Below, piece by piece: positions 1 to 64,000 of a stretch of 64,000 nt of DNA. The DNA comes from Aurantibacillus circumpalustris. Lineage in GTDB: Bacteria > Bacteroidota > Bacteroidia > B-17B0 > Aurantibacillaceae. A program made the translations under genes and the position numbers. The first letter of the stretch is position 1. The number at the start of each line of letters is the position of its first letter. Below the pieces are notes generated by a model. It did no database searches. It saw only the letters and a program-made list of their open reading frames with translations, and was not told the DNA's origin. The DNA lies in contig NZ_CP121197.1 in the NCBI RefSeq assembly GCF_029625215.1, forward strand, positions 1,178,001-1,242,000, read 5' to 3'.

Positions 1-1038
1 AATCAACGAGTAAACGATTATTTCGTTTCAAATAAACTTTCTAAAAAAACAAATGGTTTTGGCATTTTTAAAACCATCTTTTTTTGTGCTTGTTTCATTT
101 TGCTTTATTCTTTTGTTATTCTTGCTCATGGGAATAATCTGCAACTATTAATTTGTTATCCACTCATTGGCTTTATTCAAATATGCCTTGTTCTTAACGC
201 TGGGCACGAAGGAGTACACGATTCTTTTTCAAATAACAAAACCATTAATCATCTTTTTGCCTACACTTTTGACCTACTGGGTTCATCGGGTTACCTGTGG
301 AAAATGCGTCACATCTATTCGCACCATCCAAATCCAATGGTTCCAGGTAAAGATGTGGACATTGAACAAACAGGCATGTTAACCTTTATGCCAATGGAAA
401 ATCCGCCAAACATTTTTAAATTTCAAAAAGTATATGCTCCAATATTATATTGTTTTTACACGCTCAATGCTATTTTAAAGCGTGACTGGACAGATTTTTT
501 TTCTAACAAAATAGGACATAAAGTCGTTAAGCATTCAAAAAAGGAAGCCGTATCTTTTGTTGTTTCCAAAATAATTTATTTTACATATGCACTCGTTTTA
601 CCTTTGTTGCTTTCAGGCTGTACTTGGCCGACAGTTTTATTCGGCTTTTTTTTGATGCACCTCGCAGCAAGTGTTTCTGCAGCCGTTGCACTTTTTCCAG
701 CACACTTGTATGAAGAGTCTATATTTCCTAGTCCAGATAATGAACACGGACACCTAAACACCACCTGGTCTGAGCACCAAATGAGTGTTACCATGGATTT
801 TGGCACACGTCTTCCTTTTGTTGCTTTCTTTTTTGGTGGCATAAACTACCATGCCGTGCATCATCTTTTCCCAAGTGTTTCGCACGTTCATTTTCCGGAA
901 ATAAGAAAAATTCTGGATGCCACTGCGTTGGATTTTAATATTCCTTACAACCATAGGCCTTCTCTTAATACCGCTGTTATTTCACATTGGCGCTTGCTAA
1001 GAAAAAATGGCGTGGCGCACATGAATGAAATTATTTAA
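1..1038 (+). CDS. Fatty acid desaturase (acyl-lipid/acyl-CoA type), 5' truncated
   Basis: Integral-membrane di-iron desaturase that would insert a double bond in a fatty acyl chain. The reading frame is open from base 1, so the start lies outside the window and 345 residues are visible. The three histidine boxes are present: HEGVH at visible residues 69-73, HIYSHH at 104-109 and HAVHH at 284-288, with hydrophobic segments between them. The third box begins with His rather than the Gln typical of front-end desaturases that carry a cytochrome b5 domain, and no b5 domain is visible. An internal TTG at base 100 is not the start, because desaturase-like sequence continues upstream of it. The family is clear. 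The regiospecificity and substrate cannot be told from sequence. Confidence 0.9.
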   Translation, partial: NQRVNDYFVSNKLSKKTNGFGIFKTIFFCACFILLYSFVILAHGNNLQLLICYPLIGFIQICLVLNAGHEGVHDSFSNNKTINHLFAYTFDLLGSSGYLWKMRHIYSHHPNPMVPGKDVDIEQTGMLTFMPMENPPNIFKFQKVYAPILYCFYTLNAILKRDWTDFFSNKIGHKVVKHSKKEAVSFVVSKIIYFTYALVLPLLLSGCTWPTVLFGFFLMHLAASVSAAVALFPAHLYEESIFPSPDNEHGHLNTTWSEHQMSVTMDFGTRLPFVAFFFGGINYHAVHHLFPSVSHVHFPEIRKILDATALDFNIPYNHRPSLNTAVISHWRLLRKNGVAHMNEII

Positions 1039-1252
1039 GTTCGAGCAAAATTATTTTTTTGAGCTGTCTATCTTCGTAAAAACCTAATCAAACGCTGGTA
1101 CTCCTTCAGTAGGGCGCAGATTTTATTCGAACGAATTAACGGAGGTTTTAATGTGGCTGACACACGCATAGAAATTAACAGAATTTTTGCTGTGGGTTTT
1201 TAGTGACAAAGTAGAAATCGCTATAAATTCATAACTTTGTTACGATAAATTT
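1039..1252. other. Intergenic region with long-range inverted repeat
   Basis: 214 bases between the desaturase stop and hldD. AAAACCT (about 1079-1085) and AGGTTTT (about 1143-1149) form a 7-bp inverted repeat with a long spacer. A minus-strand frame of roughly 35 codons without stop crosses it but has no recognisable similarity. The 3' end holds the hldD promoter element. I see no convincing terminator. It could be a small RNA, a decayed repeat or nothing. Confidence 0.3.
1232..1239 (+). promoter_or_regulatory. Bacteroidota -7 promoter element for hldD
   Basis: TAACTTTG matches the Bacteroidota primary sigma -7 consensus TAnnTTTG exactly. It ends 13 bases before the hldD ATG, predicting a very short 5' leader. 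No clear -33 TTG partner is visible at the usual distance. Confidence 0.55.
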
Positions 1253-2218
1253 ATGATAGTAATTACCGGTTCAGCAGGATTTATAGGAAGTTGCCTTGTT
1301 TCGAAATTTAATTCAGAAGGCTTAACAGATCTTATTTTAGTAGACGATTTTTCTAAAATTGAAAAGGATAAAAACGCTAAGGGTAAAAAATTTACCAAAA
1401 AAATTGAGCGCTCTGTTTTTGTAGAATGGCTTCAAAAAAATTATAAAGAAATAGATTCTATTATTCACATTGGTGCGCGTACAGACACTACTGAATTCAA
1501 TGTTGAATTATTTAACGAGCTAAATCTTAATTACACCAAGGCTCTTTGGAAAATCTGCACGGAACATAAAATTCCTTTCATCTACGCTTCTTCCGCAGCA
1601 ACTTATGGTCTGGGTGAACATGGTTACGATGATGATGAAACAAAAATTCCTTTATTAAAACCATTAAATCCTTACGGTGATAGTAAAAACGATTTTGATA
1701 AATGGGCCATTCAACAAAAAGAAACGCCTCCACACTGGCAGGGATTAAAATTTTTTAATGTGTATGGGCCGAATGAATATCATAAAGCAAGAATGGCTTC
1801 GGTTATTTTTCATTCCTTTTATCAAATTAAAAATACTGGTAAAGTAAAATTATTTAGGTCACACAATCCAAATTATACCGACGGTGGACAATTACGTGAT
1901 TTTGTGTATGTAAAAGATGTTGTGAATGTGATTTGGTTTTTATATTCCAAACAACCTAAAAGTGGAATTTACAATTTAGGAAGCGGTAAGGCCAGAACCT
2001 TTTTAGATTTGGCCGAAGCAACATTTAAAGCACTAAACATTGAACCAAACATAGAATTTATTGATACGCCCATCGATATTCGTGACAAGTACCAATACTT
2101 TACCGAAGCCAACATGCAAAAATTAATTTCAGTTGGTTATTCTAAACCTTTTACTTCTTTGGAGGAAGGGGTTGAAGATTATGTGAAGGGTTATTTGGAT
2201 ACTAATAAATACTTGTAA
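1253..2218 (+). CDS. hldD: ADP-L-glycero-D-manno-heptose 6-epimerase
   Basis: NAD(P)-dependent short-chain epimerase that converts ADP-D-glycero-beta-D-manno-heptose to the L-glycero form for the LPS inner core; cytosolic. The N-terminus has the Rossmann motif TGSAGFIGS (residues 5-13). The catalytic pair is YGDSK (Tyr141, Lys145). Other HldD-typical blocks are IIHIGARTDT, SSAATYG, FFNVYGPNE and RDFVYVKD. The 321-residue length is close to the family norm. The ATG follows closely on a TAnnTTTG element, which fixes the start. The gene stands alone between the desaturase and an unrelated peptidase. It implies a heptose-containing LPS and so agrees with the glycan locus further downstream. Confidence 0.95.
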   Translation: MIVITGSAGFIGSCLVSKFNSEGLTDLILVDDFSKIEKDKNAKGKKFTKKIERSVFVEWLQKNYKEIDSIIHIGARTDTTEFNVELFNELNLNYTKALWKICTEHKIPFIYASSAATYGLGEHGYDDDETKIPLLKPLNPYGDSKNDFDKWAIQQKETPPHWQGLKFFNVYGPNEYHKARMASVIFHSFYQIKNTGKVKLFRSHNPNYTDGGQLRDFVYVKDVVNVIWFLYSKQPKSGIYNLGSGKARTFLDLAEATFKALNIEPNIEFIDTPIDIRDKYQYFTEANMQKLISVGYSKPFTSLEEGVEDYVKGYLDTNKYL

Positions 2219-2306
2219 AAACGATTCTAAGTAAAGTCCCCATAAGATTCTTCAAGATAAATCTTGCGCCAGGAAATTTTTCACTTTTCTTTTCGTAAAT
2301 TTATCT

Positions 2307-4745
2307 ATGCAAAATAAATTTACACTCAAATTTTTAACGCTTTGTTTTTTTGTTTTTCAAAGCATTTGGAATATACACGGTCAGACGTCCGGTTGTCAAA
2401 CTAGCAAAAACGCTCAAACGCAATCCATTTATTACTCTTCTGAAAACCTGCGAAGCGATACGTTTAATGTGTTAAAGTATACCATTAATCTTGAGATTGG
2501 AAACACAGGCAGTCCGCAGTTGGCAGGAAATACCCAAATTCGTTTTGCACCAAAATTAAATAACCGAACATTTATTCGATTTGATCTTCTTAAACTTGTT
2601 CTAGATTCAGTGAAAGAAAATACGCAGTTGCTTACTTATACTTATAACGACACCATTCTTAAAGTAAATTTCACAACGCCAAAAAACACTACAGATACAT
2701 CAATCTTTACCGTTTATTATCATGGTATTCCACAAATTGATGGAACTGGTTGGGGTGGATTTTATTTTGACAATGCTCAGAACGCGCAATATGCATACAA
2801 TCTGGGAGTCGGTTTCGGTGCTAAGCCGCACAACTATGGACGTGTTTGGTTTCCATGTTTTGACAATTTTGTAGAGAGAAGTAAATACGAATTTAATATC
2901 ACTTCTGATTCTACACGAAGAGCTTATTGTAACGGACAATTAATGTCAGACTTTGTTACTGCAAACAAACGTACAAGAAAATGGGTCTTAAATGAAGAGG
3001 TACCAACCTACATAGTTAATGTTGCCTTAGCAAATTACACTCAGGTGAACTGGACAGTTAATACACTTACGGGGATTAAACCTATCACCTTAGTTGGTGT
3101 TGCTTCCGATACCACAGCCATGAAAACTGGCTTTGCAAACTTAAAAAATTGCATTACAGGTTTTGAAAATTATTTTGGTCCGTATAAATGGAATCGTTTT
3201 GGTTATTGCTTAGTTCCATTTAATAGCGGCGCCATGGAGCATGCAACCAATATTTCTTATCCAAGAGCTTTTATTGGAAATCTTACTTACGAAGCGGATT
3301 TAATGGCACATGAATTATCTCATCATTGGTGGGGAGATTTAATAACCTGTGAAACACAAGAAGACATGTGGATTAATGAAGGTATGGCAACCTTTAGTAG
3401 TTATATGTTTACTGAATGGCAATATGGAAAAACCGCCTACATAAATAAGGTTAAAGCTGTACACGAAGATCTTTTACATTTTCTACATAAAAATGAGGGC
3501 GGCTTTAGAGCAATAAGTGGCGTTCCGCATAGCCTGACATACGGTACTCATGTTTACAGTAAAGGCGCAGATGTCGCACACACGCTGAGAGGATATATGG
3601 GAGACAGCGCATTTTTTGCAGGGGCTAAATATACCATGCAGCAAAATGCATTTAAAAGCATTAACAGTAATGAGTTTAGAGATCATTTACAAACTAGTAG
3701 TGGACAAAACTTAATCGATTTTTTTAATAATTGGGTTTTCTCGGGCGGTTGGTCGCACTTCGCGATTGATTCAGTTCGTTACATTCAAAATGGCACTAAT
3801 ACAGATGCTGTAGTATCTTTAAAACAAAAACTATATGGCGCATCAACACTTCACTCAAGCGTTCCACTTGAACTGAGTTTCTTTAAAAGTGATTGGAGTC
3901 GTATCGTAAAAAAAGTAGTTATATCGGGAGCAACACAAACATTTACCTTAGCTAATGTTGGGACAGCTGTGTATTGTGCGCTAAATTATGATGACAAAAT
4001 AAGTGACGCGACTTCGCATGAGGCAAAAATTATTAAGGTCAATGGAAATGTAAGTTATACATTGGGGAAACTGTTTCTTCAAGTTCAAAATGCGGGAGCG
4101 GATTCTTCTTTAGTAAGAGTAATTCATAATTATGTAAAACCTGATCCGTTTATTTACAACCCTATTCAGCATAAATTATCAGACCAACATTTTTGGAAGG
4201 TAGAAGGTATTTTATCTAATGGCTTTGTATCGAAAGCAAGATTTAATTACGATGGTAATAAAACAAACAGTGGTATATATGGATACCTGGATACGCTTTT
4301 AACTACTGTAAATGGAGATAGCATTAACTTATTTTACAGACAAAATGCAGCTAACAACTGGCGTTTGGTTACGAATGTTACAAAGTTTAGTTCTGGTTTG
4401 AAAAATGGATACATTCAAATTGACACACTTAAAATCGGTGAATATGCATTTGGAAATTATGGCGATTCAACTTTAGTCGGTGTAAATTTAAGTTCAAAAA
4501 GTAAAGTGGGAATTAAAGTTTATCCAAATCCCGCAACACAAACATGTGTAATTGATTTTAAAGAAACACCTAAACAAGAATATGAATTAACCGTATTTGA
4601 TATTGAAGGTAAAGAGGTCATTCATAAAAATGTAAACGCAAAAAAAACACAGCTGGATATAAGCAACCTCGCAAAAGGAGCCTACTTATTGAAGTTCACG
4701 AATGAGGGTAAAACAGTTTCGTCGCAGAAGCTGTTGGTAGAGTAG
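2307..4745 (+). CDS. M1 family zinc aminopeptidase with T9SS type A sorting domain
   Basis: Secreted zinc metallopeptidase of the aminopeptidase N (gluzincin) family, 812 residues. A signal peptide (residues 1 to about 25, ending near IHGQT) is followed by the M1 beta-saddle. The GAMEN exopeptidase motif reads GAMEH here. The catalytic site is HELSH at 335-339 with the third zinc ligand Glu358 in NEGMA, which gives the HEXXH-X18-E spacing exactly. After the catalytic domain there is a region I cannot name. The last about 75 residues are a T9SS type A signal starting VYPNPA and ending KGAYLLKF...KLLVE, so the enzyme should be exported across the outer membrane and anchored or released. A near-consensus -7 element (TAAATTTA, 2296-2303) sits just before the ATG. 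The downstream gene is convergent, 12 bases away. Confidence 0.92.
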   Translation: MQNKFTLKFLTLCFFVFQSIWNIHGQTSGCQTSKNAQTQSIYYSSENLRSDTFNVLKYTINLEIGNTGSPQLAGNTQIRFAPKLNNRTFIRFDLLKLVLDSVKENTQLLTYTYNDTILKVNFTTPKNTTDTSIFTVYYHGIPQIDGTGWGGFYFDNAQNAQYAYNLGVGFGAKPHNYGRVWFPCFDNFVERSKYEFNITSDSTRRAYCNGQLMSDFVTANKRTRKWVLNEEVPTYIVNVALANYTQVNWTVNTLTGIKPITLVGVASDTTAMKTGFANLKNCITGFENYFGPYKWNRFGYCLVPFNSGAMEHATNISYPRAFIGNLTYEADLMAHELSHHWWGDLITCETQEDMWINEGMATFSSYMFTEWQYGKTAYINKVKAVHEDLLHFLHKNEGGFRAISGVPHSLTYGTHVYSKGADVAHTLRGYMGDSAFFAGAKYTMQQNAFKSINSNEFRDHLQTSSGQNLIDFFNNWVFSGGWSHFAIDSVRYIQNGTNTDAVVSLKQKLYGASTLHSSVPLELSFFKSDWSRIVKKVVISGATQTFTLANVGTAVYCALNYDDKISDATSHEAKIIKVNGNVSYTLGKLFLQVQNAGADSSLVRVIHNYVKPDPFIYNPIQHKLSDQHFWKVEGILSNGFVSKARFNYDGNKTNSGIYGYLDTLLTTVNGDSINLFYRQNAANNWRLVTNVTKFSSGLKNGYIQIDTLKIGEYAFGNYGDSTLVGVNLSSKSKVGIKVYPNPATQTCVIDFKETPKQEYELTVFDIEGKEVIHKNVNAKKTQLDISNLAKGAYLLKFTNEGKTVSSQKLLVE

Positions 4746-4757
4746 TCTGTATATAGT

Positions 4758-5633
4758 CTATTGCACCGTAATTAATTTTTGACTTACTTTTTGCTTTTCA
4801 AAAGTTGTTTTGATGAAATAAACACCAGAAGCTATCCCATTTAAATTAATGATTTGTGAATGATAACCAGGAGTTTCTGGCTGATTATACAATTGTTTCA
4901 CAAGCGCCCCTCTCATGTCGATTAGTTCTATGCCAACAGTCCCAGTTTTTTTAAGATTGTAAGAAATGTTTCCCAAATCCTTTATTGGATTAGGGAAAAT
5001 AGAAACTTGCACGAGTGCATTAGTCTTATTCTCTTTTAACCCAACAGTTAATGTAGTATCAACTGGAGGCGTTGGTATTGGTCCAGCAATCAATGGCATA
5101 GATATCGGTGCGATTACAAAATCACCAGAAGTTGAATTATTTCCATTCACAGCATTTGCAATGGCATAAATTGTTGCATCTCCACTAGAAGGAGCTACCC
5201 ATTTGTAAGTAAATGAGACCGAGGCGCCCGTTTTCACAGAATTATGCACGGCTGATCTTTTTGCGCCAATATTTAAAAATTTTACACCTGTACCAGCATT
5301 TTGCAAAACACCTGCATTTGTATTAGAGGGATTTAAAATTTGTGATGCAAAACCAAATTTAGAAAAATTTGTCGCTGAGGCTTGAATAGTGATTTGGTAG
5401 ACAGAATCGGGTGTGTATTCTGTATCAGAATTAGCATTAACTGAAAATGCGGGAACGGCGGTTATGGTAAGGCCTGAATTCGCACTAAAACCACCGCCGT
5501 GGCAGCTTGTACATGTGGCTTCACCGGGAGAACCGGCATAACCTGCAATTCCATTATTATATTTTGTTATGAATGCGGATGTTCCAATTAAAATAGTAAG
5601 TGCCGTAAAAACGGTGATGAAAGTTTTTTTCAT
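4758..5633 (-). CDS. T9SS-exported choice-of-anchor V-type protein with CxxCH motif
   Basis: 291-residue secreted protein. A signal peptide (about 1-21) is followed by GSPGEATCTSCHGGG around residues 33-48. This matches the short Cys-x-x-Cys-His motif at the head of the family I know as choice-of-anchor V. A beta-rich, Reeler-like domain follows (about 50-185), then a Pro/Thr linker. The C-terminal type A T9SS signal starts IFPNPI and ends ASGVYFIKT...KLITVQ. The single CxxCH could bind haem c, but no redox partner or second haem motif is visible, so electron transfer is only a possibility. A consensus -7 element lies 40 bases upstream, suggesting the gene has its own promoter. The biological function is unknown. 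Confidence 0.8.
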   Translation of the reverse strand: MKKTFITVFTALTILIGTSAFITKYNNGIAGYAGSPGEATCTSCHGGGFSANSGLTITAVPAFSVNANSDTEYTPDSVYQITIQASATNFSKFGFASQILNPSNTNAGVLQNAGTGVKFLNIGAKRSAVHNSVKTGASVSFTYKWVAPSSGDATIYAIANAVNGNNSTSGDFVIAPISMPLIAGPIPTPPVDTTLTVGLKENKTNALVQVSIFPNPIKDLGNISYNLKKTGTVGIELIDMRGALVKQLYNQPETPGYHSQIINLNGIASGVYFIKTTFEKQKVSQKLITVQ

Positions 5634-5672
5634 TGATAAGGGGGGTGTTTTCTTTTGATTTGGTTCTTTTCA

Positions 5673-5680
5673 CAAATGTA
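5673..5680 (-). promoter_or_regulatory. Bacteroidota -7 promoter element for the CxxCH protein gene
   Basis: On the minus strand the sequence is TACATTTG, an exact match to TAnnTTTG, about 40 bases before the ATG at 5633. It separates this gene from the upstream AraC gene on the same strand. Confidence 0.5.
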
Positions 5681-5731
5681 GATTATAAGCCGATCTTTGA
5701 ACTATCCTATTCCGTATTGTTCTTGCACTTT

Positions 5732-6613
5732 TCAACGTTTTTTTCTGAATTGTTGTCTATATTCATTGGGTGTAATTTTTGTTTGCTTTTTAAAGAACCG
5801 ATTAAAATAAGGTACATCTTCAAAATGAAGGTTATAGGAGATCTCTTTGATGTGCATGTCTGTAGCATAAAGTAAACGCTTAGCTTCAAGGAGTGTTCTT
5901 TCCTGAATAAGTTGCGTGGCGGTTTTACCCTCTTGCTTTTTGCAAAGTGCGTTTAAGTGATTTGGAGAAATGGATAAATCTTCAGCATAATCTGAAACAG
6001 TTTTATGCGTTAAGTAATTTTCATCTATTAACGCTTTATATTGATTCACTTTCTGGCTTTTTTCTGAAGGAGTGCTCTTGATATTATCGTGTGTCTTGGT
6101 GAAGTAGGTTTTTAGTTTTAGTAGAATAACATTTAAATATGAACGGCAAATTTCTATACTATCCGCATGACTATGGTTCAGCTCGAAATCGATCGACTGA
6201 ATTAATTCCTCCAATTGCACTGTTAATTCTTTCGTTAAATGTAAAACCGGATAATTAGAATTATTGAAATACGGAAAGACGTTAATTAAACGCTCCTTCG
6301 ACTTCAGGGAAATGAAATCTTCGGCGAAGCAAACGACATAGCCGTTCTTTTTTTTAAGACTTAATCTGTGTATTTGACCTGGAGAAACAAAATGAACACT
6401 GCTATTTTCAACAGGGTAATGACTGAAATCTATTTCATGATTTCCCTTAGCTTGAATAAAAAATAAAAGCTCATAAAAAGTATGACGATGAGGAACGGCG
6501 CTGTTGTATACCTTTCCGCTGTTGTCAAGTAGATTAATAATTCCAAAACCCAAAGCATCCATTTCTTTGGTTTTAATAGCATGCACTGGAACTTGTTTGG
6601 AATAGGAACTCAT
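5732..6613 (-). CDS. AraC family transcriptional regulator
   Basis: 293-residue DNA-binding regulator. The N-terminal half is a cupin-like sensing domain (residues about 30-130, with the histidine-rich segment PHRHTFYELLFF). The C-terminal about 100 residues are the double helix-turn-helix of the AraC/XylS family (VSDYAEDLSISPNHLNALCKK, then IKEISYNLHFEDVPYFNRFF). The stretch PYFNRFFKKQTKITPNEYR is the usual AraC signature. It starts 24 bases after the arylsulfotransferase-like gene and probably shares its transcript. It may control that gene or another local target; the ligand is not predictable. The start ATG matches the expected length of the family. Confidence 0.93.
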   Translation of the reverse strand: MSSYSKQVPVHAIKTKEMDALGFGIINLLDNSGKVYNSAVPHRHTFYELLFFIQAKGNHEIDFSHYPVENSSVHFVSPGQIHRLSLKKKNGYVVCFAEDFISLKSKERLINVFPYFNNSNYPVLHLTKELTVQLEELIQSIDFELNHSHADSIEICRSYLNVILLKLKTYFTKTHDNIKSTPSEKSQKVNQYKALIDENYLTHKTVSDYAEDLSISPNHLNALCKKQEGKTATQLIQERTLLEAKRLLYATDMHIKEISYNLHFEDVPYFNRFFKKQTKITPNEYRQQFRKKR

Positions 6614-6636
6614 TTTACCCTTTGTTCAAAATTAAG

Positions 6637-7980
6637 TTATTTCGGCTTTAGTTTAGTTACACTTTCAACAAGAAAAGGTTTAGAATAAACGGCTCCATCA
6701 ATACCAACAGGAATAGCTACAGAGTAATTACCAGAGTTGTTAATTTCAATTATTTGTGACGTTTCTCCGGTTGACCATTCATAAGAAGAATAACCCCGCC
6801 CTGCATTCAGGTATAATTTATCATTTTTTCTATAAGATCGAATTGCCGGCCGTTGAATTTTCCAAGGCAAGTCCTCATAATTATAAGCACGGTAACTTGC
6901 TACTGTATCGGTAAAAACAATTTCGAACACTTTTGCACCTTTTGAATCTACAACATTAAAAAGAGTTCGTGAATTATTGCTCGTTCCGTAGTTAATTAGT
7001 GTATTACCATTCGCTAACCTCGATACTGATCCTGAGAAAACACTACTGGCTTTAGGATTATCCAAATATCTCCAGATCAATTCAATTTTAAATTTTTTTT
7101 CATCCAGTTTATATTCTTTCGCTAAAGCTGGTCTTATAACAGAATCCATTCTTCCATTATCAAATAAGGAAATATTAGTATTTGCTAAACGCCGAATATC
7201 ATGTTGGCCAATAAATTTATCGGGATCATTGATGAACTCAAACTGATTTTTTTTACCGCCCAAACGCCAGAGCACTGTGCTATCACTTCTTTTAATTTTT
7301 GTAACTTCATTTAGATAACGTGCGGAAACAATATAATTCCCATCGTGATCGAGTTCTAAAGAATTAAAGTGAGTCCAATCAACATTTAACGTGTCTGTTA
7401 AGAAAAAGGAATCAACATCGGTGAAATCGTAATAATCTTTTGCGTGCCATTCAAAGACTACGTTCTTATTTATGTCTTGTTCTTGAATTACTCCGCATTT
7501 TACCTTGGCTTTTTTACTTCCAGGGAGATTCTTATTCATAAACATGTAATGCGAACTTAGATTTATTTCTATAATTTCAATGCCTAGTAAAGCATAGTTT
7601 CCATTCGGCAGTATTAGTAATTCATGCGTATCTTTTAAAAGTCCATTTTTGCAATAAACCGAATCTATAGTTTTAAATGTGCTATCTACTAGATAAAATT
7701 TATTATTGTAATAATATGAAATGAGCCCGTTATTGTGAAGTTTGAAGTCGCAGGTGAGTTGTCCTAAAGGAAGTTTTCTACAATACATAAGGTCTCCGTT
7801 ATTATCTAGAATAAGATGACATTGTTTGGAATTAGAAACACCATTACTTATCTTAAGCAGTGTGCAAAAATAATAACCTGTAGATTGTGGTGTGCACACA
7901 GTTGTTGTATAAGAAGAAATTGCTTGTGCTGTACTACCGAAACTTACACAAAAAAAAAGGAGTGCCAAAAGTGTTTTCAT
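6637..7980 (-). CDS. Arylsulfotransferase (ASST)-like exported protein
   Basis: 447-residue protein with a cleavable signal peptide (about 1-19). The central segment carries features of the arylsulfotransferase/beta-propeller family: LDHDGNYIVSARYLNEV, VLWRLGGKKNQF, then GQHDIRRL and ISLFDNG (about residues 210-275). In characterised ASST enzymes a conserved histidine takes the sulfate; the His of GQHD is a candidate here by position in the motif only. The last about 60 residues look like an Ig/PKD-like strand domain (SSYEWSTGETSQ, GNYSV). I see no T9SS signal at the C-terminus, unlike other large secreted proteins in this window. The substrate is unknown, and many family members are annotated from fold alone. 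The gene is first in a likely two-gene transcript with the AraC regulator. Confidence 0.7.
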   Translation of the reverse strand: MKTLLALLFFCVSFGSTAQAISSYTTTVCTPQSTGYYFCTLLKISNGVSNSKQCHLILDNNGDLMYCRKLPLGQLTCDFKLHNNGLISYYYNNKFYLVDSTFKTIDSVYCKNGLLKDTHELLILPNGNYALLGIEIIEINLSSHYMFMNKNLPGSKKAKVKCGVIQEQDINKNVVFEWHAKDYYDFTDVDSFFLTDTLNVDWTHFNSLELDHDGNYIVSARYLNEVTKIKRSDSTVLWRLGGKKNQFEFINDPDKFIGQHDIRRLANTNISLFDNGRMDSVIRPALAKEYKLDEKKFKIELIWRYLDNPKASSVFSGSVSRLANGNTLINYGTSNNSRTLFNVVDSKGAKVFEIVFTDTVASYRAYNYEDLPWKIQRPAIRSYRKNDKLYLNAGRGYSSYEWSTGETSQIIEINNSGNYSVAIPVGIDGAVYSKPFLVESVTKLKPK

Positions 7981-7997
7981 TTCCGCATGTGCTTATT

Positions 7998-8005
7998 CAA
8001 AAATA
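7998..8005 (-). promoter_or_regulatory. Bacteroidota -7 promoter element for the ASST-like gene
   Basis: The minus strand reads TATTTTTG, an exact TAnnTTTG match, ending 17 bases before the ATG at 7980. The rest of the gap 7981-8086 is AT-rich with no other structure I can support. Confidence 0.45.
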
Positions 8006-8086
8006 GTGTTTTGTAACTAAATAATTCTATATTAATACGATATCATTTGCAATTAAACTTACAAGTTATTTATCTGTAAATTAATT

Positions 8087-8884
8087 CTATTCCGTTAAAC
8101 TTTTCTTTTGTAGTAAGATAAAGTAATGATCAGCAAAATTTGCAAACAAGGCAAAGTTTGCAAAAATTCTTTCACAAATATTAAGAGCTTGTAACAGAAT
8201 GGGTTTATTTGCAAAATAGGTATTTAAATAACTTGGAGGGACAAAAAGCCCAATTGGTCTTATTTTTATAGTTCTAAAATCTTTGAAAAAAACAGAACTA
8301 ATCTCTTTTGGTGAATGATAATATGTTAAAAACTGCGCGCCGTTAATTTCAGTTTTTTGGCCTTGTTTTGTGTTTCTTCGTTTGTAGCGTTTGTCACCCT
8401 GCCAGAGGTAAAAAAAATTCTCCCAAAAACATTTTTTGCCCATTATTACTAATGCTAGATGTCCTCTATTTGAAATGGATGAAGAAATATTCGTAGAGAA
8501 TTTTTTTAATTCCTCACCACTTAAACAATTTAAACCGCCAAAATCAGAAAACAAAAGATCAAAGGAAGAAGAAAGTTTTGTGTGTAATTCGTTTATATCT
8601 GAGATTTCAAAAATAACATTGTCAAGATTGTTTTTATTTTTTTTAGCTTGACCTTCCCTTATCATTTCACTAGAAATATCAGTAGCTAAAACCGATTTAA
8701 CTTTTTGGGCTATGTAAATCGCATCTTCTCCTGTTCCGCAATTTATTTCGAGAACTTTTTTTTGTTTGCTTAGCAAAGGAAGTAAGTATTTGTAAACTCT
8801 TTTGCGCTGGAGAATGCCAATTGGAGAATTGGTAAAGTGCTTATCGTAATCTTTAGCGTATGAATTAAAAGACAATGTTGACAT
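8087..8884 (-). CDS. Class I SAM-dependent methyltransferase
   Basis: 265-residue Rossmann-fold methyltransferase. Motif I reads VLEINCGTGEDAIYIA (about residues 40-55), followed by VLATDISSEMI. A weakly conserved motif IV reads LLFSDFGGLNCL (about 108-120). The fold is of the UbiE/Methyltransf_11 type. The acceptor is unknown. Its start overlaps the last 20 bases of the upstream radical SAM gene, indicating translational coupling and co-function. It is the last gene of the four-gene minus-strand operon 12352 to 8087. The C-terminal part (after about residue 200) is hydrophobic and may contact a lipid or membrane substrate. Confidence 0.85.
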   Translation of the reverse strand: MSTLSFNSYAKDYDKHFTNSPIGILQRKRVYKYLLPLLSKQKKVLEINCGTGEDAIYIAQKVKSVLATDISSEMIREGQAKKNKNNLDNVIFEISDINELHTKLSSSFDLLFSDFGGLNCLSGEELKKFSTNISSSISNRGHLALVIMGKKCFWENFFYLWQGDKRYKRRNTKQGQKTEINGAQFLTYYHSPKEISSVFFKDFRTIKIRPIGLFVPPSYLNTYFANKPILLQALNICERIFANFALFANFADHYFILLQKKSLTE

Positions 8885-10316
8885 TCGGTTCAGTTTCTTT
8901 TAGTTTGGAAAGACTTCTTTGAGTCGCTGCTCTATAGAAGGGCCAAGCCGCTAACTTTTTTAAGCCATTTATACTTGATAAACTTTTTATTCTTTTCTCA
9001 GCCTTTTTTTGGCGATAAAGTTTATGAATAAAATGATGAAGCTGTTTATAGAATTCTGCTGAATACGTATTCTGAAACATCAGAGCCATTTCATCAGAGT
9101 CGCTCCAATTAGTTTTTTCCTTTAAGTCTTTTTTTACGAGCTCATAAAATTTTGTTCCTGGCAAGGGATAAGAAACAGAAATGCCGATATCATCTGGCAA
9201 AAGATCTCCTATCATTTTAACAGTAAGTTTTATGTCGTCGATGGTTTCATTCAGATAACCTAACTGGAGAAAAAGACAAACGCGGATTTTGAATTTTTTT
9301 AGTAGAGCTGATGCTTCATAGATTTGTTCAACTTTAGTTCCCTTATCCATGGCGTCCAATATTTTTTGAGAACCGCTTTCAGCACCCATCCACACTTCTG
9401 TACAGCCAGAATCTGCAAGCGCTTCAATGTATTTTGGTTCAACCAATAAATCGGCACGTGACTGAATTTTGTACGCAATTTTCAGATTCTCTTTTTTTAC
9501 AGCCTCTGAGAATTCAATAACCCAACTAGGTTTTAGCCCAAAAATATCATCTGCAAACCAAACATGTGTAAAGCCAAATTGCAATTGCCATTTTTTTATT
9601 TCTTTGGAAATATTTTCAGGACTATGCGTATTGTAACGATTGCCGTAAATAGGCTTAGCGCACCAGTTGCATTTATACGGGCAGCCACGCGTAGTAACAA
9701 AGTTCAATGAAAAGTAGCCGTGTTTTTCCAGCCACATTTTTTTGTAGGGTGCAATGTCAATTAGGTCCCACGCGGGTGCTGGAAGGGTATCAAGATCCTT
9801 CAAAACATCTCTTTTTTTGCTTTTTTCAACTGCTGTATTCTTTAGATAAGCGATTCCCGAAATAGGGTCTATTGATGTCCCAGTTTTGAAAGCGTTACAT
9901 AATTCCAAAACCGTTTGTTCAGCTTCTCCAATTGCAATAACGTCGGCACCATTATTTAAATAACTTTCATAATGATCGGCAGCATCGGAGCTTGATGTAA
10001 TTACTTTACATCCTTTTGATTTTGCATAAGTTTGCATTTCAAAACAAGCTTCGCGCATGTTGGTGAGACACATTTTAGTTAGGTAATTAAAACCATCATC
10101 ATAACTTATAAATATATCTGGTTTAAACGCATCAATAGTTGATTGAATGTCTTTTGACGAATCACAAAACATGGTGTCAAATAATTTTACATCATAACCT
10201 TTCTCTCTCAGGTAAGCCATTGCATAAAGTGTTCCCAGAGGAGGATAGGGCATAGCCGTTTTATATTGTTTGATGTCAAACTTTAAAAAATAGCTATGTG
10301 TAAAAAGTACTTTCAT
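8865..10316 (-). CDS. B12-binding-type radical SAM protein
   Basis: 483-residue enzyme of the BchE/HpnP-like class (cobalamin-binding domain plus radical SAM). The N-terminal about 170 residues have the cobalamin-domain layout: PYPPLGTLYAMAYL near the start and GADVIAIGEAEQTVLELC near residues 120-140. The glycine pair that usually precedes this segment is replaced by SSSDA. The radical SAM cluster is CPYKCNWC (Cys212, Cys216, Cys219). The partner motif GAESGSQKIL is also present. The C-terminus beyond about 400 is basic and helical. It resembles the protein encoded at 24705-26069, including the first 50 residues. The reaction is unknown; methylation or another radical modification of a lipid or glycan is likely from context. 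It sits between a SPASM enzyme and a methyltransferase. Confidence 0.88.
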   Translation of the reverse strand: MKVLFTHSYFLKFDIKQYKTAMPYPPLGTLYAMAYLREKGYDVKLFDTMFCDSSKDIQSTIDAFKPDIFISYDDGFNYLTKMCLTNMREACFEMQTYAKSKGCKVITSSSDAADHYESYLNNGADVIAIGEAEQTVLELCNAFKTGTSIDPISGIAYLKNTAVEKSKKRDVLKDLDTLPAPAWDLIDIAPYKKMWLEKHGYFSLNFVTTRGCPYKCNWCAKPIYGNRYNTHSPENISKEIKKWQLQFGFTHVWFADDIFGLKPSWVIEFSEAVKKENLKIAYKIQSRADLLVEPKYIEALADSGCTEVWMGAESGSQKILDAMDKGTKVEQIYEASALLKKFKIRVCLFLQLGYLNETIDDIKLTVKMIGDLLPDDIGISVSYPLPGTKFYELVKKDLKEKTNWSDSDEMALMFQNTYSAEFYKQLHHFIHKLYRQKKAEKRIKSLSSINGLKKLAAWPFYRAATQRSLSKLKETEPNVNIVF

Positions 10317-10359
10317 ACAATTATCAAGAAGAAAAATAAGAATTGGAACAATACATATT

Positions 10360-11406
10360 TTAATAAAATTTATTTCGTGGAGCCAAATTTAAATAACATA
10401 CACATTTAACACAGGTAGGATTTTTTTGAACATCTAGCGTTTTGCGGTAAGTTATACTTTTACTTGAGTTAAGAATGTCGTGTAATTGATTCTCCCTAAT
10501 TGAACCAATTGAATCATGAAAAAAGCAGGGCCTCACAGTTCCATCAGCTTCTATAACTGTTGATACCCAGGGAGCATTACAATTTTTAAATGGAAATTCT
10601 GCAAGCCCATGATGTGCTTGATAGTACTGATGTATTTTTTGAATTTTAGCGGGTGACTCAGAAATAAAACGGGAGATGTATTCATTCTTAAACTGAACAG
10701 CTAGTTTATCGATCATTTCCTGTAGAGTGGATAATTCATCTTTTTTAACTAGCACCGAATCCTGTTTTTCTTTTTCCCATGGCTCTTCTCGATTAAACGC
10801 ATCGCTAGTAACATCGGCAGGCAAAAAACTAATACTATCTAATCCAATTTCCTTAGCAGACATGATTATTTTATCCCAGATTTTAAAATTAAGTTGATGA
10901 ATGACACAACGAGCCGAAATGGGGAAATCGGGTCGAACTTTCTTAAGCGCTTGAACACCTTTTTTCAATTCGGAATACGCTCCTTTAATGTTTCTTATTT
11001 CATCGTGCGTTGTTTCATCGCCATCTAAAGAGACAATTACTTCATCCACCAGATTAATAATTTTTTCGGCATGTCGTTCAACAGTTAAGCCAGTCGAAAG
11101 CAGTGTGATTTTGATATTTTGTTTTGCAATAAGTTCACAAAACTTAAAAAAGTTTTTATTCAATAAAGCTTCCCCGCCAGACATTACTATTCGTTTTGTA
11201 TCTAACGATTTGAAAGAATTTAATAAGCCAGCAAGATCTTCTTCGCTAAGTTGTTTTGTGTTTTTATTTCCCTTCCAAATATCACACATCACGCAACGGC
11301 AATTGCATGCGCTATGAGGCATAAGAATTGCAATGGGTAACACTTCTATTTTATTTGTGATAGCAGTTTTGTACCTTTTAAGAGTATGAAAAAGTGTCTG
11401 CTCCAT
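10360..11406 (-). CDS. Radical SAM protein with SPASM-type C-terminus
   Basis: 348-residue enzyme using the start at 11406 (MEQTLFHTLKRY). A longer in-frame start at 11544 would overlap the upstream gene by 131 bases and add an unconserved-looking leader, so I prefer the shorter form, which leaves 7 bases between the genes. The 4Fe-4S motif is CNCRCVMC (Cys34, Cys38, Cys41), followed by DIWKGN. The SAM-binding region has MSGGEALLNKNFF and EVIVSLDGD. The C-terminal auxiliary cluster region has NCNAPWVSTVIEADG, RPCFFHD and CVKCVCYL, typical of SPASM/Twitch proteins. Such enzymes act on peptides or small molecules. No precursor peptide gene is visible nearby. The neighbours suggest work on the same product as the adjacent B12 radical SAM enzyme. 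Confidence 0.88.
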   Translation of the reverse strand: MEQTLFHTLKRYKTAITNKIEVLPIAILMPHSACNCRCVMCDIWKGNKNTKQLSEEDLAGLLNSFKSLDTKRIVMSGGEALLNKNFFKFCELIAKQNIKITLLSTGLTVERHAEKIINLVDEVIVSLDGDETTHDEIRNIKGAYSELKKGVQALKKVRPDFPISARCVIHQLNFKIWDKIIMSAKEIGLDSISFLPADVTSDAFNREEPWEKEKQDSVLVKKDELSTLQEMIDKLAVQFKNEYISRFISESPAKIQKIHQYYQAHHGLAEFPFKNCNAPWVSTVIEADGTVRPCFFHDSIGSIRENQLHDILNSSKSITYRKTLDVQKNPTCVKCVCYLNLAPRNKFY

Positions 11407-11413
11407 GAATAAA

Positions 11414-12352
11414 CTATTTAAGTTCAATATTAAAGCGCGTTTCGTATTCTGTTTGTTTTTCACGCCACAGTTTAAGTACTTTATTTTGAAAACCTTTTGT
11501 ATGTCTTTTGCAAACGTTTTTACGAGACCGGAATTGTAATTCAAAATCTTCTACAGCGAGTTCGGGATATTTTTTTTGCCAATGTTTTAATGTTATTTTC
11601 AAAAAGTAATCATCCAGTTTTGTTCCTAAACTACCAGAGAGAATCTTTTCAAGAAATGATTTTAAAAAAGGCTGTGGAGCTTCTTGACATAAGTCACCAG
11701 GGTGTTTTTGTTTATTTGGGAAGCGCCGTTTATACCAATTGTTTTCTTCTAAAAGTGAGTTGTACGCTGAATAGTTAACTGTTGGAATAAGGTGCGCAAG
11801 TTCTGTGCCAGAAAATGGATTATTATCTGGAATAAAAAGACTGTCTGAAGAGATAAAATAATTGGTACACCAAAATTTCCTTTTCTTTTTAGGTAAAAGT
11901 TTATAACGTATAATAAGTAGTGTGCGGCAAATCCACAAGCGATTAGGTTTTGTGATAATGAAAAAATCAATATCGCTTTCATTATCGTAATAATTCTTTG
12001 AGAGGCCACCAGAAAGACAAACACCTTCAACAAAAGGAAAAGAGGCTATTATACGGCTATATTTCACGGCTATAGGCATTATTTTTTTCGCCCCTTCGTT
12101 TCCAAGAAGTCTTTTAGAAAGATCGTTCTTTGTTCTTTCTAAATGCAATATAAACTCGCCATCTTGCTTAAGTAAATTATTATTCAAAAGCCCCAGTAGT
12201 TCTTTGGAAAATTGCTCCCTTGAAATAGTAATAGCAGAGTTTTCAAAGAGTTCGTCTTTTGTTAAAGGATACTTAAAAACGTCAAAGTACAAAACGGCTT
12301 TGATTATTTCTATTTGATCCTGTGTTAAAGACTGTTGTAAAGTTCTTATCAT
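11414..12352 (-). CDS. Nucleotidyltransferase-fold protein of unknown role
   Basis: 312-residue soluble protein. The N-terminal about 90 residues resemble a winged helix (LYFDVFKYPLTKDEL, then helices). The central part carries a minimal nucleotidyltransferase signature, GLSKNYYDNESDIDFFII (about residues 128-145), in which GLS and the D-x-D pair correspond to the GS...DxD metal site. The C-terminal half is basic and helical. It opens the operon with the two radical SAM proteins and the methyltransferase, with 7 bases to the next gene. I do not know its substrate. Candidates include nucleotidyl transfer to a small molecule or sugar, or a toxin-antitoxin-like MNT role. The operon position argues for biosynthesis. 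Confidence 0.6.
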   Translation of the reverse strand: MIRTLQQSLTQDQIEIIKAVLYFDVFKYPLTKDELFENSAITISREQFSKELLGLLNNNLLKQDGEFILHLERTKNDLSKRLLGNEGAKKIMPIAVKYSRIIASFPFVEGVCLSGGLSKNYYDNESDIDFFIITKPNRLWICRTLLIIRYKLLPKKKRKFWCTNYFISSDSLFIPDNNPFSGTELAHLIPTVNYSAYNSLLEENNWYKRRFPNKQKHPGDLCQEAPQPFLKSFLEKILSGSLGTKLDDYFLKITLKHWQKKYPELAVEDFELQFRSRKNVCKRHTKGFQNKVLKLWREKQTEYETRFNIELK

Positions 12353-12511
12353 AGTTTTTGATCCAACTAAAGTATAAAAAAAAGTTTACACTTTAACAAA
12401 GTACTGATAAACAGTAATGACAGACACGGTTTCCAGACCAGTTATTTAAATCGTATTTTTGGTAAAATACACTTCTCAAATTTCACAACGAATAAAAAAA
12501 GCAGGCCATTT

Positions 12512-14014
12512 TTGTATTCTATATTTAAGAAATATCTTTATTTAATTGCATCGATCGTGCTCTTGGTCGTGGAAACAATTCTCGTTGGAAAGGAGCATTG
12601 GACAGGTGATTTCTGGATGCATTCGGCCGTTATAACAGAATTAATTGATCATCCAATCCATCCATCTCATCCAATCATTCGTTCGGAGGTCACCCATGCT
12701 TTTTACTCACCATACGCATTAATGGTGGCCATGCTAGCAAAGGTTTTTGCAAAAGATTCAATTTGGGCTTTGGAAGTGTTTGCTCTGTTCAACCTTCTTT
12801 TTTTTCTTTTTTCTTTTTTTTCTTTTTGCAAAGTCTTTTTCGAAAGACGACAAAATATAATCGCAGCTATTGGCTTAGCACTTGTGCTTTTTTTTTGGGG
12901 ACAAGACCCGCCATTTTGGAGTGGCTATTTCCACATCATCGTGCTGAATGCGGTTTTACCTTATCCATCCACTTTTGCATTCTCTCTGGCCCTATTCGCT
13001 ATAGCGCTTTACATTTCCAATAGAATACGAAATTTTACCTTTAAGAGTGCGCTAATAATTTTACTCACTTCTGTTGTGATTTTAACTCACACCAATACAG
13101 GGATTTTCCTCATCATTGTTCTTACCCTAGTAAATTATTCATTAAAGGAAATGTCTCTTTTCAAAACAGTTCTTTATTCAGGATGCATGTTGTTCTGCTC
13201 GGTTGCGCTTTGTCTGCTTTGGCCATATTACAATTTAATTGAACTTGTAACCGGCGACATTGATGATTTTAATGATCAATCGTATGTTCTTTATGAGCGC
13301 CTGGCTCAACAGTATTGGCCCAGCCTTCTGGCAGTTCCCATAATGATCTATAAAAAGGGTGACAAAATAATTCGGTTTCTAAGTGTTGGTGTTTTTTTGA
13401 TGCTTGGTATTGTTTTTTCGGCCTATTTCGCGAAGTTTTACGGACTTTCGCGGTTGCTGTTTGGTGTCATGTTTTTTTCCGACCTTATAATAGCTTACGG
13501 AATCACCTTATTTTTTAATAAAGAAAGCACAATGCTGAAGCGGTACTATACAGGTCTGGTCTTCTTTGCAATGGTTCTATGCCTGTTCATAAACAGGGTT
13601 TATCTAAGACAAGTTTTCAGGAATCTAAAAAATGAAAAACAAATAGATTATTGTAAAAAGCTGGATTTCATTAAGGAAATCGTTCCTCCTGGTGAAACTA
13701 TTCTTTCTGATGTTGGCACAAATAATATGATCCCAACCTACGGAGCAAGAGTTCTTGCAACATTCTATCCCGTGTATTGGATTCAGGATATTAAATCGAG
13801 AAGAGAATCGGTTGCAGTTTTTTTTGACCCTGAAAAACCGAATTCACTCCGTTTGAAGGCGCTGTTGAACTATAAACCCGAATATATTTTGATTGACCGC
13901 AGCAAATTTAATTTTGAAGAAAGTACAGAAATGTGGCTAAGATCGATAAGCGCAAACACTCAAAAGCGAGGATCAATGGAGCTGATAAAAGTAAACTATA
14001 ATTTGTTCGAGTAA
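12512..14014 (+). CDS. Polytopic membrane protein, GT-C glycosyltransferase-like
   Basis: 500-residue protein with about 10-12 transmembrane segments between residues 8 and 380, then a soluble C-terminal domain of about 110 residues. The first periplasmic loop reads KEHWTGDFWMHSAVI. Its acidic residue close to a Trp and His is like the catalytic loop of GT-C enzymes that use polyprenyl-phosphate sugars. No family match is certain. The start is assigned to TTG at 12512 because no upstream ATG is in frame, so it is uncertain. Pyrimidine tracts with T8, T6, T8 and T5 runs lie at 12795-12827 in the coding strand. It is divergent from the radical SAM operon, and its last 19 bases overlap the convergent methyltransferase gene. 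Confidence 0.6.
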   Translation: MYSIFKKYLYLIASIVLLVVETILVGKEHWTGDFWMHSAVITELIDHPIHPSHPIIRSEVTHAFYSPYALMVAMLAKVFAKDSIWALEVFALFNLLFFLFSFFSFCKVFFERRQNIIAAIGLALVLFFWGQDPPFWSGYFHIIVLNAVLPYPSTFAFSLALFAIALYISNRIRNFTFKSALIILLTSVVILTHTNTGIFLIIVLTLVNYSLKEMSLFKTVLYSGCMLFCSVALCLLWPYYNLIELVTGDIDDFNDQSYVLYERLAQQYWPSLLAVPIMIYKKGDKIIRFLSVGVFLMLGIVFSAYFAKFYGLSRLLFGVMFFSDLIIAYGITLFFNKESTMLKRYYTGLVFFAMVLCLFINRVYLRQVFRNLKNEKQIDYCKKLDFIKEIVPPGETILSDVGTNNMIPTYGARVLATFYPVYWIQDIKSRRESVAVFFDPEKPNSLRLKALLNYKPEYILIDRSKFNFEESTEMWLRSISANTQKRGSMELIKVNYNLFE

Positions 14015-14676
14015 GAAAGTTGAAAAATATAGTTTTTTTCCCATTTGATCATCTTCTCATCTAACACCTTCAGATTTAGTCCATGTAAAGAAGCTATTTT
14101 TTTGATTCTTTGAATGTCGCAGTTTTCCTCGAGAATCATGTACGTTTCTGTCTGGTCGTTCACATAAGTTTTTAACTGGCTGGAAAGCCTTTCAAAATAT
14201 TCCCCGTTTTCACCACAATACCAAGCATAATGCGCGTTTGTTTCTACCTTTTTAAAATAATAAGGCGGGTTTATAACTACAAAATCAAATAACTGCGATG
14301 GGATATTCATAAATAAATCACTCTGATAAATATGGAGGTTTTCAGAGGACTTAAAATTCATGGAAAAATTTAACTGCGTATTTTCGACAGCTTTAGGGTC
14401 TATATCGATGGCGGTTACAGACGCTCCCTTCTGAAAAGCCAACATACTTAGCACTCCGGTCCCAGATCCTATTTCAAGAAAATTTAAATTTGTAAACTTT
14501 TTTTCTAAAAGAAATTTGTATAGATATTTTGTGCTGAAAAATAGTTTTGGGTGAAACACTTCCTTAAATACCTTTAGTTTAAATTTATCAAATTTAACAT
14601 TCGAATCACTTTTAAGGTAAAGCTTAAGAATGTACTTATAAAACGTATTATAAAAAATATACGATAAACGACGCAT
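13996..14676 (-). CDS. SAM-dependent methyltransferase with NPPY motif
   Basis: 226-residue methyltransferase of the small-domain MTS/HemK-like class. Motif I is LEIGSGTGVLSMLA (about residues 68-81). The acidic loop is ITAIDIDPKAV. The catalytic motif is VINPPYY (about 132-138). NPPY is typical of N-methyltransferases acting on planar nitrogen of nucleobases or glutamine side chains. The first about 50 residues are basic. It starts immediately after the stop of the upstream radical SAM gene, with no gap, so the two are translationally linked. Its 3' end overlaps the convergent membrane-protein gene by 19 bases. The true substrate is unknown. Given the partner gene, a small-molecule or glycan substrate is as likely as RNA. 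Confidence 0.8.
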   Translation of the reverse strand: MRRLSYIFYNTFYKYILKLYLKSDSNVKFDKFKLKVFKEVFHPKLFFSTKYLYKFLLEKKFTNLNFLEIGSGTGVLSMLAFQKGASVTAIDIDPKAVENTQLNFSMNFKSSENLHIYQSDLFMNIPSQLFDFVVINPPYYFKKVETNAHYAWYCGENGEYFERLSSQLKTYVNDQTETYMILEENCDIQRIKKIASLHGLNLKVLDEKMIKWEKNYIFQLSYSNKL

Positions 14677-16179
14677 TTAAAAACCTTCTGTTTCGGGTTG
14701 CCTATATTTCCAGAGCACCTGTAATAATCTTAGTTCTTTTGGAAATGTGTATAATTTGAGCTTATACCTCCAGATACTCGCTAGTTTAAAAACTAATTTT
14801 TTTACGGGACTTAATTTTATATCCGACACCGTTGGATGGTAAGCATTTAATACTGTTTCGAAATTTCTTATTTTATCGATCATGTAGGGCTTTAACCAAG
14901 GTGTCAATGGGTTTTTTCTGAGATCAAAGTTTTCCCATGCCGGACTGATCCAATCTTCAAGCGTTTCTGGAAATTTAAACCCTTCAGATTTAACCTGTTC
15001 ATACATGTCAGAACCTTCACTTGGCACGGGACTGTAGGTGTATATAATTATTTCTGTTTCGCGATTTACTTCTTTTATTTTTCGAATAAATGCAATATCA
15101 TCGTCAATTTGTTTATTCACCCTGCTTTCTGATTCTAGTGGTGTGCCGAGAACAAATGAATACTCAGGGATAATTCCAAATTTTTTAAGCCGTTCGGCAA
15201 AGCTTACAATTTGTTCCGCGGTTTGAGTTCCGCCTTTATCCATTTTTTTTAATATTTCATCGCTTCCAGTCTCTGCTCCAAAGAAGATCATTTTGCAACC
15301 TGCTTCTTTAATCAGTTGCAAAGATTCATCTTTATATTTATCCATGGTATCAATTCGCGCTTCTCCCCACCACACCATGTTTTCATTCTTAATAAGTTTT
15401 GCGAATTCAACGACACGTTTTTCGGAGACAAAAAAATTATTATCATGAAATTCTATAGCATCGGCACCATACTTGTCTTTCAAAGCTTTCACATCTGAGT
15501 AAACTCCCAACGCTGATTTGCCTTTCCATCGAGCGTTGTAAATAGGAACTACCGCGCAGAAGGAGCAGGTAAAAGGACAACCAAAACTGCTATGATACGC
15601 CAAGGTTTTTTTCCCTAAATAAGACGGACCAAGATACCTTTCAATTGGATAAAATTTGTTGAGAGCATCGTAAGGCAATTGAGGCAATTTATCGAGATCT
15701 GGCAGTTCGTCCTTGCCGGTTTTAATAAACTTATCTTCTTTTTTATAGATGAGATTTTTAATATTTTCTAAAGGCAAATTTTCAGCGATAGCTTTTAGTA
15801 ATTGTGGGAAGGTAGAATCTCCGGGACCGTTAACCACATAATCTACAAAACCAGAGTTTAAACACACTTTATATTGATTCGATGCAAAATACCCACCCCA
15901 AACAATTGTTACCGCTGGATATTTTTCTCTAATTTTTTTACTGATTGGAATTGCTTCCTTTAATTGAGGGCCTGGCATAACGCTACAGCCAAAACAAGTA
16001 TATTCTCCAGTTGAAAGGTATTTGTCAATTTTCAACCACGAATCTTTTTCTAAGTTTCCATCTACAATTGTCCATTCGTAAGTTGAATGAATACTTGCCG
16101 CAACCTGCAAAATACTGTTAGGAATGCGGGGTTTGTACTTAGCTGCGCGGGGATTAAATAGTAATACTCGTGATTTCAT
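14677..16179 (-). CDS. B12-binding-type radical SAM protein
   Basis: 500-residue enzyme with an N-terminal cobalamin-binding-type domain (CSVMPGPQLKEAI, then VWGGYFASN with the expected glycine pair, then VDYVVNGPGDSTFPQLL). The radical SAM motif is CPFTCSFC at Cys201, Cys205 and Cys208. Further hallmarks are EFHDNNFFVSEKR and FFGAETGSDEILKKMDKG. The C-terminal about 100 residues form a helical tail (PWLKPYMIDKI...). It is less like the other two B12-type radical SAM proteins of the locus than those two are like each other. It is directly followed by the NPPY methyltransferase. The reaction is unknown; radical methylation at unactivated carbon and other rearrangements are known for this superfamily. 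Confidence 0.87.
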   Translation of the reverse strand: MKSRVLLFNPRAAKYKPRIPNSILQVAASIHSTYEWTIVDGNLEKDSWLKIDKYLSTGEYTCFGCSVMPGPQLKEAIPISKKIREKYPAVTIVWGGYFASNQYKVCLNSGFVDYVVNGPGDSTFPQLLKAIAENLPLENIKNLIYKKEDKFIKTGKDELPDLDKLPQLPYDALNKFYPIERYLGPSYLGKKTLAYHSSFGCPFTCSFCAVVPIYNARWKGKSALGVYSDVKALKDKYGADAIEFHDNNFFVSEKRVVEFAKLIKNENMVWWGEARIDTMDKYKDESLQLIKEAGCKMIFFGAETGSDEILKKMDKGGTQTAEQIVSFAERLKKFGIIPEYSFVLGTPLESESRVNKQIDDDIAFIRKIKEVNRETEIIIYTYSPVPSEGSDMYEQVKSEGFKFPETLEDWISPAWENFDLRKNPLTPWLKPYMIDKIRNFETVLNAYHPTVSDIKLSPVKKLVFKLASIWRYKLKLYTFPKELRLLQVLWKYRQPETEGF

Positions 16180-16251
16180 AACTTGAAGTGAACTAAGGTA
16201 TAAAAAAAAGAATGAAATTGATCGTCATTAGACCCTTTATATATGATAAGT

Positions 16252-17166
16252 TTATTTTGGAATATTTGAACTGAATAAAAAAGAACGCGAGAAAAGCGTT
16301 TTAAGAAAACCTAATATTATTCTGAGTTTGAAGTTAAATTTTAAAGATAGAAAAAGATGAGAGCGGGCTTTTTTTAATTCGAAATTTTCTAAATTTAGTC
16401 TTGCCATTTTGAAATGATTTTCAGCGGAGATTTTTGTAAAATCTTTTTTGCTCACATGCCCCCTTTGATGCAGGTATTTAAGGGTTTCATTGTATTCAAA
16501 ATAAGGGCGCAGATCTGATTTAGAACTAATTTGGCTCATGTTTGACTCATGTTTTCTCATGTAGGAAAGAACACGACCGATATAAATGCTTTTTGAATTA
16601 TATAAAGCCCTGCATATAAAGTCATGGTCTCCATGAAAAAAACTTTCATTGAAACCACCTATTTTTACAAATAGATCCCGTCGCATAAAAATATTCGTAC
16701 CGTAGGTAAGTGGGACATTGTGAATTAGCACTTCTGTTTTAATATCTATAAATTTCTTATCTTCTAGATGTTTTCCACGAGACGCCTTTAGTTGAAAGGG
16801 AGAAGAGAATTCCTGGCAGTCGGTTAAGCAAAGTTCAGCAGAGCCTTCTATGCAAGCTAAAAGACATCTTTCAAGTTTTTCGGGATGCCAGAGATCATCT
16901 GAATCGATGAATGCAATAAATTCCATTTTACTTTTGCTCACCGCCAGATTACGCAAAGTCGTTAAATGCCCAATTCTAGGAGAATAGAAATAGTGAATCC
17001 TTGTATCTACGAATGAACGCACTATCTCTTCAGTATTATCAGTACTTCCATCGTCAATAATAATTAATTCAAAATTTGAAAGTGTTTGACCTAGCACCGA
17101 TCTAATTGTTTCTCCAATTAGATGCGCTCTATTATTAGTAACTATTAAAACACTAATTCCGGGCAT
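16252..17166 (-). CDS. Family 2 glycosyltransferase
   Basis: 304-residue GT-A fold transferase. The N-terminal nucleotide-sugar domain starts ISVLIVTNNRAHLIGETI and contains IIIDDGSTDNTEEIV (about residues 35-50). The metal-binding DxD-like motif is FIDSDDLWHPEKL (about 88-100). A later segment GGFNESFFHGDHDF corresponds to the acceptor-side ED/DH region. The last about 60 residues are basic and helical. It transfers a sugar from a nucleotide donor in the cytosol, probably to the lipid-linked glycan of this locus. The first 14 bases overlap the end of the flippase gene, so the two are coupled. Sugar specificity is not predictable. Confidence 0.92.
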   Translation of the reverse strand: MPGISVLIVTNNRAHLIGETIRSVLGQTLSNFELIIIDDGSTDNTEEIVRSFVDTRIHYFYSPRIGHLTTLRNLAVSKSKMEFIAFIDSDDLWHPEKLERCLLACIEGSAELCLTDCQEFSSPFQLKASRGKHLEDKKFIDIKTEVLIHNVPLTYGTNIFMRRDLFVKIGGFNESFFHGDHDFICRALYNSKSIYIGRVLSYMRKHESNMSQISSKSDLRPYFEYNETLKYLHQRGHVSKKDFTKISAENHFKMARLNLENFELKKARSHLFLSLKFNFKLRIILGFLKTLFSRSFLFSSNIPK

Positions 17167-18352
17167 ATAACAGGTGTGTTTTTAAATAGATCAGCGTTAT
17201 TGAAGATCCAATAGTATTGCTTAAAAAGGAACCAATTATACCAAATTGTTGAGCCAGCAAAAGCGAGAGAAGAATATTAACTATACCAGTAACTACTAAT
17301 GCTTTTAAGATTACGGTTTGTTTTTCTAATCGCGTAAAATTATACATTTGAGTTAATACCATTGTGAATAAAAACACATTAAGAAAAACTAGCAATGTAA
17401 ACCAAAAACCGAACGTGATTCTATAGTAATAGTTACAGATTAGGTAAGCAAAAGCAGCACTCACCAGTGAAAATAGTAACCCTGCCTTAATCGAAAAAAT
17501 AGAAAATTTTTCAAAACTTGATAAATTATACCGGAATATATTAGCGGAAAAGGTACTTACAAGTGTTGCGTAGCTAACTAGACATAATCCTACAAGATTC
17601 AATATTATAAAATAAATACTCATTTGTTCTTTGTTTACTACTAAACCAACCGAATACAAATCGGCTTTTGAACACGCAAAGCCTGCCAGCGCAACAAAAA
17701 AGTAATTTCTTGAAAACTTGACGAGGGAAACACCTCCGGTAAAATTAAATCGAAAAATAATATACTTTCTAAAAAAAATAAAACAAACAATCACTCGGAG
17801 GAATTCGATAAAAACAAGTTCCGCAAAAAGAATTAGGGGATTTGCACTATTTTGATCGACACTGATAAAAACGAGTAAAACAATATTGAGGCAGAAATCT
17901 ATGATCAAAAAAACGTGAAATTTTTTTTGCACGGTTATAAGTGTTTCAAACACCGAAGTAAAAAGTTTTAAAAGTAAATATACTGCGATAAACAGCTTGA
18001 ACGCTCCTACTACTGGAAGAAGGAATATTATCAGTAGTGATGGCAGGAACAAAAGGACTCTACTATTTAATAATGTATTAATAGACTCTTTTAGTTTAGA
18101 GGGTTCGCTGACGAGTAGTTTGGTACTGAAATCTTTACCACCCCAATTACTAAAAACAAAAATAAGATTAATGGTTGTGATGCAGTAAACATAGCTACTA
18201 AGCAGTGCTGTAGATTTGTAATGCAAAAGAACATAATTAATGAAGAGGCCTATTAGACTAATAAAAGCTGTTCTTGAAACATTTGAAAAAGACAACAATA
18301 AGCGATCCAATGTTTTGTGGCTTGGCTTTTTTATGGTCTTCAAAACGAGCAT
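17153..18352 (-). CDS. Flippase-like membrane protein (MATE/Wzx superfamily)
   Basis: 399-residue polytopic protein with about 12 predicted transmembrane helices. It has the organisation of polysaccharide exporters of the MVF superfamily, including an amphipathic N-terminal helix and NWGGKDFSTKLLVS in the first loop region. Sequence conservation is weak, as is usual for Wzx. It would move a lipid-linked oligosaccharide across the inner membrane. A second, better conserved flippase is encoded at 22035 on the other strand, so two lipid-linked products or a divided task are possible. It sits between acyltransferase 3 and the GT2 gene in the same operon. A role other than flipping cannot be ruled out. 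Confidence 0.65.
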   Translation of the reverse strand: MLVLKTIKKPSHKTLDRLLLSFSNVSRTAFISLIGLFINYVLLHYKSTALLSSYVYCITTINLIFVFSNWGGKDFSTKLLVSEPSKLKESINTLLNSRVLLFLPSLLIIFLLPVVGAFKLFIAVYLLLKLFTSVFETLITVQKKFHVFLIIDFCLNIVLLVFISVDQNSANPLILFAELVFIEFLRVIVCFIFFRKYIIFRFNFTGGVSLVKFSRNYFFVALAGFACSKADLYSVGLVVNKEQMSIYFIILNLVGLCLVSYATLVSTFSANIFRYNLSSFEKFSIFSIKAGLLFSLVSAAFAYLICNYYYRITFGFWFTLLVFLNVFLFTMVLTQMYNFTRLEKQTVILKALVVTGIVNILLSLLLAQQFGIIGSFLSNTIGSSITLIYLKTHLLYARN

Positions 18353-18358
18353 CGCTAT

Positions 18359-19498
18359 TTATTTTTTTCTTAAAAGTAGAATCGGTCTTTCAACGAAATT
18401 AAAGAATGTTGTTGAAAACACTAATAAAATTGAGAAATAGACTAAAGTAAATAGCAGACCTTGAAAAAAGTTCTCAGGAGTATAAAAATTAAGAAGTGAA
18501 AATTGAATGAGATATAGGTGTGACAGAAGGACAGAATAACTAATTAAACTTATGTGCGTGAGCATTGCCGCTAATTTTTTTTTCAAGAAACGAAATGGCT
18601 CTATGAAGAAGAATGGTAATGTCAGACTCATAAAGGCTGGCACAAGAAAAAATAAAAGCATCTGATATATTTTCAAATTCAAAAACGGTGTCGTGAAGTA
18701 AAAAGCAATAGAAAAGGTGAATCCCAATAAAAATAGAATAATTTTGTACTTAGAAAAGTAGGCCACATATTGATCCATAAGCATTCGAATAAGAAAGCCA
18801 TATATTAGTGCATCCATTCTAAATAGTACAACTTTTCTTAGATCCCAGTCAGTTTGTAGGTCATTGTATGCTACATGAAATATCCTTACGAAGTTGGCAA
18901 CAATTAGTTCGACTGATAGTAAAATAATTACCTGCTTTTTAGTTAATGGTTTTTTTGCAACATATCTGTACAATAAAATTGGAATAGGAAGTAATAGAAA
19001 AGACCATTCCTCGATCGGAAGCGGCCATATTTCTGGAAAAAAAGTTGGGTGTCTGCCTGCAAGATTTTGTGTAAATAAGAAGTAATCTTTTAGGTGAAAG
19101 TCGTTAAAGAAAAAATTAAGTTTAGAGTGATTATAAACAAAACAAAACATCAAATAATTAATGATAAGAAAAATAAAATAGAATGGAATGGTTCTAACCC
19201 AACGGTTTTTATAAAACACGAGTAGATTGAACAAACTTCCGCTGCTGTTAACGTGTTTTAAAATTTGCGCTCCAATCAAGAAACCACTTAATGCAAAAAA
19301 AAGATCTTGAATCACATAGCCGATTGGGAAGATAAATTTGAAGGCAACGGTAAAGTTTCCCATATAATTATTTGTGTGGGAGATGATTACAAGAATAACA
19401 CACAAAGCCCGAGCAAAGTCTAACCCAACATTTCTATTTAAGTTAGTGATTGACGTTTTAGTGTATTGTGCCTTAGGTATAGTTACCTTTTTTATCAA
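18359..19498 (-). CDS. Acyltransferase 3 family protein (OafA/YrhL type)
   Basis: 379-residue membrane acyltransferase with about 10 transmembrane helices. The N-terminal motif GLDFARALCVILVIISHTN holds the conserved Arg and His of the family. The segment PEIWPLPIEEWSFLLLP matches the typical loop with W-x-L-x-x-E. The family moves acetyl or other acyl groups onto extracytoplasmic sugars such as O-antigen. There is no C-terminal SGNH domain here. It overlaps the upstream glycosyltransferase by 4 bases and is followed 6 bases later by the flippase gene. It probably decorates the glycan made by this locus. The specific acyl group and position are unknown. Confidence 0.9.
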   Translation of the reverse strand: MIKKVTIPKAQYTKTSITNLNRNVGLDFARALCVILVIISHTNNYMGNFTVAFKFIFPIGYVIQDLFFALSGFLIGAQILKHVNSSGSLFNLLVFYKNRWVRTIPFYFIFLIINYLMFCFVYNHSKLNFFFNDFHLKDYFLFTQNLAGRHPTFFPEIWPLPIEEWSFLLLPIPILLYRYVAKKPLTKKQVIILLSVELIVANFVRIFHVAYNDLQTDWDLRKVVLFRMDALIYGFLIRMLMDQYVAYFSKYKIILFLLGFTFSIAFYFTTPFLNLKIYQMLLFFLVPAFMSLTLPFFFIEPFRFLKKKLAAMLTHISLISYSVLLSHLYLIQFSLLNFYTPENFFQGLLFTLVYFSILLVFSTTFFNFVERPILLLRKK

Positions 19499-21057
19499 AA
19501 TCGAACACTTCTTAATTTATAAAATCGAGCACCTTGATTTAGATCACTCATAAAAACAATGCTATTTCCATTGTAAAGAAAAGGATTACGTTTATTATCC
19601 TTTGAATCGCATATGACTTTGTTTTTATAATAAATTACATTCTCCTTTATAAACAAATCATCTTTTAACTCTGACTTTTTATTAAGTACGAATGTTTCGC
19701 TGTAATCTTCGGCTCCTAATACACTTTTTAGTGTTATGGAATCATTGTTTAATACTATATCGTAAAGGATTCCCTTAGTATTTTGAATTGGAAAATAGTT
19801 TACAGCACGAATAGGAAATGTAAAATATTTAAAAAAGAAAATGGGTACAAATAAATATACTAATGTTTTTAAATCAGGTTTTATGTTAATTGACACTATA
19901 AGAAGAAGGAATATAAGAATCAGACCAAATAAGCGACTAAACCGGATCAAAAAAGGAAAATTCATAAAACTTCCAATTGGCGCACTTACTGTGAGGAAAA
20001 TAAAGAAAAGCAATATGTATTTGAGTTGCAAATTGGAAGAAATAATAGAAAAGCTTAGCGGTAAAAGTAATAACATACTGTAACTAGTATTATATTTTCC
20101 CAAGAGAATTCCAGCTAAAAGTGTAAATGAATAAAAAAGAAAAGAATTCTGCTGTCTAAACTTAATGACTAAGACAATAATAAACGTAAAAGAGAGACTT
20201 TCAAAAAGAATAACTAAGTGGGCGTTGTTTAATGTGGGATTTGGATTTGAAAGCTCATCATAGGAAAATAATTGTAAAAGAGCTGTATAAACACTTTGGT
20301 TGCCATAATAATACGTTCCCACAACATCATTGTTAAAAAGTCTAGGGAGTATGTCTGTGAAGTAATACCAGGTGGTGTCTTGCGGAAGGATTAAACAAGT
20401 TAAAACAAAAAGGGTAGCGGTTAGTCCTAATGTAGTGAACACTAGTTTAAATTGTTTTTTAATTAAAAAGTAAATTAAAATAAAAGCGGGAAAAAGTTTG
20501 AGTGAGATCACTATTGCAAATAATAAGGAGGAATAAAACACACTACCTTTTTCAGAAGATAAAAATCCTTCAATAAGAAATGCAGAGATGAGAAGATAGG
20601 TTTGTCCTTGTGAAATGTTGTTATAAATGGGATAAATAAATACAAGTGGCAGAAAATACAAAAGCCAATGACGAATCTCTACAAACTTTAAGAGTCGAAA
20701 TAAACTTAAACAAAATAGCAGTAGACTAATAATATTGAAAACAACTTTAGCTCCTTGGCTTTTTAGAAAACAAAACGGAATGTAAAACAAAGCACTGAAT
20801 GGGGGGACGGATAAATAGTTTTCAAAAAAGTTATTTTCACCATATAATCCTATTTGTTTGTTAAAATAGTGGATGCTGGTGTAGATTTCAGAATTAAATT
20901 TACCGTCTAAAAGTAGTTTACTGCCGTAATAATAATTCCCAAAATCTTTTATGGGTTCATTTAGACAAAACAGAATGCATAAGCTCCCAATCACAAAAAA
21001 TAACAAGGGAATGTATGTTGCTGAAATATTCCTCTTCATTTTAAAATTATCAGGCAC
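19495..21057 (-). CDS. GT87-like membrane glycosyltransferase
   Basis: 520-residue polytopic protein of the GT-C fold. The N-terminal helix is followed by a periplasmic loop with DFGNYYYGSKLLLDGK, where the Asp is a candidate catalytic base. The segment NISQGQTYLLISAFLIEG (about residues 150-170) corresponds to the N-x-x-x-GQ signature of the GT87 (DUF2029, PimE-like) family, followed by SLKLFPAFILIYFL. About 10 transmembrane helices extend to residue about 410. The last about 110 residues form a soluble tail with a beta-strand pattern that I do not recognise and that is not usual for GT87. It would use a polyprenyl-phosphate sugar outside the membrane. It overlaps the acyltransferase gene by 4 bases. 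Confidence 0.75.
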   Translation of the reverse strand: MPDNFKMKRNISATYIPLLFFVIGSLCILFCLNEPIKDFGNYYYGSKLLLDGKFNSEIYTSIHYFNKQIGLYGENNFFENYLSVPPFSALFYIPFCFLKSQGAKVVFNIISLLLFCLSLFRLLKFVEIRHWLLYFLPLVFIYPIYNNISQGQTYLLISAFLIEGFLSSEKGSVFYSSLLFAIVISLKLFPAFILIYFLIKKQFKLVFTTLGLTATLFVLTCLILPQDTTWYYFTDILPRLFNNDVVGTYYYGNQSVYTALLQLFSYDELSNPNPTLNNAHLVILFESLSFTFIIVLVIKFRQQNSFLFYSFTLLAGILLGKYNTSYSMLLLLPLSFSIISSNLQLKYILLFFIFLTVSAPIGSFMNFPFLIRFSRLFGLILIFLLLIVSINIKPDLKTLVYLFVPIFFFKYFTFPIRAVNYFPIQNTKGILYDIVLNNDSITLKSVLGAEDYSETFVLNKKSELKDDLFIKENVIYYKNKVICDSKDNKRNPFLYNGNSIVFMSDLNQGARFYKLRSVRF

Positions 21058-21072
21058 TTAAAAATTCATGCT

Positions 21073-21942
21073 TCAGGGGTTATTAATTTTTAACCTTTTA
21101 GTGTGAAGAAAGATAACACCAATTATCAATGAAATGGGAATAAAAAACAAACAGAGAATTAGTATTCTTGGAGGCCAGGTATGGCGTGAAGAGACAACGC
21201 AGCCTTTTACTAACTGAAACCGATCTATAAAAACAGTTTGTGCCATTAGCGTAGATTTTTTGTTTATTAATTCTGTTCCCGCTTCATAAACCGCGGTTGG
21301 ATGAATTAAGTCGGTAAGTGGTAGTTGAGTTTGAGTATTTATTTTTTGTTTTTCATAAGCGGCCAACTGTAATTTTTTTAAACTATCTAACTGAATCAAA
21401 TCTTTGTTTATTTGTAAAAGTTTAAGATTAATTTGAGCTTCCTGCAACTTTCTTATCTTAAAGTAATACGGGTTGTTTTCTAAATACCGCATTATACCCA
21501 ATTGAAAAGGTAATATCATTTGATTATTTAAACTTTCCACAACAATTTCTACTGTATTAGTAGAATCTCCCTTAGTTATTTCGGATGGTTTTATTTTAAT
21601 TTCAACCAAATTGGAAACCAGCGAAGAATCAAGCTCAAGAATTAAGGAGAGTGTTTTTTTATCACCGTTTTCAAGCAGAGCAGGAATGTCGTTTAATATT
21701 TTAAAATAAATTTTGTCTCTAAAGTCGGTTGATCGTATTACAAATGAGGAGGAATAAACCTTTGGTACAAAAAACTTAAATCCTACAGAGGCAATAATAC
21801 CTAACAAAATAAAAGCAAGTGAAATTATTTTATTTTTTAAGAGAAGAATAACGGGATAAGCAAAAAAAGAAAATATTTTTCTGGCTAGTAACCCAAAATC
21901 TATTTCGTCGTCTGGAATTTTAGAAATTTCAGTATTTTCCAT
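21073..21942 (-). CDS. Wzz-like polysaccharide chain-length/co-polymerase protein
   Basis: 289-residue inner-membrane protein with a transmembrane helix near residues 38-56 and a second near 260-280. Between them is a periplasmic domain of about 200 residues with a coiled-coil-like stretch (about 165-200). The short cytosolic N-terminus with DEIDFGLLARKIF and the two-helix topology match Wzz/chain-length-determinant proteins. No kinase domain is fused, so this is a Wzz rather than a Wzc type. It opens the minus-strand operon that continues with the GT87-like protein, the acyltransferase, the flippase and GT2. It likely sets the chain length of a polymer made by the O-antigen-polymerase-like protein at 23506. 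Sequence similarity is modest. Confidence 0.75.
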   Translation of the reverse strand: MENTEISKIPDDEIDFGLLARKIFSFFAYPVILLLKNKIISLAFILLGIIASVGFKFFVPKVYSSSFVIRSTDFRDKIYFKILNDIPALLENGDKKTLSLILELDSSLVSNLVEIKIKPSEITKGDSTNTVEIVVESLNNQMILPFQLGIMRYLENNPYYFKIRKLQEAQINLKLLQINKDLIQLDSLKKLQLAAYEKQKINTQTQLPLTDLIHPTAVYEAGTELINKKSTLMAQTVFIDRFQLVKGCVVSSRHTWPPRILILCLFFIPISLIIGVIFLHTKRLKINNP

Positions 21943-22021
21943 AATTAACGCTAATGTATAAAAATATTAAGTAAGCTCAGAGACACTTTAGATAATAATG
22001 GAAACCTATTATAAAATAGTT

Positions 22022-22029
22022 TAATTTCG
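22022..22029 (+). promoter_or_regulatory. Near-consensus -7 element of the plus-strand glycan operon
   Basis: TAATTTCG differs from TAnnTTTG at one position and ends 5 bases before the ATG at 22035. It lies in the 92-base divergent gap (21943-22034) that separates the two halves of the glycan locus. Confidence 0.3.
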
Positions 22030-22034
22030 TGATT

Positions 22035-23519
22035 ATGTCCCTTTCTAGAGAGCAGTTTATTAAGAATTCGGTTTGGACCTTTTTGGAGTTGGCTTTGTAC
22101 CCAATTCTGATGATTATAGCAACCCCTATTTTTATTAAAAAACTCGGAATCGAACAATACGGCTTGTGGATGCTCGTGAGTACCATAACACTCGGTGTGA
22201 ATGTTTTGAATATAGGAGTAGGTGACACCAACATTCGCCTTATTTCGAAATATAGGGCTGAAAATAATTTCGCACTTATAAAGAGAGTTTTCAATTACAA
22301 TTTTTCATTTTCATTGTTTTTATGTTTTTGCGCCATGTTTGTTGGAATAGCTTTCTACAAGTTTAATTTCATTTCGATTTTTTATAAAACTACAGATTAC
22401 AAATTCGCCAGTACAATCCTCTTGTTGGCATGTTTCTCTTCAGGAATTAAATTTATTGAAATTGCTCTCCTTTCTGTTTTTAAAGGTTTTGAGCGGTTCG
22501 ATATTAGCTCTAAATTGATTCTGCTATCTAAAAACTCTATCATGTTTGCAAACTTAGCCCTTGTGATCCTGAACTATGATTTAGTAACTGTTTTTTGTTT
22601 TTCTGTAATAATCAATTTTTTGAATGTCCTTACCCAAATAGCTGTGCTTCATTATTACGAAAGACAGATTATTGGATATCCCAATTTTAAATTTCTAAAA
22701 GAAAAGTTGGAAGAACTGAATTATAATTTTTGGTATTGGCTTCAATCGGTTGTTGCCCTCATGGGTTTTTTGGCTGATAAATTGGTGGTGGCTTATTTTA
22801 CAGATGTTAAAACACTGGGGTATTATTCTATTGCTTCACTCATAGGCACACAAATTCATAACTTTTTTCTCAGTTTTGGTAGTTTTATTTTTCCACGGGT
22901 TTCTTTTAAGCTTGCAGCAAACAAAGAAATTAAAGGAATTTATTTTATCGCCAGGAGCATAGTGGCCCTGATAGGATGGTTTCTAATTCTAACTTTATTG
23001 TTATTTGGTGATTTCGTCTTTAAGGCCTGGTTAGGAAATGAAACTTTTTTAAACAGCATTTACTTCATAAAACTCTATCTCGTATTTGAGGCTGGAATGT
23101 TACTTATCATTGTGCCTTTTTATTTTATAAACGGAACAAAGCATATCAAATTAAATTCTTTGTTTGAAGTAACCATTCGTAGCGCACATTTTTTTGCTAT
23201 ACTACTGGGATTCTATTTGTCAGGTGTAAATGGCATCCTATATGGATTAATCATTTCAACGTTCATTAATATTCCGTTTCAGTATTTCTATTTTCAAAAA
23301 AGAGTTTTGCCCGATTTAAACAGGTTTCAGTTTTTGGTAATCATTTCCCCTGTTTTTTTTCTTTTTGGATTAATTATTTCCACGAACGTCTTTTTTCAAG
23401 TACCTTTAATTTTAGGTTTTATTATTTTATGCAAACTAATTTATTTTGATCCGGCAAAACAACAGTCAAAAGAAATCATCTCACTTAAAGGCTTATTCAA
23501 TAAAATTGAAAATAAGTAA
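22035..23519 (+). CDS. Lipid-linked oligosaccharide flippase (Wzx-like)
   Basis: 494-residue polytopic membrane protein of the polysaccharide biosynthesis/MVF family with 12-14 transmembrane helices. The N-terminal FIKNSVWTFLELALYP and the loop GIEQYGLWMLVSTI are the standard Wzx family features. YFTDVKTLGYYSIASLIG resembles the matching loop in the second half. A GTG at 22029 is also in frame, but the ATG at 22035 gives the usual start. It should translocate undecaprenyl-linked glycan to the periplasm. Its last 14 bases overlap the preferred start of the polymerase-like gene, so flipping and polymerisation are encoded together. It is divergent from the Wzz-like operon. Confidence 0.88.
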   Translation: MSLSREQFIKNSVWTFLELALYPILMIIATPIFIKKLGIEQYGLWMLVSTITLGVNVLNIGVGDTNIRLISKYRAENNFALIKRVFNYNFSFSLFLCFCAMFVGIAFYKFNFISIFYKTTDYKFASTILLLACFSSGIKFIEIALLSVFKGFERFDISSKLILLSKNSIMFANLALVILNYDLVTVFCFSVIINFLNVLTQIAVLHYYERQIIGYPNFKFLKEKLEELNYNFWYWLQSVVALMGFLADKLVVAYFTDVKTLGYYSIASLIGTQIHNFFLSFGSFIFPRVSFKLAANKEIKGIYFIARSIVALIGWFLILTLLLFGDFVFKAWLGNETFLNSIYFIKLYLVFEAGMLLIIVPFYFINGTKHIKLNSLFEVTIRSAHFFAILLGFYLSGVNGILYGLIISTFINIPFQYFYFQKRVLPDLNRFQFLVIISPVFFLFGLIISTNVFFQVPLILGFIILCKLIYFDPAKQQSKEIISLKGLFNKIENK

Positions 23520-24708
23520 GTACTCAGTATTAGCTAACATTTACTTCTTTTTTAATTCTCTTTTTTTACCGAAGGGATTATTATATACTACTATTCTGGG
23601 ACCAATTTTTTTTTACCGGACAGTAAGGTCACAGCGTAAAACATTTCTGAAGCCCTTTAGCGCCTTTCTTATAATTTATGATGCTATTCATCTTTACATT
23701 GGCGTTGATATTAAATCGTTTTTTGTTTCGAATGTGCTTTTTATTTTGACATATTTTTGTGTTATTTCTTTTTATCATTTCGTAAATAATTACGACAAAT
23801 TACCCAAACTATTTAAGGAAGTTCTTCTCTGTAACGCCTTACTGGCTTTACTTGCAATTCCCTTTTTCTTCGCTCCAAAAGAATATCAACAGTGGTTTTG
23901 GTACATAAATAAGTTGACTGTTGGTTTTGAAGGCTTTCCAAGATTGGCTTTGTTTACCTACGAAGCTTCGTATTATTCACTCTTACTTATTCCGGTTTGG
24001 TACTATTATGTTTTTAAATTTTTGTTCAATAGTATTAGTACTCACAAGTGGTTAAACTTGTTTTTAATTACCACTCCAATGATCATGTCTCTTTCATTTG
24101 GTGTTATCGGTGCCAGCCTGCTTACCCTAATACTTATGTGTGTTATTTTTAGTAAAAGATTATATAAGTTCAAACGACCCTTTTTAATCATTACTTCATT
24201 TCTTATTATAATCTCAATGGGCTTATTTATTTTGTGGTATGTTAATCCGGATAATGCCTTTTTTGCACGCCTTCAGAATATTATTGAAGGCAAAGACACG
24301 TCTACAAATGGCAGAACAACAGATTCTTTTACAATGGCATGGCGTATTGCGTATATAAAAAATATTTTTTTCGGCGCTGGCCTGGGACAAATAAAAATAA
24401 TGGCTGCTGAAGTGGTTCATAAATACTACAACTATTGGGGTGTTTTTCCAAGGTATGATATTCCTAACGCTATGGGTGAAACGCTCGCTATCTTCGGTTT
24501 ACTTGGCGTTTTCTTAAGGCTAGTTTTGGAAATGTGGTTGTTTTTTAAAACTCACGTTTTCTCAAACTATTATAGATTAGCATTGTTTATCTTTGTTTTT
24601 ATTTATCAATTCACAGGTAGTTTCATTACTAACATTGTTGAATACGTTATCTGGATTTTGGCGTTTTCAAATGCATTCACGCAGTTTAATAAAAATAAAA
24701 AGGTATGA
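23506..24708 (+). CDS. O-antigen ligase/polymerase-like membrane protein
   Basis: 400-residue polytopic protein with about 10-11 transmembrane helices. A large periplasmic loop around residues 270-330 has FFGAGLGQIKIM and then PNAMGETLAIFGLLGVF. This is the G-x-G-x-G...N...E pattern of Wzy/WaaL-type proteins. The start is uncertain. TTG at 23506 (14-base overlap with the flippase) is preferred, and a TTG at 23446 would overlap by 74 bases; no ATG is available near. It likely polymerises or ligates the glycan. The next gene starts with a 4-base overlap, linking it to the third B12-type radical SAM enzyme. Confidence 0.72.
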   Translation: MKISKYSVLANIYFFFNSLFLPKGLLYTTILGPIFFYRTVRSQRKTFLKPFSAFLIIYDAIHLYIGVDIKSFFVSNVLFILTYFCVISFYHFVNNYDKLPKLFKEVLLCNALLALLAIPFFFAPKEYQQWFWYINKLTVGFEGFPRLALFTYEASYYSLLLIPVWYYYVFKFLFNSISTHKWLNLFLITTPMIMSLSFGVIGASLLTLILMCVIFSKRLYKFKRPFLIITSFLIIISMGLFILWYVNPDNAFFARLQNIIEGKDTSTNGRTTDSFTMAWRIAYIKNIFFGAGLGQIKIMAAEVVHKYYNYWGVFPRYDIPNAMGETLAIFGLLGVFLRLVLEMWLFFKTHVFSNYYRLALFIFVFIYQFTGSFITNIVEYVIWILAFSNAFTQFNKNKKV

Positions 24709-26069
24709 TAGTTCTAACACATGGATATTTTTTGGAAGATGATTTGAAGGAGCAGAAAATCATGAAACCCTATGTTCCACTGGGTATCCTTTATATTTCG
24801 GCTTTTTTAGAAAGTAAAAGAATTAACCACGAGGTATTCGACTCTACTTTTTCAAATTTTGAGAAATTTAAAATTTATCTGGAAGAGAAAAAACCAAAAC
24901 TGATTGGGATCTATACCAATTTAATGACCAAAATAATGGTTTTAAAAATGGTGGAGTATATAAAAAAAAGCGCCGAATTAAAATCATGCAAAATTATATT
25001 AGGGGGACCAGAAATTCGTTACAATGCCGAGAACTACTTAAACACTGGAGCCGATATGCTTGTTGTTGGTGAAGGAGAAGAGACTTTTTTTGAACTGTGC
25101 GACCAATTCTTAAAGACTGGACATCTTTCAAACGAAGTTTCAGGAACAGCATTTTTGGTGAAAAAAGAAGTAGTTTTTACCCAAGAACGTTCATTAATTA
25201 AAGACATTAATGTATTGCCAATGCCGGCGAGAAAAAACATCGACTTAAATTTGTATGGCAATGCATGGAAGAAACATCATGGGTATAGTATGTATTCTGT
25301 AAGTACTATGCGTGGGTGTCCATACACCTGTAAATGGTGCAGTAGGGCAGTGTATGGCGGCACTTATCGCCGCCGTAGTCCGAAATTAGTGGTAGATGAG
25401 CTGGAGTATTTAAAAATCAATTATAATCCTGATCAAATTTGGTTTGTAGATGATGTTTTTACAATTAATCATAAATGGTTGAAAGAATTTAAAACTGAAC
25501 TTTTAAGCCGGAAAATTGTTATTCCCTATGAAATCATAACGCGGGCAGATAGAATGAACGACGAGGTTATTCAAATATTAAAAGAAACAGGTTGTTTTAG
25601 GGTGTGGATTGGGGCGGAAAGTGGCTCTCAAAAAATTATAGACGCCATGGATAGACGAGTAGAAGTGACAATGGTGCGCGAAATGATTATTAAAACGAAA
25701 AAAGCCGGTATTCAAGCTGGCACATTTATCATGTTAGGCTATCCTGGTGAAAACCGATCAGACATAAAAGAAACTATTAATCATTTGCAACTATCTGATC
25801 CTACTTTTTATACCATTACTGTTGCTTATCCAATTACCGGAACACCTCTGTATAATGAAGTGTCTTCTACTTTAAATTCGCTAGGTGATTGGCAAAAAAG
25901 AACAGACAGAGAATATGACTTTCAAAGAAAGCACAGCAAAAAATTTTATTTACATGCAATTGATTGGGTATATAACGAAGTGAACTTTAAGAAAACAAAT
26001 AATATTATCAAAAAGGTAAAACACAAATCCCGCTCCGTCATCGCGCAAGCAATGATGTTTTTAAGTTAA
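24705..26069 (+). CDS. B12-binding-type radical SAM protein
   Basis: 454-residue enzyme. The N-terminal cobalamin-binding-type domain has PYVPLGILYISAFLES, IILGGPEIRYNAENYL with the usual glycine pair, and GADMLVVGEGEETFFELC. The radical SAM cluster is CPYTCKWC at Cys205, Cys209 and Cys212, with SRAVYGGTYRRRSP following. WIGAESGSQKIIDAMDRR and GYPGENRSDIKETI are further family hallmarks. It is a clear paralogue of the protein encoded at 8865-10316, including shared N-terminal THGYFL/THSYFL and the AESGSQKI block. The gene overlaps the polymerase-like gene by 4 bases, so it belongs to the glycan operon. The reaction and substrate are unknown. Confidence 0.88.
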   Translation: MIVLTHGYFLEDDLKEQKIMKPYVPLGILYISAFLESKRINHEVFDSTFSNFEKFKIYLEEKKPKLIGIYTNLMTKIMVLKMVEYIKKSAELKSCKIILGGPEIRYNAENYLNTGADMLVVGEGEETFFELCDQFLKTGHLSNEVSGTAFLVKKEVVFTQERSLIKDINVLPMPARKNIDLNLYGNAWKKHHGYSMYSVSTMRGCPYTCKWCSRAVYGGTYRRRSPKLVVDELEYLKINYNPDQIWFVDDVFTINHKWLKEFKTELLSRKIVIPYEIITRADRMNDEVIQILKETGCFRVWIGAESGSQKIIDAMDRRVEVTMVREMIIKTKKAGIQAGTFIMLGYPGENRSDIKETINHLQLSDPTFYTITVAYPITGTPLYNEVSSTLNSLGDWQKRTDREYDFQRKHSKKFYLHAIDWVYNEVNFKKTNNIIKKVKHKSRSVIAQAMMFLS

Positions 26070-26087
26070 CGAAATTAATACTGTTTC

Positions 26088-26816
26088 ATGTTTGGCGACG
26101 TAAATTTAAAATACGAATTATCACGCATACGTAGCAAAATGCGTAGTCAAGAGGACCAAGCTATTGAAGAAGCAAAAAAAATATTAAGGCAGGATCTTCT
26201 CAGTAATAAAAAAATTTTAGACAATTTATCGCTTTATAGTAACACCTACGATGTAATTGATGAAGAGGATGTAAATTACTCAGAAATATTTACAGCTAGC
26301 GAAATAAAAAAAGTCGCAATACTATATAGATTAAAATTTCTTGACCATAACTTATATAAACCCGAAATACCTGACGAGATTGAATTTAAAATTCAGAATC
26401 TCAACCATACTTTTAGTAAAGAAATTAAGGGTTATAAAATCCTAGCTCCATATGGCGCGTTCGAAAAGGCCACCAATCCTATGGAATCAACTCTATTCGT
26501 AAAAACGAATTATGATAATTATTATTTGTTGCACCGTTGGGGAAAACCTATTAAAGCAAAAAGAAAATTCCAATTCTTACCACTGAGAAACTTTGAGTTT
26601 TTGGTAACTACAATATTTCTAGTAACAATGATTATTGCAGTTTCATTACCAACACGGTTAATCACACTCGATCACAAAGCTGAATATTGGAGTGGTTACC
26701 GTGCGGCAGCTTTTTTTCACCTTTTAATTTTTAATTTTGGGGTCACAGTCTACTTCACTTTCGCATTTGCAAAAAACTTTAGTAGCAGCGTGTGGAATAG
26801 CTATAAAGATTTTTAA
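26088..26816 (+). CDS. Hypothetical membrane protein
   Basis: 242-residue protein I do not recognise. The N-terminal about 180 residues are charged and soluble, with a helical stretch at residues 10-45. Two transmembrane helices lie at about 185-200 and 212-232 near the C-terminus. A short segment GYKILAPYGAFEKATNP and LLHRWGKPIKAKRKF precede the first helix. It begins 18 bases after the radical SAM gene and is the last gene of the plus-strand operon. It ends 3 bases from the convergent ferredoxin gene. No catalytic motif is visible. It could be a small accessory membrane component of the glycan locus, but that rests on position only. Confidence 0.55.
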   Translation: MFGDVNLKYELSRIRSKMRSQEDQAIEEAKKILRQDLLSNKKILDNLSLYSNTYDVIDEEDVNYSEIFTASEIKKVAILYRLKFLDHNLYKPEIPDEIEFKIQNLNHTFSKEIKGYKILAPYGAFEKATNPMESTLFVKTNYDNYYLLHRWGKPIKAKRKFQFLPLRNFEFLVTTIFLVTMIIAVSLPTRLITLDHKAEYWSGYRAAAFFHLLIFNFGVTVYFTFAFAKNFSSSVWNSYKDF

Positions 26817-26819
26817 TAG

Positions 26820-27146
26820 TTAAACACCGTCGCCTTTAATTTTCACTGTAACATTGTTCAAAGCATCGTTTAATCTTAACTGACAGGAGAGGCGTGAAGT
26901 AGGAGTAATATTAGGAAGTGTATCCAACATTGCCCATTCATCGTTACTAATTTCTGAAAGTAAATCAAATCCTGAAACAACTTCTACATGACAAGTTGCA
27001 CAAAGTGCCATTCCACCACAGGTTGCGAGGATGTCATATTCATTACCTTTTAAAAATTCCATCAAACTCAAACCCATATCCGTTGGAGCATCCAGTGTTG
27101 TTATCGAATTATCTGGATTTTGTATGTTAATTTTTATATCACTCAT
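26820..27146 (-). CDS. 2Fe-2S ferredoxin (adrenodoxin type)
   Basis: 108-residue plant/adrenodoxin-fold ferredoxin. The cluster ligands are Cys43, Cys49, Cys52 (CGGMALCATC) and Cys88 (SCQL). This is the C-x5-C-x2-C plus distal Cys pattern of vertebrate/bacterial-type ferredoxins. It carries electrons in the cytosol; its reductase and partner are not visible here. It lies 48 bases after the methylmalonyl-CoA epimerase gene on the same strand and may be co-transcribed. ISC-cluster assembly or oxygenase partners are typical roles, but there is no isc or oxygenase gene in the window. Confidence 0.93.
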   Translation of the reverse strand: MSDIKINIQNPDNSITTLDAPTDMGLSLMEFLKGNEYDILATCGGMALCATCHVEVVSGFDLLSEISNDEWAMLDTLPNITPTSRLSCQLRLNDALNNVTVKIKGDGV

Positions 27147-27194
27147 AATTTTGAGGCGCTAATTTCAATAAAATCTATAAATAAACGTTAAAAA

Positions 27195-27599
27195 TTATTT
27201 CTTCTCTTCACAAAGTTCCACTAAAACACCATTAGTTGATTTTGGATGTAAAAAACAAATCCGTTTATTATCAGCACCATCTTTAGGCTGTTGATTAATT
27301 AATTCAAAACCTTCTTTTTTTAAGCGCTCCATTTCCAATTCAATATTATCTACAGCGTAAGCAATATGGTGAATGCCTTCGCCTTTTTTTTCGATAAATT
27401 TTGCTATGCTACTCGTTTCGTTTGTGGCCGCAACTAACTCTATTTTAGTCTCCCCAAGCATAAAAAAAGAGGTGCTTACGCCTTCACTTTCTACAGCTTC
27501 TATTTTATAATGTTCTTTTCCGAATAGTTTTTTAAAGAGTGTATTGCTGTCATTAATATTTTTAACCGCAATGCCAATGTGTTCTATTTTTTGTATCAT
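27195..27599 (-). CDS. mce: Methylmalonyl-CoA epimerase
   Basis: 134-residue vicinal-oxygen-chelate enzyme that interconverts the (R) and (S) forms of methylmalonyl-CoA in propionate metabolism. The N-terminal HIGIAV supplies the first metal-binding His (His7). GEGIHHIAYAV provides the second. The C-terminal NGVLVELCE provides the metal-binding Glu. The length matches the family. It starts 2 bases after the stop of the DnaJ-domain gene, so the pair is one transcript. Methylmalonyl-CoA mutase is not in the window. Other glyoxalase-fold enzymes are less likely because FFMLGETKIELVA is the usual epimerase block. Confidence 0.92.
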   Translation of the reverse strand: MIQKIEHIGIAVKNINDSNTLFKKLFGKEHYKIEAVESEGVSTSFFMLGETKIELVAATNETSSIAKFIEKKGEGIHHIAYAVDNIELEMERLKKEGFELINQQPKDGADNKRICFLHPKSTNGVLVELCEEKK

Positions 27600-27601
27600 T
27601 C

Positions 27602-28537
27602 TTAATCCTTTTTAAAAAATGTTCTTTCATCAATTTGTTCAAAGCCTTCGTTAACTCCTTGCAGTAAGGTTAATTCATTGAGTGAATTTAGTTTATTTTC
27701 TTTAACGCTTTTGTAAAACTTTAAGTTTTTTGTAAAGGCGCCATTCACTTCAGAAGGTGTGAGGTATTTAGAATAATCGAAATTAGACCCCGAGCAATAG
27801 TATATAAAAAGTGGCTTTTTTGGTAGTTGCGTTACTGTGGCGGAAATGTTTTCTTTCAGATAAAAACTTCTGATAAAATCATTTTTATAAAACAAACAAA
27901 CAATTGTTTCTACTCCGCTCAGGTTTTTTACAACAAGGGTTTTATTATCTAGTGTATCGTATTTTGGAAGACCGAAAACGTTGGTATAGGGCTCGTCACC
28001 GAGTTTAAGATCAGAAACTTCTTTCACCTCAACAGTACTATTAACCGTTTCTATAAGACTATGCTCTTTACTTGTCTGTATTGCTTCTTCATGATCGCGT
28101 GTTGCAAGGTGCATGATAAGAAGAAAGAGTAAAACAGCGAGTGGTGTAGCAAATAGTATATATTTGAATTCGTTATAATTTTTTTTATTCTCTGCTTCTG
28201 CCATATAATTAGCTGTTTGTTTAGCGTACTTTTTTATATGGTCGTTGTAATATTGGCGTCGTTTAAGCTCGCGCTCATTGAACTTCCAGTTTTTGGTAGT
28301 CTTTACTTTCTGTTCGGACTGTGTTTGCGCTTGACTATAATGGAGTTTGTAGTCATAGGTCGCCTTTAGAGTAGGGTTGGATAAGGTTTCGTAAGCTTTT
28401 AAAATCTTGCTGAAATATTCGATACCATTTGGATTTTTGTCCGGATGATAAATTTTAGCGAGTTGCCTAAAAGCGGACTTTATTTCTAAAATTCCAGCAT
28501 TTGAATTTAATCCCAGTATTTCGTAGTAATTTGTCAA
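27602..28537 (-). CDS. DnaJ-domain membrane protein
   Basis: 311-residue protein. Residues 1 to about 65 are a J-domain with the HPD motif at 31-33 (YHPDKNPNG), able to stimulate an Hsp70 ATPase. A charged linker and a single transmembrane helix (about 127-146) follow, then an unrecognised soluble C-terminal domain of about 150 residues. It has none of the Gly/Phe or zinc-finger regions of canonical DnaJ. The start is TTG at 28537, since no nearby upstream ATG is in frame and the J-domain begins immediately. It may recruit a chaperone to the membrane. The next gene (methylmalonyl-CoA epimerase) follows after 2 bases. Confidence 0.82.
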   Translation of the reverse strand: MTNYYEILGLNSNAGILEIKSAFRQLAKIYHPDKNPNGIEYFSKILKAYETLSNPTLKATYDYKLHYSQAQTQSEQKVKTTKNWKFNERELKRRQYYNDHIKKYAKQTANYMAEAENKKNYNEFKYILFATPLAVLLFLLIMHLATRDHEEAIQTSKEHSLIETVNSTVEVKEVSDLKLGDEPYTNVFGLPKYDTLDNKTLVVKNLSGVETIVCLFYKNDFIRSFYLKENISATVTQLPKKPLFIYYCSGSNFDYSKYLTPSEVNGAFTKNLKFYKSVKENKLNSLNELTLLQGVNEGFEQIDERTFFKKD

Positions 28538-28611
28538 CTGCTCAGCGCCCGTTCATATTATAACAAACGGAAAGAGTAATAAATTTATTAAAAATTTCAG
28601 AAAGTGGTTTT

Positions 28612-30054
28612 CTATAATTTAATACAAACGTTTTTTGGTTCAGTAAAAAAATCAAGCGCCTCAAACCCCCCTTCTCTTCCTACGCCACTAGCTTTAACAC
28701 CACCAAAGGGTGTGCGTAAATCACGAAGTAACCAACAATTAATCCATACAATGCCCGCATGAATAGCATTTGCCATGCGGTGCGCGCGAGTTAAATTTTC
28801 TGTCCAAACAATACTTGCTAAACCGTAAATAGTCGAATTGGCCATCATTAAAGCTTCTTCTTCAGTATCAAAGGGAGTGATGGTAACAACAGGCCCAAAA
28901 ATTTCTTCTTGATTTGTGCGACAATCATATTTCAAACCTTCAATAATAGTTGGTTCCAAATAATACCCTTCAGAAAGTTCTCCAGGTGCAGAATGTTTTT
29001 TGCCGCCGCAAAGAATTGTTCCTCCTTCCGTTTTCGCCAATTCAATATAACTCAATATTTTTTCTTGATGTGATTTAGAAACAATGGCACCTATTCTTGT
29101 TTTATCATTTTGAGGATCTCCAACAATTAAGGTTTTAGTTTTTGCAACAAAATCCTTTTTAAATTTTTCATAAATACTACGTTCCACAAAAATACGAGAT
29201 CCGCAAAGGCAAATTTGACCTTGATTTGAAAAAGAAGAATTAATAGTTGTGGTTAACATTTTATCATAATCACAATCTGCAAAAATGATATTAGGATTTT
29301 TACCACCTAATTCCAATGACATTTTTTTAAACATTGGTGCTGCAATGGAAGCAATATGCTTACCAGTTACTGTGCCGCCAGTAAAAGATATAAGTGGAAT
29401 GTCTTTATGACTTACAATCGCGTTTCCAACTTTACCACCGAGTCCATGCACTATGTTTAAGACACCCGCTGGTAAACCTGCTTCAATGCAAATCTCAGAT
29501 AAAAGATAAGCAGTCATGGGTGTTATTTCAGAAGGTTTGGCAACTACTGTACAACCCGCGGCAAGAGCCGGAGCAATTTTCCAACTAAATAAATACAATG
29601 GTAAATTCCAAGGTGAAATGCAACCTGCAACACCTACTGGCTGACGCAAAGTATAATTAATGGCACTTCCTTCCATATCATGTGCATGAGAAGAATAATG
29701 TAATATGCCTGTTCCATAAAAATGGAAATTAGCTGCAGCCCTAGGAATATCTATGCTTTTTGCAAGTTTAACAGGTTTTCCGTTATCAATGCTTTCTGCA
29801 AGCGCAAGTTTATCGAGATTTTTTTGAATAAGTGAGGCGATCTTCAAAAGATAATAAGAACGCTTGTCTTTTGGTGTTGTGCTCCATTCCTTAAAAGCCG
29901 CGTTTGCAGCAGCATAAGCTAAATCAACATCTTTTCCATCACTATCAGGAATGTAAGAGTATACTTTTCCATTAGAAGGATTGTAGTTATCAAGATATGT
30001 TTTTGAAACTGGCTCAATTAACTGACCGTTGATATAATTTTTAATGTGTTGCAT
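28612..30054 (-). CDS. NAD(P)-dependent aldehyde dehydrogenase
   Basis: 480-residue ALDH superfamily enzyme that oxidises an aldehyde to an acid. It contains CISPWNLPLYLFSWKIAPALAAG for coenzyme binding, ISFTGGTVTGK, the catalytic Glu in LELGGKNP (about residue 248) and the catalytic Cys282 in NQGQICLCG. C-terminal FGGVKASGVGREGG is conserved. The overall pattern, including SNQGQICL and the short N-terminus, is closest to the 2-hydroxymuconic/2-aminomuconic semialdehyde dehydrogenase group. That would fit kynurenine or aromatic-ring catabolism, but no partner gene is here, so the substrate is uncertain. It is a single gene on the minus strand, divergent from the HTH regulator at 30234. Confidence 0.9.
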   Translation of the reverse strand: MQHIKNYINGQLIEPVSKTYLDNYNPSNGKVYSYIPDSDGKDVDLAYAAANAAFKEWSTTPKDKRSYYLLKIASLIQKNLDKLALAESIDNGKPVKLAKSIDIPRAAANFHFYGTGILHYSSHAHDMEGSAINYTLRQPVGVAGCISPWNLPLYLFSWKIAPALAAGCTVVAKPSEITPMTAYLLSEICIEAGLPAGVLNIVHGLGGKVGNAIVSHKDIPLISFTGGTVTGKHIASIAAPMFKKMSLELGGKNPNIIFADCDYDKMLTTTINSSFSNQGQICLCGSRIFVERSIYEKFKKDFVAKTKTLIVGDPQNDKTRIGAIVSKSHQEKILSYIELAKTEGGTILCGGKKHSAPGELSEGYYLEPTIIEGLKYDCRTNQEEIFGPVVTITPFDTEEEALMMANSTIYGLASIVWTENLTRAHRMANAIHAGIVWINCWLLRDLRTPFGGVKASGVGREGGFEALDFFTEPKNVCIKL

Positions 30055-30233
30055 AAGCTTAATGTAAGCTATAAAATTAAAGCTTTAAGCGCTTTAAACA
30101 AAATAAGTATGCTATAGAATATCTTTTAATGGCCTGAAAGTGCTGTTACAAAAGCGCCTTTTATTTTCTCTTTTAAGCTTAATTTGCTTTATTCTTAATA
30201 ATTAATATCTTTATATTCAATTGCAAAATTAGT

Positions 30234-31250
30234 ATGGCAGCTAAAAAGACTTTAAAATCCGTTAAATCAGACAACAATATTCAAAGTCAGTTTATAAGCC
30301 ATTTTAAACAAGTCTTACCGCCAGGAATGGGACTCGCCGAAGAAATGGCAGATGTGCTTAAGGTTAGTACCGACAGTGCTTATCGCAGAATAAGAGGTGA
30401 AACAGAATTAACAATCGACGAGATCTTTAAAATTGCCAAGAAATACGAAATTAGTGTTGACGAAGTTTTTAGTACTAGGGGAGATAAAGTTACATTTTCA
30501 TACACAAAGTTAACTGATAGCGCTGAAAATTTTGAAGGTTACCTTGTTCGCCTTATCAGTCATTTAAAAACCATTAATAAATTTGAAAATAAAAGAATTT
30601 ATTATGTAGCAGAAGAAATTCCTATTTTCTATTCATTTTACACAAAAAAGCTTACTGATTTTAAATTGTTTTACTGGCAAAGAAGCGTGTTAAATATTCC
30701 AGATTACCAACAAATCAAATTTGAATATGGTATCGTTCCTGAACACCTGGTTAATTTAGCGCATAATTCTTATCAGGAATACCTTACCGTTCCAAGTACG
30801 GAGGTATGGACAGATGAAACAGTATACACAGGCTTACGACAAATACGATTTTATCTTGACAGTGGAATTCTAACAAAAGAAATAGCACTTGAACTTTTTG
30901 CTGAATACCGTAAAATGATCGAAATGGTTCATAGAAACGCAGAAAGTGGTAGAAAAAATATAAGTGATAAAGAAGAAACTTATAGTCTCTATAATAGCGA
31001 GGTTGTATTAGGCACAAATTGTATTTACATTATTATGGGGGATGCGAGATTTTCTTACATTTCTTTTAACACTATAAACTCCCTCACAACTAATAATCCG
31101 GAATTTTGTGATGAAACAGAACACTGGATGCGGAACCTTGAAAAAAAGAGTACTTTAATAAGTGGTGTTAGCGAAAAACAACGCTACCAATTTTTTAGTC
31201 AGATGTTTAAACGTATTGACTCATTTATAGAAAAAGCACAAAACTACTAG
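30234..31250 (+). CDS. HTH-domain transcriptional regulator
   Basis: 338-residue protein. Residues about 15-80 form an Xre/BetR-like helix-turn-helix (GLAEEMADVLKVSTDSAYRRIRGETELTIDEIFKIAKKY). The remaining about 255 residues make up an all-helical ligand- or partner-binding region that I cannot assign. Proteins of this layout are common in Bacteroidota and poorly characterised. A near-consensus -7 element TATCTTTA (30206-30213) precedes the ATG by 20 bases. It is directly followed by the flavoprotein gene with no spacer, so the two share a transcript. It is divergent from the aldehyde dehydrogenase gene 179 bases away, a possible target. Confidence 0.8.
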   Translation: MAAKKTLKSVKSDNNIQSQFISHFKQVLPPGMGLAEEMADVLKVSTDSAYRRIRGETELTIDEIFKIAKKYEISVDEVFSTRGDKVTFSYTKLTDSAENFEGYLVRLISHLKTINKFENKRIYYVAEEIPIFYSFYTKKLTDFKLFYWQRSVLNIPDYQQIKFEYGIVPEHLVNLAHNSYQEYLTVPSTEVWTDETVYTGLRQIRFYLDSGILTKEIALELFAEYRKMIEMVHRNAESGRKNISDKEETYSLYNSEVVLGTNCIYIIMGDARFSYISFNTINSLTTNNPEFCDETEHWMRNLEKKSTLISGVSEKQRYQFFSQMFKRIDSFIEKAQNY

Positions 31251-32456
31251 TTGAAAAAAAAAGTGACTATAGTTGGCGGAGGTGCCTGTGCGCTGATGCT
31301 GGCTTGCGAATTAAATACGGCCAAATTCGATGTTTCTATTTATGAAAAAAACGGAGCCTTAGGGCGAAAATTTTTAGTTGCAGGCGAAGGAGGTTTAAAT
31401 CTTACGCATTCTGAAAATCAGAAAAACTTTATTACACGTTATACACCGGCTTCATTTTTTGAAAATTCGTTTTTACATTTTTCTAATAAGGATTTTATTT
31501 TATGGTTAAACGAACTGGGTATTACTACGTTTGTTGGATCGAGTGGGAGAGTTTTTCCATCAAGAGGTATCAAACCAATCGAAGTTCTCAATACTTTTTT
31601 AAATAAGATTAAGAAAAATAAAGTTGAAATTTTCACTAAACATACTTTAAAAAAATTTTCACACGAAAACATCTTATACTTTGAAAGTGGTTCTGTATTA
31701 AAAGAAATAAAAAGTGATATTATTATTTTTTGTTTAGGTGGCGCCAGCTGGCCTGTTACAGGAAGCGATGGAATATGGACCGCATTAATAAAAGAAAAGG
31801 GAATTCAAATAAATCCTTTCAAGGCAAGCAATTGTTCTTTCAAAATAAACTGGCCTGATGCAATCGTATCAAAAATAGAAGGTAAAGTTTTAAAAAACAT
31901 AAGCATTACTTGTGGCGGTAAAATACATTTGGGTGAAATTGTTCTCACAAAAACAGGCATTGAAGGAAGTGGCATATATCCCTTAAGCCCTGAGATTAGA
32001 ATACAACTAGAAGAAAAAAAGATAGCAGAAATAGTTCTGGATTTTAAACCAAACCTTTCATTAGAAAAAATTCAGGAAAAATTAAATTCGAAACCTTCAG
32101 AAACAAACATTACAGAACATCTTAAGAAACATTTAAATCTCAGTAATATTCATGTGCAACTTTTAAAAAGTTATCTTTCTAAAGAAGATTTTTTAAATAA
32201 TATAATTCTTTCAAAAAAAGTAAAAGAATTTAAACTCCTAATTACTGAAACCGGTCCAATTGAAGATGCTATCTCTACAATTGGAGGAATTGACTTAAAG
32301 GAGATTGACAGTAATTTTCAGCTTAAAAAATTACCAGAATGTTATGCGATAGGCGAAATGCTTGATTATGATGCACCTACAGGTGGTTATCTTTTGCAGT
32401 CTTGTTTTAGTATGGCAAAGTTTCTTTCTGACCGCTTAAATTCGGTAACTTTTTAA
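31251..32456 (+). CDS. FAD-dependent oxidoreductase, HI0933/PP_4765-type flavoprotein
   Basis: 401-residue flavoprotein. The dinucleotide-binding motif VTIVGGGACALMLA is at residues 4-17. ALGRKFLVAGEGGLNLTHSE (about 37-56) is the hallmark of the HI0933 family. FLGGASWPVTGSDG-like sequence and the C-terminal GEMLDYDAPTGGYLLQSCFSMA complete the FAD fold. The start is TTG at 31251, abutting the regulator stop codon; a GTG at 31263 is an alternative. The family is widespread, but its physiological reaction is unknown. The last about 50 bases before the promoter at 32582 contain no other gene. Confidence 0.87.
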   Translation: MKKKVTIVGGGACALMLACELNTAKFDVSIYEKNGALGRKFLVAGEGGLNLTHSENQKNFITRYTPASFFENSFLHFSNKDFILWLNELGITTFVGSSGRVFPSRGIKPIEVLNTFLNKIKKNKVEIFTKHTLKKFSHENILYFESGSVLKEIKSDIIIFCLGGASWPVTGSDGIWTALIKEKGIQINPFKASNCSFKINWPDAIVSKIEGKVLKNISITCGGKIHLGEIVLTKTGIEGSGIYPLSPEIRIQLEEKKIAEIVLDFKPNLSLEKIQEKLNSKPSETNITEHLKKHLNLSNIHVQLLKSYLSKEDFLNNIILSKKVKEFKLLITETGPIEDAISTIGGIDLKEIDSNFQLKKLPECYAIGEMLDYDAPTGGYLLQSCFSMAKFLSDRLNSVTF

Positions 32457-32581
32457 TATATAAAAACTTAGTTGATTGTCTAACACTTGTCATTATTTTG
32501 GCCACCAATACTCACAATTTTGCCATAAAAACTTTTCCACTACCTGTGAATAAGTATCCTGTTTTTTAAGCTCAATTACTT

Positions 32582-32589
32582 TATATTTG
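32582..32589 (+). promoter_or_regulatory. Bacteroidota -7 promoter element for enoyl-CoA hydratase gene
   Basis: TATATTTG matches TAnnTTTG exactly and ends 21 bases before the ATG at 32611. The TTG of this element is in frame with the gene and is a false upstream start. Confidence 0.6.
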
Positions 32590-32610
32590 TCCAGTTTAAA
32601 AAAAACAAAT

Positions 32611-33399
32611 ATGGTGGCAACTAGCGAGTACATAGTATGTGAAATTAAAAATAGTGTATTGGTTATTACAATAAACCGACCAGACAAATTAAACGCACTT
32701 AACAAACAAACAATTGAAGAGCTTCATGAAACATTAGTAGAAGCTGAAAACCAAGATGATATCCGTGCCATAATTCTTACTGGTTCTGGACAAAAGGCTT
32801 TTGTTGCGGGAGCTGATATTGCTGAGTTTGCGAATTTTTCTGTTACTGAAGGAAAACAATTAAGCTCAATCGGACATTTTAAGATTTTTAATTTTATTGA
32901 AAATTTTAGTAAGCCTATTATCGCTGCTGTAAACGGATTTGCATTAGGTGGTGGTCTTGAGCTTGCAATGGCTTGTCATATAAGAGTTGTGAGTGAAAAT
33001 GCTAAGATGGGTCTTCCAGAAGTAAGTCTAGGTTTAATCCCAGGCTACGGAGGCACACAGCGTTTAGCGCAATTGTTAGGAAAAGGAAAAGCGTTTGAAA
33101 TGATTGTAACAGCAGACATGATTAATGCCCAAGACGCTTACAAATGGGGACTTGCCAATTATGTGACCACACAAGAGGAATTATTAAATAAATGCTTTGA
33201 GATAACAAACAAAATTGCAACTAAAAGTCCTACTGCAATTAAAACAGCAATTAAAGTAATTAATGCTGGTTATAATAATAACCTTAATGGTTACGAAGTG
33301 GAAATTGAAGAATTTGGAAAAGCGTTTGGCACCAAAGATTTTAAAGAGGGTGTCAGTGCTTTTTTAGGAAAACGCAAAGCCGAATTTAAAGGCGAATAA
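32611..33399 (+). CDS. Enoyl-CoA hydratase/isomerase family protein
   Basis: 262-residue crotonase-fold enzyme that hydrates trans-2-enoyl-CoA in fatty-acid or amino-acid degradation. The oxyanion-hole segments are AFVAGADIAEF and NGFALGGGLELAMAC. The catalytic glutamates are expected in GGGLELA and LPEVSLGLIPGYGGTQRL. The ATG at 32611 is used. A TTG eight codons upstream belongs to the -7 promoter element and would place the start inside it. A strong intrinsic terminator follows the stop codon. The gene is monocistronic. Substrate chain length is not predictable, though it fits short-chain beta-oxidation. Confidence 0.93.
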   Translation: MVATSEYIVCEIKNSVLVITINRPDKLNALNKQTIEELHETLVEAENQDDIRAIILTGSGQKAFVAGADIAEFANFSVTEGKQLSSIGHFKIFNFIENFSKPIIAAVNGFALGGGLELAMACHIRVVSENAKMGLPEVSLGLIPGYGGTQRLAQLLGKGKAFEMIVTADMINAQDAYKWGLANYVTTQEELLNKCFEITNKIATKSPTAIKTAIKVINAGYNNNLNGYEVEIEEFGKAFGTKDFKEGVSAFLGKRKAEFKGE

Positions 33400-33418
33400 A
33401 TAACAAAAATCATAAAAA

Positions 33419-33442
33419 GACCCAGTTTTACTGGGTTTTTTT
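33419..33442 (+). terminator. Rho-independent terminator after enoyl-CoA hydratase
   Basis: Hairpin CCCAGT-TTT-ACTGGG with a closing A-T pair and a run of seven T immediately after. It starts about 20 bases after the stop codon at 33399. This is the only strong intrinsic terminator I found in the window. Confidence 0.85.
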
Positions 33443-33473
33443 ACACCCTTACGGTTTAATGGCGCTTGATAAA

Positions 33474-33491
33474 TAATGGATTAACCCATTA
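33474..33491. promoter_or_regulatory. Near-perfect 18-bp palindrome, candidate operator
   Basis: TAATGGATTAACCCATTA pairs at all positions except one central mismatch. It ends 7 bases before a TAnnTTTG promoter element, so a bound protein would cover the -33/-7 region. A further half-site TAATGG lies at 33457-33462. The binding protein is unknown. Confidence 0.35.
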
Positions 33492-33498
33492 AATTTTG

Positions 33499-33506
33499 TA
33501 ACTTTG
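33499..33506 (+). promoter_or_regulatory. Bacteroidota -7 promoter element for the small CxxC protein gene
   Basis: TAACTTTG is an exact TAnnTTTG match. The TTG at its end opens the frame but is part of the promoter. The likely GTG start is 15 bases downstream. Confidence 0.5.
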
Positions 33507-33521
33507 TGGCATAAATACATC

Positions 33522-33797
33522 GTGCGGGCTAATAAAAAATATCTACCATTATTTCTTACACTTCTTTTTCTGGCAATTTTTCAGGAAGAGTTTTCAGCGC
33601 AATGTGCTATGTGTAAATCGGCAGCGGAGAGTTCTTTAAAGAATAACCCTAATTCGATGGCTAGAAGTCTTAATTCTGGAATCCTGTATCTAATGGCTGT
33701 GCCTTACTTGATGATTATGTTTATCTTCAGAAAACAAATCATACAACTTTTGAGAAGTAAATTCGGAAAGGCTTCTAAATCAGAAGTTGAAGGTTAA
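33522..33797 (+). CDS. Small exported/membrane protein with CxxC motif
   Basis: 91-residue protein of unknown function. I take the GTG at 33522 as the start because the TTG at 33504 sits inside the -7 promoter element. An N-terminal hydrophobic segment (about residues 7-22) is followed by AQCAMCKSAAESS, giving a CxxC pair right after the signal or membrane segment. A second hydrophobic segment (about 48-66, LYLMAVPYLMIMFIF) precedes a short basic tail. Short proteins of this layout with a CAMC motif recur in Bacteroidota. The CxxC could bind metal or be redox active, which is not shown. A palindrome upstream suggests dedicated regulation. Confidence 0.65.
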   Translation: MRANKKYLPLFLTLLFLAIFQEEFSAQCAMCKSAAESSLKNNPNSMARSLNSGILYLMAVPYLMIMFIFRKQIIQLLRSKFGKASKSEVEG

Positions 33798-33823
33798 AAC
33801 TAATGTCAGTTTTTATTAATTGC

Positions 33824-34126
33824 TTACCTGTTTTGCTCAATTACTTTTGGCGCTTTGAAATAATCACTGTCTTTTTTTGGTGCGTTTTTAAGTGCTTCTT
33901 TTTGAGTTAGCGTTGTTTCAGGCGTATCAACACGTAATACATTTCTTTCGTTGGTCATATAGATCAAAGGCTCAACATTAGTTGTATCAAGTTCGTTCAG
34001 TTTATCCACGAAACTTAACATCCGGTTTATATCATTTAATATTTCAGGTTTAGATGTTTCATCAAACTCTAAGCGAGCAAGGTGAGCAATTTCATCTACA
34101 GTTTTAATATCTATTTTATTTGCCAT
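33824..34126 (-). CDS. gatC: Aspartyl/glutamyl-tRNA amidotransferase subunit C
   Basis: 100-residue stabilising subunit of the GatCAB complex, which converts misacylated Glu-tRNA(Gln) or Asp-tRNA(Asn) to the amide form. Conserved features are IAHLARLEFDE near residues 13-23, the central MLSFVDKLNELDTTNVEPL, and the C-terminal tail YFKAPKVIEQ. Length and motif order match the family. Its start overlaps the last 11 bases of the upstream acyltransferase gene, so the two are translationally coupled. gatA and gatB are not in the window. Confidence 0.95.
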   Translation of the reverse strand: MANKIDIKTVDEIAHLARLEFDETSKPEILNDINRMLSFVDKLNELDTTNVEPLIYMTNERNVLRVDTPETTLTQKEALKNAPKKDSDYFKAPKVIEQNR

Positions 34127-34862
34127 TCTCTTTTTCTAATTCTGAATGAATAAAGGTAGTAACTTTCTCCTTAAGTTGAGGTATATCTGCTTCTGTCATA
34201 CCCGTTGTATAAATAGGGTCTCCCACCACAATTTTTGGTATACCTGGTCTGCCGTTGCTTGTTAAGAAGCCCCCATTTTGTAAAAATTTCCAATTATTTA
34301 CATTTACTACTGGTACAATAGTTACTTGTTTTTCAATAGCAAGTTTAAAAGCTCCGTTCTTAAATGGTCTTAATTTTCCATGCTCACTTATTGTGCCTTC
34401 AGGATATATGATCTGACTGAGACCTTCATCTATTTTTTCTCCAGCAACAGAAAAGGCTTTGTGAGAATCTTTAATGCTCTGCCTATTAACTGGAATATCT
34501 AAGTAAACAAAAAAATATTTGAATAAAGGGATTTGTAAAAGTTCTGATTTTCCCATAAAAACCGCCGTATGATCTGTATAAAACGGAATAAAAATAATAT
34601 CCAGATACGACGTATGATTACAAACAACCACACAAGGTTTTGGTAATTTATATTTTTTGGAAGAATACTTAATAACCGGATAAATAAACGCTCCGATAGA
34701 AATTATTCTTGCCCATAGTCGTTTTAGTTTAAATACAAAGTCAAATCTTTTGGTAACCAAACCAAAGTAAAACAAAGGGAACATTAAAATAAAAGGCACA
34801 ACGAACCAAAGAAGAAACCAGGTTTTCCATACAGGCCGCAGTATAACTAAAAACAATTTCAT
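34116..34862 (-). CDS. 1-acyl-sn-glycerol-3-phosphate acyltransferase (PlsC family)
   Basis: 248-residue membrane acyltransferase that makes phosphatidic acid from lysophosphatidic acid. The HX4D catalytic motif is NHTSYLD (His83, Asp88). The PEGT motif (IYPEGTISEHG, about residues 157-167) binds the glycerol phosphate. A transmembrane helix lies at about 16-36. A near-consensus -7 element on the minus strand (TAACTTTA, 34875-34882) precedes the ATG. It overlaps gatC by 11 bases. The substrate could also be another lysolipid, such as an ornithine lipid precursor. Confidence 0.9.
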   Translation of the reverse strand: MKLFLVILRPVWKTWFLLWFVVPFILMFPLFYFGLVTKRFDFVFKLKRLWARIISIGAFIYPVIKYSSKKYKLPKPCVVVCNHTSYLDIIFIPFYTDHTAVFMGKSELLQIPLFKYFFVYLDIPVNRQSIKDSHKAFSVAGEKIDEGLSQIIYPEGTISEHGKLRPFKNGAFKLAIEKQVTIVPVVNVNNWKFLQNGGFLTSNGRPGIPKIVVGDPIYTTGMTEADIPQLKEKVTTFIHSELEKENGK

Positions 34863-35014
34863 TTAAGAAGTTTGTAAAGTTACGATATTAATTGAAAATG
34901 AAAGTTTATCAAATTGCAGGAAATAAAATTAAAGGTTGTAAACAAGTCCTGTGAAAAACCCACTGCCTCCGGAAATCAGACAAATTCTACTGAAAAAATG
35001 CCCAGGATTTTTAT

Positions 35015-38000
35015 TTATCGCCTAACAACGATGAATCCGTTTTTTATTTCTTTTTTTCCGTCTAAAAATTGAAGAATATAATAATAGGTTGCTTCTGGAA
35101 CTTTACCGTTGCCAAAACTTATGCCGCCTGTGTTTATGCTGCCGTCCCACGAATTATCATAATTATCTTTCTCATATACCTTGTTCCCCCAACGGTTAAA
35201 AACAGATAATTTAATTGGCCGCGCATTTAATCCGCTTATTATAAAAAAGTCGTTTATTCCATCGCCGTCAGGAGAGAATCCATCTGGGATAAACAAATCA
35301 ATCAGATGCAATGTAATTAAACTAATCTCATTGTTATTCGTTGGATCTCCATCTTGGTCTGGATCCCAGATAAATCCATTATTCGAACTGTCGCTTAATA
35401 CAATATTGTTTATGTCAGTTCCAAAACCAATTGTAGAATTTTTGAGTGTGCCCGCAAAGCCATTTGGGTTAAGCATTACAGTAAACGTTAAAGTGTCTCT
35501 TTTATTCGCCAGCAAAGTGCTTGTTGAAGGAATGGTTAAATTTATATTTGCTCGTCCATCAAATGCCGGATTTTCTCTTAGCGCACTATGCGTTGAATTT
35601 ATTCTAGGACTGCTTTCTATAGTATATGTTATAGGATACTGAAAGGTTTTCGCCAGATTATTTTCTAAACTAACCGTTCTCAATTCTGTATTAGAATTAT
35701 TAACAGCAGTAATAGTAAAACGAAGCCTAAATATTCCTCCATTCATTTCTTCAGGATCATTAATATTGTTCGTTACCCCAAAAGGAGTATTTAAACAATT
35801 AGCAACAATCACAAAAACACTTGCTGAGCTAGTACATAGTGAATTTTCTCCAACAACGCTGTATATGAGCGAAGCACTTGGGGTAAACACGATCGTTGAA
35901 GAGTGCTGATTTCCCGGCATCCACGTAAAGGTTGACGGACCAATTGCGGTTAAAGTGACACTTTCACCGGCGCAAATTATTGCTTGAGGCGGACTACTAT
36001 TAATTGAAATAGGTAAAGCATTAATGACGTTGATGGTTATTGTGGCTGTTTTTGTACATCCGACAGAACTTGTTCCGACTACACTATAAGTTGTGTTTAC
36101 CGAAGGGCTTACAATGGTAGAATAAGAAATTGCTGGCAGGTCACTAACCAACCAAAACACAGTTGAAGCGCCTGATGCGGTTAATGTTGAAGACCCGCCA
36201 ATACAAATAGAATTGTTAGAAGCCGAAGTAATAATTACAGGCAATGGTAAAACATTAATCGGTAAAAATTTTGTTGACACACAATTTCCATTTGCGCCAG
36301 TTACAGTATATACAGTTGTAACGAGAGGCGTTACGGTTATTGTTGGTCCTGAAAGATTATCAGGTAACCAAACATAATCAGTCGCTCCGCTTGCAAACAG
36401 TGAAACAGAACCACCTTCACATACGTTTAAGGTATTGCTTGCAGTTATCATAGTTGGTGTTGCATTCACAGATATTGTAATAACAGCGCTGCCGGTGCAA
36501 GATCCTAGCGAGCCATAAACACTGTAACTCGAAGTAACACTTGGAGTAACTGAAACCAATGGTCCAGTGTTCGGAGTGACTTCAGCAGTTGGAAACCAAG
36601 TGAAATTTGCAGAAGCGCTGACGAGTAAATTTACCGGTGGACCAGGAAAACAGGTAGTTGTAGATGAAGGTACTATATTAAGAATAATTGGATTAATGCC
36701 TCCTATTATTTGAAAAGTTGCGGTTCCCGAACAACCCGTTAGAGAGTTGGAAACTGCTACTGAATATAAACCAGCGGCATTCACCGTAATTGTTGGTGTT
36801 GTCGATTGTCCAATAATTCCAGGGCCGGTCCAGTTAAAACTAGTAAAGGTATTTGTTGATGAGGTATATAAGGCAACAGGAGAGTTACCACACAGACTGC
36901 CCGAAGAAACAATGTTTACTATTGTGCCTATATCAACCGTAACATGACCTATGGCAGTACAGGTACCGCTCGAGCCAGATACAGTATATACCGTTAAGGA
37001 ATTTGGAGAAACGGTAATTGTTTGCCCACTGAGATTTCCTGGAAACCAGGTGTAATTAACTGCACCAACTGCAGTCAATGTGCTTGAATTATTGTCACAA
37101 ACAACGCTGGGATTTGCCAGAACATTTATTACTGGATTAGAACTTATGATAACAAGTGCTGTAAGGGAATTTGAACAACCTGAAGAGGTTAAACCTGTGA
37201 TTGAATATGTTGTTGAGGATGAAGGAGAAACTGTAACACTTGGGCCAGTTAGGTTGCCAGGTTGCCATAAATAATTTGCGGCTCCAGTAGCTGAAATAAC
37301 TGCCTGAGTACCTAAACAAATATTACTTGGTGTTGCAATTACACTTAGTGTAGGAAGAGCATTTACTTGAATGTTAATTGTTGAAGAACCTGTACATCCA
37401 ACTGAGCTATTAGCCGTAACGGTATATATTGTAGAAATTGAAGGCGTAACCAATATAGTTGGTCCAAATAAATTACCCGGTTGCCAAGTATATGATTGTG
37501 CTCCGGAGGAATTAAGGCTTGCTGAAGAGCCGGCACAAATTGCAGTTTGAGAACTAACGGCAACAATACTCGGTGGCGGGCTAACATATATTACTTTGCA
37601 AAAAGAAGATTGATTATACTGCCCTTCGTTACAAACTAAATTTAAAGTATAGGTGCCGGGTGCGGTAAAACTAATGGCTGCAGGGTTTTGTAAAGTCGAA
37701 GAGGGTACAGAGTTACACGTCAACGAACTAATACGCGAAATAGAATTAGAGTTTATATTCAGGATGAAATTATTAAGAACGTCCCCTTCTCTATAGCGCT
37801 CTAAGCCATGAGGAAAGCTAAAACTGGCATTATTCCCCAAAGAAGTTAAGTTAATAGGTCCAGTTGGCCCTGCTAGAAAACTCATCTCAAATTCTACGTT
37901 CGTAAATCGATTGTGCACAAGCCCTTTAATGCCATTGCACTCTACCCAAACGGCAATAGCCCTAGGCCCCCCCAATGAGCCGCCACTAACACTAACAATT

Positions 38001-39481
38001 GAGCCTGATGGGATGTTTAATAAACTTGATCCAAAATCTAGTCTAGTGATTGTAGCATTACCATCATTACAAACAAAAGCATGCCAATTACCGTTATAAT
38101 TAATTATTGAAAAATCGCTTGGTGCGTTCATATTGCCAATATTTCCAAGATTCGCACCTGTTGGAGTATTGGCCATACTGTTTCCGAAATCAAATCGTGT
38201 AAGTGTATTGCCTGATCTATTAACTGTATATGCATATACGTTGCCGCCGGCTCTTATAATTTGAAGTCTGTGAGGATAACTTAGTCCGCCAATATTACCC
38301 ATATTAGTTGCTGTTGGTGTATTTGAAAGACTGTTTCCGAAGTTTAGCCTCGAAATTCGATCTACCCCCGACGTGCCGCCAATAACCAAGCCGTACCAAT
38401 TTGCACCTTCTTTCTCAACCCAAATTCCTTCTCCATTAATGGGCAAATTACCACCAAGTGTACCTAAAGCTGTTACTGTTGGTGTATTGTTTAAACTTGT
38501 GCCATAATAAATTCGACTAAGGGAACCTGGGTTATTATTGGATACAAACATATAATAATCTGATCCGTCTTTGTTAATAGACATGAATACAGGATTACTT
38601 AAAGATGAACTACTAAAATTTGTTGTTAGAGTAGTTGGGCTTAATGTTGTATTGCAAGCGCTCCAATAATATGAATTAATAGGTCCTGTAGACGTGTTTT
38701 GTTGTGTAAAAAGTTGATTGACACAAACGGTGTCGGCACACGTAAAAGACGCTAGCGCTGGAGGAGTTGGTGGTGTGACACAAGTTGGGTCGGAAGTATA
38801 CAAGAGGTTTACTTCAGTTGCGGTTAATGTTCGGTTGTAGAAACGCAAATTATCCATTGTTCCTAAATAGGGATAAGAAAATGTTTCGTGCGAATCACCT
38901 AGATATACTTTTTTACCTACTTCATAATCAAATCCAGAAAAGGTGCTTGTAACCGAACCCTCTAAAACGCCATTTATGTATAGTTTAACAGCGCTGTTGT
39001 CGATACTTCCTGCAACATGATACCAGGTACCAGGTGTTATAGTTGTGGATGATACAGCAATGTCATTATTTGAGTTATTTGCCTTATTTAATCTAAATAC
39101 TGGACTTCCGAGAAGAATACATAATTGATACGCTTCGAAATTAAAACTTTGATTGTTTTTTGTATAAATAATATGTCTGCCACTATTCGAGTTTGGTTTA
39201 AGCCACACAGAAAATGAAATTGCATTTGACGGCTTTAATAATGGATTGTCAGGTAGTTCAATATAACTGTTGGAAGTGCCATTAAAGAAATATGCTGAAT
39301 TAGTTACACTAAATCTATTTACTGTCGGAGTAACAGCAGAACCTAAAGTGCCATTTAGATTATTTATAGGCTCTAGTGCGTTTCCATCTAAGGCATAACA
39401 CGCCGTTAAACTTGACGCTAAATTTTGACAACTTAAAGAATAATAAAATACGCTTAAAATAATGGGTATTATTTTATTCAT
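35015..39481 (-). CDS. T9SS type B exported protein with LamG, split-PKD/propeller and Cys-Trp repeats
   Basis: 1488-residue cell-surface or secreted protein. After the signal peptide (1 to about 18), residues about 25-230 are a LamG/concanavalin-like domain (YFFNGTSNSYIELP, ISFSVWLKP, WYHVAGS). A PKD-like domain begins at about 244 (FTCADTVCVNQLF...YYWSAC). It is interrupted by a beta-propeller-like insertion (about 275-595, blades with RLDFGNSL...NTPT) and resumes at about 600-634 (APGTYTLNLVC). About eight repeats (ICxGxS...YTWxPG...GC) span about 640-1235. A DUF11-like segment follows. The type B T9SS domain starts near 1394 with IPDGFSPDGDGINDFF and contains NRWGNKVY. It is the last gene of the minus-strand operon. 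Ligand unknown; adhesin-like. Confidence 0.88.
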   Translation of the reverse strand: MNKIIPIILSVFYYSLSCQNLASSLTACYALDGNALEPINNLNGTLGSAVTPTVNRFSVTNSAYFFNGTSNSYIELPDNPLLKPSNAISFSVWLKPNSNSGRHIIYTKNNQSFNFEAYQLCILLGSPVFRLNKANNSNNDIAVSSTTITPGTWYHVAGSIDNSAVKLYINGVLEGSVTSTFSGFDYEVGKKVYLGDSHETFSYPYLGTMDNLRFYNRTLTATEVNLLYTSDPTCVTPPTPPALASFTCADTVCVNQLFTQQNTSTGPINSYYWSACNTTLSPTTLTTNFSSSSLSNPVFMSINKDGSDYYMFVSNNNPGSLSRIYYGTSLNNTPTVTALGTLGGNLPINGEGIWVEKEGANWYGLVIGGTSGVDRISRLNFGNSLSNTPTATNMGNIGGLSYPHRLQIIRAGGNVYAYTVNRSGNTLTRFDFGNSMANTPTGANLGNIGNMNAPSDFSIINYNGNWHAFVCNDGNATITRLDFGSSLLNIPSGSIVSVSGGSLGGPRAIAVWVECNGIKGLVHNRFTNVEFEMSFLAGPTGPINLTSLGNNASFSFPHGLERYREGDVLNNFILNINSNSISRISSLTCNSVPSSTLQNPAAISFTAPGTYTLNLVCNEGQYNQSSFCKVIYVSPPPSIVAVSSQTAICAGSSASLNSSGAQSYTWQPGNLFGPTILVTPSISTIYTVTANSSVGCTGSSTINIQVNALPTLSVIATPSNICLGTQAVISATGAANYLWQPGNLTGPSVTVSPSSSTTYSITGLTSSGCSNSLTALVIISSNPVINVLANPSVVCDNNSSTLTAVGAVNYTWFPGNLSGQTITVSPNSLTVYTVSGSSGTCTAIGHVTVDIGTIVNIVSSGSLCGNSPVALYTSSTNTFTSFNWTGPGIIGQSTTPTITVNAAGLYSVAVSNSLTGCSGTATFQIIGGINPIILNIVPSSTTTCFPGPPVNLLVSASANFTWFPTAEVTPNTGPLVSVTPSVTSSYSVYGSLGSCTGSAVITISVNATPTMITASNTLNVCEGGSVSLFASGATDYVWLPDNLSGPTITVTPLVTTVYTVTGANGNCVSTKFLPINVLPLPVIITSASNNSICIGGSSTLTASGASTVFWLVSDLPAISYSTIVSPSVNTTYSVVGTSSVGCTKTATITINVINALPISINSSPPQAIICAGESVTLTAIGPSTFTWMPGNQHSSTIVFTPSASLIYSVVGENSLCTSSASVFVIVANCLNTPFGVTNNINDPEEMNGGIFRLRFTITAVNNSNTELRTVSLENNLAKTFQYPITYTIESSPRINSTHSALRENPAFDGRANINLTIPSTSTLLANKRDTLTFTVMLNPNGFAGTLKNSTIGFGTDINNIVLSDSSNNGFIWDPDQDGDPTNNNEISLITLHLIDLFIPDGFSPDGDGINDFFIISGLNARPIKLSVFNRWGNKVYEKDNYDNSWDGSINTGGISFGNGKVPEATYYYILQFLDGKKEIKNGFIVVRR
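35770..37580 (-). repeat. About 8 tandem Cys/Trp beta-sandwich repeats in the 1488-residue cargo
   Basis: Units of about 70-80 codons with the pattern Cys-x-Gly, SxTLTASGA, Y-T-W-x-P-G, T-x-x-Y-x-V and a second Cys near the C-terminal strand. They are of the same family as the repeats at 44990-50470. Divergence between units is moderate. Confidence 0.75.
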
Positions 39482-39528
39482 GGGTAAATGAATTATTTGA
39501 TTTTACGTAGTGCTAACAGCCCGTATTT

Positions 39529-41985
39529 TTAGTCGAGTTTAGTGATGATAAACTCCGTTCTTCTATTAACAGCATGCTCTTCTTCAGAACATGTTGATTC
39601 AGTCTTACCTTCGCAACTGCAGTTATTTAAAAGTTTTGATTCACCGTATCCTTTACCAACGATTCTAGATTTATCAATACCCTTATTTACAATGTAAGTT
39701 ACACTTGCCATTGCACGGTCTGTTGACAGCTTCATATTAGAAGCGGCACTCGAACGGCAATCTGTATGGGAACCTAATTCAATAAACATGTTCGGATATT
39801 CGTTCATTACTTGTACAATTTTATCTAACTCTATGGCTGCATCTTTACGGATGGTAGACTTAGCCAAATCGAAATAAATTGGTTTCATGTCAATCATTTT
39901 AGCAAGGTCCATACCCACTTCCACTTTTCCTAAAGATAAATTGAGAGATTCATTCATGTTAATCTCTCCCGACTTTTCGATAGTATGTGTAAAAATTACT
40001 GTTCTTTGCAGGTAGCCTGGCTTCTCAATTCTAATCAAATAAGTGAGCTTGTCGCCAATACGGTTTGAAAGTAAAAATTTAAAATAATCTCCTTCGGCAG
40101 TTGTTGTATAATTATCAATTTCAGTATTCGTAGCAATATCAGTTACTTTTAAAGTAACCCCTTCCAACAAGGCTTGTGTTTTGCCGTCGGTAATAACTGC
40201 ACGCAAAAATAATTTTGGATCCTTTTCTAAAAGTAATTCCTTAGTAAAACTTTCATCTAAAGAGGATTTACTAGACATTTCATCTTCAACTTTAAAATAA
40301 TCGTCTTTTAAGGCGGCCAATTTATAATCAGTATCTTCTTCTGCTATTGTATTGTATTCTCCCTTGTCATCGGTTAAAACAGTGTCGCCATTAATAACAA
40401 CCTTTGCGTTTGCAATAAATTCTCCTGACAATTTATCTTTAGTAATAATTTTAACCTCTTTGCCTCGTTTTATTTCGCGCATGATTTGTAACTGGTAAAT
40501 ATCATCATCCATTCCGCCGGCTTTGCGATTCGAACTAATAAATCCATACTTGTTATCTTCCATTAAAAAAATGCTAAAGTCATCATTCTTACTATTAACA
40601 GGCTCACCCATATTATATACACGAGTGGGCATATCTAAAGACAGTTGTGTTTCATAAATATCTAATCCTCCTAATCCATCTAACCCATTTGATGAGAAGT
40701 ATAACACGCCATTCGATGACACAAAAGGAAACACTTCGTTGCCAGCTGTGTTTATTTTGTCGCCTAAATTAATAGGGGCGCCCCATGAACCCGAAGAGTC
40801 TTTTTTACTCATATAAATATCCATTCCACCTTTTCCTCCTTCCATGTCGGAAGAAAAATAAAGAACAAATCCATCTGCAGAAATGCTTGGATGCGCGTAA
40901 TTATAATCGTTGTTATTAAATGGCAAAGCTTTAACCATGTTAAAGCCATTTTCATCCATGCTCGCCTCAAGAATTTTTAGTTTGTAAGTTTTATCTTTTG
41001 CCATTTCTGCTTTGCTGGCATTATTTCTTGTAAAATAAACAAGATTAAAGTCCCGTGTGAAACAAATTGGACCGTCGTTATATTTTGAATCAAGATCACC
41101 CATAAAAACAGTTGGGGTCATGTCTGCGCCATTCTCATCCTTTTCTGTAGAGTAAAGATTCATATAACCTCCCTGTGTCCAGCCTTGTTGTTTTGTAATC
41201 CAACTGGTTTTTGTGCGTGTTGAGGCAAAAACAACAGCGTCATGAAACATAACGGCACACATATCGTTCTGAGGTGAGTTGTATGAAACCGGAGTTACAC
41301 TGTAAGCGTCAGCATTTCGAGAATATGTTTTCATTTTGGCATAAGAGGAAGCAAGATTTAACCCTCTACTATCCGCTGCATACTTTTCAAAATAGGGTTT
41401 AGCCTCTTCGCTTTTCCCTGCTTCTACTAGTGCTTGGCCATAATAAAGTTCTTGAATGGGTTCCGCGACACCCTGTCTTACTAGAGCTCCATAACAGAGT
41501 AGCTGGCCTTCGGTATTATTTGTTAAGCGGTATGCGTTACCAAGATTTGATAATATTATCTTATCAGTTGTATCACTTCTCATGATTTTTTCGTAGTAGG
41601 GGATGGCCTCTGAATAAGACTGTGTGTTGTAATAGAGATTTCCTTTTTTCTTAGCAATTGCTATCGCTTTAGCATTTGGAGCCGCGCTAGTTTTTTTGTC
41701 TGGTGTTGGTTCTGCAACCACAATTGTTGTATCCACTAAAGATCCAATTGGTGCTTCTGTAACAACCGGCTCGGTAGTAATTGAGCTAGTTTCTTCAACA
41801 GGAGTTACTGCGTCGGTTACGGTTGTTGCAGCCGGAGCTAATTCAGTAGTTACTGCTGGAGTTTCAACTGGTATCACAACAGGAGTATCAGTAGAAATAA
41901 TAGCTGTTGAATCAGATGTTTGAGAATTTAAAGAGAAAGAAATACTAACTAATAAAAATGCTAATTGTATTTTATAATATGCCAT
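39529..41985 (-). CDS. PorE-like outer-membrane/periplasmic protein: TPR, propeller, CRD, OmpA
   Basis: 818 residues from the preferred start at 41985 (MAYYKIQL signal peptide); an upstream ATG at 42072 would overlap the PorP/SprF gene. Order: signal peptide, Thr/Pro/Val-rich linker (about 21-100), TPR repeats (about 105-215), PD40/WD-like beta-propeller (about 228-498; repeated SSDMEGGKGGMDIYMS and FSSNGLDGLGGLDIY blades), carboxypeptidase-regulatory-like domains (about 508-690). An OmpA-type peptidoglycan-binding domain (about 702-818) has FDLAKSTIR and GSHTDCRSSAASN. This is the domain order of PorE of the T9SS and of OmpA-like proteins encoded next to PorP/SprF. It should link the secretion or anchoring complex to peptidoglycan. 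Role inferred from domains and position. Confidence 0.85.
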   Translation of the reverse strand: MAYYKIQLAFLLVSISFSLNSQTSDSTAIISTDTPVVIPVETPAVTTELAPAATTVTDAVTPVEETSSITTEPVVTEAPIGSLVDTTIVVAEPTPDKKTSAAPNAKAIAIAKKKGNLYYNTQSYSEAIPYYEKIMRSDTTDKIILSNLGNAYRLTNNTEGQLLCYGALVRQGVAEPIQELYYGQALVEAGKSEEAKPYFEKYAADSRGLNLASSYAKMKTYSRNADAYSVTPVSYNSPQNDMCAVMFHDAVVFASTRTKTSWITKQQGWTQGGYMNLYSTEKDENGADMTPTVFMGDLDSKYNDGPICFTRDFNLVYFTRNNASKAEMAKDKTYKLKILEASMDENGFNMVKALPFNNNDYNYAHPSISADGFVLYFSSDMEGGKGGMDIYMSKKDSSGSWGAPINLGDKINTAGNEVFPFVSSNGVLYFSSNGLDGLGGLDIYETQLSLDMPTRVYNMGEPVNSKNDDFSIFLMEDNKYGFISSNRKAGGMDDDIYQLQIMREIKRGKEVKIITKDKLSGEFIANAKVVINGDTVLTDDKGEYNTIAEEDTDYKLAALKDDYFKVEDEMSSKSSLDESFTKELLLEKDPKLFLRAVITDGKTQALLEGVTLKVTDIATNTEIDNYTTTAEGDYFKFLLSNRIGDKLTYLIRIEKPGYLQRTVIFTHTIEKSGEINMNESLNLSLGKVEVGMDLAKMIDMKPIYFDLAKSTIRKDAAIELDKIVQVMNEYPNMFIELGSHTDCRSSAASNMKLSTDRAMASVTYIVNKGIDKSRIVGKGYGESKLLNNCSCEGKTESTCSEEEHAVNRRTEFIITKLD

Positions 41986-42004
41986 AAGTTGTTTATTCAA
42001 AAAA

Positions 42005-42970
42005 TTAGAAATAACGCGGTGTAGTAATTTGTCTTCCTGTGAAAGAAAATAAATAATTAAGAACAATTTCATGCGAACCCTGAGAATACTTTTGAATCTT
42101 ATTCACACCATAATCATATGAATAACAAACAAGAAACTGTTTGTTAACCTGACAACCGAGTATTAAGGAAAGGGCAGATCCTGTTCTGAAATTTAATCCA
42201 GCCCATATAAAATCCTTTACCAATAAATTTGCGCCGATATCAAACTGCAGCGGCGCATTCACCACGGCTTTCATCATGATGTTACCTCTTAATTTAAACT
42301 CTTCATTAATTTTATGTAGATACCCTGCAGTAAGGTAATATGTAAAAAGACTGGCTTTTACTTTAGTGGTTTTAACCGTACTACTTCCATCAGGACCAAA
42401 CTTTACTTTATTATCGACTAAACGAGGAATTGAAAGCCCTACATACAAGGTTTTTGTATTGTAATACAATCCTAAACCAAAATTTGGAGCAACAACATTG
42501 GGCGAGTTTCCAAATTGTGGATCAGCGACAGCATTGGCTTCGTTACTTACCTTTAAGGTATTGAGTCTGTTATTTTGATTATCAAGCCCACCCATCAACC
42601 CCATTGCAAGAGTACTCTTGTCATCAAATTTTATACGGTACGCATAATTGGCATAAAGAAGCGTTCTATTCATTACACCAACTTTTTCATTTAAAATACT
42701 TAACCCAACACCCATTTTGTTGCCTTCAAGTGGGCCGTGGAGCGAAAAAGACGTGGTGATTGGTCTACCCGGAAAGTTTACCCATTGCTGCCTGTGAAGC
42801 AGAGTAGCACTCATTGCCTCTTTACTACCAGCATAGGCAGGATTGATGAACGTTTCATTAAACATATATTGTGTAAACAGAGCGTCGTATTGAGCTTTAA
42901 CTGTTTGAACAGTAATAAAAAGCATGCAACTTAATACAACTGTTTTTGTTTTTATGATGTTATTTTTCAT
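42005..42970 (-). CDS. PorP/SprF family type IX secretion system membrane protein
   Basis: 321-residue outer-membrane beta-barrel-type protein. The signal peptide (about 1-26) is followed by QYDALFTQYMFNETFINPAYAGS, the family signature near the mature N-terminus. RQQWVNFPGRP and GNKMGVGLSILNEKVG also fit PorP/SprF. In flavobacteria, members are encoded beside type B T9SS cargo and are needed for secretion or attachment of that cargo. Here the upstream gene is the 2907-residue type B cargo (21 bases away), and the downstream gene is the PorE-like protein (19 bases). The three read as one operon. Individual member specificity is inferred from position. Confidence 0.92.
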   Translation of the reverse strand: MKNNIIKTKTVVLSCMLFITVQTVKAQYDALFTQYMFNETFINPAYAGSKEAMSATLLHRQQWVNFPGRPITTSFSLHGPLEGNKMGVGLSILNEKVGVMNRTLLYANYAYRIKFDDKSTLAMGLMGGLDNQNNRLNTLKVSNEANAVADPQFGNSPNVVAPNFGLGLYYNTKTLYVGLSIPRLVDNKVKFGPDGSSTVKTTKVKASLFTYYLTAGYLHKINEEFKLRGNIMMKAVVNAPLQFDIGANLLVKDFIWAGLNFRTGSALSLILGCQVNKQFLVCYSYDYGVNKIQKYSQGSHEIVLNYLFSFTGRQITTPRYF

Positions 42971-42991
42971 AGAGTTCTTTCTTATGTATTA

Positions 42992-45900
42992 TTAGTACTG
43001 CAATACAACAAATCCTGTGATTGCTTTCTGACCACTACCTTTCATATCCAGTATATAGAAGTAGGTGCCTTGTGGCAATTTGTTTTTTCCTAAAGTTCCA
43101 GATACGTTCGGAGTGCCATCCCAGGTATTATCATAATTGGCGTTATAATAAACTTTATTGCCCCAACGATTAAAGATGGTGATTTCATTATTACCACTTG
43201 TTGATAATCCCTGAATCACAAAAAACGGATTTATGTTATCACCATCGGGAGAGAATCCTTCAGGAATAAACAGCGTATGCGTGTTAGGAATCAGCAATGT
43301 TGTAGGCACGTTATCACTAGCTTCATTACATACACCGTTTGCATTAATATCAGGATTTGTTCCTGCATTTGAAATATCCGTTAATCTCAAAGGCTCTTTG
43401 GAAATTGCAACGGCTGATCCGAAGGCGCTGTTGCTTATAGAGGTTATTACACCTGGAACTACATTAATAGTAAAATAAACCGAACGCGTTGTATTTGGTG
43501 GAACTTTACTTTTAGTAGAATCTAACAACTGGCTTTTAGTATCACCATTGTATGAAGCGTTTACAACAAGGTCACCGGTTGAAAAAGGACCCGAACGCAT
43601 GCTGTATGTTGCCGGATTTTTAATTGTATTTTCAAACAAACTGTCTTTTAAGGTGATATTGTGTAAAGTATCATTTCCTAAATTGTGAACAGTTATGGTG
43701 TAAGTAATATCAAATCCGTCATTGTCGGACTTATGAATTTCTCCAATTTTTGTAACACCAAATAACATACTCGGGAAGAAATTTACACTGGTTGGAATGT
43801 TGTTATTATACGGAGTTTTATCACCATCAGGATTAGGATTCAATCCAGTGTTCGAAGAATCACTCATCGTAACATTTTCTATTGTTGTTGCTTCACCAAC
43901 AACCGAGTTTTTATAATCTGTTAAGAAAAGAGTTGGCTTCACCTTAATTTTAAATTGAATAACTGTACTGTCTTTACTGATTAATGAATTAGTAGAACTA
44001 CTCGTTAATAAATTTGTTTGAGAAGAACCATTGAAAGACATGTTTAAGTCAAGCGGTGTTCCTCCAATTGTTTTAAGTGAATCTGCCATTACGGTAAATG
44101 TGGCTGGCGCAGGGAATGTTTTTGATAAATTTTCAGTAAGGGAAATTCCCGTTAAAGCATTTTTATCATAACTTTTTGCAACAACGGTATAAGTTAGGTT
44201 ATAAGAGCCGTCTGGGTTTATTTCCGGATCAGAAACCGCCTTAGCAATACCAAATGTTCGTAACGCACAATCTACTGGAATTAAGTATAGGGTTGTATCT
44301 TTTGTACAACCAGCGTTATCAAATAACCTTATAGAAAATGGTATTATTACTGCAGGGTTAGATAGATTGGATGCGATAATTCCATTTGTAGGAATATTGG
44401 CAGCTGTCAAATACGTGGCAGTTCCGGTGTAGCTTGTACCACTAACCAAATCATACTTGTCTGCAAGAACAAAACCAAACACAGAAATACTTCCATCGTT
44501 TCTACTAACGCCATTCGTGTCGCACGAAGAAGGAGAAATTGATGCGGTTATTGAAACGGTAGTGTGGGTGCCAACCGTTACAATTGCGCTTCCACTGCAT
44601 GTACTTGAAATATCGAGTACAACAATGGTGTATGTTCCCTGACTAGATACGCTAGGGTTTTGCACATTACTGGTAAATCCAGATGGGCCAGTCCAACTGT
44701 AAGCCGGATTTGTTGTAGTATGCAGAGCGTTAAGTGTAACCGTAGTTACAGCACAACCAATACTTCCAGAAGCCACTGCTGTAACTAAGGGAATAGAATT
44801 ATCTGTTCGTACGTCTACCGTTACTGTTGCAACACAGCCTGTAACATTATCTGTAACACTTAATGTAAAGTTACCCCAAACATTCGTAATAACCGGACTC
44901 TGAACACTGGAACTAAAGCTTTGAGGGCCAGTCCATGCGAAAGACACATTTGTATCTGTACACGCACCGACTAATTGAGCAGTAGGGCTACCACAGCCAA
45001 TCGTTCCAATACTAACAGCTGTAACTCCACTAGGAAGTGGATTTACGAATACATTTACTATAGCACTTCCAAAACATAAACCTCCATTGTCTCCAATCAC
45101 GGTGTATGATGTAGATGTGATTGGTGATTCTACAATAGACGATGAATTAGAACCGTTTGGCAACCAAGTGTAATTATTTGCACCAGTAGCCGAAAGAGTT
45201 ACAGAAGATCCGACACAAAGGGAGAAATTTGAAGGAGATATATTAATAGTAGGCGTCGGGAATACTGTTACCGGTAATGAAAATGAGCCTATACAACCAC
45301 TACCATCGTCGGCTAACAGCGTATAAATAGTCGTTACTAATGGAGTTACAACGAGAGAGTTTGTTACCTGAGCACCTGGATTCCAAGTATAGCTTATACC
45401 GCCACTGGCTGTTAAAGTTGAGGTGCTGCCTAAACATAAACTGGATGGATTCGCCGCCAAAATAATATTAGACATTGGGTTCACAGTTACAGAAACGGTT
45501 GTAACACCTGAGCAGCCATTCGCATCGATACCGGAAACCGAATAATTTGTTGAAGCAAGAGGGCTGTCTATAACATTACTACCTATTAAACCGCCAGGAA
45601 CCCATGTATAATTTGATGCCCCGCTTGCAGTTAAAGACACGGTGCCGCCGGCACAAATTAGAGTAGGCGAGGCGGTAGCATTAATAATAGGATTTGCATT
45701 TACTTGGATGGCAATTGTAGTGCTTCCTAAACAAGATCCACCATTACTGCCAGTTAATGTGTATGTAGTATTATTTGTAGGATTCACTACAATTATATTA
45801 CCAGTTAAAGAACCAGGCATCCAAGTGTAGTTATTTGCACCAGCTGCAGTTAATGTTGACGAACCTCCTGTACAAATTGCAGTATTGGTAGCAGCAGCTA

Positions 45901-48900
45901 TAATGTTGAGTCCCGGCACAACATTTACCGTAATCGTAGCAAAATTAGGACATCCAGCAGCATTAAAACCAACAACGGTATAAATTGTTGTACTACTCGG
46001 AGTATCAATGAAAGTGTTACCGCCAACCAAGCTCGGAATCCAGCTATAGGTAACAGCTCCAGAGGCAGTTAACGTTGTTGAATTACCAGTACATATTGTT
46101 TGTGGATTGGCAGTTAAATTAACCGAAGGAAGAGGTACGACTGTAACACCAATTGTAGCAGTAGAAATACAGCCACCAGTGTTAGCACTTACCGTGTAAA
46201 TGGTTGATGCAAGAGGTGTATCTATCAATGGATTGATGATAACATTATTTGGTTGCCATGTATAAGAAAATGGACCACCGACTGCAAATAATCCAACGGT
46301 GAAACCTGCACAAACTGATGGGCTTGTAGCACTTATAGAAATAGGACTCGATGGAAGAACATTCAGTGTAAAGATAGCCGAACTTGTGCAGCTTCCTATT
46401 GAACCAACTACACTATAAACAGAAGACGTAGAAGGCGCTACACTTATTGATGACAATGTAGAGCCAGTACTCCATAAATAATTTACAGCACCAGACGCTG
46501 TTAGAACCGCTGTAGATCCCGCGCATATTGGATTCGCACTACTTTGTATTGCTAAAGTTGGCGTGCCTGAAACAAATATAGTTATAGTGTTCATGTTTGT
46601 GCAACTTCCTATGCTTCCAATGACGCTATATGTAGTGGTAGTGGTAGGACAAACAACAGCGTTTGAACCAAAAGAACCAATGCTCCAGGTATAATTGGTT
46701 GCTCCGCTTGCAGTCAACGTAGCGCAACTTCCGCCACAAATAGAATTGGAATTAGCTGATATACTTACAGAGGGCGCAGGAACGATATTCACCGCGACAG
46801 TGGCTTGGCTGGTACAAGCTCCACTTGTGCCAGTTACTGTATAAATGGTACTTCCAACAACAACAACTGCTACAGTTGATCCTATGTGTGATCCTGGCAT
46901 CCAGGTGTAATTTGTTGCCCCAGTTGCTGAAAGAGTGGTTGTGATACCCGTTCCACACAACAAAGATGGTGATGCCGAAGCATTGATATTAAAAGCAGGA
47001 CTTACCAATACAAGTACTGTGGATGTACCAGTACATCCACCAGATCCTGATCCAGTTACGAGGTAAACTGTAGATGCAGTTGGTGTTACCACAACTAATC
47101 CTCCACTTAAATTACCCGGTTGCCAAGTGTAAGACAAGGCTCCACTGGCTGTTAATGTTGAGCTACTGCCCGCACAAACATTTGATGGGTTTGCTGATGC
47201 ATTAAGTATTGGAGCATTTGTTACAGATACTGTTATAAAGGCAACATTACTGATACAACCTGTAGCTCCTGTTCCAAAAACAGAATAGGTTGTTGTAGCT
47301 CCAGGGCTAACAAGCCTTGCTGCTGAGGTCGGCCCATCGCTCCAAACATAGGTGTTTGCTCCGCTTGCAGTGAATGTAGCAGATCCGCCAGGACAAATAC
47401 TTGCTGCAGACGGATTAATACTAACTGTTGGTGTTGGATTTACAATCACTGTTACGGTTGTGGATCCTGTGCATACACCAGAATTACCTGTTAAAGTATA
47501 AATGGTGGTAACGGTAGGGTTAACAAACACATTAGGTCCAGATAAACCACCAGGTGACCAAAAATAGGAAGTAGCTCCACTACCGGTTAAGGTGGCATTT
47601 GCACCAGCGCAAATAGCTATTGGTGTTGCAGTTGCGCTTAATAATGGCGCTGGGAATACAGTAACACCAAGTGTTGTTGTTTTTGTACAACCCGAAGCAT
47701 TTGCGCCTGTTACGGAGTATACAGTTGAAATAGAGGGTTTGGCAAAAAACGAAACTAAATTAATATTGCCTGGCTGCCAAGTATAAGATACGCCGCCACT
47801 TGCGCTTACAAAAGAGCTGTCTCCAGCACAAATACCTGTTGGTGTTGCGCTGGCTAAAATATTTGGTGCAGCAATTACCGGAAGACTTCCAACAAATGGC
47901 GCACTTACGCAACCAGATGCATTGGAACCCACAACGGTATAACTACTTGTGATTGTTGGGCAGGCAATTGCACTTAAACCAGTGGTGGTATAAATTAATG
48001 CTCCAGAAGGAATAAGTGTTGCGCAACTTCCAGCGCATACTGTAGTTGGCGTATAACTTGCATTAACCGTTGGTATTGGTGCAACCGTTACCGCCACAGT
48101 ATTTTGACCGGAACAAGAACCGTTAGCCCCTATAACTGTGTATGTTGTATTTGAAGTTGGACTAACCACAACACTGCTTCCTGAGAGATTACCAGGTTGC
48201 CACGTATAGCTTGTAGCGCCACTTGCGGTTAAATTAACTGAACTTCCATTACAGATAGTTGTTGAGGAAGGCGTTACACTAACAACAGGAACAGAACTTA
48301 CCACCACTGTAGTATTTGCTGTTGCGGTACATCCTAATGCACTTGAGCCCGTTACTGTATAAAAAGTTGTGGAAACAGGGCTCACGGAAACAGGCGAGCC
48401 ATTCATTCCGCCTGGTTGCCATGTATAAGAAACGCCACCACCAGCTGTTAATGTAGAGCTTCCGGTAGGACAAATAGTTGTTGGGTTTGAAGAAGCACTA
48501 ATGATAGGAGCAGGGTTTACAAAAAGGGTTCCAGTAGCACTATTGGTGCAACCTGAAGCACTTGTGCCAATTACGGTGTAATTGGTTGTAGTAACTGGAC
48601 ATGCAATTGGGCTTATTAAACCAATCGTGACATAGGACGTACCGCCCGATGCAGACAGAGTAGCACAGCTACCAGCACAAATTGTTCCAGGCAAGAACGT
48701 ACCGCTGATAACAGGAATAGGAGCAACTGTTACCGCTACAGTATTTTGACCAGAGCATGAACCATTGGCACCTAAAACTGTGTAAGTAGTACTGATTGTT
48801 GGGCTGACTAAAACACTGCTTCCTGAAAGATTACCAGGCAGCCAAGTGTAATTGGTAGCGCCACTTGCGGTTAAATTAACTGAACTTCCATTACAGATAG

Positions 48901-51715
48901 TTGTTGAAGAAGGTGTTACACTAACAACAGGGACAGAATTTACCACCACTGTTGTATTTGCTGTTGCGGTACATCCTAATGCACTTGCGCCCGTTACTGT
49001 ATAAATAGTTGTGGAAACAGGGCTAACGGTAACAGGCGAGCCATTCATTCCGCCTGGTTGCCACGTATAAGAAACGCCACCACCAGCTGTTAATGTAGAG
49101 CTTCCGGTAGGGCAAATAGCTGTTGGATTTGAAGAAGCGTTAACTATCGGCAAAGGATTTACAACGACTGTAACAGTTATAGGGCTGCTAACGCAGCCAG
49201 CTGCACTAGTCCCTGTGATAGTATAAAACGTATTAACCAAAGGGCAAACTACAAAAGAGCCTCCGCTTATATTATAGCTGCTTGCGCCGCCTGGTGTGAT
49301 TGTAGCACAACTGCCAGCACATATTGCTGTTGGACTTGCAGAAGCGTTGATAATTGGGATAGGAACTACTGTGACACCCACAGTTGTTTGATTGACACAA
49401 CCAGAGGCATTTGCCCCCGTAACTGTGTAAATAGTGTTTGCTGTAGGGCTGAGTACAGCTGTTGCTCCAGTTGAACCACCTGGCATCCAGGTATAGTTAA
49501 GTGCTCCTGAAGCTGTGAGGGTTGTAGAACTTCCAATACAGACTGAAGCGGATGAGGGAGTAATAACTATGGTTGGTAAAGGACTTAAAATAGGATTAAT
49601 GGTTTGTGTGTTAACACAACCCGCCGAGTTTGTGGCGCTCACGGAATAGCCACCAGATATGGTTGGTGTAACAACAATAGAGGATGAATTTATCGCACCA
49701 GGATTCCATGTAAAAGCTCCAACAGCAGATGGAGCCACTGCAGATAAAGTTGTTGTATTACCTGGACACGTTGAAACAGGATTGGCACTTAGAGTTATAC
49801 CAGGGCCGGGATCTACGCTGATTGTCTGAACAGCTTGACCTGTGCAGGAACCACTGGCGCCTACAAAAGTATAAGTAGTCGTAACTGTCGGCGTAAAAAC
49901 GATGGGGTTTGATGAACTACCCCCTGGATACCAAGCAACTGGGGTGCCATTAAATCCTAACAATTGCACTGGAGTGCCTGAACACACCGAACTTGTTGCC
50001 GCGCCGGCTGGACTTATCAGAAAGATAAGAACTACCGGAGGCGAAGTTTGGCCAATTGTGGTTGTGACAGCACTTGTACAGCCAGCTGTGGAAGTAGCTA
50101 CGGTGGTATAAACAGTTGCAGCGGCCTGTGAAATCGTAACAATAGAGCCAGTCAGACTTCCGGGATTCCAGGCATACGTATTTGACTCTGTGCTTAAGGC
50201 TGTGAGTGTTGCTGTCTGTCCAGGGCAAAGGCTTGAGCTGCTGCTGACGACATTAAAGATGGGGTCGGGGTTAACTGTTACCTGAAGTGTATATGTTCCG
50301 ACGCATGTTCCGGTTCGCGCCGTTAAGGTATATATGGTTGTTATAGTCGGTGTGACAATTATACTAGACAAAGTAGAGCCGCCAGGCATCCAGGTGTACT
50401 GCGAGGCGCCTGATGCGCTTAAAGTGGAAGCAGTATTACTGCCGGAAGCACAAAGGTTGGACGGAGAAGCACTGAATACTGTTGGGGGCACGAACTGAAG
50501 ATTAACAATTCTTTTTAATGGCGGATTACAAATTCCTACTGGGGACATTTCCAAAGTATAATTTCCTGGTGTGGCAGTGGTTATTACCTGATTGGTATTC
50601 GAAGTAATACCACTTCCGGCAGGTCCTTTCCACACATAGGGTCCGAATCCAGACGGTGCGCCCAATGTAGCGGTTGTACCGCATTGCACTTGCGGCGAAA
50701 CTGTGGTTGATGGCATAGCAAGCGTGGTTGAATTAACAGCCAGGTTCATTGAATTACAATTTGAATCAAAATACGCATAACCAAAGTGGCCGGTAGCCGA
50801 ACAATCGCCAACAATAATTTCTACGGTGACGTTAGGGTTAACAGTATTGGTAATATTAATGGCTGACATATCAACAGAAAACTTCTGCCAACTTGAAGTG
50901 GTTTGTACCGTATTGCCACCGTTAACGACTGTTAACCATGTTAACGGCCCTACACCCGCACAACCACTTCCACCAGAACTTGGCGCAATTATACTGAAAC
51001 TAGGGCAAGTTGTTTGAAGCGTTCCATTATCATCCCTAAATTTTACCTGCATGTATGGGGTTGAGGTACAGTTGTGATTTGGGGCATCTTGCATAACTGC
51101 CCAATAGGCAAATTCAAACACATAATTTGTTGAAGTTACCGGAAAGGTTTGTGTGAGTTTGATAACAACAGCGCCAGTCGCTTGATCGTTTATTCGAATC
51201 GCTTTATTCCCAGGAAATGGAGAAACGGGTATCATACCAACAATTGGGTCAGAAAACGGCAAAGAAACTATGGAAAGTTGACTCGCCGCGGTGGTACCAG
51301 AAGTTGTTGTTGGATACTGAGTTGAGTTTAAGTTAATTCCGTTCTCAAAGCTCCAGCCAGTGATTACACCACTTTCAAAACCTTCGTTGACACAAGGCGC
51401 TGCGTTAATAGTTCCTGAACTATATTTACCAAGCCACGACTGAGCATTTGCATTGCTTTTGAGGATATAATTTTGATGTAAATTATACTTATCCATTACG
51501 AATTGCCGTTTGTACAACTGTATTGCTTTGGTATGATCCGCACCGGTAAGCCCCTCGCCAGTGGCCATAATGCTCGCCTGGCCAAAATCAAAACCCTGGA
51601 GAGAATCTTGCGAATACACGGGCGCAAATGAAATATTGCTTATTTGCGAAAATAAGCTTGTGTTAGAAAATGTTAATAGGGCCACGAAAAAGACCAGTAT
51701 ACGTGTGAGTCTCAT
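42992..51715 (-). CDS. Giant repeat-rich T9SS type B surface protein (adhesin-like)
   Basis: 2907 residues. Signal peptide 1 to about 23. The N-terminal region (about 24-395) contains a jelly-roll-like domain (NEGFESGVITGWS). From about 415 to 2240 there are about 25 tandem repeats of about 73 residues with two Cys, a Trp-x-Pro-Gly turn and an SGxxxYTW core. Two related longer units follow (about 2245-2400, SFAWTGP/YSWTGP), then a SprB-like unit and two DUF11-like domains (about 2480-2800). The type B T9SS domain starts near 2812 with IPEGFSPDGDN and contains NRWGNKVY. It heads the operon with PorP/SprF and the PorE-like gene, and is probably a long filamentous adhesin. I saw no protease domain. 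Near-identical repeat blocks argue for ongoing recombination. Confidence 0.9.
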   Translation of the reverse strand: MRLTRILVFFVALLTFSNTSLFSQISNISFAPVYSQDSLQGFDFGQASIMATGEGLTGADHTKAIQLYKRQFVMDKYNLHQNYILKSNANAQSWLGKYSSGTINAAPCVNEGFESGVITGWSFENGINLNSTQYPTTTSGTTAASQLSIVSLPFSDPIVGMIPVSPFPGNKAIRINDQATGAVVIKLTQTFPVTSTNYVFEFAYWAVMQDAPNHNCTSTPYMQVKFRDDNGTLQTTCPSFSIIAPSSGGSGCAGVGPLTWLTVVNGGNTVQTTSSWQKFSVDMSAINITNTVNPNVTVEIIVGDCSATGHFGYAYFDSNCNSMNLAVNSTTLAMPSTTVSPQVQCGTTATLGAPSGFGPYVWKGPAGSGITSNTNQVITTATPGNYTLEMSPVGICNPPLKRIVNLQFVPPTVFSASPSNLCASGSNTASTLSASGASQYTWMPGGSTLSSIIVTPTITTIYTLTARTGTCVGTYTLQVTVNPDPIFNVVSSSSSLCPGQTATLTALSTESNTYAWNPGSLTGSIVTISQAAATVYTTVATSTAGCTSAVTTTIGQTSPPVVLIFLISPAGAATSSVCSGTPVQLLGFNGTPVAWYPGGSSSNPIVFTPTVTTTYTFVGASGSCTGQAVQTISVDPGPGITLSANPVSTCPGNTTTLSAVAPSAVGAFTWNPGAINSSSIVVTPTISGGYSVSATNSAGCVNTQTINPILSPLPTIVITPSSASVCIGSSTTLTASGALNYTWMPGGSTGATAVLSPTANTIYTVTGANASGCVNQTTVGVTVVPIPIINASASPTAICAGSCATITPGGASSYNISGGSFVVCPLVNTFYTITGTSAAGCVSSPITVTVVVNPLPIVNASSNPTAICPTGSSTLTAGGGVSYTWQPGGMNGSPVTVSPVSTTIYTVTGASALGCTATANTTVVVNSVPVVSVTPSSTTICNGSSVNLTASGATNYTWLPGNLSGSSVLVSPTISTTYTVLGANGSCSGQNTVAVTVAPIPVISGTFLPGTICAGSCATLSASGGTSYVTIGLISPIACPVTTTNYTVIGTSASGCTNSATGTLFVNPAPIISASSNPTTICPTGSSTLTAGGGVSYTWQPGGMNGSPVSVSPVSTTFYTVTGSSALGCTATANTTVVVSSVPVVSVTPSSTTICNGSSVNLTASGATSYTWQPGNLSGSSVVVSPTSNTTYTVIGANGSCSGQNTVAVTVAPIPTVNASYTPTTVCAGSCATLIPSGALIYTTTGLSAIACPTITSSYTVVGSNASGCVSAPFVGSLPVIAAPNILASATPTGICAGDSSFVSASGGVSYTWQPGNINLVSFFAKPSISTVYSVTGANASGCTKTTTLGVTVFPAPLLSATATPIAICAGANATLTGSGATSYFWSPGGLSGPNVFVNPTVTTIYTLTGNSGVCTGSTTVTVIVNPTPTVSINPSAASICPGGSATFTASGANTYVWSDGPTSAARLVSPGATTTYSVFGTGATGCISNVAFITVSVTNAPILNASANPSNVCAGSSSTLTASGALSYTWQPGNLSGGLVVVTPTASTVYLVTGSGSGGCTGTSTVLVLVSPAFNINASASPSLLCGTGITTTLSATGATNYTWMPGSHIGSTVAVVVVGSTIYTVTGTSGACTSQATVAVNIVPAPSVSISANSNSICGGSCATLTASGATNYTWSIGSFGSNAVVCPTTTTTYSVIGSIGSCTNMNTITIFVSGTPTLAIQSSANPICAGSTAVLTASGAVNYLWSTGSTLSSISVAPSTSSVYSVVGSIGSCTSSAIFTLNVLPSSPISISATSPSVCAGFTVGLFAVGGPFSYTWQPNNVIINPLIDTPLASTIYTVSANTGGCISTATIGVTVVPLPSVNLTANPQTICTGNSTTLTASGAVTYSWIPSLVGGNTFIDTPSSTTIYTVVGFNAAGCPNFATITVNVVPGLNIIAAATNTAICTGGSSTLTAAGANNYTWMPGSLTGNIIVVNPTNNTTYTLTGSNGGSCLGSTTIAIQVNANPIINATASPTLICAGGTVSLTASGASNYTWVPGGLIGSNVIDSPLASTNYSVSGIDANGCSGVTTVSVTVNPMSNIILAANPSSLCLGSTSTLTASGGISYTWNPGAQVTNSLVVTPLVTTIYTLLADDGSGCIGSFSLPVTVFPTPTINISPSNFSLCVGSSVTLSATGANNYTWLPNGSNSSSIVESPITSTSYTVIGDNGGLCFGSAIVNVFVNPLPSGVTAVSIGTIGCGSPTAQLVGACTDTNVSFAWTGPQSFSSSVQSPVITNVWGNFTLSVTDNVTGCVATVTVDVRTDNSIPLVTAVASGSIGCAVTTVTLNALHTTTNPAYSWTGPSGFTSNVQNPSVSSQGTYTIVVLDISSTCSGSAIVTVGTHTTVSITASISPSSCDTNGVSRNDGSISVFGFVLADKYDLVSGTSYTGTATYLTAANIPTNGIIASNLSNPAVIIPFSIRLFDNAGCTKDTTLYLIPVDCALRTFGIAKAVSDPEINPDGSYNLTYTVVAKSYDKNALTGISLTENLSKTFPAPATFTVMADSLKTIGGTPLDLNMSFNGSSQTNLLTSSSTNSLISKDSTVIQFKIKVKPTLFLTDYKNSVVGEATTIENVTMSDSSNTGLNPNPDGDKTPYNNNIPTSVNFFPSMLFGVTKIGEIHKSDNDGFDITYTITVHNLGNDTLHNITLKDSLFENTIKNPATYSMRSGPFSTGDLVVNASYNGDTKSQLLDSTKSKVPPNTTRSVYFTINVVPGVITSISNSAFGSAVAISKEPLRLTDISNAGTNPDINANGVCNEASDNVPTTLLIPNTHTLFIPEGFSPDGDNINPFFVIQGLSTSGNNEITIFNRWGNKVYYNANYDNTWDGTPNVSGTLGKNKLPQGTYFYILDMKGSGQKAITGFVVLQY
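44990..50470 (-). repeat. About 25 tandem Cys/Trp repeats in the giant cargo
   Basis: Units of about 70-75 codons. Each begins with Cys-x-Gly and ends before the next Cys, with a central Y-T-W-x-P-G and a T-x-x-Y-x-V strand. Most have two Cys. Four units (around 49320, 48680, 48030 and 46730) carry GSCAT and a later A/V-C-P, giving four Cys. The coding here is less AT-rich than the flanks. Confidence 0.85.
47870..49320 (-). repeat. 642-bp higher-order tandem duplication inside the giant cargo
   Basis: Three consecutive repeat units recur as a block. Matching bases at 48401 and 49043 show an offset of 642 bp (214 codons), which keeps the frame. The best conserved part is about 48090-48510 against 48732-49150, with identical stretches longer than 50 bases. 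The third unit of the block is less similar. Confidence 0.8.
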
Positions 51716-51951
51716 AAAATAATATCTCTAATATTGACACTAAACTTACTACAATTTTTTAAACATTTTTTGGCTATTTTTTTAATTTGAACGCAACCTT
51801 TTATAACTGATTAATTATCAATATGTTAACAATTTTTGTTTTATTAAGATTTGTCGGTTAATTAGTGAGTGGCTATTGAAAACAGGGCTTTTTCTGCTTT
51901 TTTGATCAAAAAATTAAAAATTGAAAGATAATTTTAAAGACACTTATTCAT

Positions 51952-51959
51952 TAAATTTG
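51952..51959 (+). promoter_or_regulatory. Bacteroidota -7 promoter element for mutL
   Basis: TAAATTTG is an exact TAnnTTTG match ending 7 bases before the mutL ATG, which predicts a leaderless or nearly leaderless transcript. The rest of the 251-base gap 51716-51966 is AT-rich and must hold the divergent promoter of the giant cargo operon (near-consensus TAAGTTTA on the minus strand). I see nothing else in it. Confidence 0.5.
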
Positions 51960-51966
51960 AAGGTTT

Positions 51967-53796
51967 ATGTCGATAAACACAATAGCACTTTTACCCGATC
52001 ATGTTGCAAATCAAATTGCTGCCGGTGAGGTGGTACAACGACCTGCAAGTGTGGTAAAGGAGCTGCTGGAGAATGCCATTGACGCGGGCGCAACGTATAT
52101 TAAACTCATTATAAAAGACGCTGGGAAAAGCCTTATTCAAGTCATTGATAATGGAAAAGGGATGAATCCTTTTGATGCACGCATGTGTTTTGAGCGCCAC
52201 GCTACTTCTAAAATAAATAAAGCAGATGATCTGTTCACCCTTACTACCAAGGGCTTTCGGGGTGAAGCGCTGGCAAGTATTGCAGCGATTGCGCAGGTAG
52301 AATTAAAAACAAAACAGGAAGAAGATTTAGTTGGTCAGCATATTGTTATGGAAGGTGGGAAAATGATTTCGCAAAGTGAATGTCAAACTCCAACCGGTAC
52401 ATCGTTTATTATTAAGAATTTATTTTACAACATTCCAGCGCGACGTAATTTTTTAAAGAGCGATCAGGTTGAACAAAAACATATTATTGATGAGGTGGAG
52501 CGGATTGCAATTCCACATACGAACGTACATTTCGTTTTGCAAAGTAACGGAAATGAAATCTTAAATCTGCCTCAAGGAAATTTGATGCAGCGCATAAAAT
52601 CTTTGTTGGGGAGTTATATTCAAAAAGAATTGGTGCAGATTAACGAAGACACTTCTTTTGTAAAAATAGCAGGCTACGTGAGCCTTCCGGGCTCTGCTGT
52701 AAAAACAAAAAAAGAACAATATTTTTTCGTAAACAATCGCTTCGTAAAAAACCCTTTCTTAAATCATGCTATTTATGAAGCCTATAAAGAACTGATTAGT
52801 TTTCAATCGCACCCTAAATATTTTATTTTTTTAGAACTCGATCCCAAGCACATTGACATTAATATTCATCCAACAAAAACAGAGGTAAAATTTACTGACG
52901 ACAAAACTGTGTACATGCTTTTGCTAAGTTCGATTAAACGAGCCCTGGGAAAAGCAAATGTTTCTCCTTCGCTCGATTTTGAATCAGAAACTGGTATTCA
53001 ACATGAAAATGCGGAAGTTGGAAAAGTATACACGCAACCAAAAATAAGTTATAATACAAATTACAATCCATTTCACTCTCCGGCTTCTAATGCTGGTAAT
53101 CCAGCTTTAGAAAAAGCAAATAAGCAAAACTGGGAAAGTATGTTTGAAGGATTTAAAAATAATACCGAAACCGTTATGGCAGCTCCAGAGCAAGAACAAC
53201 AGCTCATGGAAGAAATAAAAAAGGAGTCTATTGACTTCAGTGTATTTCAATTGAACTTCAAGTACATCATTACGGCTTATAATCAAAACGTAATGATCGT
53301 TGACCAACAGAGGGCTCACGAGCGCATTGTATACGAACATTACATGAATTCGAAAAAAGAAAACAGTGTTCCGTCGCAACAATTGTTATTTCCCGAACAA
53401 ATTGAGATGAGTGCAAATGACTTTTCATTAGTAAAAGGTTTGCTCGATGAATTTAAGTTTTTAGGATTTGAATTTGAAGTGTTTGGTAAAAATAGTATTG
53501 TAGTAAATGGTACCCCGGCCGACATGCAAGACTTTAATGTTGTACAAACTATCGAGGGAATAATCGAAACTTATAAATTAAACACCATCGATGCAAAAGT
53601 TGAAAAGAAAGATAATTTGTGCCGAGCCATTGCAAAAAATATTAGCATTAAATATGGCAAAGCACTTGAACAAGAAGAAATGAAATTGTTACTCAATCAC
53701 CTCATGCAGTGTGAAAACCCTTTGTATACGGCTAATGGCAAGGTGGTGATGATGAATGTAGAGTATAACGATGTAGAACGTTTTTTTAAAAAGTAA
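51967..53796 (+). CDS. mutL: DNA mismatch repair protein MutL
   Basis: 609-residue mismatch-repair ATPase. The GHKL ATPase domain carries IAAGEVVQRPASVVKELLENAIDAGAT (motif I, Glu and Asn), DNGKGM (motif II) and TKGFRGEALASI (motif III). The transducer domain runs to about 330, with the conserved HPTKTEVKF near residue 300. A Pro/Asn-rich linker separates the C-terminal dimerisation domain (about 420-609). The endonuclease motif position reads DQQRAHERIVYE (Asp446) in place of the canonical DQHA(x)2E(x)4E, and the CPHGRP-type motif near the end is replaced by TANGKV. The nicking site may therefore be altered. It overlaps the rhomboid gene by one base. Confidence 0.95.
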   Translation: MSINTIALLPDHVANQIAAGEVVQRPASVVKELLENAIDAGATYIKLIIKDAGKSLIQVIDNGKGMNPFDARMCFERHATSKINKADDLFTLTTKGFRGEALASIAAIAQVELKTKQEEDLVGQHIVMEGGKMISQSECQTPTGTSFIIKNLFYNIPARRNFLKSDQVEQKHIIDEVERIAIPHTNVHFVLQSNGNEILNLPQGNLMQRIKSLLGSYIQKELVQINEDTSFVKIAGYVSLPGSAVKTKKEQYFFVNNRFVKNPFLNHAIYEAYKELISFQSHPKYFIFLELDPKHIDINIHPTKTEVKFTDDKTVYMLLLSSIKRALGKANVSPSLDFESETGIQHENAEVGKVYTQPKISYNTNYNPFHSPASNAGNPALEKANKQNWESMFEGFKNNTETVMAAPEQEQQLMEEIKKESIDFSVFQLNFKYIITAYNQNVMIVDQQRAHERIVYEHYMNSKKENSVPSQQLLFPEQIEMSANDFSLVKGLLDEFKFLGFEFEVFGKNSIVVNGTPADMQDFNVVQTIEGIIETYKLNTIDAKVEKKDNLCRAIAKNISIKYGKALEQEEMKLLLNHLMQCENPLYTANGKVVMMNVEYNDVERFFKK

Positions 53797-54650
53797 TGAA
53801 CTTTAATAATCAATATAGACCTGGTGGTTTTGGTGGTTTGCCTGTAGTTACCAAAAATATTATCATCATAAACGTTATACTTTATCTGGCAACCGTTCTT
53901 GCGGAAAGCAGAGGAATAGATTTAGTAAAATACCTTGGTTTGCATTATTTTACGGCACCAGACTTTAGGCCGCATCAATTTGTTACCTACATTTTTATGC
54001 ACGGAAGTCTTATGCATATTTTTTTCAATATGTTTGGAGTATACATTTTTGGTCAGGTGTTAGAACAAGTGTGGGGGCCAAAACGTTATTTAATTTTTTA
54101 TATTTTAACTGGCTTTGGAGCGGCTTTAGCGCAGTACATCGTTATTTATTTTTCGGTGAGTGACCTGGTTCAGTCTATTGATTTGGTTCAAACTAATTTG
54201 AGCGATAAAACATTTACAGAATTATTTAATTCAAGGGACTTTAGTGCGCGTATTTCTCGCGAGTTTATTCCTGATTATGAAAGTTTTGTGAATCAATATA
54301 ACGCAGCGCTAAATGACGGCTCGCCGCGCGCTATGGCATTGGCTTCACAGTTTCTTCTGGATTACAAACATCAGTTTTTAAATTCACAAGTAATTATTGG
54401 CGCCTCTGGATCTTTGTTTGGCTTATTAGGAGCCTTTGGGATGTTGTTTCCAAACAGAGAATTGTATTTGTATTTTTTCATTCCAGTAAAAGCAAAGTGG
54501 TTGGTCATTGGATACGGCGCCATTGAATTATTTTCAGGTTGGAAAAATGATCCGCTTGATAATGTAGCGCATTTCGCACACATTGGTGGTTTAGTAATTG
54601 GTGTTATTCTCGTTTTAATATGGAGAAGAGATAGAAATAATTTTTATTAA
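53796..54650 (+). CDS. Rhomboid family intramembrane serine protease
   Basis: 284-residue protein with six transmembrane helices. The catalytic Ser204 lies in GASGSLFG and the catalytic His262 in AHFAHIGG. The loop-1 motif around VWGPKRYL and HGSLMHIFFNMFGVYIFG is conserved. An insertion of about 75 residues (about 125-200) lies between helices 3 and 4 and is larger than in GlpG. The start overlaps the mutL stop by one base. A second rhomboid gene follows after 7 bases. Substrates unknown. Confidence 0.93.
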   Translation: MNFNNQYRPGGFGGLPVVTKNIIIINVILYLATVLAESRGIDLVKYLGLHYFTAPDFRPHQFVTYIFMHGSLMHIFFNMFGVYIFGQVLEQVWGPKRYLIFYILTGFGAALAQYIVIYFSVSDLVQSIDLVQTNLSDKTFTELFNSRDFSARISREFIPDYESFVNQYNAALNDGSPRAMALASQFLLDYKHQFLNSQVIIGASGSLFGLLGAFGMLFPNRELYLYFFIPVKAKWLVIGYGAIELFSGWKNDPLDNVAHFAHIGGLVIGVILVLIWRRDRNNFY

Positions 54651-54657
54651 AAACTGA

Positions 54658-55485
54658 ATGGACTTTTTAAAAAACATAAAAGATAATTTTCAAAAACAAG
54701 GGGTTTTAACACAAATCATTATTATTAATGTGGCTGTTTTTTTAACAGTTAACATTGTAGGAAATGTTTCTCACTTAAACCTCCTTCAATATCTAGCGCT
54801 GCCTATAGGCGCTCAAGTATTCTTATTCAAATTTTGGACACTATTCACATACATGTTTACGCATGCAGGATTAGGACATATATTTTGGAACATGGTTTTA
54901 TTTTATTTTATGTCGCAAGTATTTTTCACCATCATGGGGCAGAAAAAATTACTTTACTTATATGTGATGAGTGGGGTTAGCGGCGGTGCACTTATGCTCA
55001 TTTTAGGTTTAATTTTTCCTGAGCAATTTCAGTACGCTTCTTTAATTGGCGCTTCTGCGGCTGTAATGGGTGTTGGAGCAGTTATGGCAGTTTATTCACC
55101 AAATTATAAAGTTTATTTGTTTGGCATGTTTGAACTTTCGTACAAATTCTTTTTTCTTGGCGTTTTTGTTTTAAACACAATTATTGATCTATCAGAAAAC
55201 ACAGGAGGAAAAATTTCTCATATTGGTGGAACACTATTTGGCTTGATTTATGGTTATTATTTGAAACAAGGGATCGATCTTTTTAATATTTCACTCAAGG
55301 CAAAACAAAAACACAATTTAAAAGTTGTGAGTCGAAGCGGTTCTTACAGCGAGTCATCAGCCAGTAAAAAGACAAGTGAAGAACATACCATGGATGAATT
55401 ACTAGATAAAATCTCAAAAAGTGGTTATGATAGTTTAACGAAAAATGAAAAAGATGAGTTATTTAGACTGTCGCAAAAAAAGTAG
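54658..55485 (+). CDS. Rhomboid family intramembrane serine protease with C-terminal tail
   Basis: 275-residue protein with six transmembrane helices. The active-site motif is GASAAVMG (Ser133) with partner His188 in SHIGG. HAGLGHIFWNMVLFYF is the conserved helix-2 block. Its second glycine of GxSG is Ala, a change tolerated in some active rhomboids. After the last helix a cytosolic tail of about 65 residues ends in a small helical module (MDELLDKISKSGYDSLTKNE...LFRLSQ) found in Bacteroidota rhomboids. The gene follows the first rhomboid by 7 bases, so both are made together. Substrate unknown. Confidence 0.9.
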   Translation: MDFLKNIKDNFQKQGVLTQIIIINVAVFLTVNIVGNVSHLNLLQYLALPIGAQVFLFKFWTLFTYMFTHAGLGHIFWNMVLFYFMSQVFFTIMGQKKLLYLYVMSGVSGGALMLILGLIFPEQFQYASLIGASAAVMGVGAVMAVYSPNYKVYLFGMFELSYKFFFLGVFVLNTIIDLSENTGGKISHIGGTLFGLIYGYYLKQGIDLFNISLKAKQKHNLKVVSRSGSYSESSASKKTSEEHTMDELLDKISKSGYDSLTKNEKDELFRLSQKK

Positions 55486-55584
55486 TATCTATCATCCATA
55501 AAAGTAGAAGCATCGAATTGTTAATAATTCCACTTACACTTTTAATGATAATTGTTGTTATTATTTTATATTAGTGAGCCCTAA

Positions 55585-57162
55585 ATGAAAATAAAATACG
55601 CGGCCATACTTATTATCTTGTTTTTGAACTGCGTTTCTTTGTTTTCGCAACCTGCAAAATTTTTGCATATAGAGGATGCCGATGAGCATCTTAAGCATGG
55701 AAATTATTTGAGTGCTATTCCTGTTTACCAAAATGAGTTAAAAAAGGATCCGGATAATACAAAGGTTAAACATAAACTTGGACTTTGTTATTTAAACACG
55801 CGCATAAGCAGAGAAGATGGGGTTATCATGTTAGAAGCAGCTTCCAGGGATCCTAAAATAACGGAAGACATCTGGAAAGATTTAGGAAAAGCGTATAGTT
55901 TGACTAATAAACTAGAAGACGCTATTTCAGCTTATGAAAAATTCGCTGAGCTAAAACCGAAGCAAGCATCTGAAGTGGATATATATATTACCCAGTGTAA
56001 GAATGCAATAAAAATGATGCAAAAACCCAGCCATGTTACTTTTCAGAATCTTGGAAAAGAAATTAATAGTGATGAGCCGGACTACTATCCGTTTATAGAT
56101 AAAGATGAAATGTATTTGGTTTTCACATCTCGTAGGAAGGAAAATATTGGTGGAAAAAAAATCGAGATCGACGGTTATCGTAGTAGTGATATTTATCAAA
56201 GCATTATTGATGCTAACGGTAACTGGACAACCGCAAAAAATGCAGGGCGGGGAGTTAATACGAATTTGGACGAGCAGGTTACAGGCTTAAAGTCTGATGG
56301 ATTAGAAATGTATGTTTATTGGGATCACATTGATAAATATGGCGACCTGTATATCGCGGGCCGTAATGATAGAACAGTTGATTTTGGAAAGGCAAAAACT
56401 GTTGGGAGCCCTGTTAACGATAAAATTGAAACAAGTGGTTGTGTAAGTGAGGACGGCAGCATTCTTCTTTTCGCAAGAAGAGATAAAATTTCTGATAACA
56501 GTGACTTATACATGAGTCGCATGTTACCTAGCGGCAATTGGGGTGTTCCGCAAAAGTTACCTGAAATTATTAATTCCCTTTATAATGAAGATTTTCCTTA
56601 TTTATCCTATGACGGCCAAACTCTCTATTTTTCGAGTGACAATCCAAACTCTATGGGAGGACACGATTTATTTAAAACCAATTGGAATCAAAAAACAAAT
56701 GAATTTTCAAAGCCGCAAAATTTAGGTTACCCAATTAACTCGACGGACGATGACAAGAGTATTTGTGTTACAAGTGATAACCGTTTGGCATACGTGAGTT
56801 CTTTCCGTCCAAATGGGTTTGGAGATTTAGATATCTATAGAATAAAATTTGATGACGCTGAGCCGGTAAGTGTAATATATACAGGTCAGTTTTATATGGG
56901 AGATACTATTGCTTCAAAACAACCAAAAAAATATAGTATAGAAATAATTGTTACGAATGTAGCCACCAATTATGAGTACACATTTATACCTCACACAAAA
57001 ACGGGCCACTACATGATGGCAATGCCAGCAGGGAAATATAAGTTAACAGCACAATCAACCGGATTTATTACTTACACCGAAGATATTACGGTAAGTGACA
57101 TGGGGAAAATAAACATGGAGCGTAATAAAAACATCGTTCTAAAGAAAGTCAAGAAAAAATGA
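55585..57162 (+). CDS. PorE-like protein without OmpA domain: TPR, PD40 propeller, CRD
   Basis: 525-residue exported protein. Signal peptide about 1-21 (ends LFSQ). TPR-like helices at about 30-150 (KHGNYLSAIPVYQNELKKDPDN, IWKDLGKAYSLTNKLEDAISAYEKF). A PD40/WD-like propeller at about 160-425 (EMYLVFTSRRKE, SEDGSILLFARR, YDGQTLYFSSDNPNSMGGHDLF, LAYVSSFRPNGFGDLDIY). A carboxypeptidase-regulatory-like domain at about 435-525. The order matches the protein at 39529-41985 but lacks its linker and OmpA domain. It may be a partner of a PorP/SprF-type protein or a periplasmic scaffold. It is separated from the rhomboid by 99 bases and followed by pirin. Confidence 0.8.
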   Translation: MKIKYAAILIILFLNCVSLFSQPAKFLHIEDADEHLKHGNYLSAIPVYQNELKKDPDNTKVKHKLGLCYLNTRISREDGVIMLEAASRDPKITEDIWKDLGKAYSLTNKLEDAISAYEKFAELKPKQASEVDIYITQCKNAIKMMQKPSHVTFQNLGKEINSDEPDYYPFIDKDEMYLVFTSRRKENIGGKKIEIDGYRSSDIYQSIIDANGNWTTAKNAGRGVNTNLDEQVTGLKSDGLEMYVYWDHIDKYGDLYIAGRNDRTVDFGKAKTVGSPVNDKIETSGCVSEDGSILLFARRDKISDNSDLYMSRMLPSGNWGVPQKLPEIINSLYNEDFPYLSYDGQTLYFSSDNPNSMGGHDLFKTNWNQKTNEFSKPQNLGYPINSTDDDKSICVTSDNRLAYVSSFRPNGFGDLDIYRIKFDDAEPVSVIYTGQFYMGDTIASKQPKKYSIEIIVTNVATNYEYTFIPHTKTGHYMMAMPAGKYKLTAQSTGFITYTEDITVSDMGKINMERNKNIVLKKVKKK

Positions 57163-57233
57163 AAGACTGGTTAAGACATTAAACAAATTTCTTGTGTAAA
57201 TGTTATTCTTTACAAATTCTTAAATCGCATACA

Positions 57234-58211
57234 ATGGATAGAAAAGATTTTATAAAAAAAGGAACGCTGAGTGCTTTTTTTCTTGGCGTATCTTCTGCCT
57301 TCGGTAATGTTATAAGTAGTGCTATAAAAGGTGGCAACAAATACCGTGGCATAGAAGGTGTTTTTTCACCAACCAATACGCACATGGTAGGAGATGGATT
57401 TAAGGTGATGAATTTCTTTCCAAACGGCAAAGGATTTGAAGAACGTATGAGTCCGTTTTTTTTATTAGATTTTAATGCTGAGGTTAATTTTCCACCTTCA
57501 GAAATTTCAAGAGGTGTGGGTGTTCATCCTCATAGAGGAATTGAAACAATTACCTTTGCTTATAAAGGAAGTGTGGCGCATCATGACAGCGCTGGTAACA
57601 GTGGGGTAATTAATCCGGGCGATGTGCAGTGGATGACTGCAGGCGGAGGGGTGCTTCATAAAGAATATCACGAAAAAAATTTTGATAAAGTAGGTGGAGC
57701 TTTTGAAATGGTGCAGTTGTGGATTAACCTTCCTAAAAAACACAAAATGGTTCCGCCAAAATATCAAAGTATTTTACATAAACATAAACCTAAAATTGAT
57801 CTTCCAAAAAACATGGGATCGGTGCATGTTGTTGCGGGAGATTTTCTGGGCATCAAAGGTGTTGCTTCTGTTTATTCTCCAGTTCATATTTATGACTTTC
57901 ATTTAAATCCAACTGGAGAAATAAATTTTTCATTGCCTGCGAATTTTAATTCAGCGATTTTAGTCATTGATGGTGGTATAACATTGAATGAAAATATAGA
58001 AGTTGCCGAAAACCATTATGTTCAATTTAAAAATGAAGGTGGTGAAATTCATATCAGGGCTTCTAAAAAAAGTATTTTACTTGTATTAAGTGGTGAGTCT
58101 CTCAACGAACCTTACGTTAGCTACGGACCATTTGTAATGAACACCGAGGCAGAAATTAAACAAGCCATTGAGGATTATAATAATGGGAAGTTTGGTTTTT
58201 TGGCAGACTAA
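57234..58211 (+). CDS. Pirin family protein with export-like leader
   Basis: 325-residue bicupin. I take the ATG at 57234 as the start; an upstream TTG at 57192 adds residues without homology. The N-terminal MDRKDFIKKGTLSAFFLGVSSAFGN resembles a twin-arginine-type leader, with Arg-Lys instead of Arg-Arg followed by a hydrophobic stretch. The pirin metal site is intact: HPHRGIET gives two His, and VLHKEYHE gives His and Glu. Pirins bind Fe and can have quercetinase activity, normally in the cytosol, so an exported form would be unusual. Its stop codon abuts that of the convergent permease gene. Confidence 0.88.
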   Translation: MDRKDFIKKGTLSAFFLGVSSAFGNVISSAIKGGNKYRGIEGVFSPTNTHMVGDGFKVMNFFPNGKGFEERMSPFFLLDFNAEVNFPPSEISRGVGVHPHRGIETITFAYKGSVAHHDSAGNSGVINPGDVQWMTAGGGVLHKEYHEKNFDKVGGAFEMVQLWINLPKKHKMVPPKYQSILHKHKPKIDLPKNMGSVHVVAGDFLGIKGVASVYSPVHIYDFHLNPTGEINFSLPANFNSAILVIDGGITLNENIEVAENHYVQFKNEGGEIHIRASKKSILLVLSGESLNEPYVSYGPFVMNTEAEIKQAIEDYNNGKFGFLAD

Positions 58212-60626
58212 TTATTCATACTTCAATGACTTAACAGGATTGCTGAAAGCTGATTTTAAAGCATGAAATAAAACAGTTCCAAGTGCTATCGTTATTCCGG
58301 CAAGGGCAGAAAATATAAAGGCCCAAAGACTTATGTTTATTCTGTAAGCAAAATTATTTAACCAGTTGTTCATTATAAACCAGGTTAGGGGCCAAGAAAT
58401 TAGCGCGGAAATAAAAACAAGTTTCAAAAATTCTTTTGACATAAGATTAATTAGCGAATAAATTGGTGCGCCCAAAACTTTTCTTATTCCAATTTCTTTT
58501 GTGCGTTGCTCTGCGGTGAATGAAGCCAGCGCAAAAAGCCCCATACATGCAATAAAAATAGCTAAGACGGAAAAGTAACCAACGAGTTTCGCAAGATTAT
58601 CTTGTGATTTGTATAGCTTTCCTAAGTTTTCATCCATAAAAAAATACTCGAATGGATATTCCTGAGAAAACTCATTCCATTTTCCTTCAATAAATTTTAT
58701 TGTGTTTTTTACATCTTTTGGTAGGATACGAATTATAATATACTTTGTCCAATAAATTTTGTTGCGTTTATCTGCAAGATCTAAAACAAATGGACCTACG
58801 GTTTCTTTGAGTGAAACAAAGTTAAAATCTTTTGCTACACCAATTACGCGCTCGTGACCACTCGGAGTGAAAAATTGTTTACCCAGAGCATTGTGAGGCT
58901 CTCCCCAGCCAAGGTGTTTCACCATGGCCTCATTAATAATTACCGATAATGAATCGTCACTTTTTATATTTTTATCAAAGGCTCTGCCGGCGACTAGTTT
59001 TATGTTGAGTGTTTGAACAAAATCAGGGCTCACAATTAAAGAAGGAAAATAAATCCATGTTTTATTTGGTGCCATTCCCTCGTAATTGTATTCATGTGTG
59101 TTATGACTTGCGCCGAGAATGTCGTTCATTGTTGCAATGTTTATGATTTTACCACTAGAACGTAGTTCTTCCGAAAAAGGAATGTACGCTTTTGCCATTG
59201 GTGGTCGAACAGGTAAAACGATTACTTGATCTTTTTTGAAACCAAGATCTGCACTTCGCAAATACTTTAGTTGTTGGTAAATTATGATTGTACCGATTAT
59301 TAAACCTAAAGAGATGGCAAACTGTATGACTACCAAACTTTGCCGAAACAATTTGCTATTTTTTCCAAGACTAAATGCTCCTTTTAAAACATTTATTGGT
59401 TCGAAAGCTGATAAAAATAAAGCCGGATAAATTCCAGAAACAAGTCCTACTATAATCGTCACCACCATTAACAGCGATGCGTTTTTCCAATTAAAAAACA
59501 GGATAACCGACAGGTTCTTTCCAGAAAAAGAATTAAATAACGGCATTAATACTGCGACTAATCCAAACGCAAGGATCAGCGCAAAAAAACTAAGCAAAAG
59601 AGATTCTCCTAAAAATTGTTGAATTAATTGAGATTGGTAAGAGCCAAATACTTTCCTCATTCCAACCTCCTTGGCACGATTTGTAGAACGTACGGTAGAC
59701 AGATTCATAAAATTTATGCAGGCAATGATGAGAATAAAAATTCCAATAGCAAAAAAAATGAAAATATCTGATTTGTCAGCATTTGGTTCGAGTTCGTAAT
59801 CTAATTTAGAAGTTAGATGTATGTCACCTAGTTTTTGAAGATACAACCTCGCTTGAGGAATAATAAAGTCAGGAAAGTATTTTTTGATAAATGAAGGAAA
59901 TTGTTTTTCGAGCTCTTCAGGGGAGACACCTTCTTTTAGTAAAATATAGGTCCAACAAGGATTCCAGACCCAGTTCTTAGAACCGATGTTAGGACCTATA
60001 AGTGCTTTTAGTGTAGAAAACGAAATAAGGCAATCGAAATGTATGTGAGATTGTGCGGGCATTTTTGCGAAGACGCCGTTCACCATTAATTCGACTTTGC
60101 CGTCATATTTAATAATTTTTCCAAGAGGATCTTGATCGCCAAAATATTTTTCTGCAAGTTCTTGTGATAAAACAATTGAGTTAACTTCACTCAATGCTTT
60201 TTCTGGATTTCCAATTAAAAGTGGAAAATTGAATACACGAAACAAAGTAGAGTCTGCAAAAAAAGTTTTTTTCTCATTAAACTTAATATCCTGGTACTGT
60301 AAGGTATGGCTCGCCTCCTGAAAATTAAAAAATCGCACAGCTTGCTCAACAAGTTGCGGATAGTCATTAAGAACAGCCTGTGCAACCGGAAAGGGCTGGC
60401 TGCACGAGTTTTCACCTTGACCTTCTTCCGCATCCAGTTTTTCGCACACACGGTATATTCTATCCTTTTTTGTGTGAAACGCATCGAAGGATAATTCATC
60501 TTTAACAAATAAAATTATTAAAGAAAAACAAGCAATGCCGATTCCGAGTCCGCAAATATTCATGATAGAATAAAACCTGCTTGTAAACAAATTTCGCAAA
60601 GAAATTTTTAGGTAATTTTTTATCAT
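58212..60626 (-). CDS. ABC transporter permease, MacB/FtsX type
   Basis: 804 residues from the ATG at 60626 (MIKNYLKISLRNLF, the usual start of this family); an in-frame ATG at 60641 would add five residues. A transmembrane helix at about 20-40 is followed by a MacB-type periplasmic domain (about 45-245). FtsX-like core helices lie at about 285-420 with MRKVFGSYQSQLIQQFLGES, and a second helix near 430-450 is followed by a second periplasmic domain (about 455-670). The last three helices lie at about 680-800 with GIRKVLGAPIYSLINLMSKEF. The duplicated layout is common in Bacteroidota. It works with the adjacent ATPase; export or lipoprotein/peptide efflux is the likely role. Confidence 0.92.
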   Translation of the reverse strand: MIKNYLKISLRNLFTSRFYSIMNICGLGIGIACFSLIILFVKDELSFDAFHTKKDRIYRVCEKLDAEEGQGENSCSQPFPVAQAVLNDYPQLVEQAVRFFNFQEASHTLQYQDIKFNEKKTFFADSTLFRVFNFPLLIGNPEKALSEVNSIVLSQELAEKYFGDQDPLGKIIKYDGKVELMVNGVFAKMPAQSHIHFDCLISFSTLKALIGPNIGSKNWVWNPCWTYILLKEGVSPEELEKQFPSFIKKYFPDFIIPQARLYLQKLGDIHLTSKLDYELEPNADKSDIFIFFAIGIFILIIACINFMNLSTVRSTNRAKEVGMRKVFGSYQSQLIQQFLGESLLLSFFALILAFGLVAVLMPLFNSFSGKNLSVILFFNWKNASLLMVVTIIVGLVSGIYPALFLSAFEPINVLKGAFSLGKNSKLFRQSLVVIQFAISLGLIIGTIIIYQQLKYLRSADLGFKKDQVIVLPVRPPMAKAYIPFSEELRSSGKIINIATMNDILGASHNTHEYNYEGMAPNKTWIYFPSLIVSPDFVQTLNIKLVAGRAFDKNIKSDDSLSVIINEAMVKHLGWGEPHNALGKQFFTPSGHERVIGVAKDFNFVSLKETVGPFVLDLADKRNKIYWTKYIIIRILPKDVKNTIKFIEGKWNEFSQEYPFEYFFMDENLGKLYKSQDNLAKLVGYFSVLAIFIACMGLFALASFTAEQRTKEIGIRKVLGAPIYSLINLMSKEFLKLVFISALISWPLTWFIMNNWLNNFAYRINISLWAFIFSALAGITIALGTVLFHALKSAFSNPVKSLKYE

Positions 60627-60664
60627 TTTAGTTTTTGTCATTTTACAAATTAGATGCTAATCGT

Positions 60665-61339
60665 TTAATTCCTTACCTCCATTACAACTTCACCGTCTAA
60701 CAAATGAATGGTTCTATCAGCAAATGAAGCGTCGTGGTTAGAATGTGTTACCATAACAATTGTGGTTCCTGTTGCATTTAGTTCTGTCAATAAATCAAGC
60801 ACTTCATTTCCATTTTTGGAATCTAAATTTCCGGTAGGTTCATCGGCAAGAATTAATTTTGGTTTTGTAACGACGGCACGTGCAATTGCAACACGTTGTT
60901 GTTGTCCGCCGGATAATTGCTGTGGGAAATGATCTTTGCGATGAGCAATTTGCATACGCCGCATGATTGTTGTTACACGTTCTTTTATTTCAACTGAAGA
61001 AAGATCGTGGTATAAAAGAGGTAATTCTATGTTTTCTGAAACGGTTAGTTCGTCAATTAAATTAAAATTTTGAAACACAAAACCAATATTTTCTTTTCTA
61101 ATGTCTGCGCGTTTTTTTTCGGAGCGGTTGTACATTTGTTTATCATTTAACTTATACGAGCCACGGGTTGGTGTATCCAATAATCCAAGAATATTGAGAA
61201 GTGTAGATTTTCCACAGCCGGAAGGGCCCATGATGGCTACAAATTCACCTTCCATAATTTCGAGAGAGCGAATTCTTAGTGCTAGTGTTTCTAATTCATC
61301 AGTACGAAATAATTTTTTAAGATCTTCCAGTTTTATCAT
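60665..61339 (-). CDS. ABC transporter ATP-binding protein (LolD/MacB type)
   Basis: 224-residue ATPase. Walker A is GPSGCGKS (38-45), the Q-loop is NIGFVFQNFNL, the signature is LSGGQQQRVAIARA, Walker B is LILADEPTGNLD, and the switch His is in VMVTHSN. FRTDELETLALR near the N-terminus is typical of the MacB/LolD/FtsE group. It drives the neighbouring permease. It starts 57 bases from an inverted repeat (61396-61414) and follows the two-component genes by 133 bases. The permease gene begins 38 bases after its stop. Confidence 0.95.
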   Translation of the reverse strand: MIKLEDLKKLFRTDELETLALRIRSLEIMEGEFVAIMGPSGCGKSTLLNILGLLDTPTRGSYKLNDKQMYNRSEKKRADIRKENIGFVFQNFNLIDELTVSENIELPLLYHDLSSVEIKERVTTIMRRMQIAHRKDHFPQQLSGGQQQRVAIARAVVTKPKLILADEPTGNLDSKNGNEVLDLLTELNATGTTIVMVTHSNHDASFADRTIHLLDGEVVMEVRN

Positions 61340-61395
61340 TAGAGTTTACAATAGGTGAGTTAGTCACAAAGTAAACCAGACAAAATGAAATTCTA

Positions 61396-61414
61396 ATCCC
61401 CCGATTTAGGGGAT
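61396..61414. promoter_or_regulatory. Inverted repeat upstream of the ABC operon, candidate regulator site
   Basis: ATCCCC-CGATTTA-GGGGAT, two perfect 6-bp arms with a 7-base spacer, 57 bases upstream of the ATPase start. The position suits an activator site. I see no good sigma-54 -24/-12 element in the same gap, so the link to the neighbouring NtrC-type regulator is only a proposal. Confidence 0.35.
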
Positions 61415-61472
61415 ATGTATAAGCGGTAAAAAAGGATTGTTAGTTGGTGACTTAGCGGAGAAGAGGTGTTAA

Positions 61473-62813
61473 TTAAAAAACCAAAGTCACCAAAGTACCT
61501 TCGCCTTCGTTTGATTGTATTTTTATTGCTCCTTTGTGCAGTACCATTATTTGTTTACAAAGACTTAATCCAATGCCGCTTCCCGTTTTTTTAGTACTAA
61601 AAAATGGAATGAAAATTTTATCAAGGAGTTCTGGTTTAATACCTCCACCATTATCAGCAACTTTTAGAATCACTTTTCCGTTGAAAGATTCAGTTGCGAG
61701 AATTATTTTTGGATTTCCAATATCTCTTACTGCATCAATTGCATTTAGAACCAAATTAATCAACACCTGTTCAATCAATGCCGGATCTACTTCAAAGAAA
61801 AGAAAAGGATCACGTAGGATAACTTCTAGTTCTATTTTTTTCTTTTCTAATGTTGGCTGCATTAATTGTTGTACTTGTTCAAACAATTCCATCACCATTA
61901 CCTTAACTACAGTTGCTTTGGTAATTTTACTGAGATTCCGATACGTTTCAGTGAATTTTAATAAACCTTCACTTCTTTTTTGAATAGTACTGATACCCGT
62001 TTCTATATCGCTTAAAGTTTCCTTTGAATTTTTAGGATCGCGAATAGACTCCTGAACATTATGTTTTAGAGTCTCAGCCAAAGAAGAAATTGGCGCTACG
62101 GAGTTCATAATTTCATGCGTCATAACACTTAACAGTTTTTGCCAGGCCTTTGATTCTGTTTCATCTAGGGCTTCGTTAATATTTTGAAAGGCAATGAGTT
62201 TGTAAGTTTTATTTTCACTTTGAAAAGTAGTTGGGGATAATAATATTTTATAGACACTTTTATCCTTTGTAATAGAACCAATAACATTGTTGCCTACACT
62301 AAGTGTAATAATTTGATCGTATAATTCTTTATTACGTTTTTCGAGTGAATGAATAGTTTTTAAATACGGGATTTGAAGTAGATTTTTCAAGGACTCGTTC
62401 ATCCATAATATTTCACCACTTTCTGTTTCGTAAGATAAAATACCCGTGTCAACAATTTCGAGAATGGTTTTAAGATGTAAGTATTGAGTTTCTTTTTCTT
62501 TACTTATGATTTTAAAAGTGTCGTTAATTTCATTAAATCCCGTCCGGAAAGGTTGCAGTTCAGCCGGGGCTCTCTTCACATCAAAATACCTCGAAAAATC
62601 CCGGTAATGAACTGCCTCTACAAATTGTTGAATTTCACTTTGCGCTTTTTTATTGAATTTGTAATAGTCTATGAAAAGGAAAACAATAAGGGGAACGATG
62701 ATTAACTCCAGCAAATACCAACCTTTAACTAATGCAAAAGATGCCAGTAGTAGTGTTGCAAAAACAAGCAGCACTTTTATAAATATGTTCCAACCAAAAC
62801 GTTTAAATTTCAT
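61473..62813 (-). CDS. Sensor histidine kinase (NtrB/AtoS-like)
   Basis: 446-residue membrane sensor kinase. Two N-terminal transmembrane helices (about 10-27 and 30-48) have almost no periplasmic loop, so the signal may be sensed in the membrane or cytosol. A PAS-like domain (about 110-215) is followed by the H-box MTHEIMNSVAPI with phospho-accepting His233. The ATPase domain has NLVLNAIDAV (N box), ADNGGGI (G1) and GSGIGLSL (G2). It begins 11 bases inside the end of the response-regulator gene, so kinase and regulator are translated together. It is the likely partner of that sigma-54-type regulator. Confidence 0.93.
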   Translation of the reverse strand: MKFKRFGWNIFIKVLLVFATLLLASFALVKGWYLLELIIVPLIVFLFIDYYKFNKKAQSEIQQFVEAVHYRDFSRYFDVKRAPAELQPFRTGFNEINDTFKIISKEKETQYLHLKTILEIVDTGILSYETESGEILWMNESLKNLLQIPYLKTIHSLEKRNKELYDQIITLSVGNNVIGSITKDKSVYKILLSPTTFQSENKTYKLIAFQNINEALDETESKAWQKLLSVMTHEIMNSVAPISSLAETLKHNVQESIRDPKNSKETLSDIETGISTIQKRSEGLLKFTETYRNLSKITKATVVKVMVMELFEQVQQLMQPTLEKKKIELEVILRDPFLFFEVDPALIEQVLINLVLNAIDAVRDIGNPKIILATESFNGKVILKVADNGGGIKPELLDKIFIPFFSTKKTGSGIGLSLCKQIMVLHKGAIKIQSNEGEGTLVTLVF

Positions 62814-64000
62814 ACTTACTTAATCTGCGGTACAAGGCTGTGCGCGTAATGCCAAGTTCTTTCGCAGCCTTGGTTATGTTTCCATTGTTTTTTTCAATCG
62901 CTCTCAGTATGGTTTGTTTTTCGACGGCGCTGAGTTTTGTTTCATTGCCTTCTTCCGAAATTAATTTTGATCCTGATTCTATTGGCGAAAAAATAAGATC
63001 GCTTGCTTGGATCTGTTCGCTGTCCGCCATAATAACAGCGCGTTCTATACTGTACTGCAATTCCCTTACATTTCCTGGAAAGCGATAGTCGCATAATTTT
63101 TCTAAAGCTTTGGAATGAAATTCGGCTTTCGGTTTAAAATATTTATTTCCATAAAACTTTAGAAAGTGTTTGGCCAAGAGGGCTATATCACCTTTCCGTG
63201 AACGCAAAGGAGGTACAATAATTTCAACGGTATTGATACGATAAATTAGATCCTTTCTGAATTTATCTTCGTTCGCTAATTCAGTAAGTGGTAAATTGGT
63301 TGCGCAAATAAGTCTCAAGTTAATGGTGATCTCATTATTGGTTCCAAGGCGAACAACCTTTCTATTTTGCAATACACTTAATAGTTTTGCTTGTTGGTGT
63401 AAAGAAATATTTCCAATCTCATCTAAAAAAAGTGTTCCACCATCAGCGGCTTCAAAACGTCCTGCGCGATCTTCACGCGCGTCTGTGAAAGCTCCTTTTT
63501 TATGGCCGAATAATTCACTTTCGAATAAACTTTCAGTTAAAGAGCCGACATCTACTTTTACATAGGATTTATTTGCACGTAAGGAGCGTTGATGAATAGC
63601 TTGTGCAATGAGATCTTTACCTGTTCCATTTTCTCCCAAAATTAAAATGTTAGCATCTGTTGGGGCAATTTTTTCAATTTTACTAAAAATATCGCGCATC
63701 ACATCGCTCTCACCAATTAAGCCATACTCTCCAAAGTTTTGTTTATTGTTCTTTTTCTCAGCCCCTTTTTTCTTTAATACATCTTGTATTGTTTCCGTTA
63801 ACTTCTGATTGTTCCAAGGCTTTACAATAAAATCATCAGCCCCTTCTTTTAAAGATCTTATTGCTAAATCAATATCAGCATAAGCAGTAATCATAATTAC
63901 ACACATATCAGAATGAAACTCTTTTATACGTTTTAACCAATATATTCCTTCGTTACCAGTGTTAATAGACGCATTAAAATTCATATCTAACAAAACAAGA
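62803..64000 (-). CDS. Sigma-54-dependent response regulator, 5' end beyond the window
   Basis: NtrC-family activator, truncated at the window end; about 399 codons are visible. The frame stays open to base 64000. A TTG at 63993 is not the start, because the receiver-domain phospho-Asp segment LLDMNF lies right there. Visible domains: rest of the receiver (Lys in IVKPWNN); the AAA+ ATPase with Walker A GENGTGKD, the sigma-54-contact loop ELFGHKKGAFTDA (GAFTDA instead of GAFTGA) and GGTLFLDEIG as Walker B; and a Fis-type HTH at the C-terminus (NNGNITKAAKELGITRTALYRRL). It overlaps the kinase gene by 11 bases and probably controls the ABC operon. Confidence 0.93.
   Translation of the reverse strand, partial: LVLLDMNFNASINTGNEGIYWLKRIKEFHSDMCVIMITAYADIDLAIRSLKEGADDFIVKPWNNQKLTETIQDVLKKKGAEKKNNKQNFGEYGLIGESDVMRDIFSKIEKIAPTDANILILGENGTGKDLIAQAIHQRSLRANKSYVKVDVGSLTESLFESELFGHKKGAFTDAREDRAGRFEAADGGTLFLDEIGNISLHQQAKLLSVLQNRKVVRLGTNNEITINLRLICATNLPLTELANEDKFRKDLIYRINTVEIIVPPLRSRKGDIALLAKHFLKFYGNKYFKPKAEFHSKALEKLCDYRFPGNVRELQYSIERAVIMADSEQIQASDLIFSPIESGSKLISEEGNETKLSAVEKQTILRAIEKNNGNITKAAKELGITRTALYRRLSKYEI

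Follow-up and report, generated by a model that had tools for sequence, protein, structure and literature searches.

Gene content of the locus

The window, that is, the whole 64,000-nucleotide stretch of DNA from Aurantibacillus circumpalustris that was analysed, contains a group of radical SAM enzymes and methyltransferases lying among genes of the kind found in glycan loci. In the initial annotation, three B12-type radical SAM proteins (rS1, rS2 and rS3), a SPASM radical SAM protein, two methyltransferases (MT1 and MT2) and a nucleotidyltransferase-fold protein (NT) had been recognised here, and all of them were located again, together with the claimed gene overlaps of 20 bases between MT1 and rS1 and of 4 bases between the wzy-like gene and rS3. 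The members of what is called below the cassette are:

8087..8884, minus strand: MT1, class I SAM methyltransferase following rS1 (Methyltransf_25, 52.3 bits)
8865..10316, minus strand: rS1, predicted B12-type radical SAM enzyme, cassette core (Radical_SAM, 71.7 bits)
10360..11406, minus strand: SPASM radical SAM protein, putative accessory (Radical_SAM, 62.6 bits; SPASM, 42.1 bits)
11414..12352, minus strand: NT, cassette core, with a winged helix and a nucleotidyltransferase-like fold in the structural model
13996..14676, minus strand: MT2, methyltransferase with an NPPY/F-type motif, directly after rS2 (MTS, 49.2 bits)
14677..16179, minus strand: rS2, predicted B12-type radical SAM enzyme, forming a second submodule with MT2 (Radical_SAM, 51.0 bits)
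24705..26069, plus strand: rS3, predicted B12-type radical SAM enzyme (Radical_SAM, 83.6 bits; B12-binding, 46.1 bits)

The neighbouring genes are:

12512..14014, plus strand: GT-C-like membrane protein, named by context (no Pfam or NCBIfam match)
16252..17166, minus strand: family 2 glycosyltransferase (Glycos_transf_2, 104.2 bits)
17153..18352, minus strand: Wzx-like flippase candidate (no Pfam match)
18359..19498, minus strand: acyltransferase 3 (Acyl_transf_3, 53.1 bits)
19495..21057, minus strand: GT87 glycosyltransferase (GT87, 93.2 bits)
21073..21942, minus strand: Wzz-like chain-length protein, named by context (no Pfam match)
22029..23519, plus strand: Wzx-like flippase candidate (no Pfam match)
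23446..24708, plus strand: Wzy-like polymerase or ligase (Wzy_C, 31.6 bits against a cut-off of 31.7; start uncertain)
26088..26816, plus strand: membrane-protein-like gene, a neighbour of the cassette in the order (no Pfam match)

The SPASM open reading frame is listed with a TTG start at 11544, the ATG at 11406, just past the NT stop, being the more likely start of the gene. Since neither Wzx-like protein, nor the Wzz-like or the GT-C-like protein, gave a Pfam match at E 0.001, these names derive from length, topology and context. The region shares with Wzx/Wzy-type polysaccharide loci the family 2 and GT87 glycosyltransferases, the acyltransferase 3, the Wzy_C-like protein and, by context, the flippase-like proteins; unlike them, it holds a fixed radical SAM cassette and the window encodes no initiating transferase of families PF02397 or PF00953. 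The latter had already been remarked on, and the whole-genome search places the three PF02397 and three PF00953 matches of this genome outside the window. Elsewhere in the window, a candidate epimerase-like gene (1253-2218) recurs in 7 of the 80 loci described below.

Gene order and co-occurrence of the cassette

A scan of genome contigs returned 353 loci, and the best 80 of these 353 were analysed. In them, NT is followed by rS1 in 67 loci (median gap 0 bases), rS1 by MT1 in 51 (-8), rS2 by MT2 in 38 (-1), MT2 by NT in 37 (2) and MT1 by rS3 in 34 (-4), and NT, rS1, MT1, rS2 and MT2 occur together in 35 of the 80. The cassette may also be split, as in genomes G008 and G032, where rS1 and rS3 lie on different contigs from NT and rS2. 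The overlap between rS3 and the polymerase-like gene is a local feature: elsewhere rS3 mostly stands after MT1, and in locus L074 it also adjoins the wzy-like gene.

Within the order to which the window belongs, orthologues were taken as those above a visible score gap in the lists at E 1e-60. Among 62 good genomes, 29 carry both NT and rS1 and none carries either alone; that is, rS1 is present in 29/29 genomes with NT and in 0/33 without it, the corresponding figures for rS3 being 20/29 and 0/33. In a sample of 396 Bacteroidia genomes, with rS1 counted at E 1e-100 and rS2 at E 1e-120, all 56 genomes with rS1 have NT, and rS1 was found in none of the 332 genomes without NT. Conversely, rS1 is present in 56 of the 64 NT genomes, leaving eight with NT and no rS1, and in 43 of the 44 rS2 genomes. 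The count of 64 leaves out three marginal genomes (G184, G260 and G354, E 4e-5 to 3e-4), with which NT would be present in 67/396. The genomes are related, and Fisher values calculated from such counts overstate their independence. Evolutionary distances are correlated between rS1 and rS3 (r 0.84) and between NT and rS1 (r 0.72), and a phylum sample of 392 genomes gave rS1 in 21 genomes outside Bacteroidia.

The initial annotation proposed to examine the co-occurrence of homologues across Bacteroidota genomes, and this examination revealed a near-perfect association of NT with rS1 and a conserved gene order. These comparisons show that the predicted genes NT, rS1, MT1, rS2 and MT2, often with rS3 and sometimes with SPASM, form one conserved cassette in Bacteroidia and in other classes of the phylum. 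The earlier view of radical SAM genes interleaved in a single Wzx/Wzy locus has to be replaced by that of a separable, co-occurring cassette. Plasmid carriage was also considered and rejected, rS1 having no match at E 1e-40 among the plasmids of the collection searched.

Glycan genes around the cassette

The neighbourhood was analysed in the 52 of the 80 loci that are 18 kb or longer, against 40 control stretches hand-placed in cassette-bearing genomes, 26 of them in the window's own order. Glycan profiles matched in 43/52 long loci and in 5/40 controls, a contrast that is weakened both by the training of the profiles on cassette loci and by the 26 controls taken from the window's order. Relatives of the individual window genes were found as follows: GT87 (19495..21057) in 13/52 long loci, and the Wzx-like proteins (17153..18352 and 22029..23519) and the Wzz-like protein (21073..21942) in 11/52, 5/52 and 5/52, respectively, all with 0/40 in controls; the membrane-protein-like gene (26088..26816) had relatives in 8/52 against 1/40. 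The ABC-exporter profile taken alone is barely enriched (7/52 versus 4/40), and the GT-C-like protein (12512..14014), searched with its own profile, had no relative in the 80 loci.

A Pfam scan covered 130 control ORFs and 130 of the 256 ORFs that flank the cassette in 54 loci, of which at least L075, L090 and L099 come from the window's own order. Glycos_transf_1, Wzy_C and Wzz together were found 18 times in the flanks and from three to at most seven times in the controls (pooled p 0.03 in the worst case, with the relatedness of the genomes ignored), while Glycos_transf_1 alone gave 9 versus 3 (p 0.14). Extra methyltransferases were found in 10 flanking ORFs versus 2 of 130, and no sugar-nucleotide pathway family appeared among the 25 commonest of the 144 flank Pfam families.

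The surrounding glycan genes differ strongly between loci. Thus, genome G702 has Wzy_C, NT, rS1, MT1, an ABC exporter, GT2, GT4, MT2, GT87 and SPASM spread over both strands in about 20 kb, with no rS2 seen in the cassette surroundings, and G186 has ABC, GT4 and GT2 genes beside rS2-MT2-MT3-SPASM-rS1-MT1, and Wzy_C beside NT. Judged by these profile and family matches, the cassette neighbourhood is shown to be enriched for predicted glycosyltransferase, flippase and Wzy_C genes. The search for homologues lacking glycan genes, which had been suggested as a way of refuting the initial annotation, gave a divided outcome: the link is found in several lineages, but 9 of the 52 long loci show no glycan profile.

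Predicted properties of the cassette proteins

The CxxxCxxC cysteines are invariant in the alignments of rS1 (28 rows, mean column identity 61%), rS2 (26 rows, 70%) and rS3 (16 rows), rS3 being about 35% identical to rS1. Against a Pfam cut-off of 32.1 bits, the B12-binding domain, N-terminal in rS3, scores 46.1 bits in rS3, 30.0 bits (protein scan) or 32.4 bits (whole-genome search) in rS2, and 27.5 or 28.2 bits, respectively, in rS1. From these matches, rS3 is predicted to carry a B12-binding domain, and rS1 and rS2 are candidates for one.

The structural model of rS1 is tied among OxsB, AprD4, MgmA and TsrM over its full length (Z 23.6-25.8), and rS1 models as an enzyme of this type. It shares with them the CxxxCxxC motif and a two-domain architecture along the whole length, whereas identity is just 13-20%, and three such enzymes are present here in one cassette. 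The substrate of OxsB is a nucleotide, and AprD4, which has the same fold, is not known to use cobalamin. According to the title of its structure record, AprD4 acts on paromamine.

Among the matches listed, none of the curated NCBIfam radical SAM families (PhpK, BchE, HpnJ, HpnR, TIGR04072, AprD4 and others) reached its cut-off; for rS1 and rS3, respectively, 25 of 31 and 25 of 33 matches were listed. The best scores among the matches listed were 132.9 bits for rS1, 115.8 for rS2 and 160.0 for rS3, with cut-offs of 481, 578 and 600, PhpK giving 160 and BchE 133 bits on the radical SAM proteins. Membership in a known enzyme family was rejected for the radical SAM proteins and for the methyltransferases alike, no NCBIfam cut-off being exceeded among the matches listed. 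TIGR04295 (B12_rSAM_oligo) is likewise a B12 radical SAM family named after a glycan context, "oligo" presumably standing for oligosaccharide loci; in contrast to its members, the best window protein scores 89.7 bits against a cut-off of 400. Because rS1 and rS2 maintain identities of 61% and 70% though the glycan genes nearby vary, their conservation suggests that both act on a conserved substrate.

NT has no Pfam, NCBIfam or PDB sequence match, and none of its Foldseek matches falls below E 0.001. Its model (pLDDT 94.7) places winged helices at residues about 6-74, according to VIA, and the best VIA match of residues 87-292 is an aminoglycoside nucleotidyltransferase (Z 8.7, near the range that the fold tool calls common; rmsd 3.0, 113 aligned residues). 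A LicD-like phosphotransferase, which is a possible alternative reading of NT, was not named among the fold matches listed. Across 38 aligned rows, G115, D127, D129 and E184 are invariant, the first three giving the G-[GS] and D-x-D pattern of Pol-beta-type nucleotidyltransferases, and residue 116 is S in most relatives and G in the window protein; E184 is a possible third catalytic acid. The model and these modest matches support a nucleotidyltransferase fold for NT. The closest structure for residues 87-292, ANT(4') or kanamycin nucleotidyltransferase, has the G-[GS] and D-x-D elements in common with NT, but identity is 13-15%, and NT carries an extra N-terminal winged helix. Aminoglycoside nucleotidyltransferases act on a sugar hydroxyl.

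PDB matches of the methyltransferases are weak. MT2 resembles HemK/MJ0882-type enzymes, and in 13 aligned rows its P137 and P138 are invariant and N136 nearly so; an NPPY-type motif points to N-methylation. A close relative of the SPASM protein is found in 7/80 loci, and a looser profile matched 15/52 long loci and 0/40 controls; by this distribution, the SPASM gene is a probable accessory of the cassette.

Proposed function and alternative explanations

Taking into account the tight gene order, the co-occurrence of NT and rS1, the conservation of the radical SAM enzymes and the enrichment of glycan genes, the best explanation, which we hold with middling confidence, is that the cassette makes a conserved, carbon-modified and methylated building block destined for export as part of a glycan or glycolipid. 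Its product would be a single small unit, conserved between loci and most probably a sugar or a sugar-like molecule. NT may transfer a nucleotide to a hydroxyl of this unit, as an activation or a tag, and rS1, rS2 and rS3 would act by radical chemistry on unactivated carbons (by C-methylation, deoxygenation or rearrangement), with MT1 and MT2 methylating O or N positions, N in the case suggested by the MT2 motif. Glycosyltransferases specific to each locus would next attach the unit to a lipid-linked glycan, to be exported by a Wzx-like or ABC flippase and, where a Wzy_C protein is present, polymerised or ligated by it.

The radical SAM enzymes might instead act on a lipid, alkylating or rearranging the acyl or polyprenyl chain by which the glycan is anchored or carried. 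Flippases and ABC exporters fit such a lipid-linked product. Also in favour are the acetyl-CoA-synthetase-type AMP-binding proteins in 3/130 flanking ORFs and the scores of the lipid enzymes HpnJ, HpnR and TIGR04072 (at best 126, 91 and 128 bits, respectively), which lie far under their cut-offs. These scores are generic, since PhpK (160) and BchE (133) outscore the lipid enzymes, and the 25 flank families listed, of 144, include no desaturase, polyketide or prenyltransferase family; modification of a lipid is considered unlikely. A similarly low probability is given to an independent pathway, either modifying a cofactor, RNA or protein or making a diffusible small molecule, with incidental glycan neighbours. 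The long loci devoid of glycan profiles (9/52) and the likeness of MT2 to HemK/MJ0882-type enzymes speak for it, and the extra methyltransferases (10 versus 2 of 130) would suit a small molecule, but several distant lineages, with differing transporter types, keep the cassette beside glycan genes, and a housekeeping step fits poorly with the patchy presence of NT (67/396).

That the cassette is a peptide (RiPP) pathway, in which the SPASM protein would serve as maturase, is very improbable. The SPASM enzyme does belong to the cassette here, and the loose profile finds it in 15/52 long loci, but most loci do without it. The initial annotation had seen no precursor peptide, in agreement with the comparison of small ORFs in the vicinity of cassettes (217 ORFs, 25-89 codons), in which no set was common to more than five loci; the largest comes from L119, L125, L128, L129 and L137, which are alike in gene order. 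With no widely common small ORF near the cassettes, the RiPP pathway was rejected. Rejected as well, and still harder to credit, was a loose assortment of tailoring genes, belonging to a variable O-antigen locus and lacking any fixed module, which would account for the strong variation of the surrounding glycan genes, but against which the co-occurrence counts, conserved order and correlated distances speak strongly. Anti-phage defence was discarded on the basis of PADLOC, which gave partial matches only (the methylase part of mad2, viperin and PDC-M51A, 32-60 bits) and none for NT or rS2.

The proposal of an unusual modified lipid or sugar in the initial annotation survives in part: the gene set is unusual, reaches no NCBIfam cut-off among the matches listed and is linked to glycan genes in several lineages, but it is not tied to one locus. 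A broader formulation, put forward tentatively and with less confidence, is that of an undescribed pathway extending across the phylum, whose nucleotide-tagged intermediate, a sugar or a sugar-like molecule, would undergo two to three successive B12-type radical SAM steps and at least two methylations, leading to one conserved, chemically new unit common to very different surface glycans of Bacteroidota. No description of the cassette was found in the literature as covered by titles and the start of abstracts, a coverage that is limited for subscription journals and preprints. What appeared as odd genes of one genome has become a defined, co-occurring cassette, and since its radical SAM enzymes are conserved while the glycan genes are variable, one structure determination could identify the unit of many environmental bacteria. 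As carriers include the named isolates Ohtaekwangia koreensis, Pseudochryseolinea flava and Fulvivirga imtechensis, the question is open to direct testing.

Gene content of the locus

The genome of Aurantibacillus circumpalustris is a single contig of 4.6 Mb, with the window at G000:C1:1178001-1242000. Open reading frames and Pfam matches bear out the gene list of the initial annotation, that is, three B12-type radical SAM (rSAM) proteins, a SPASM rSAM protein, two methyltransferases and a nucleotidyltransferase-fold protein (NT):

8087-8884: MT1, methyltransferase
8865-10316, minus strand: rS1, rSAM domain and N-terminal B12-type domain
10360-11544 (likely start 11406): SPASM rSAM protein
11414-12352: NT, without family match
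13996-14676: MT2, methyltransferase
14677-16179, minus strand: rS2, rSAM domain and N-terminal B12-type domain
24705-26069, plus strand: rS3, rSAM domain and N-terminal B12-type domain

In protein scans, the B12-binding domain was above the Pfam cut-off for rS3 only. The GT2, GT87 and acyltransferase 3 proteins of the window score above cut-off. The Wzy-like protein, at 31.6, falls just short of its cut-off of 31.7, and Pfam gives no match for the Wzx-like, Wzz-like or GT-C-like proteins. Among the NCBIfam models listed, none placed an rSAM protein or methyltransferase of the cassette above cut-off.

The NT model (pLDDT 94.7) has a winged helix at its N-terminus, followed by a nucleotidyltransferase-like domain; D127 and D129 are invariant over 38 aligned rows. 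Its best structural match, an aminoglycoside nucleotidyltransferase (Z 8.7, rmsd 3.0, 113 residues aligned), lies barely above the "common" range of the tool, and Foldseek returned no match under E 0.001. The rS1 model is less sure (pLDDT 83.8, below 50 in the cluster loop), and resembles along its whole length OxsB (Z 25.8), AprD4 (25.5), MgmA (23.9) and TsrM (23.6).

A conserved gene cassette

A search of genome contigs using the NT alignment yielded 353 loci, the best 80 of which were analysed. Where a group is named, their record titles are Bacteroidota broadly defined, with Ignavibacteria and a Kapabacterium among them; three are named isolates. Across 36 loci from the order of the window, in stretches of up to 20 kb, the order rS2-MT2-NT-(SPASM)-rS1-MT1-rS3 recurs repeatedly around NT, although some loci have gaps and the glycan genes differ. 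The neighbour pairs among the 80 loci were NT>rS1 (67 times, median gap 0 bases), rS1>MT1 (51, -8), rS2>MT2 (38, -1), MT2>NT (37, 2) and MT1>rS3 (34, -4). Since some contigs are short, the per-gene counts are lower bounds: rS1 was present in 71, MT1 in 59, rS2 and MT2 in 45 each, rS3 in 41 and a close SPASM relative in 7, with NT, rS1, MT1, rS2 and MT2 all found in 35. The cassette is not always contiguous; genomes G008 and G032, for example, carry rS1 and rS3 on a different contig from NT and rS2.

The initial annotation had proposed searching for co-occurrence across Bacteroidota, and joint presence was indeed found. These genomes are related and not independent, and therefore weight is placed on the pattern rather than on p-values. 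In the order of the window, where a wide gap in score sets orthologues off from paralogues, NT occurs in 38 of 87 genomes, 36 of which share rS1; the two with NT only are a contig-end fragment and a genome 58% complete, and the single genome with rS1 only is 78% complete. Among 62 quality genomes of the order (at least 90% complete, at most 5% contaminated), 29 have both genes and 33 neither, rS2 being present in 27/29 and 1/33, and rS3 in 20/29 and 0/33, respectively. In a sample of 396 Bacteroidia genomes, NT was found in 67 (64 after removing three marginal matches), and 8 of the 64 are without rS1; all 56 genomes with rS1 have NT, and 43 of the 44 with rS2 have rS1. In a phylum sample of 392 genomes, rS1 was found in 30; 21 of these lie outside Bacteroidia, where a few of the matches are partial or lower-scoring. 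It is well shown that NT, rS1, MT1, rS2, MT2 and often rS3 form a cassette and are not loose parts.

Averaged over alignment columns, identity reaches 70% in rS2 (26 rows), 61% in rS1 (28 rows), 58% in rS3 (16 rows) and 46% in both NT and MT2 (13 rows for MT2). Constraint of this order between such distant genomes suggests that the substrate is conserved, unlike the changing glycan genes. Pairwise distances correlate between cassette proteins (for example, rS1/rS3, r 0.84; NT/rS1, r 0.72; lowest NT/MT1, r 0.45).

Association with glycan genes

A glycosyltransferase, Wzx, Wzy_C, Wzz or acyltransferase profile matched in 43 of the 52 long loci (at least 18 kb) against 5 of 40 control stretches from cassette-bearing genomes; the ABC-exporter profile by itself matched in 7/52 and 4/40. 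Since cassette loci had served to train the profiles, and the order of the window supplied 26 of the 40 controls, flanking open reading frames were also scanned with Pfam. The 130 cassette-flanking frames, mostly from other orders, contained 9 Glycos_transf_1, 6 Wzy_C and 3 Wzz, and the 130 control frames 3 Glycos_transf_1 and at most 2 each of Wzy_C and Wzz, which were not among the 25 families listed. Pooled, this is 18 versus 3 to 7 (p 0.001 to 0.03); Glycos_transf_1 taken singly is not significant (p 0.14). Flanking methyltransferases numbered 10 versus 2 (p 0.03).

Wzy_C genes adjoin NT in several loci, and a genome of another class (G702) holds Wzy_C, NT, rS1, MT1, ABC, GT2, GT4, MT2, GT87 and SPASM genes inside about 20 kb, on both strands. 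Exporters differ between distant lineages: an ABC transporter lies directly after rS3 in Ohtaekwangia and Fulvivirga with their relatives, and after a third methyltransferase, MT3, in Pseudochryseolinea. Nine long loci, which speak against a glycan link, gave no glycan profile match (L077, L088-L091, L093, L101, L102 and L122). The link of the cassette to glycans has statistical support and is not universal.

Proposed function

The cassette may produce one conserved building block through radical carbon chemistry and methylation, to which NT would add a nucleotide; the block would then enter a glycan or glycolipid that is subsequently exported. Both the type of substrate and the sequence of steps are inferred. 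A lipid remains a rival substrate, and an incidental small-molecule or modification pathway a rival reading of the cassette. A peptide product fits poorly, as does a random set of tailoring genes.

No description of the cassette was found in the part of the literature consulted. The superfamilies of the single enzymes are already known, as are glycan loci with tailoring enzymes; there is a real chance that the chemistry of the cassette is new.

Other genes near the cassette

One family of secreted proteins, some 380 residues long and in many cases lipoprotein-like (for example, L083:5117-6262, plus strand), has relatives in 15 of the 80 loci as well as in L206 and L208, often within or beside the cassette operon. 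The heme-type motif GKPxKCxWCHE is retained in the 17 aligned members; the one member scanned had no Pfam or NCBIfam match, and the family was not found in the window. MT3, a class I family (for example, L148:13235-14002, plus strand), is present in 14 of the 80 loci, often after MT1 or rS3, and in 14/52 long loci versus 2/40 controls. Another recurrent protein (L106:7780-8958, minus strand; also L095, L096, L123, L148 and L203) has no relatives in the 40 controls, and its L203 member matches amidohydrolase. One locus (L060, genome G031) carries two NT genes, with 61% and 33% identity to that of the window; they lie about 9 kb from each other, one on each strand.

In the window, a membrane-protein-like gene without Pfam match (26088-26816, plus strand) is retained close to the cassette within the order, and ferredoxin, glyoxalase, DnaJ and aldehyde dehydrogenase genes (26820-30054, minus strand) form a locus border kept in several of its genomes. 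An epimerase-like gene (1253-2218, plus strand), with relatives in 7/80 cassette loci, adjoins a peptidase-like gene (2307-4745). The secreted-protein-like gene adjoining MT1 (6637-7980, minus strand) encodes a product scoring 501.7 bits to a profile started from a protein of L092 that Pfam classes as arylsulfotransferase.
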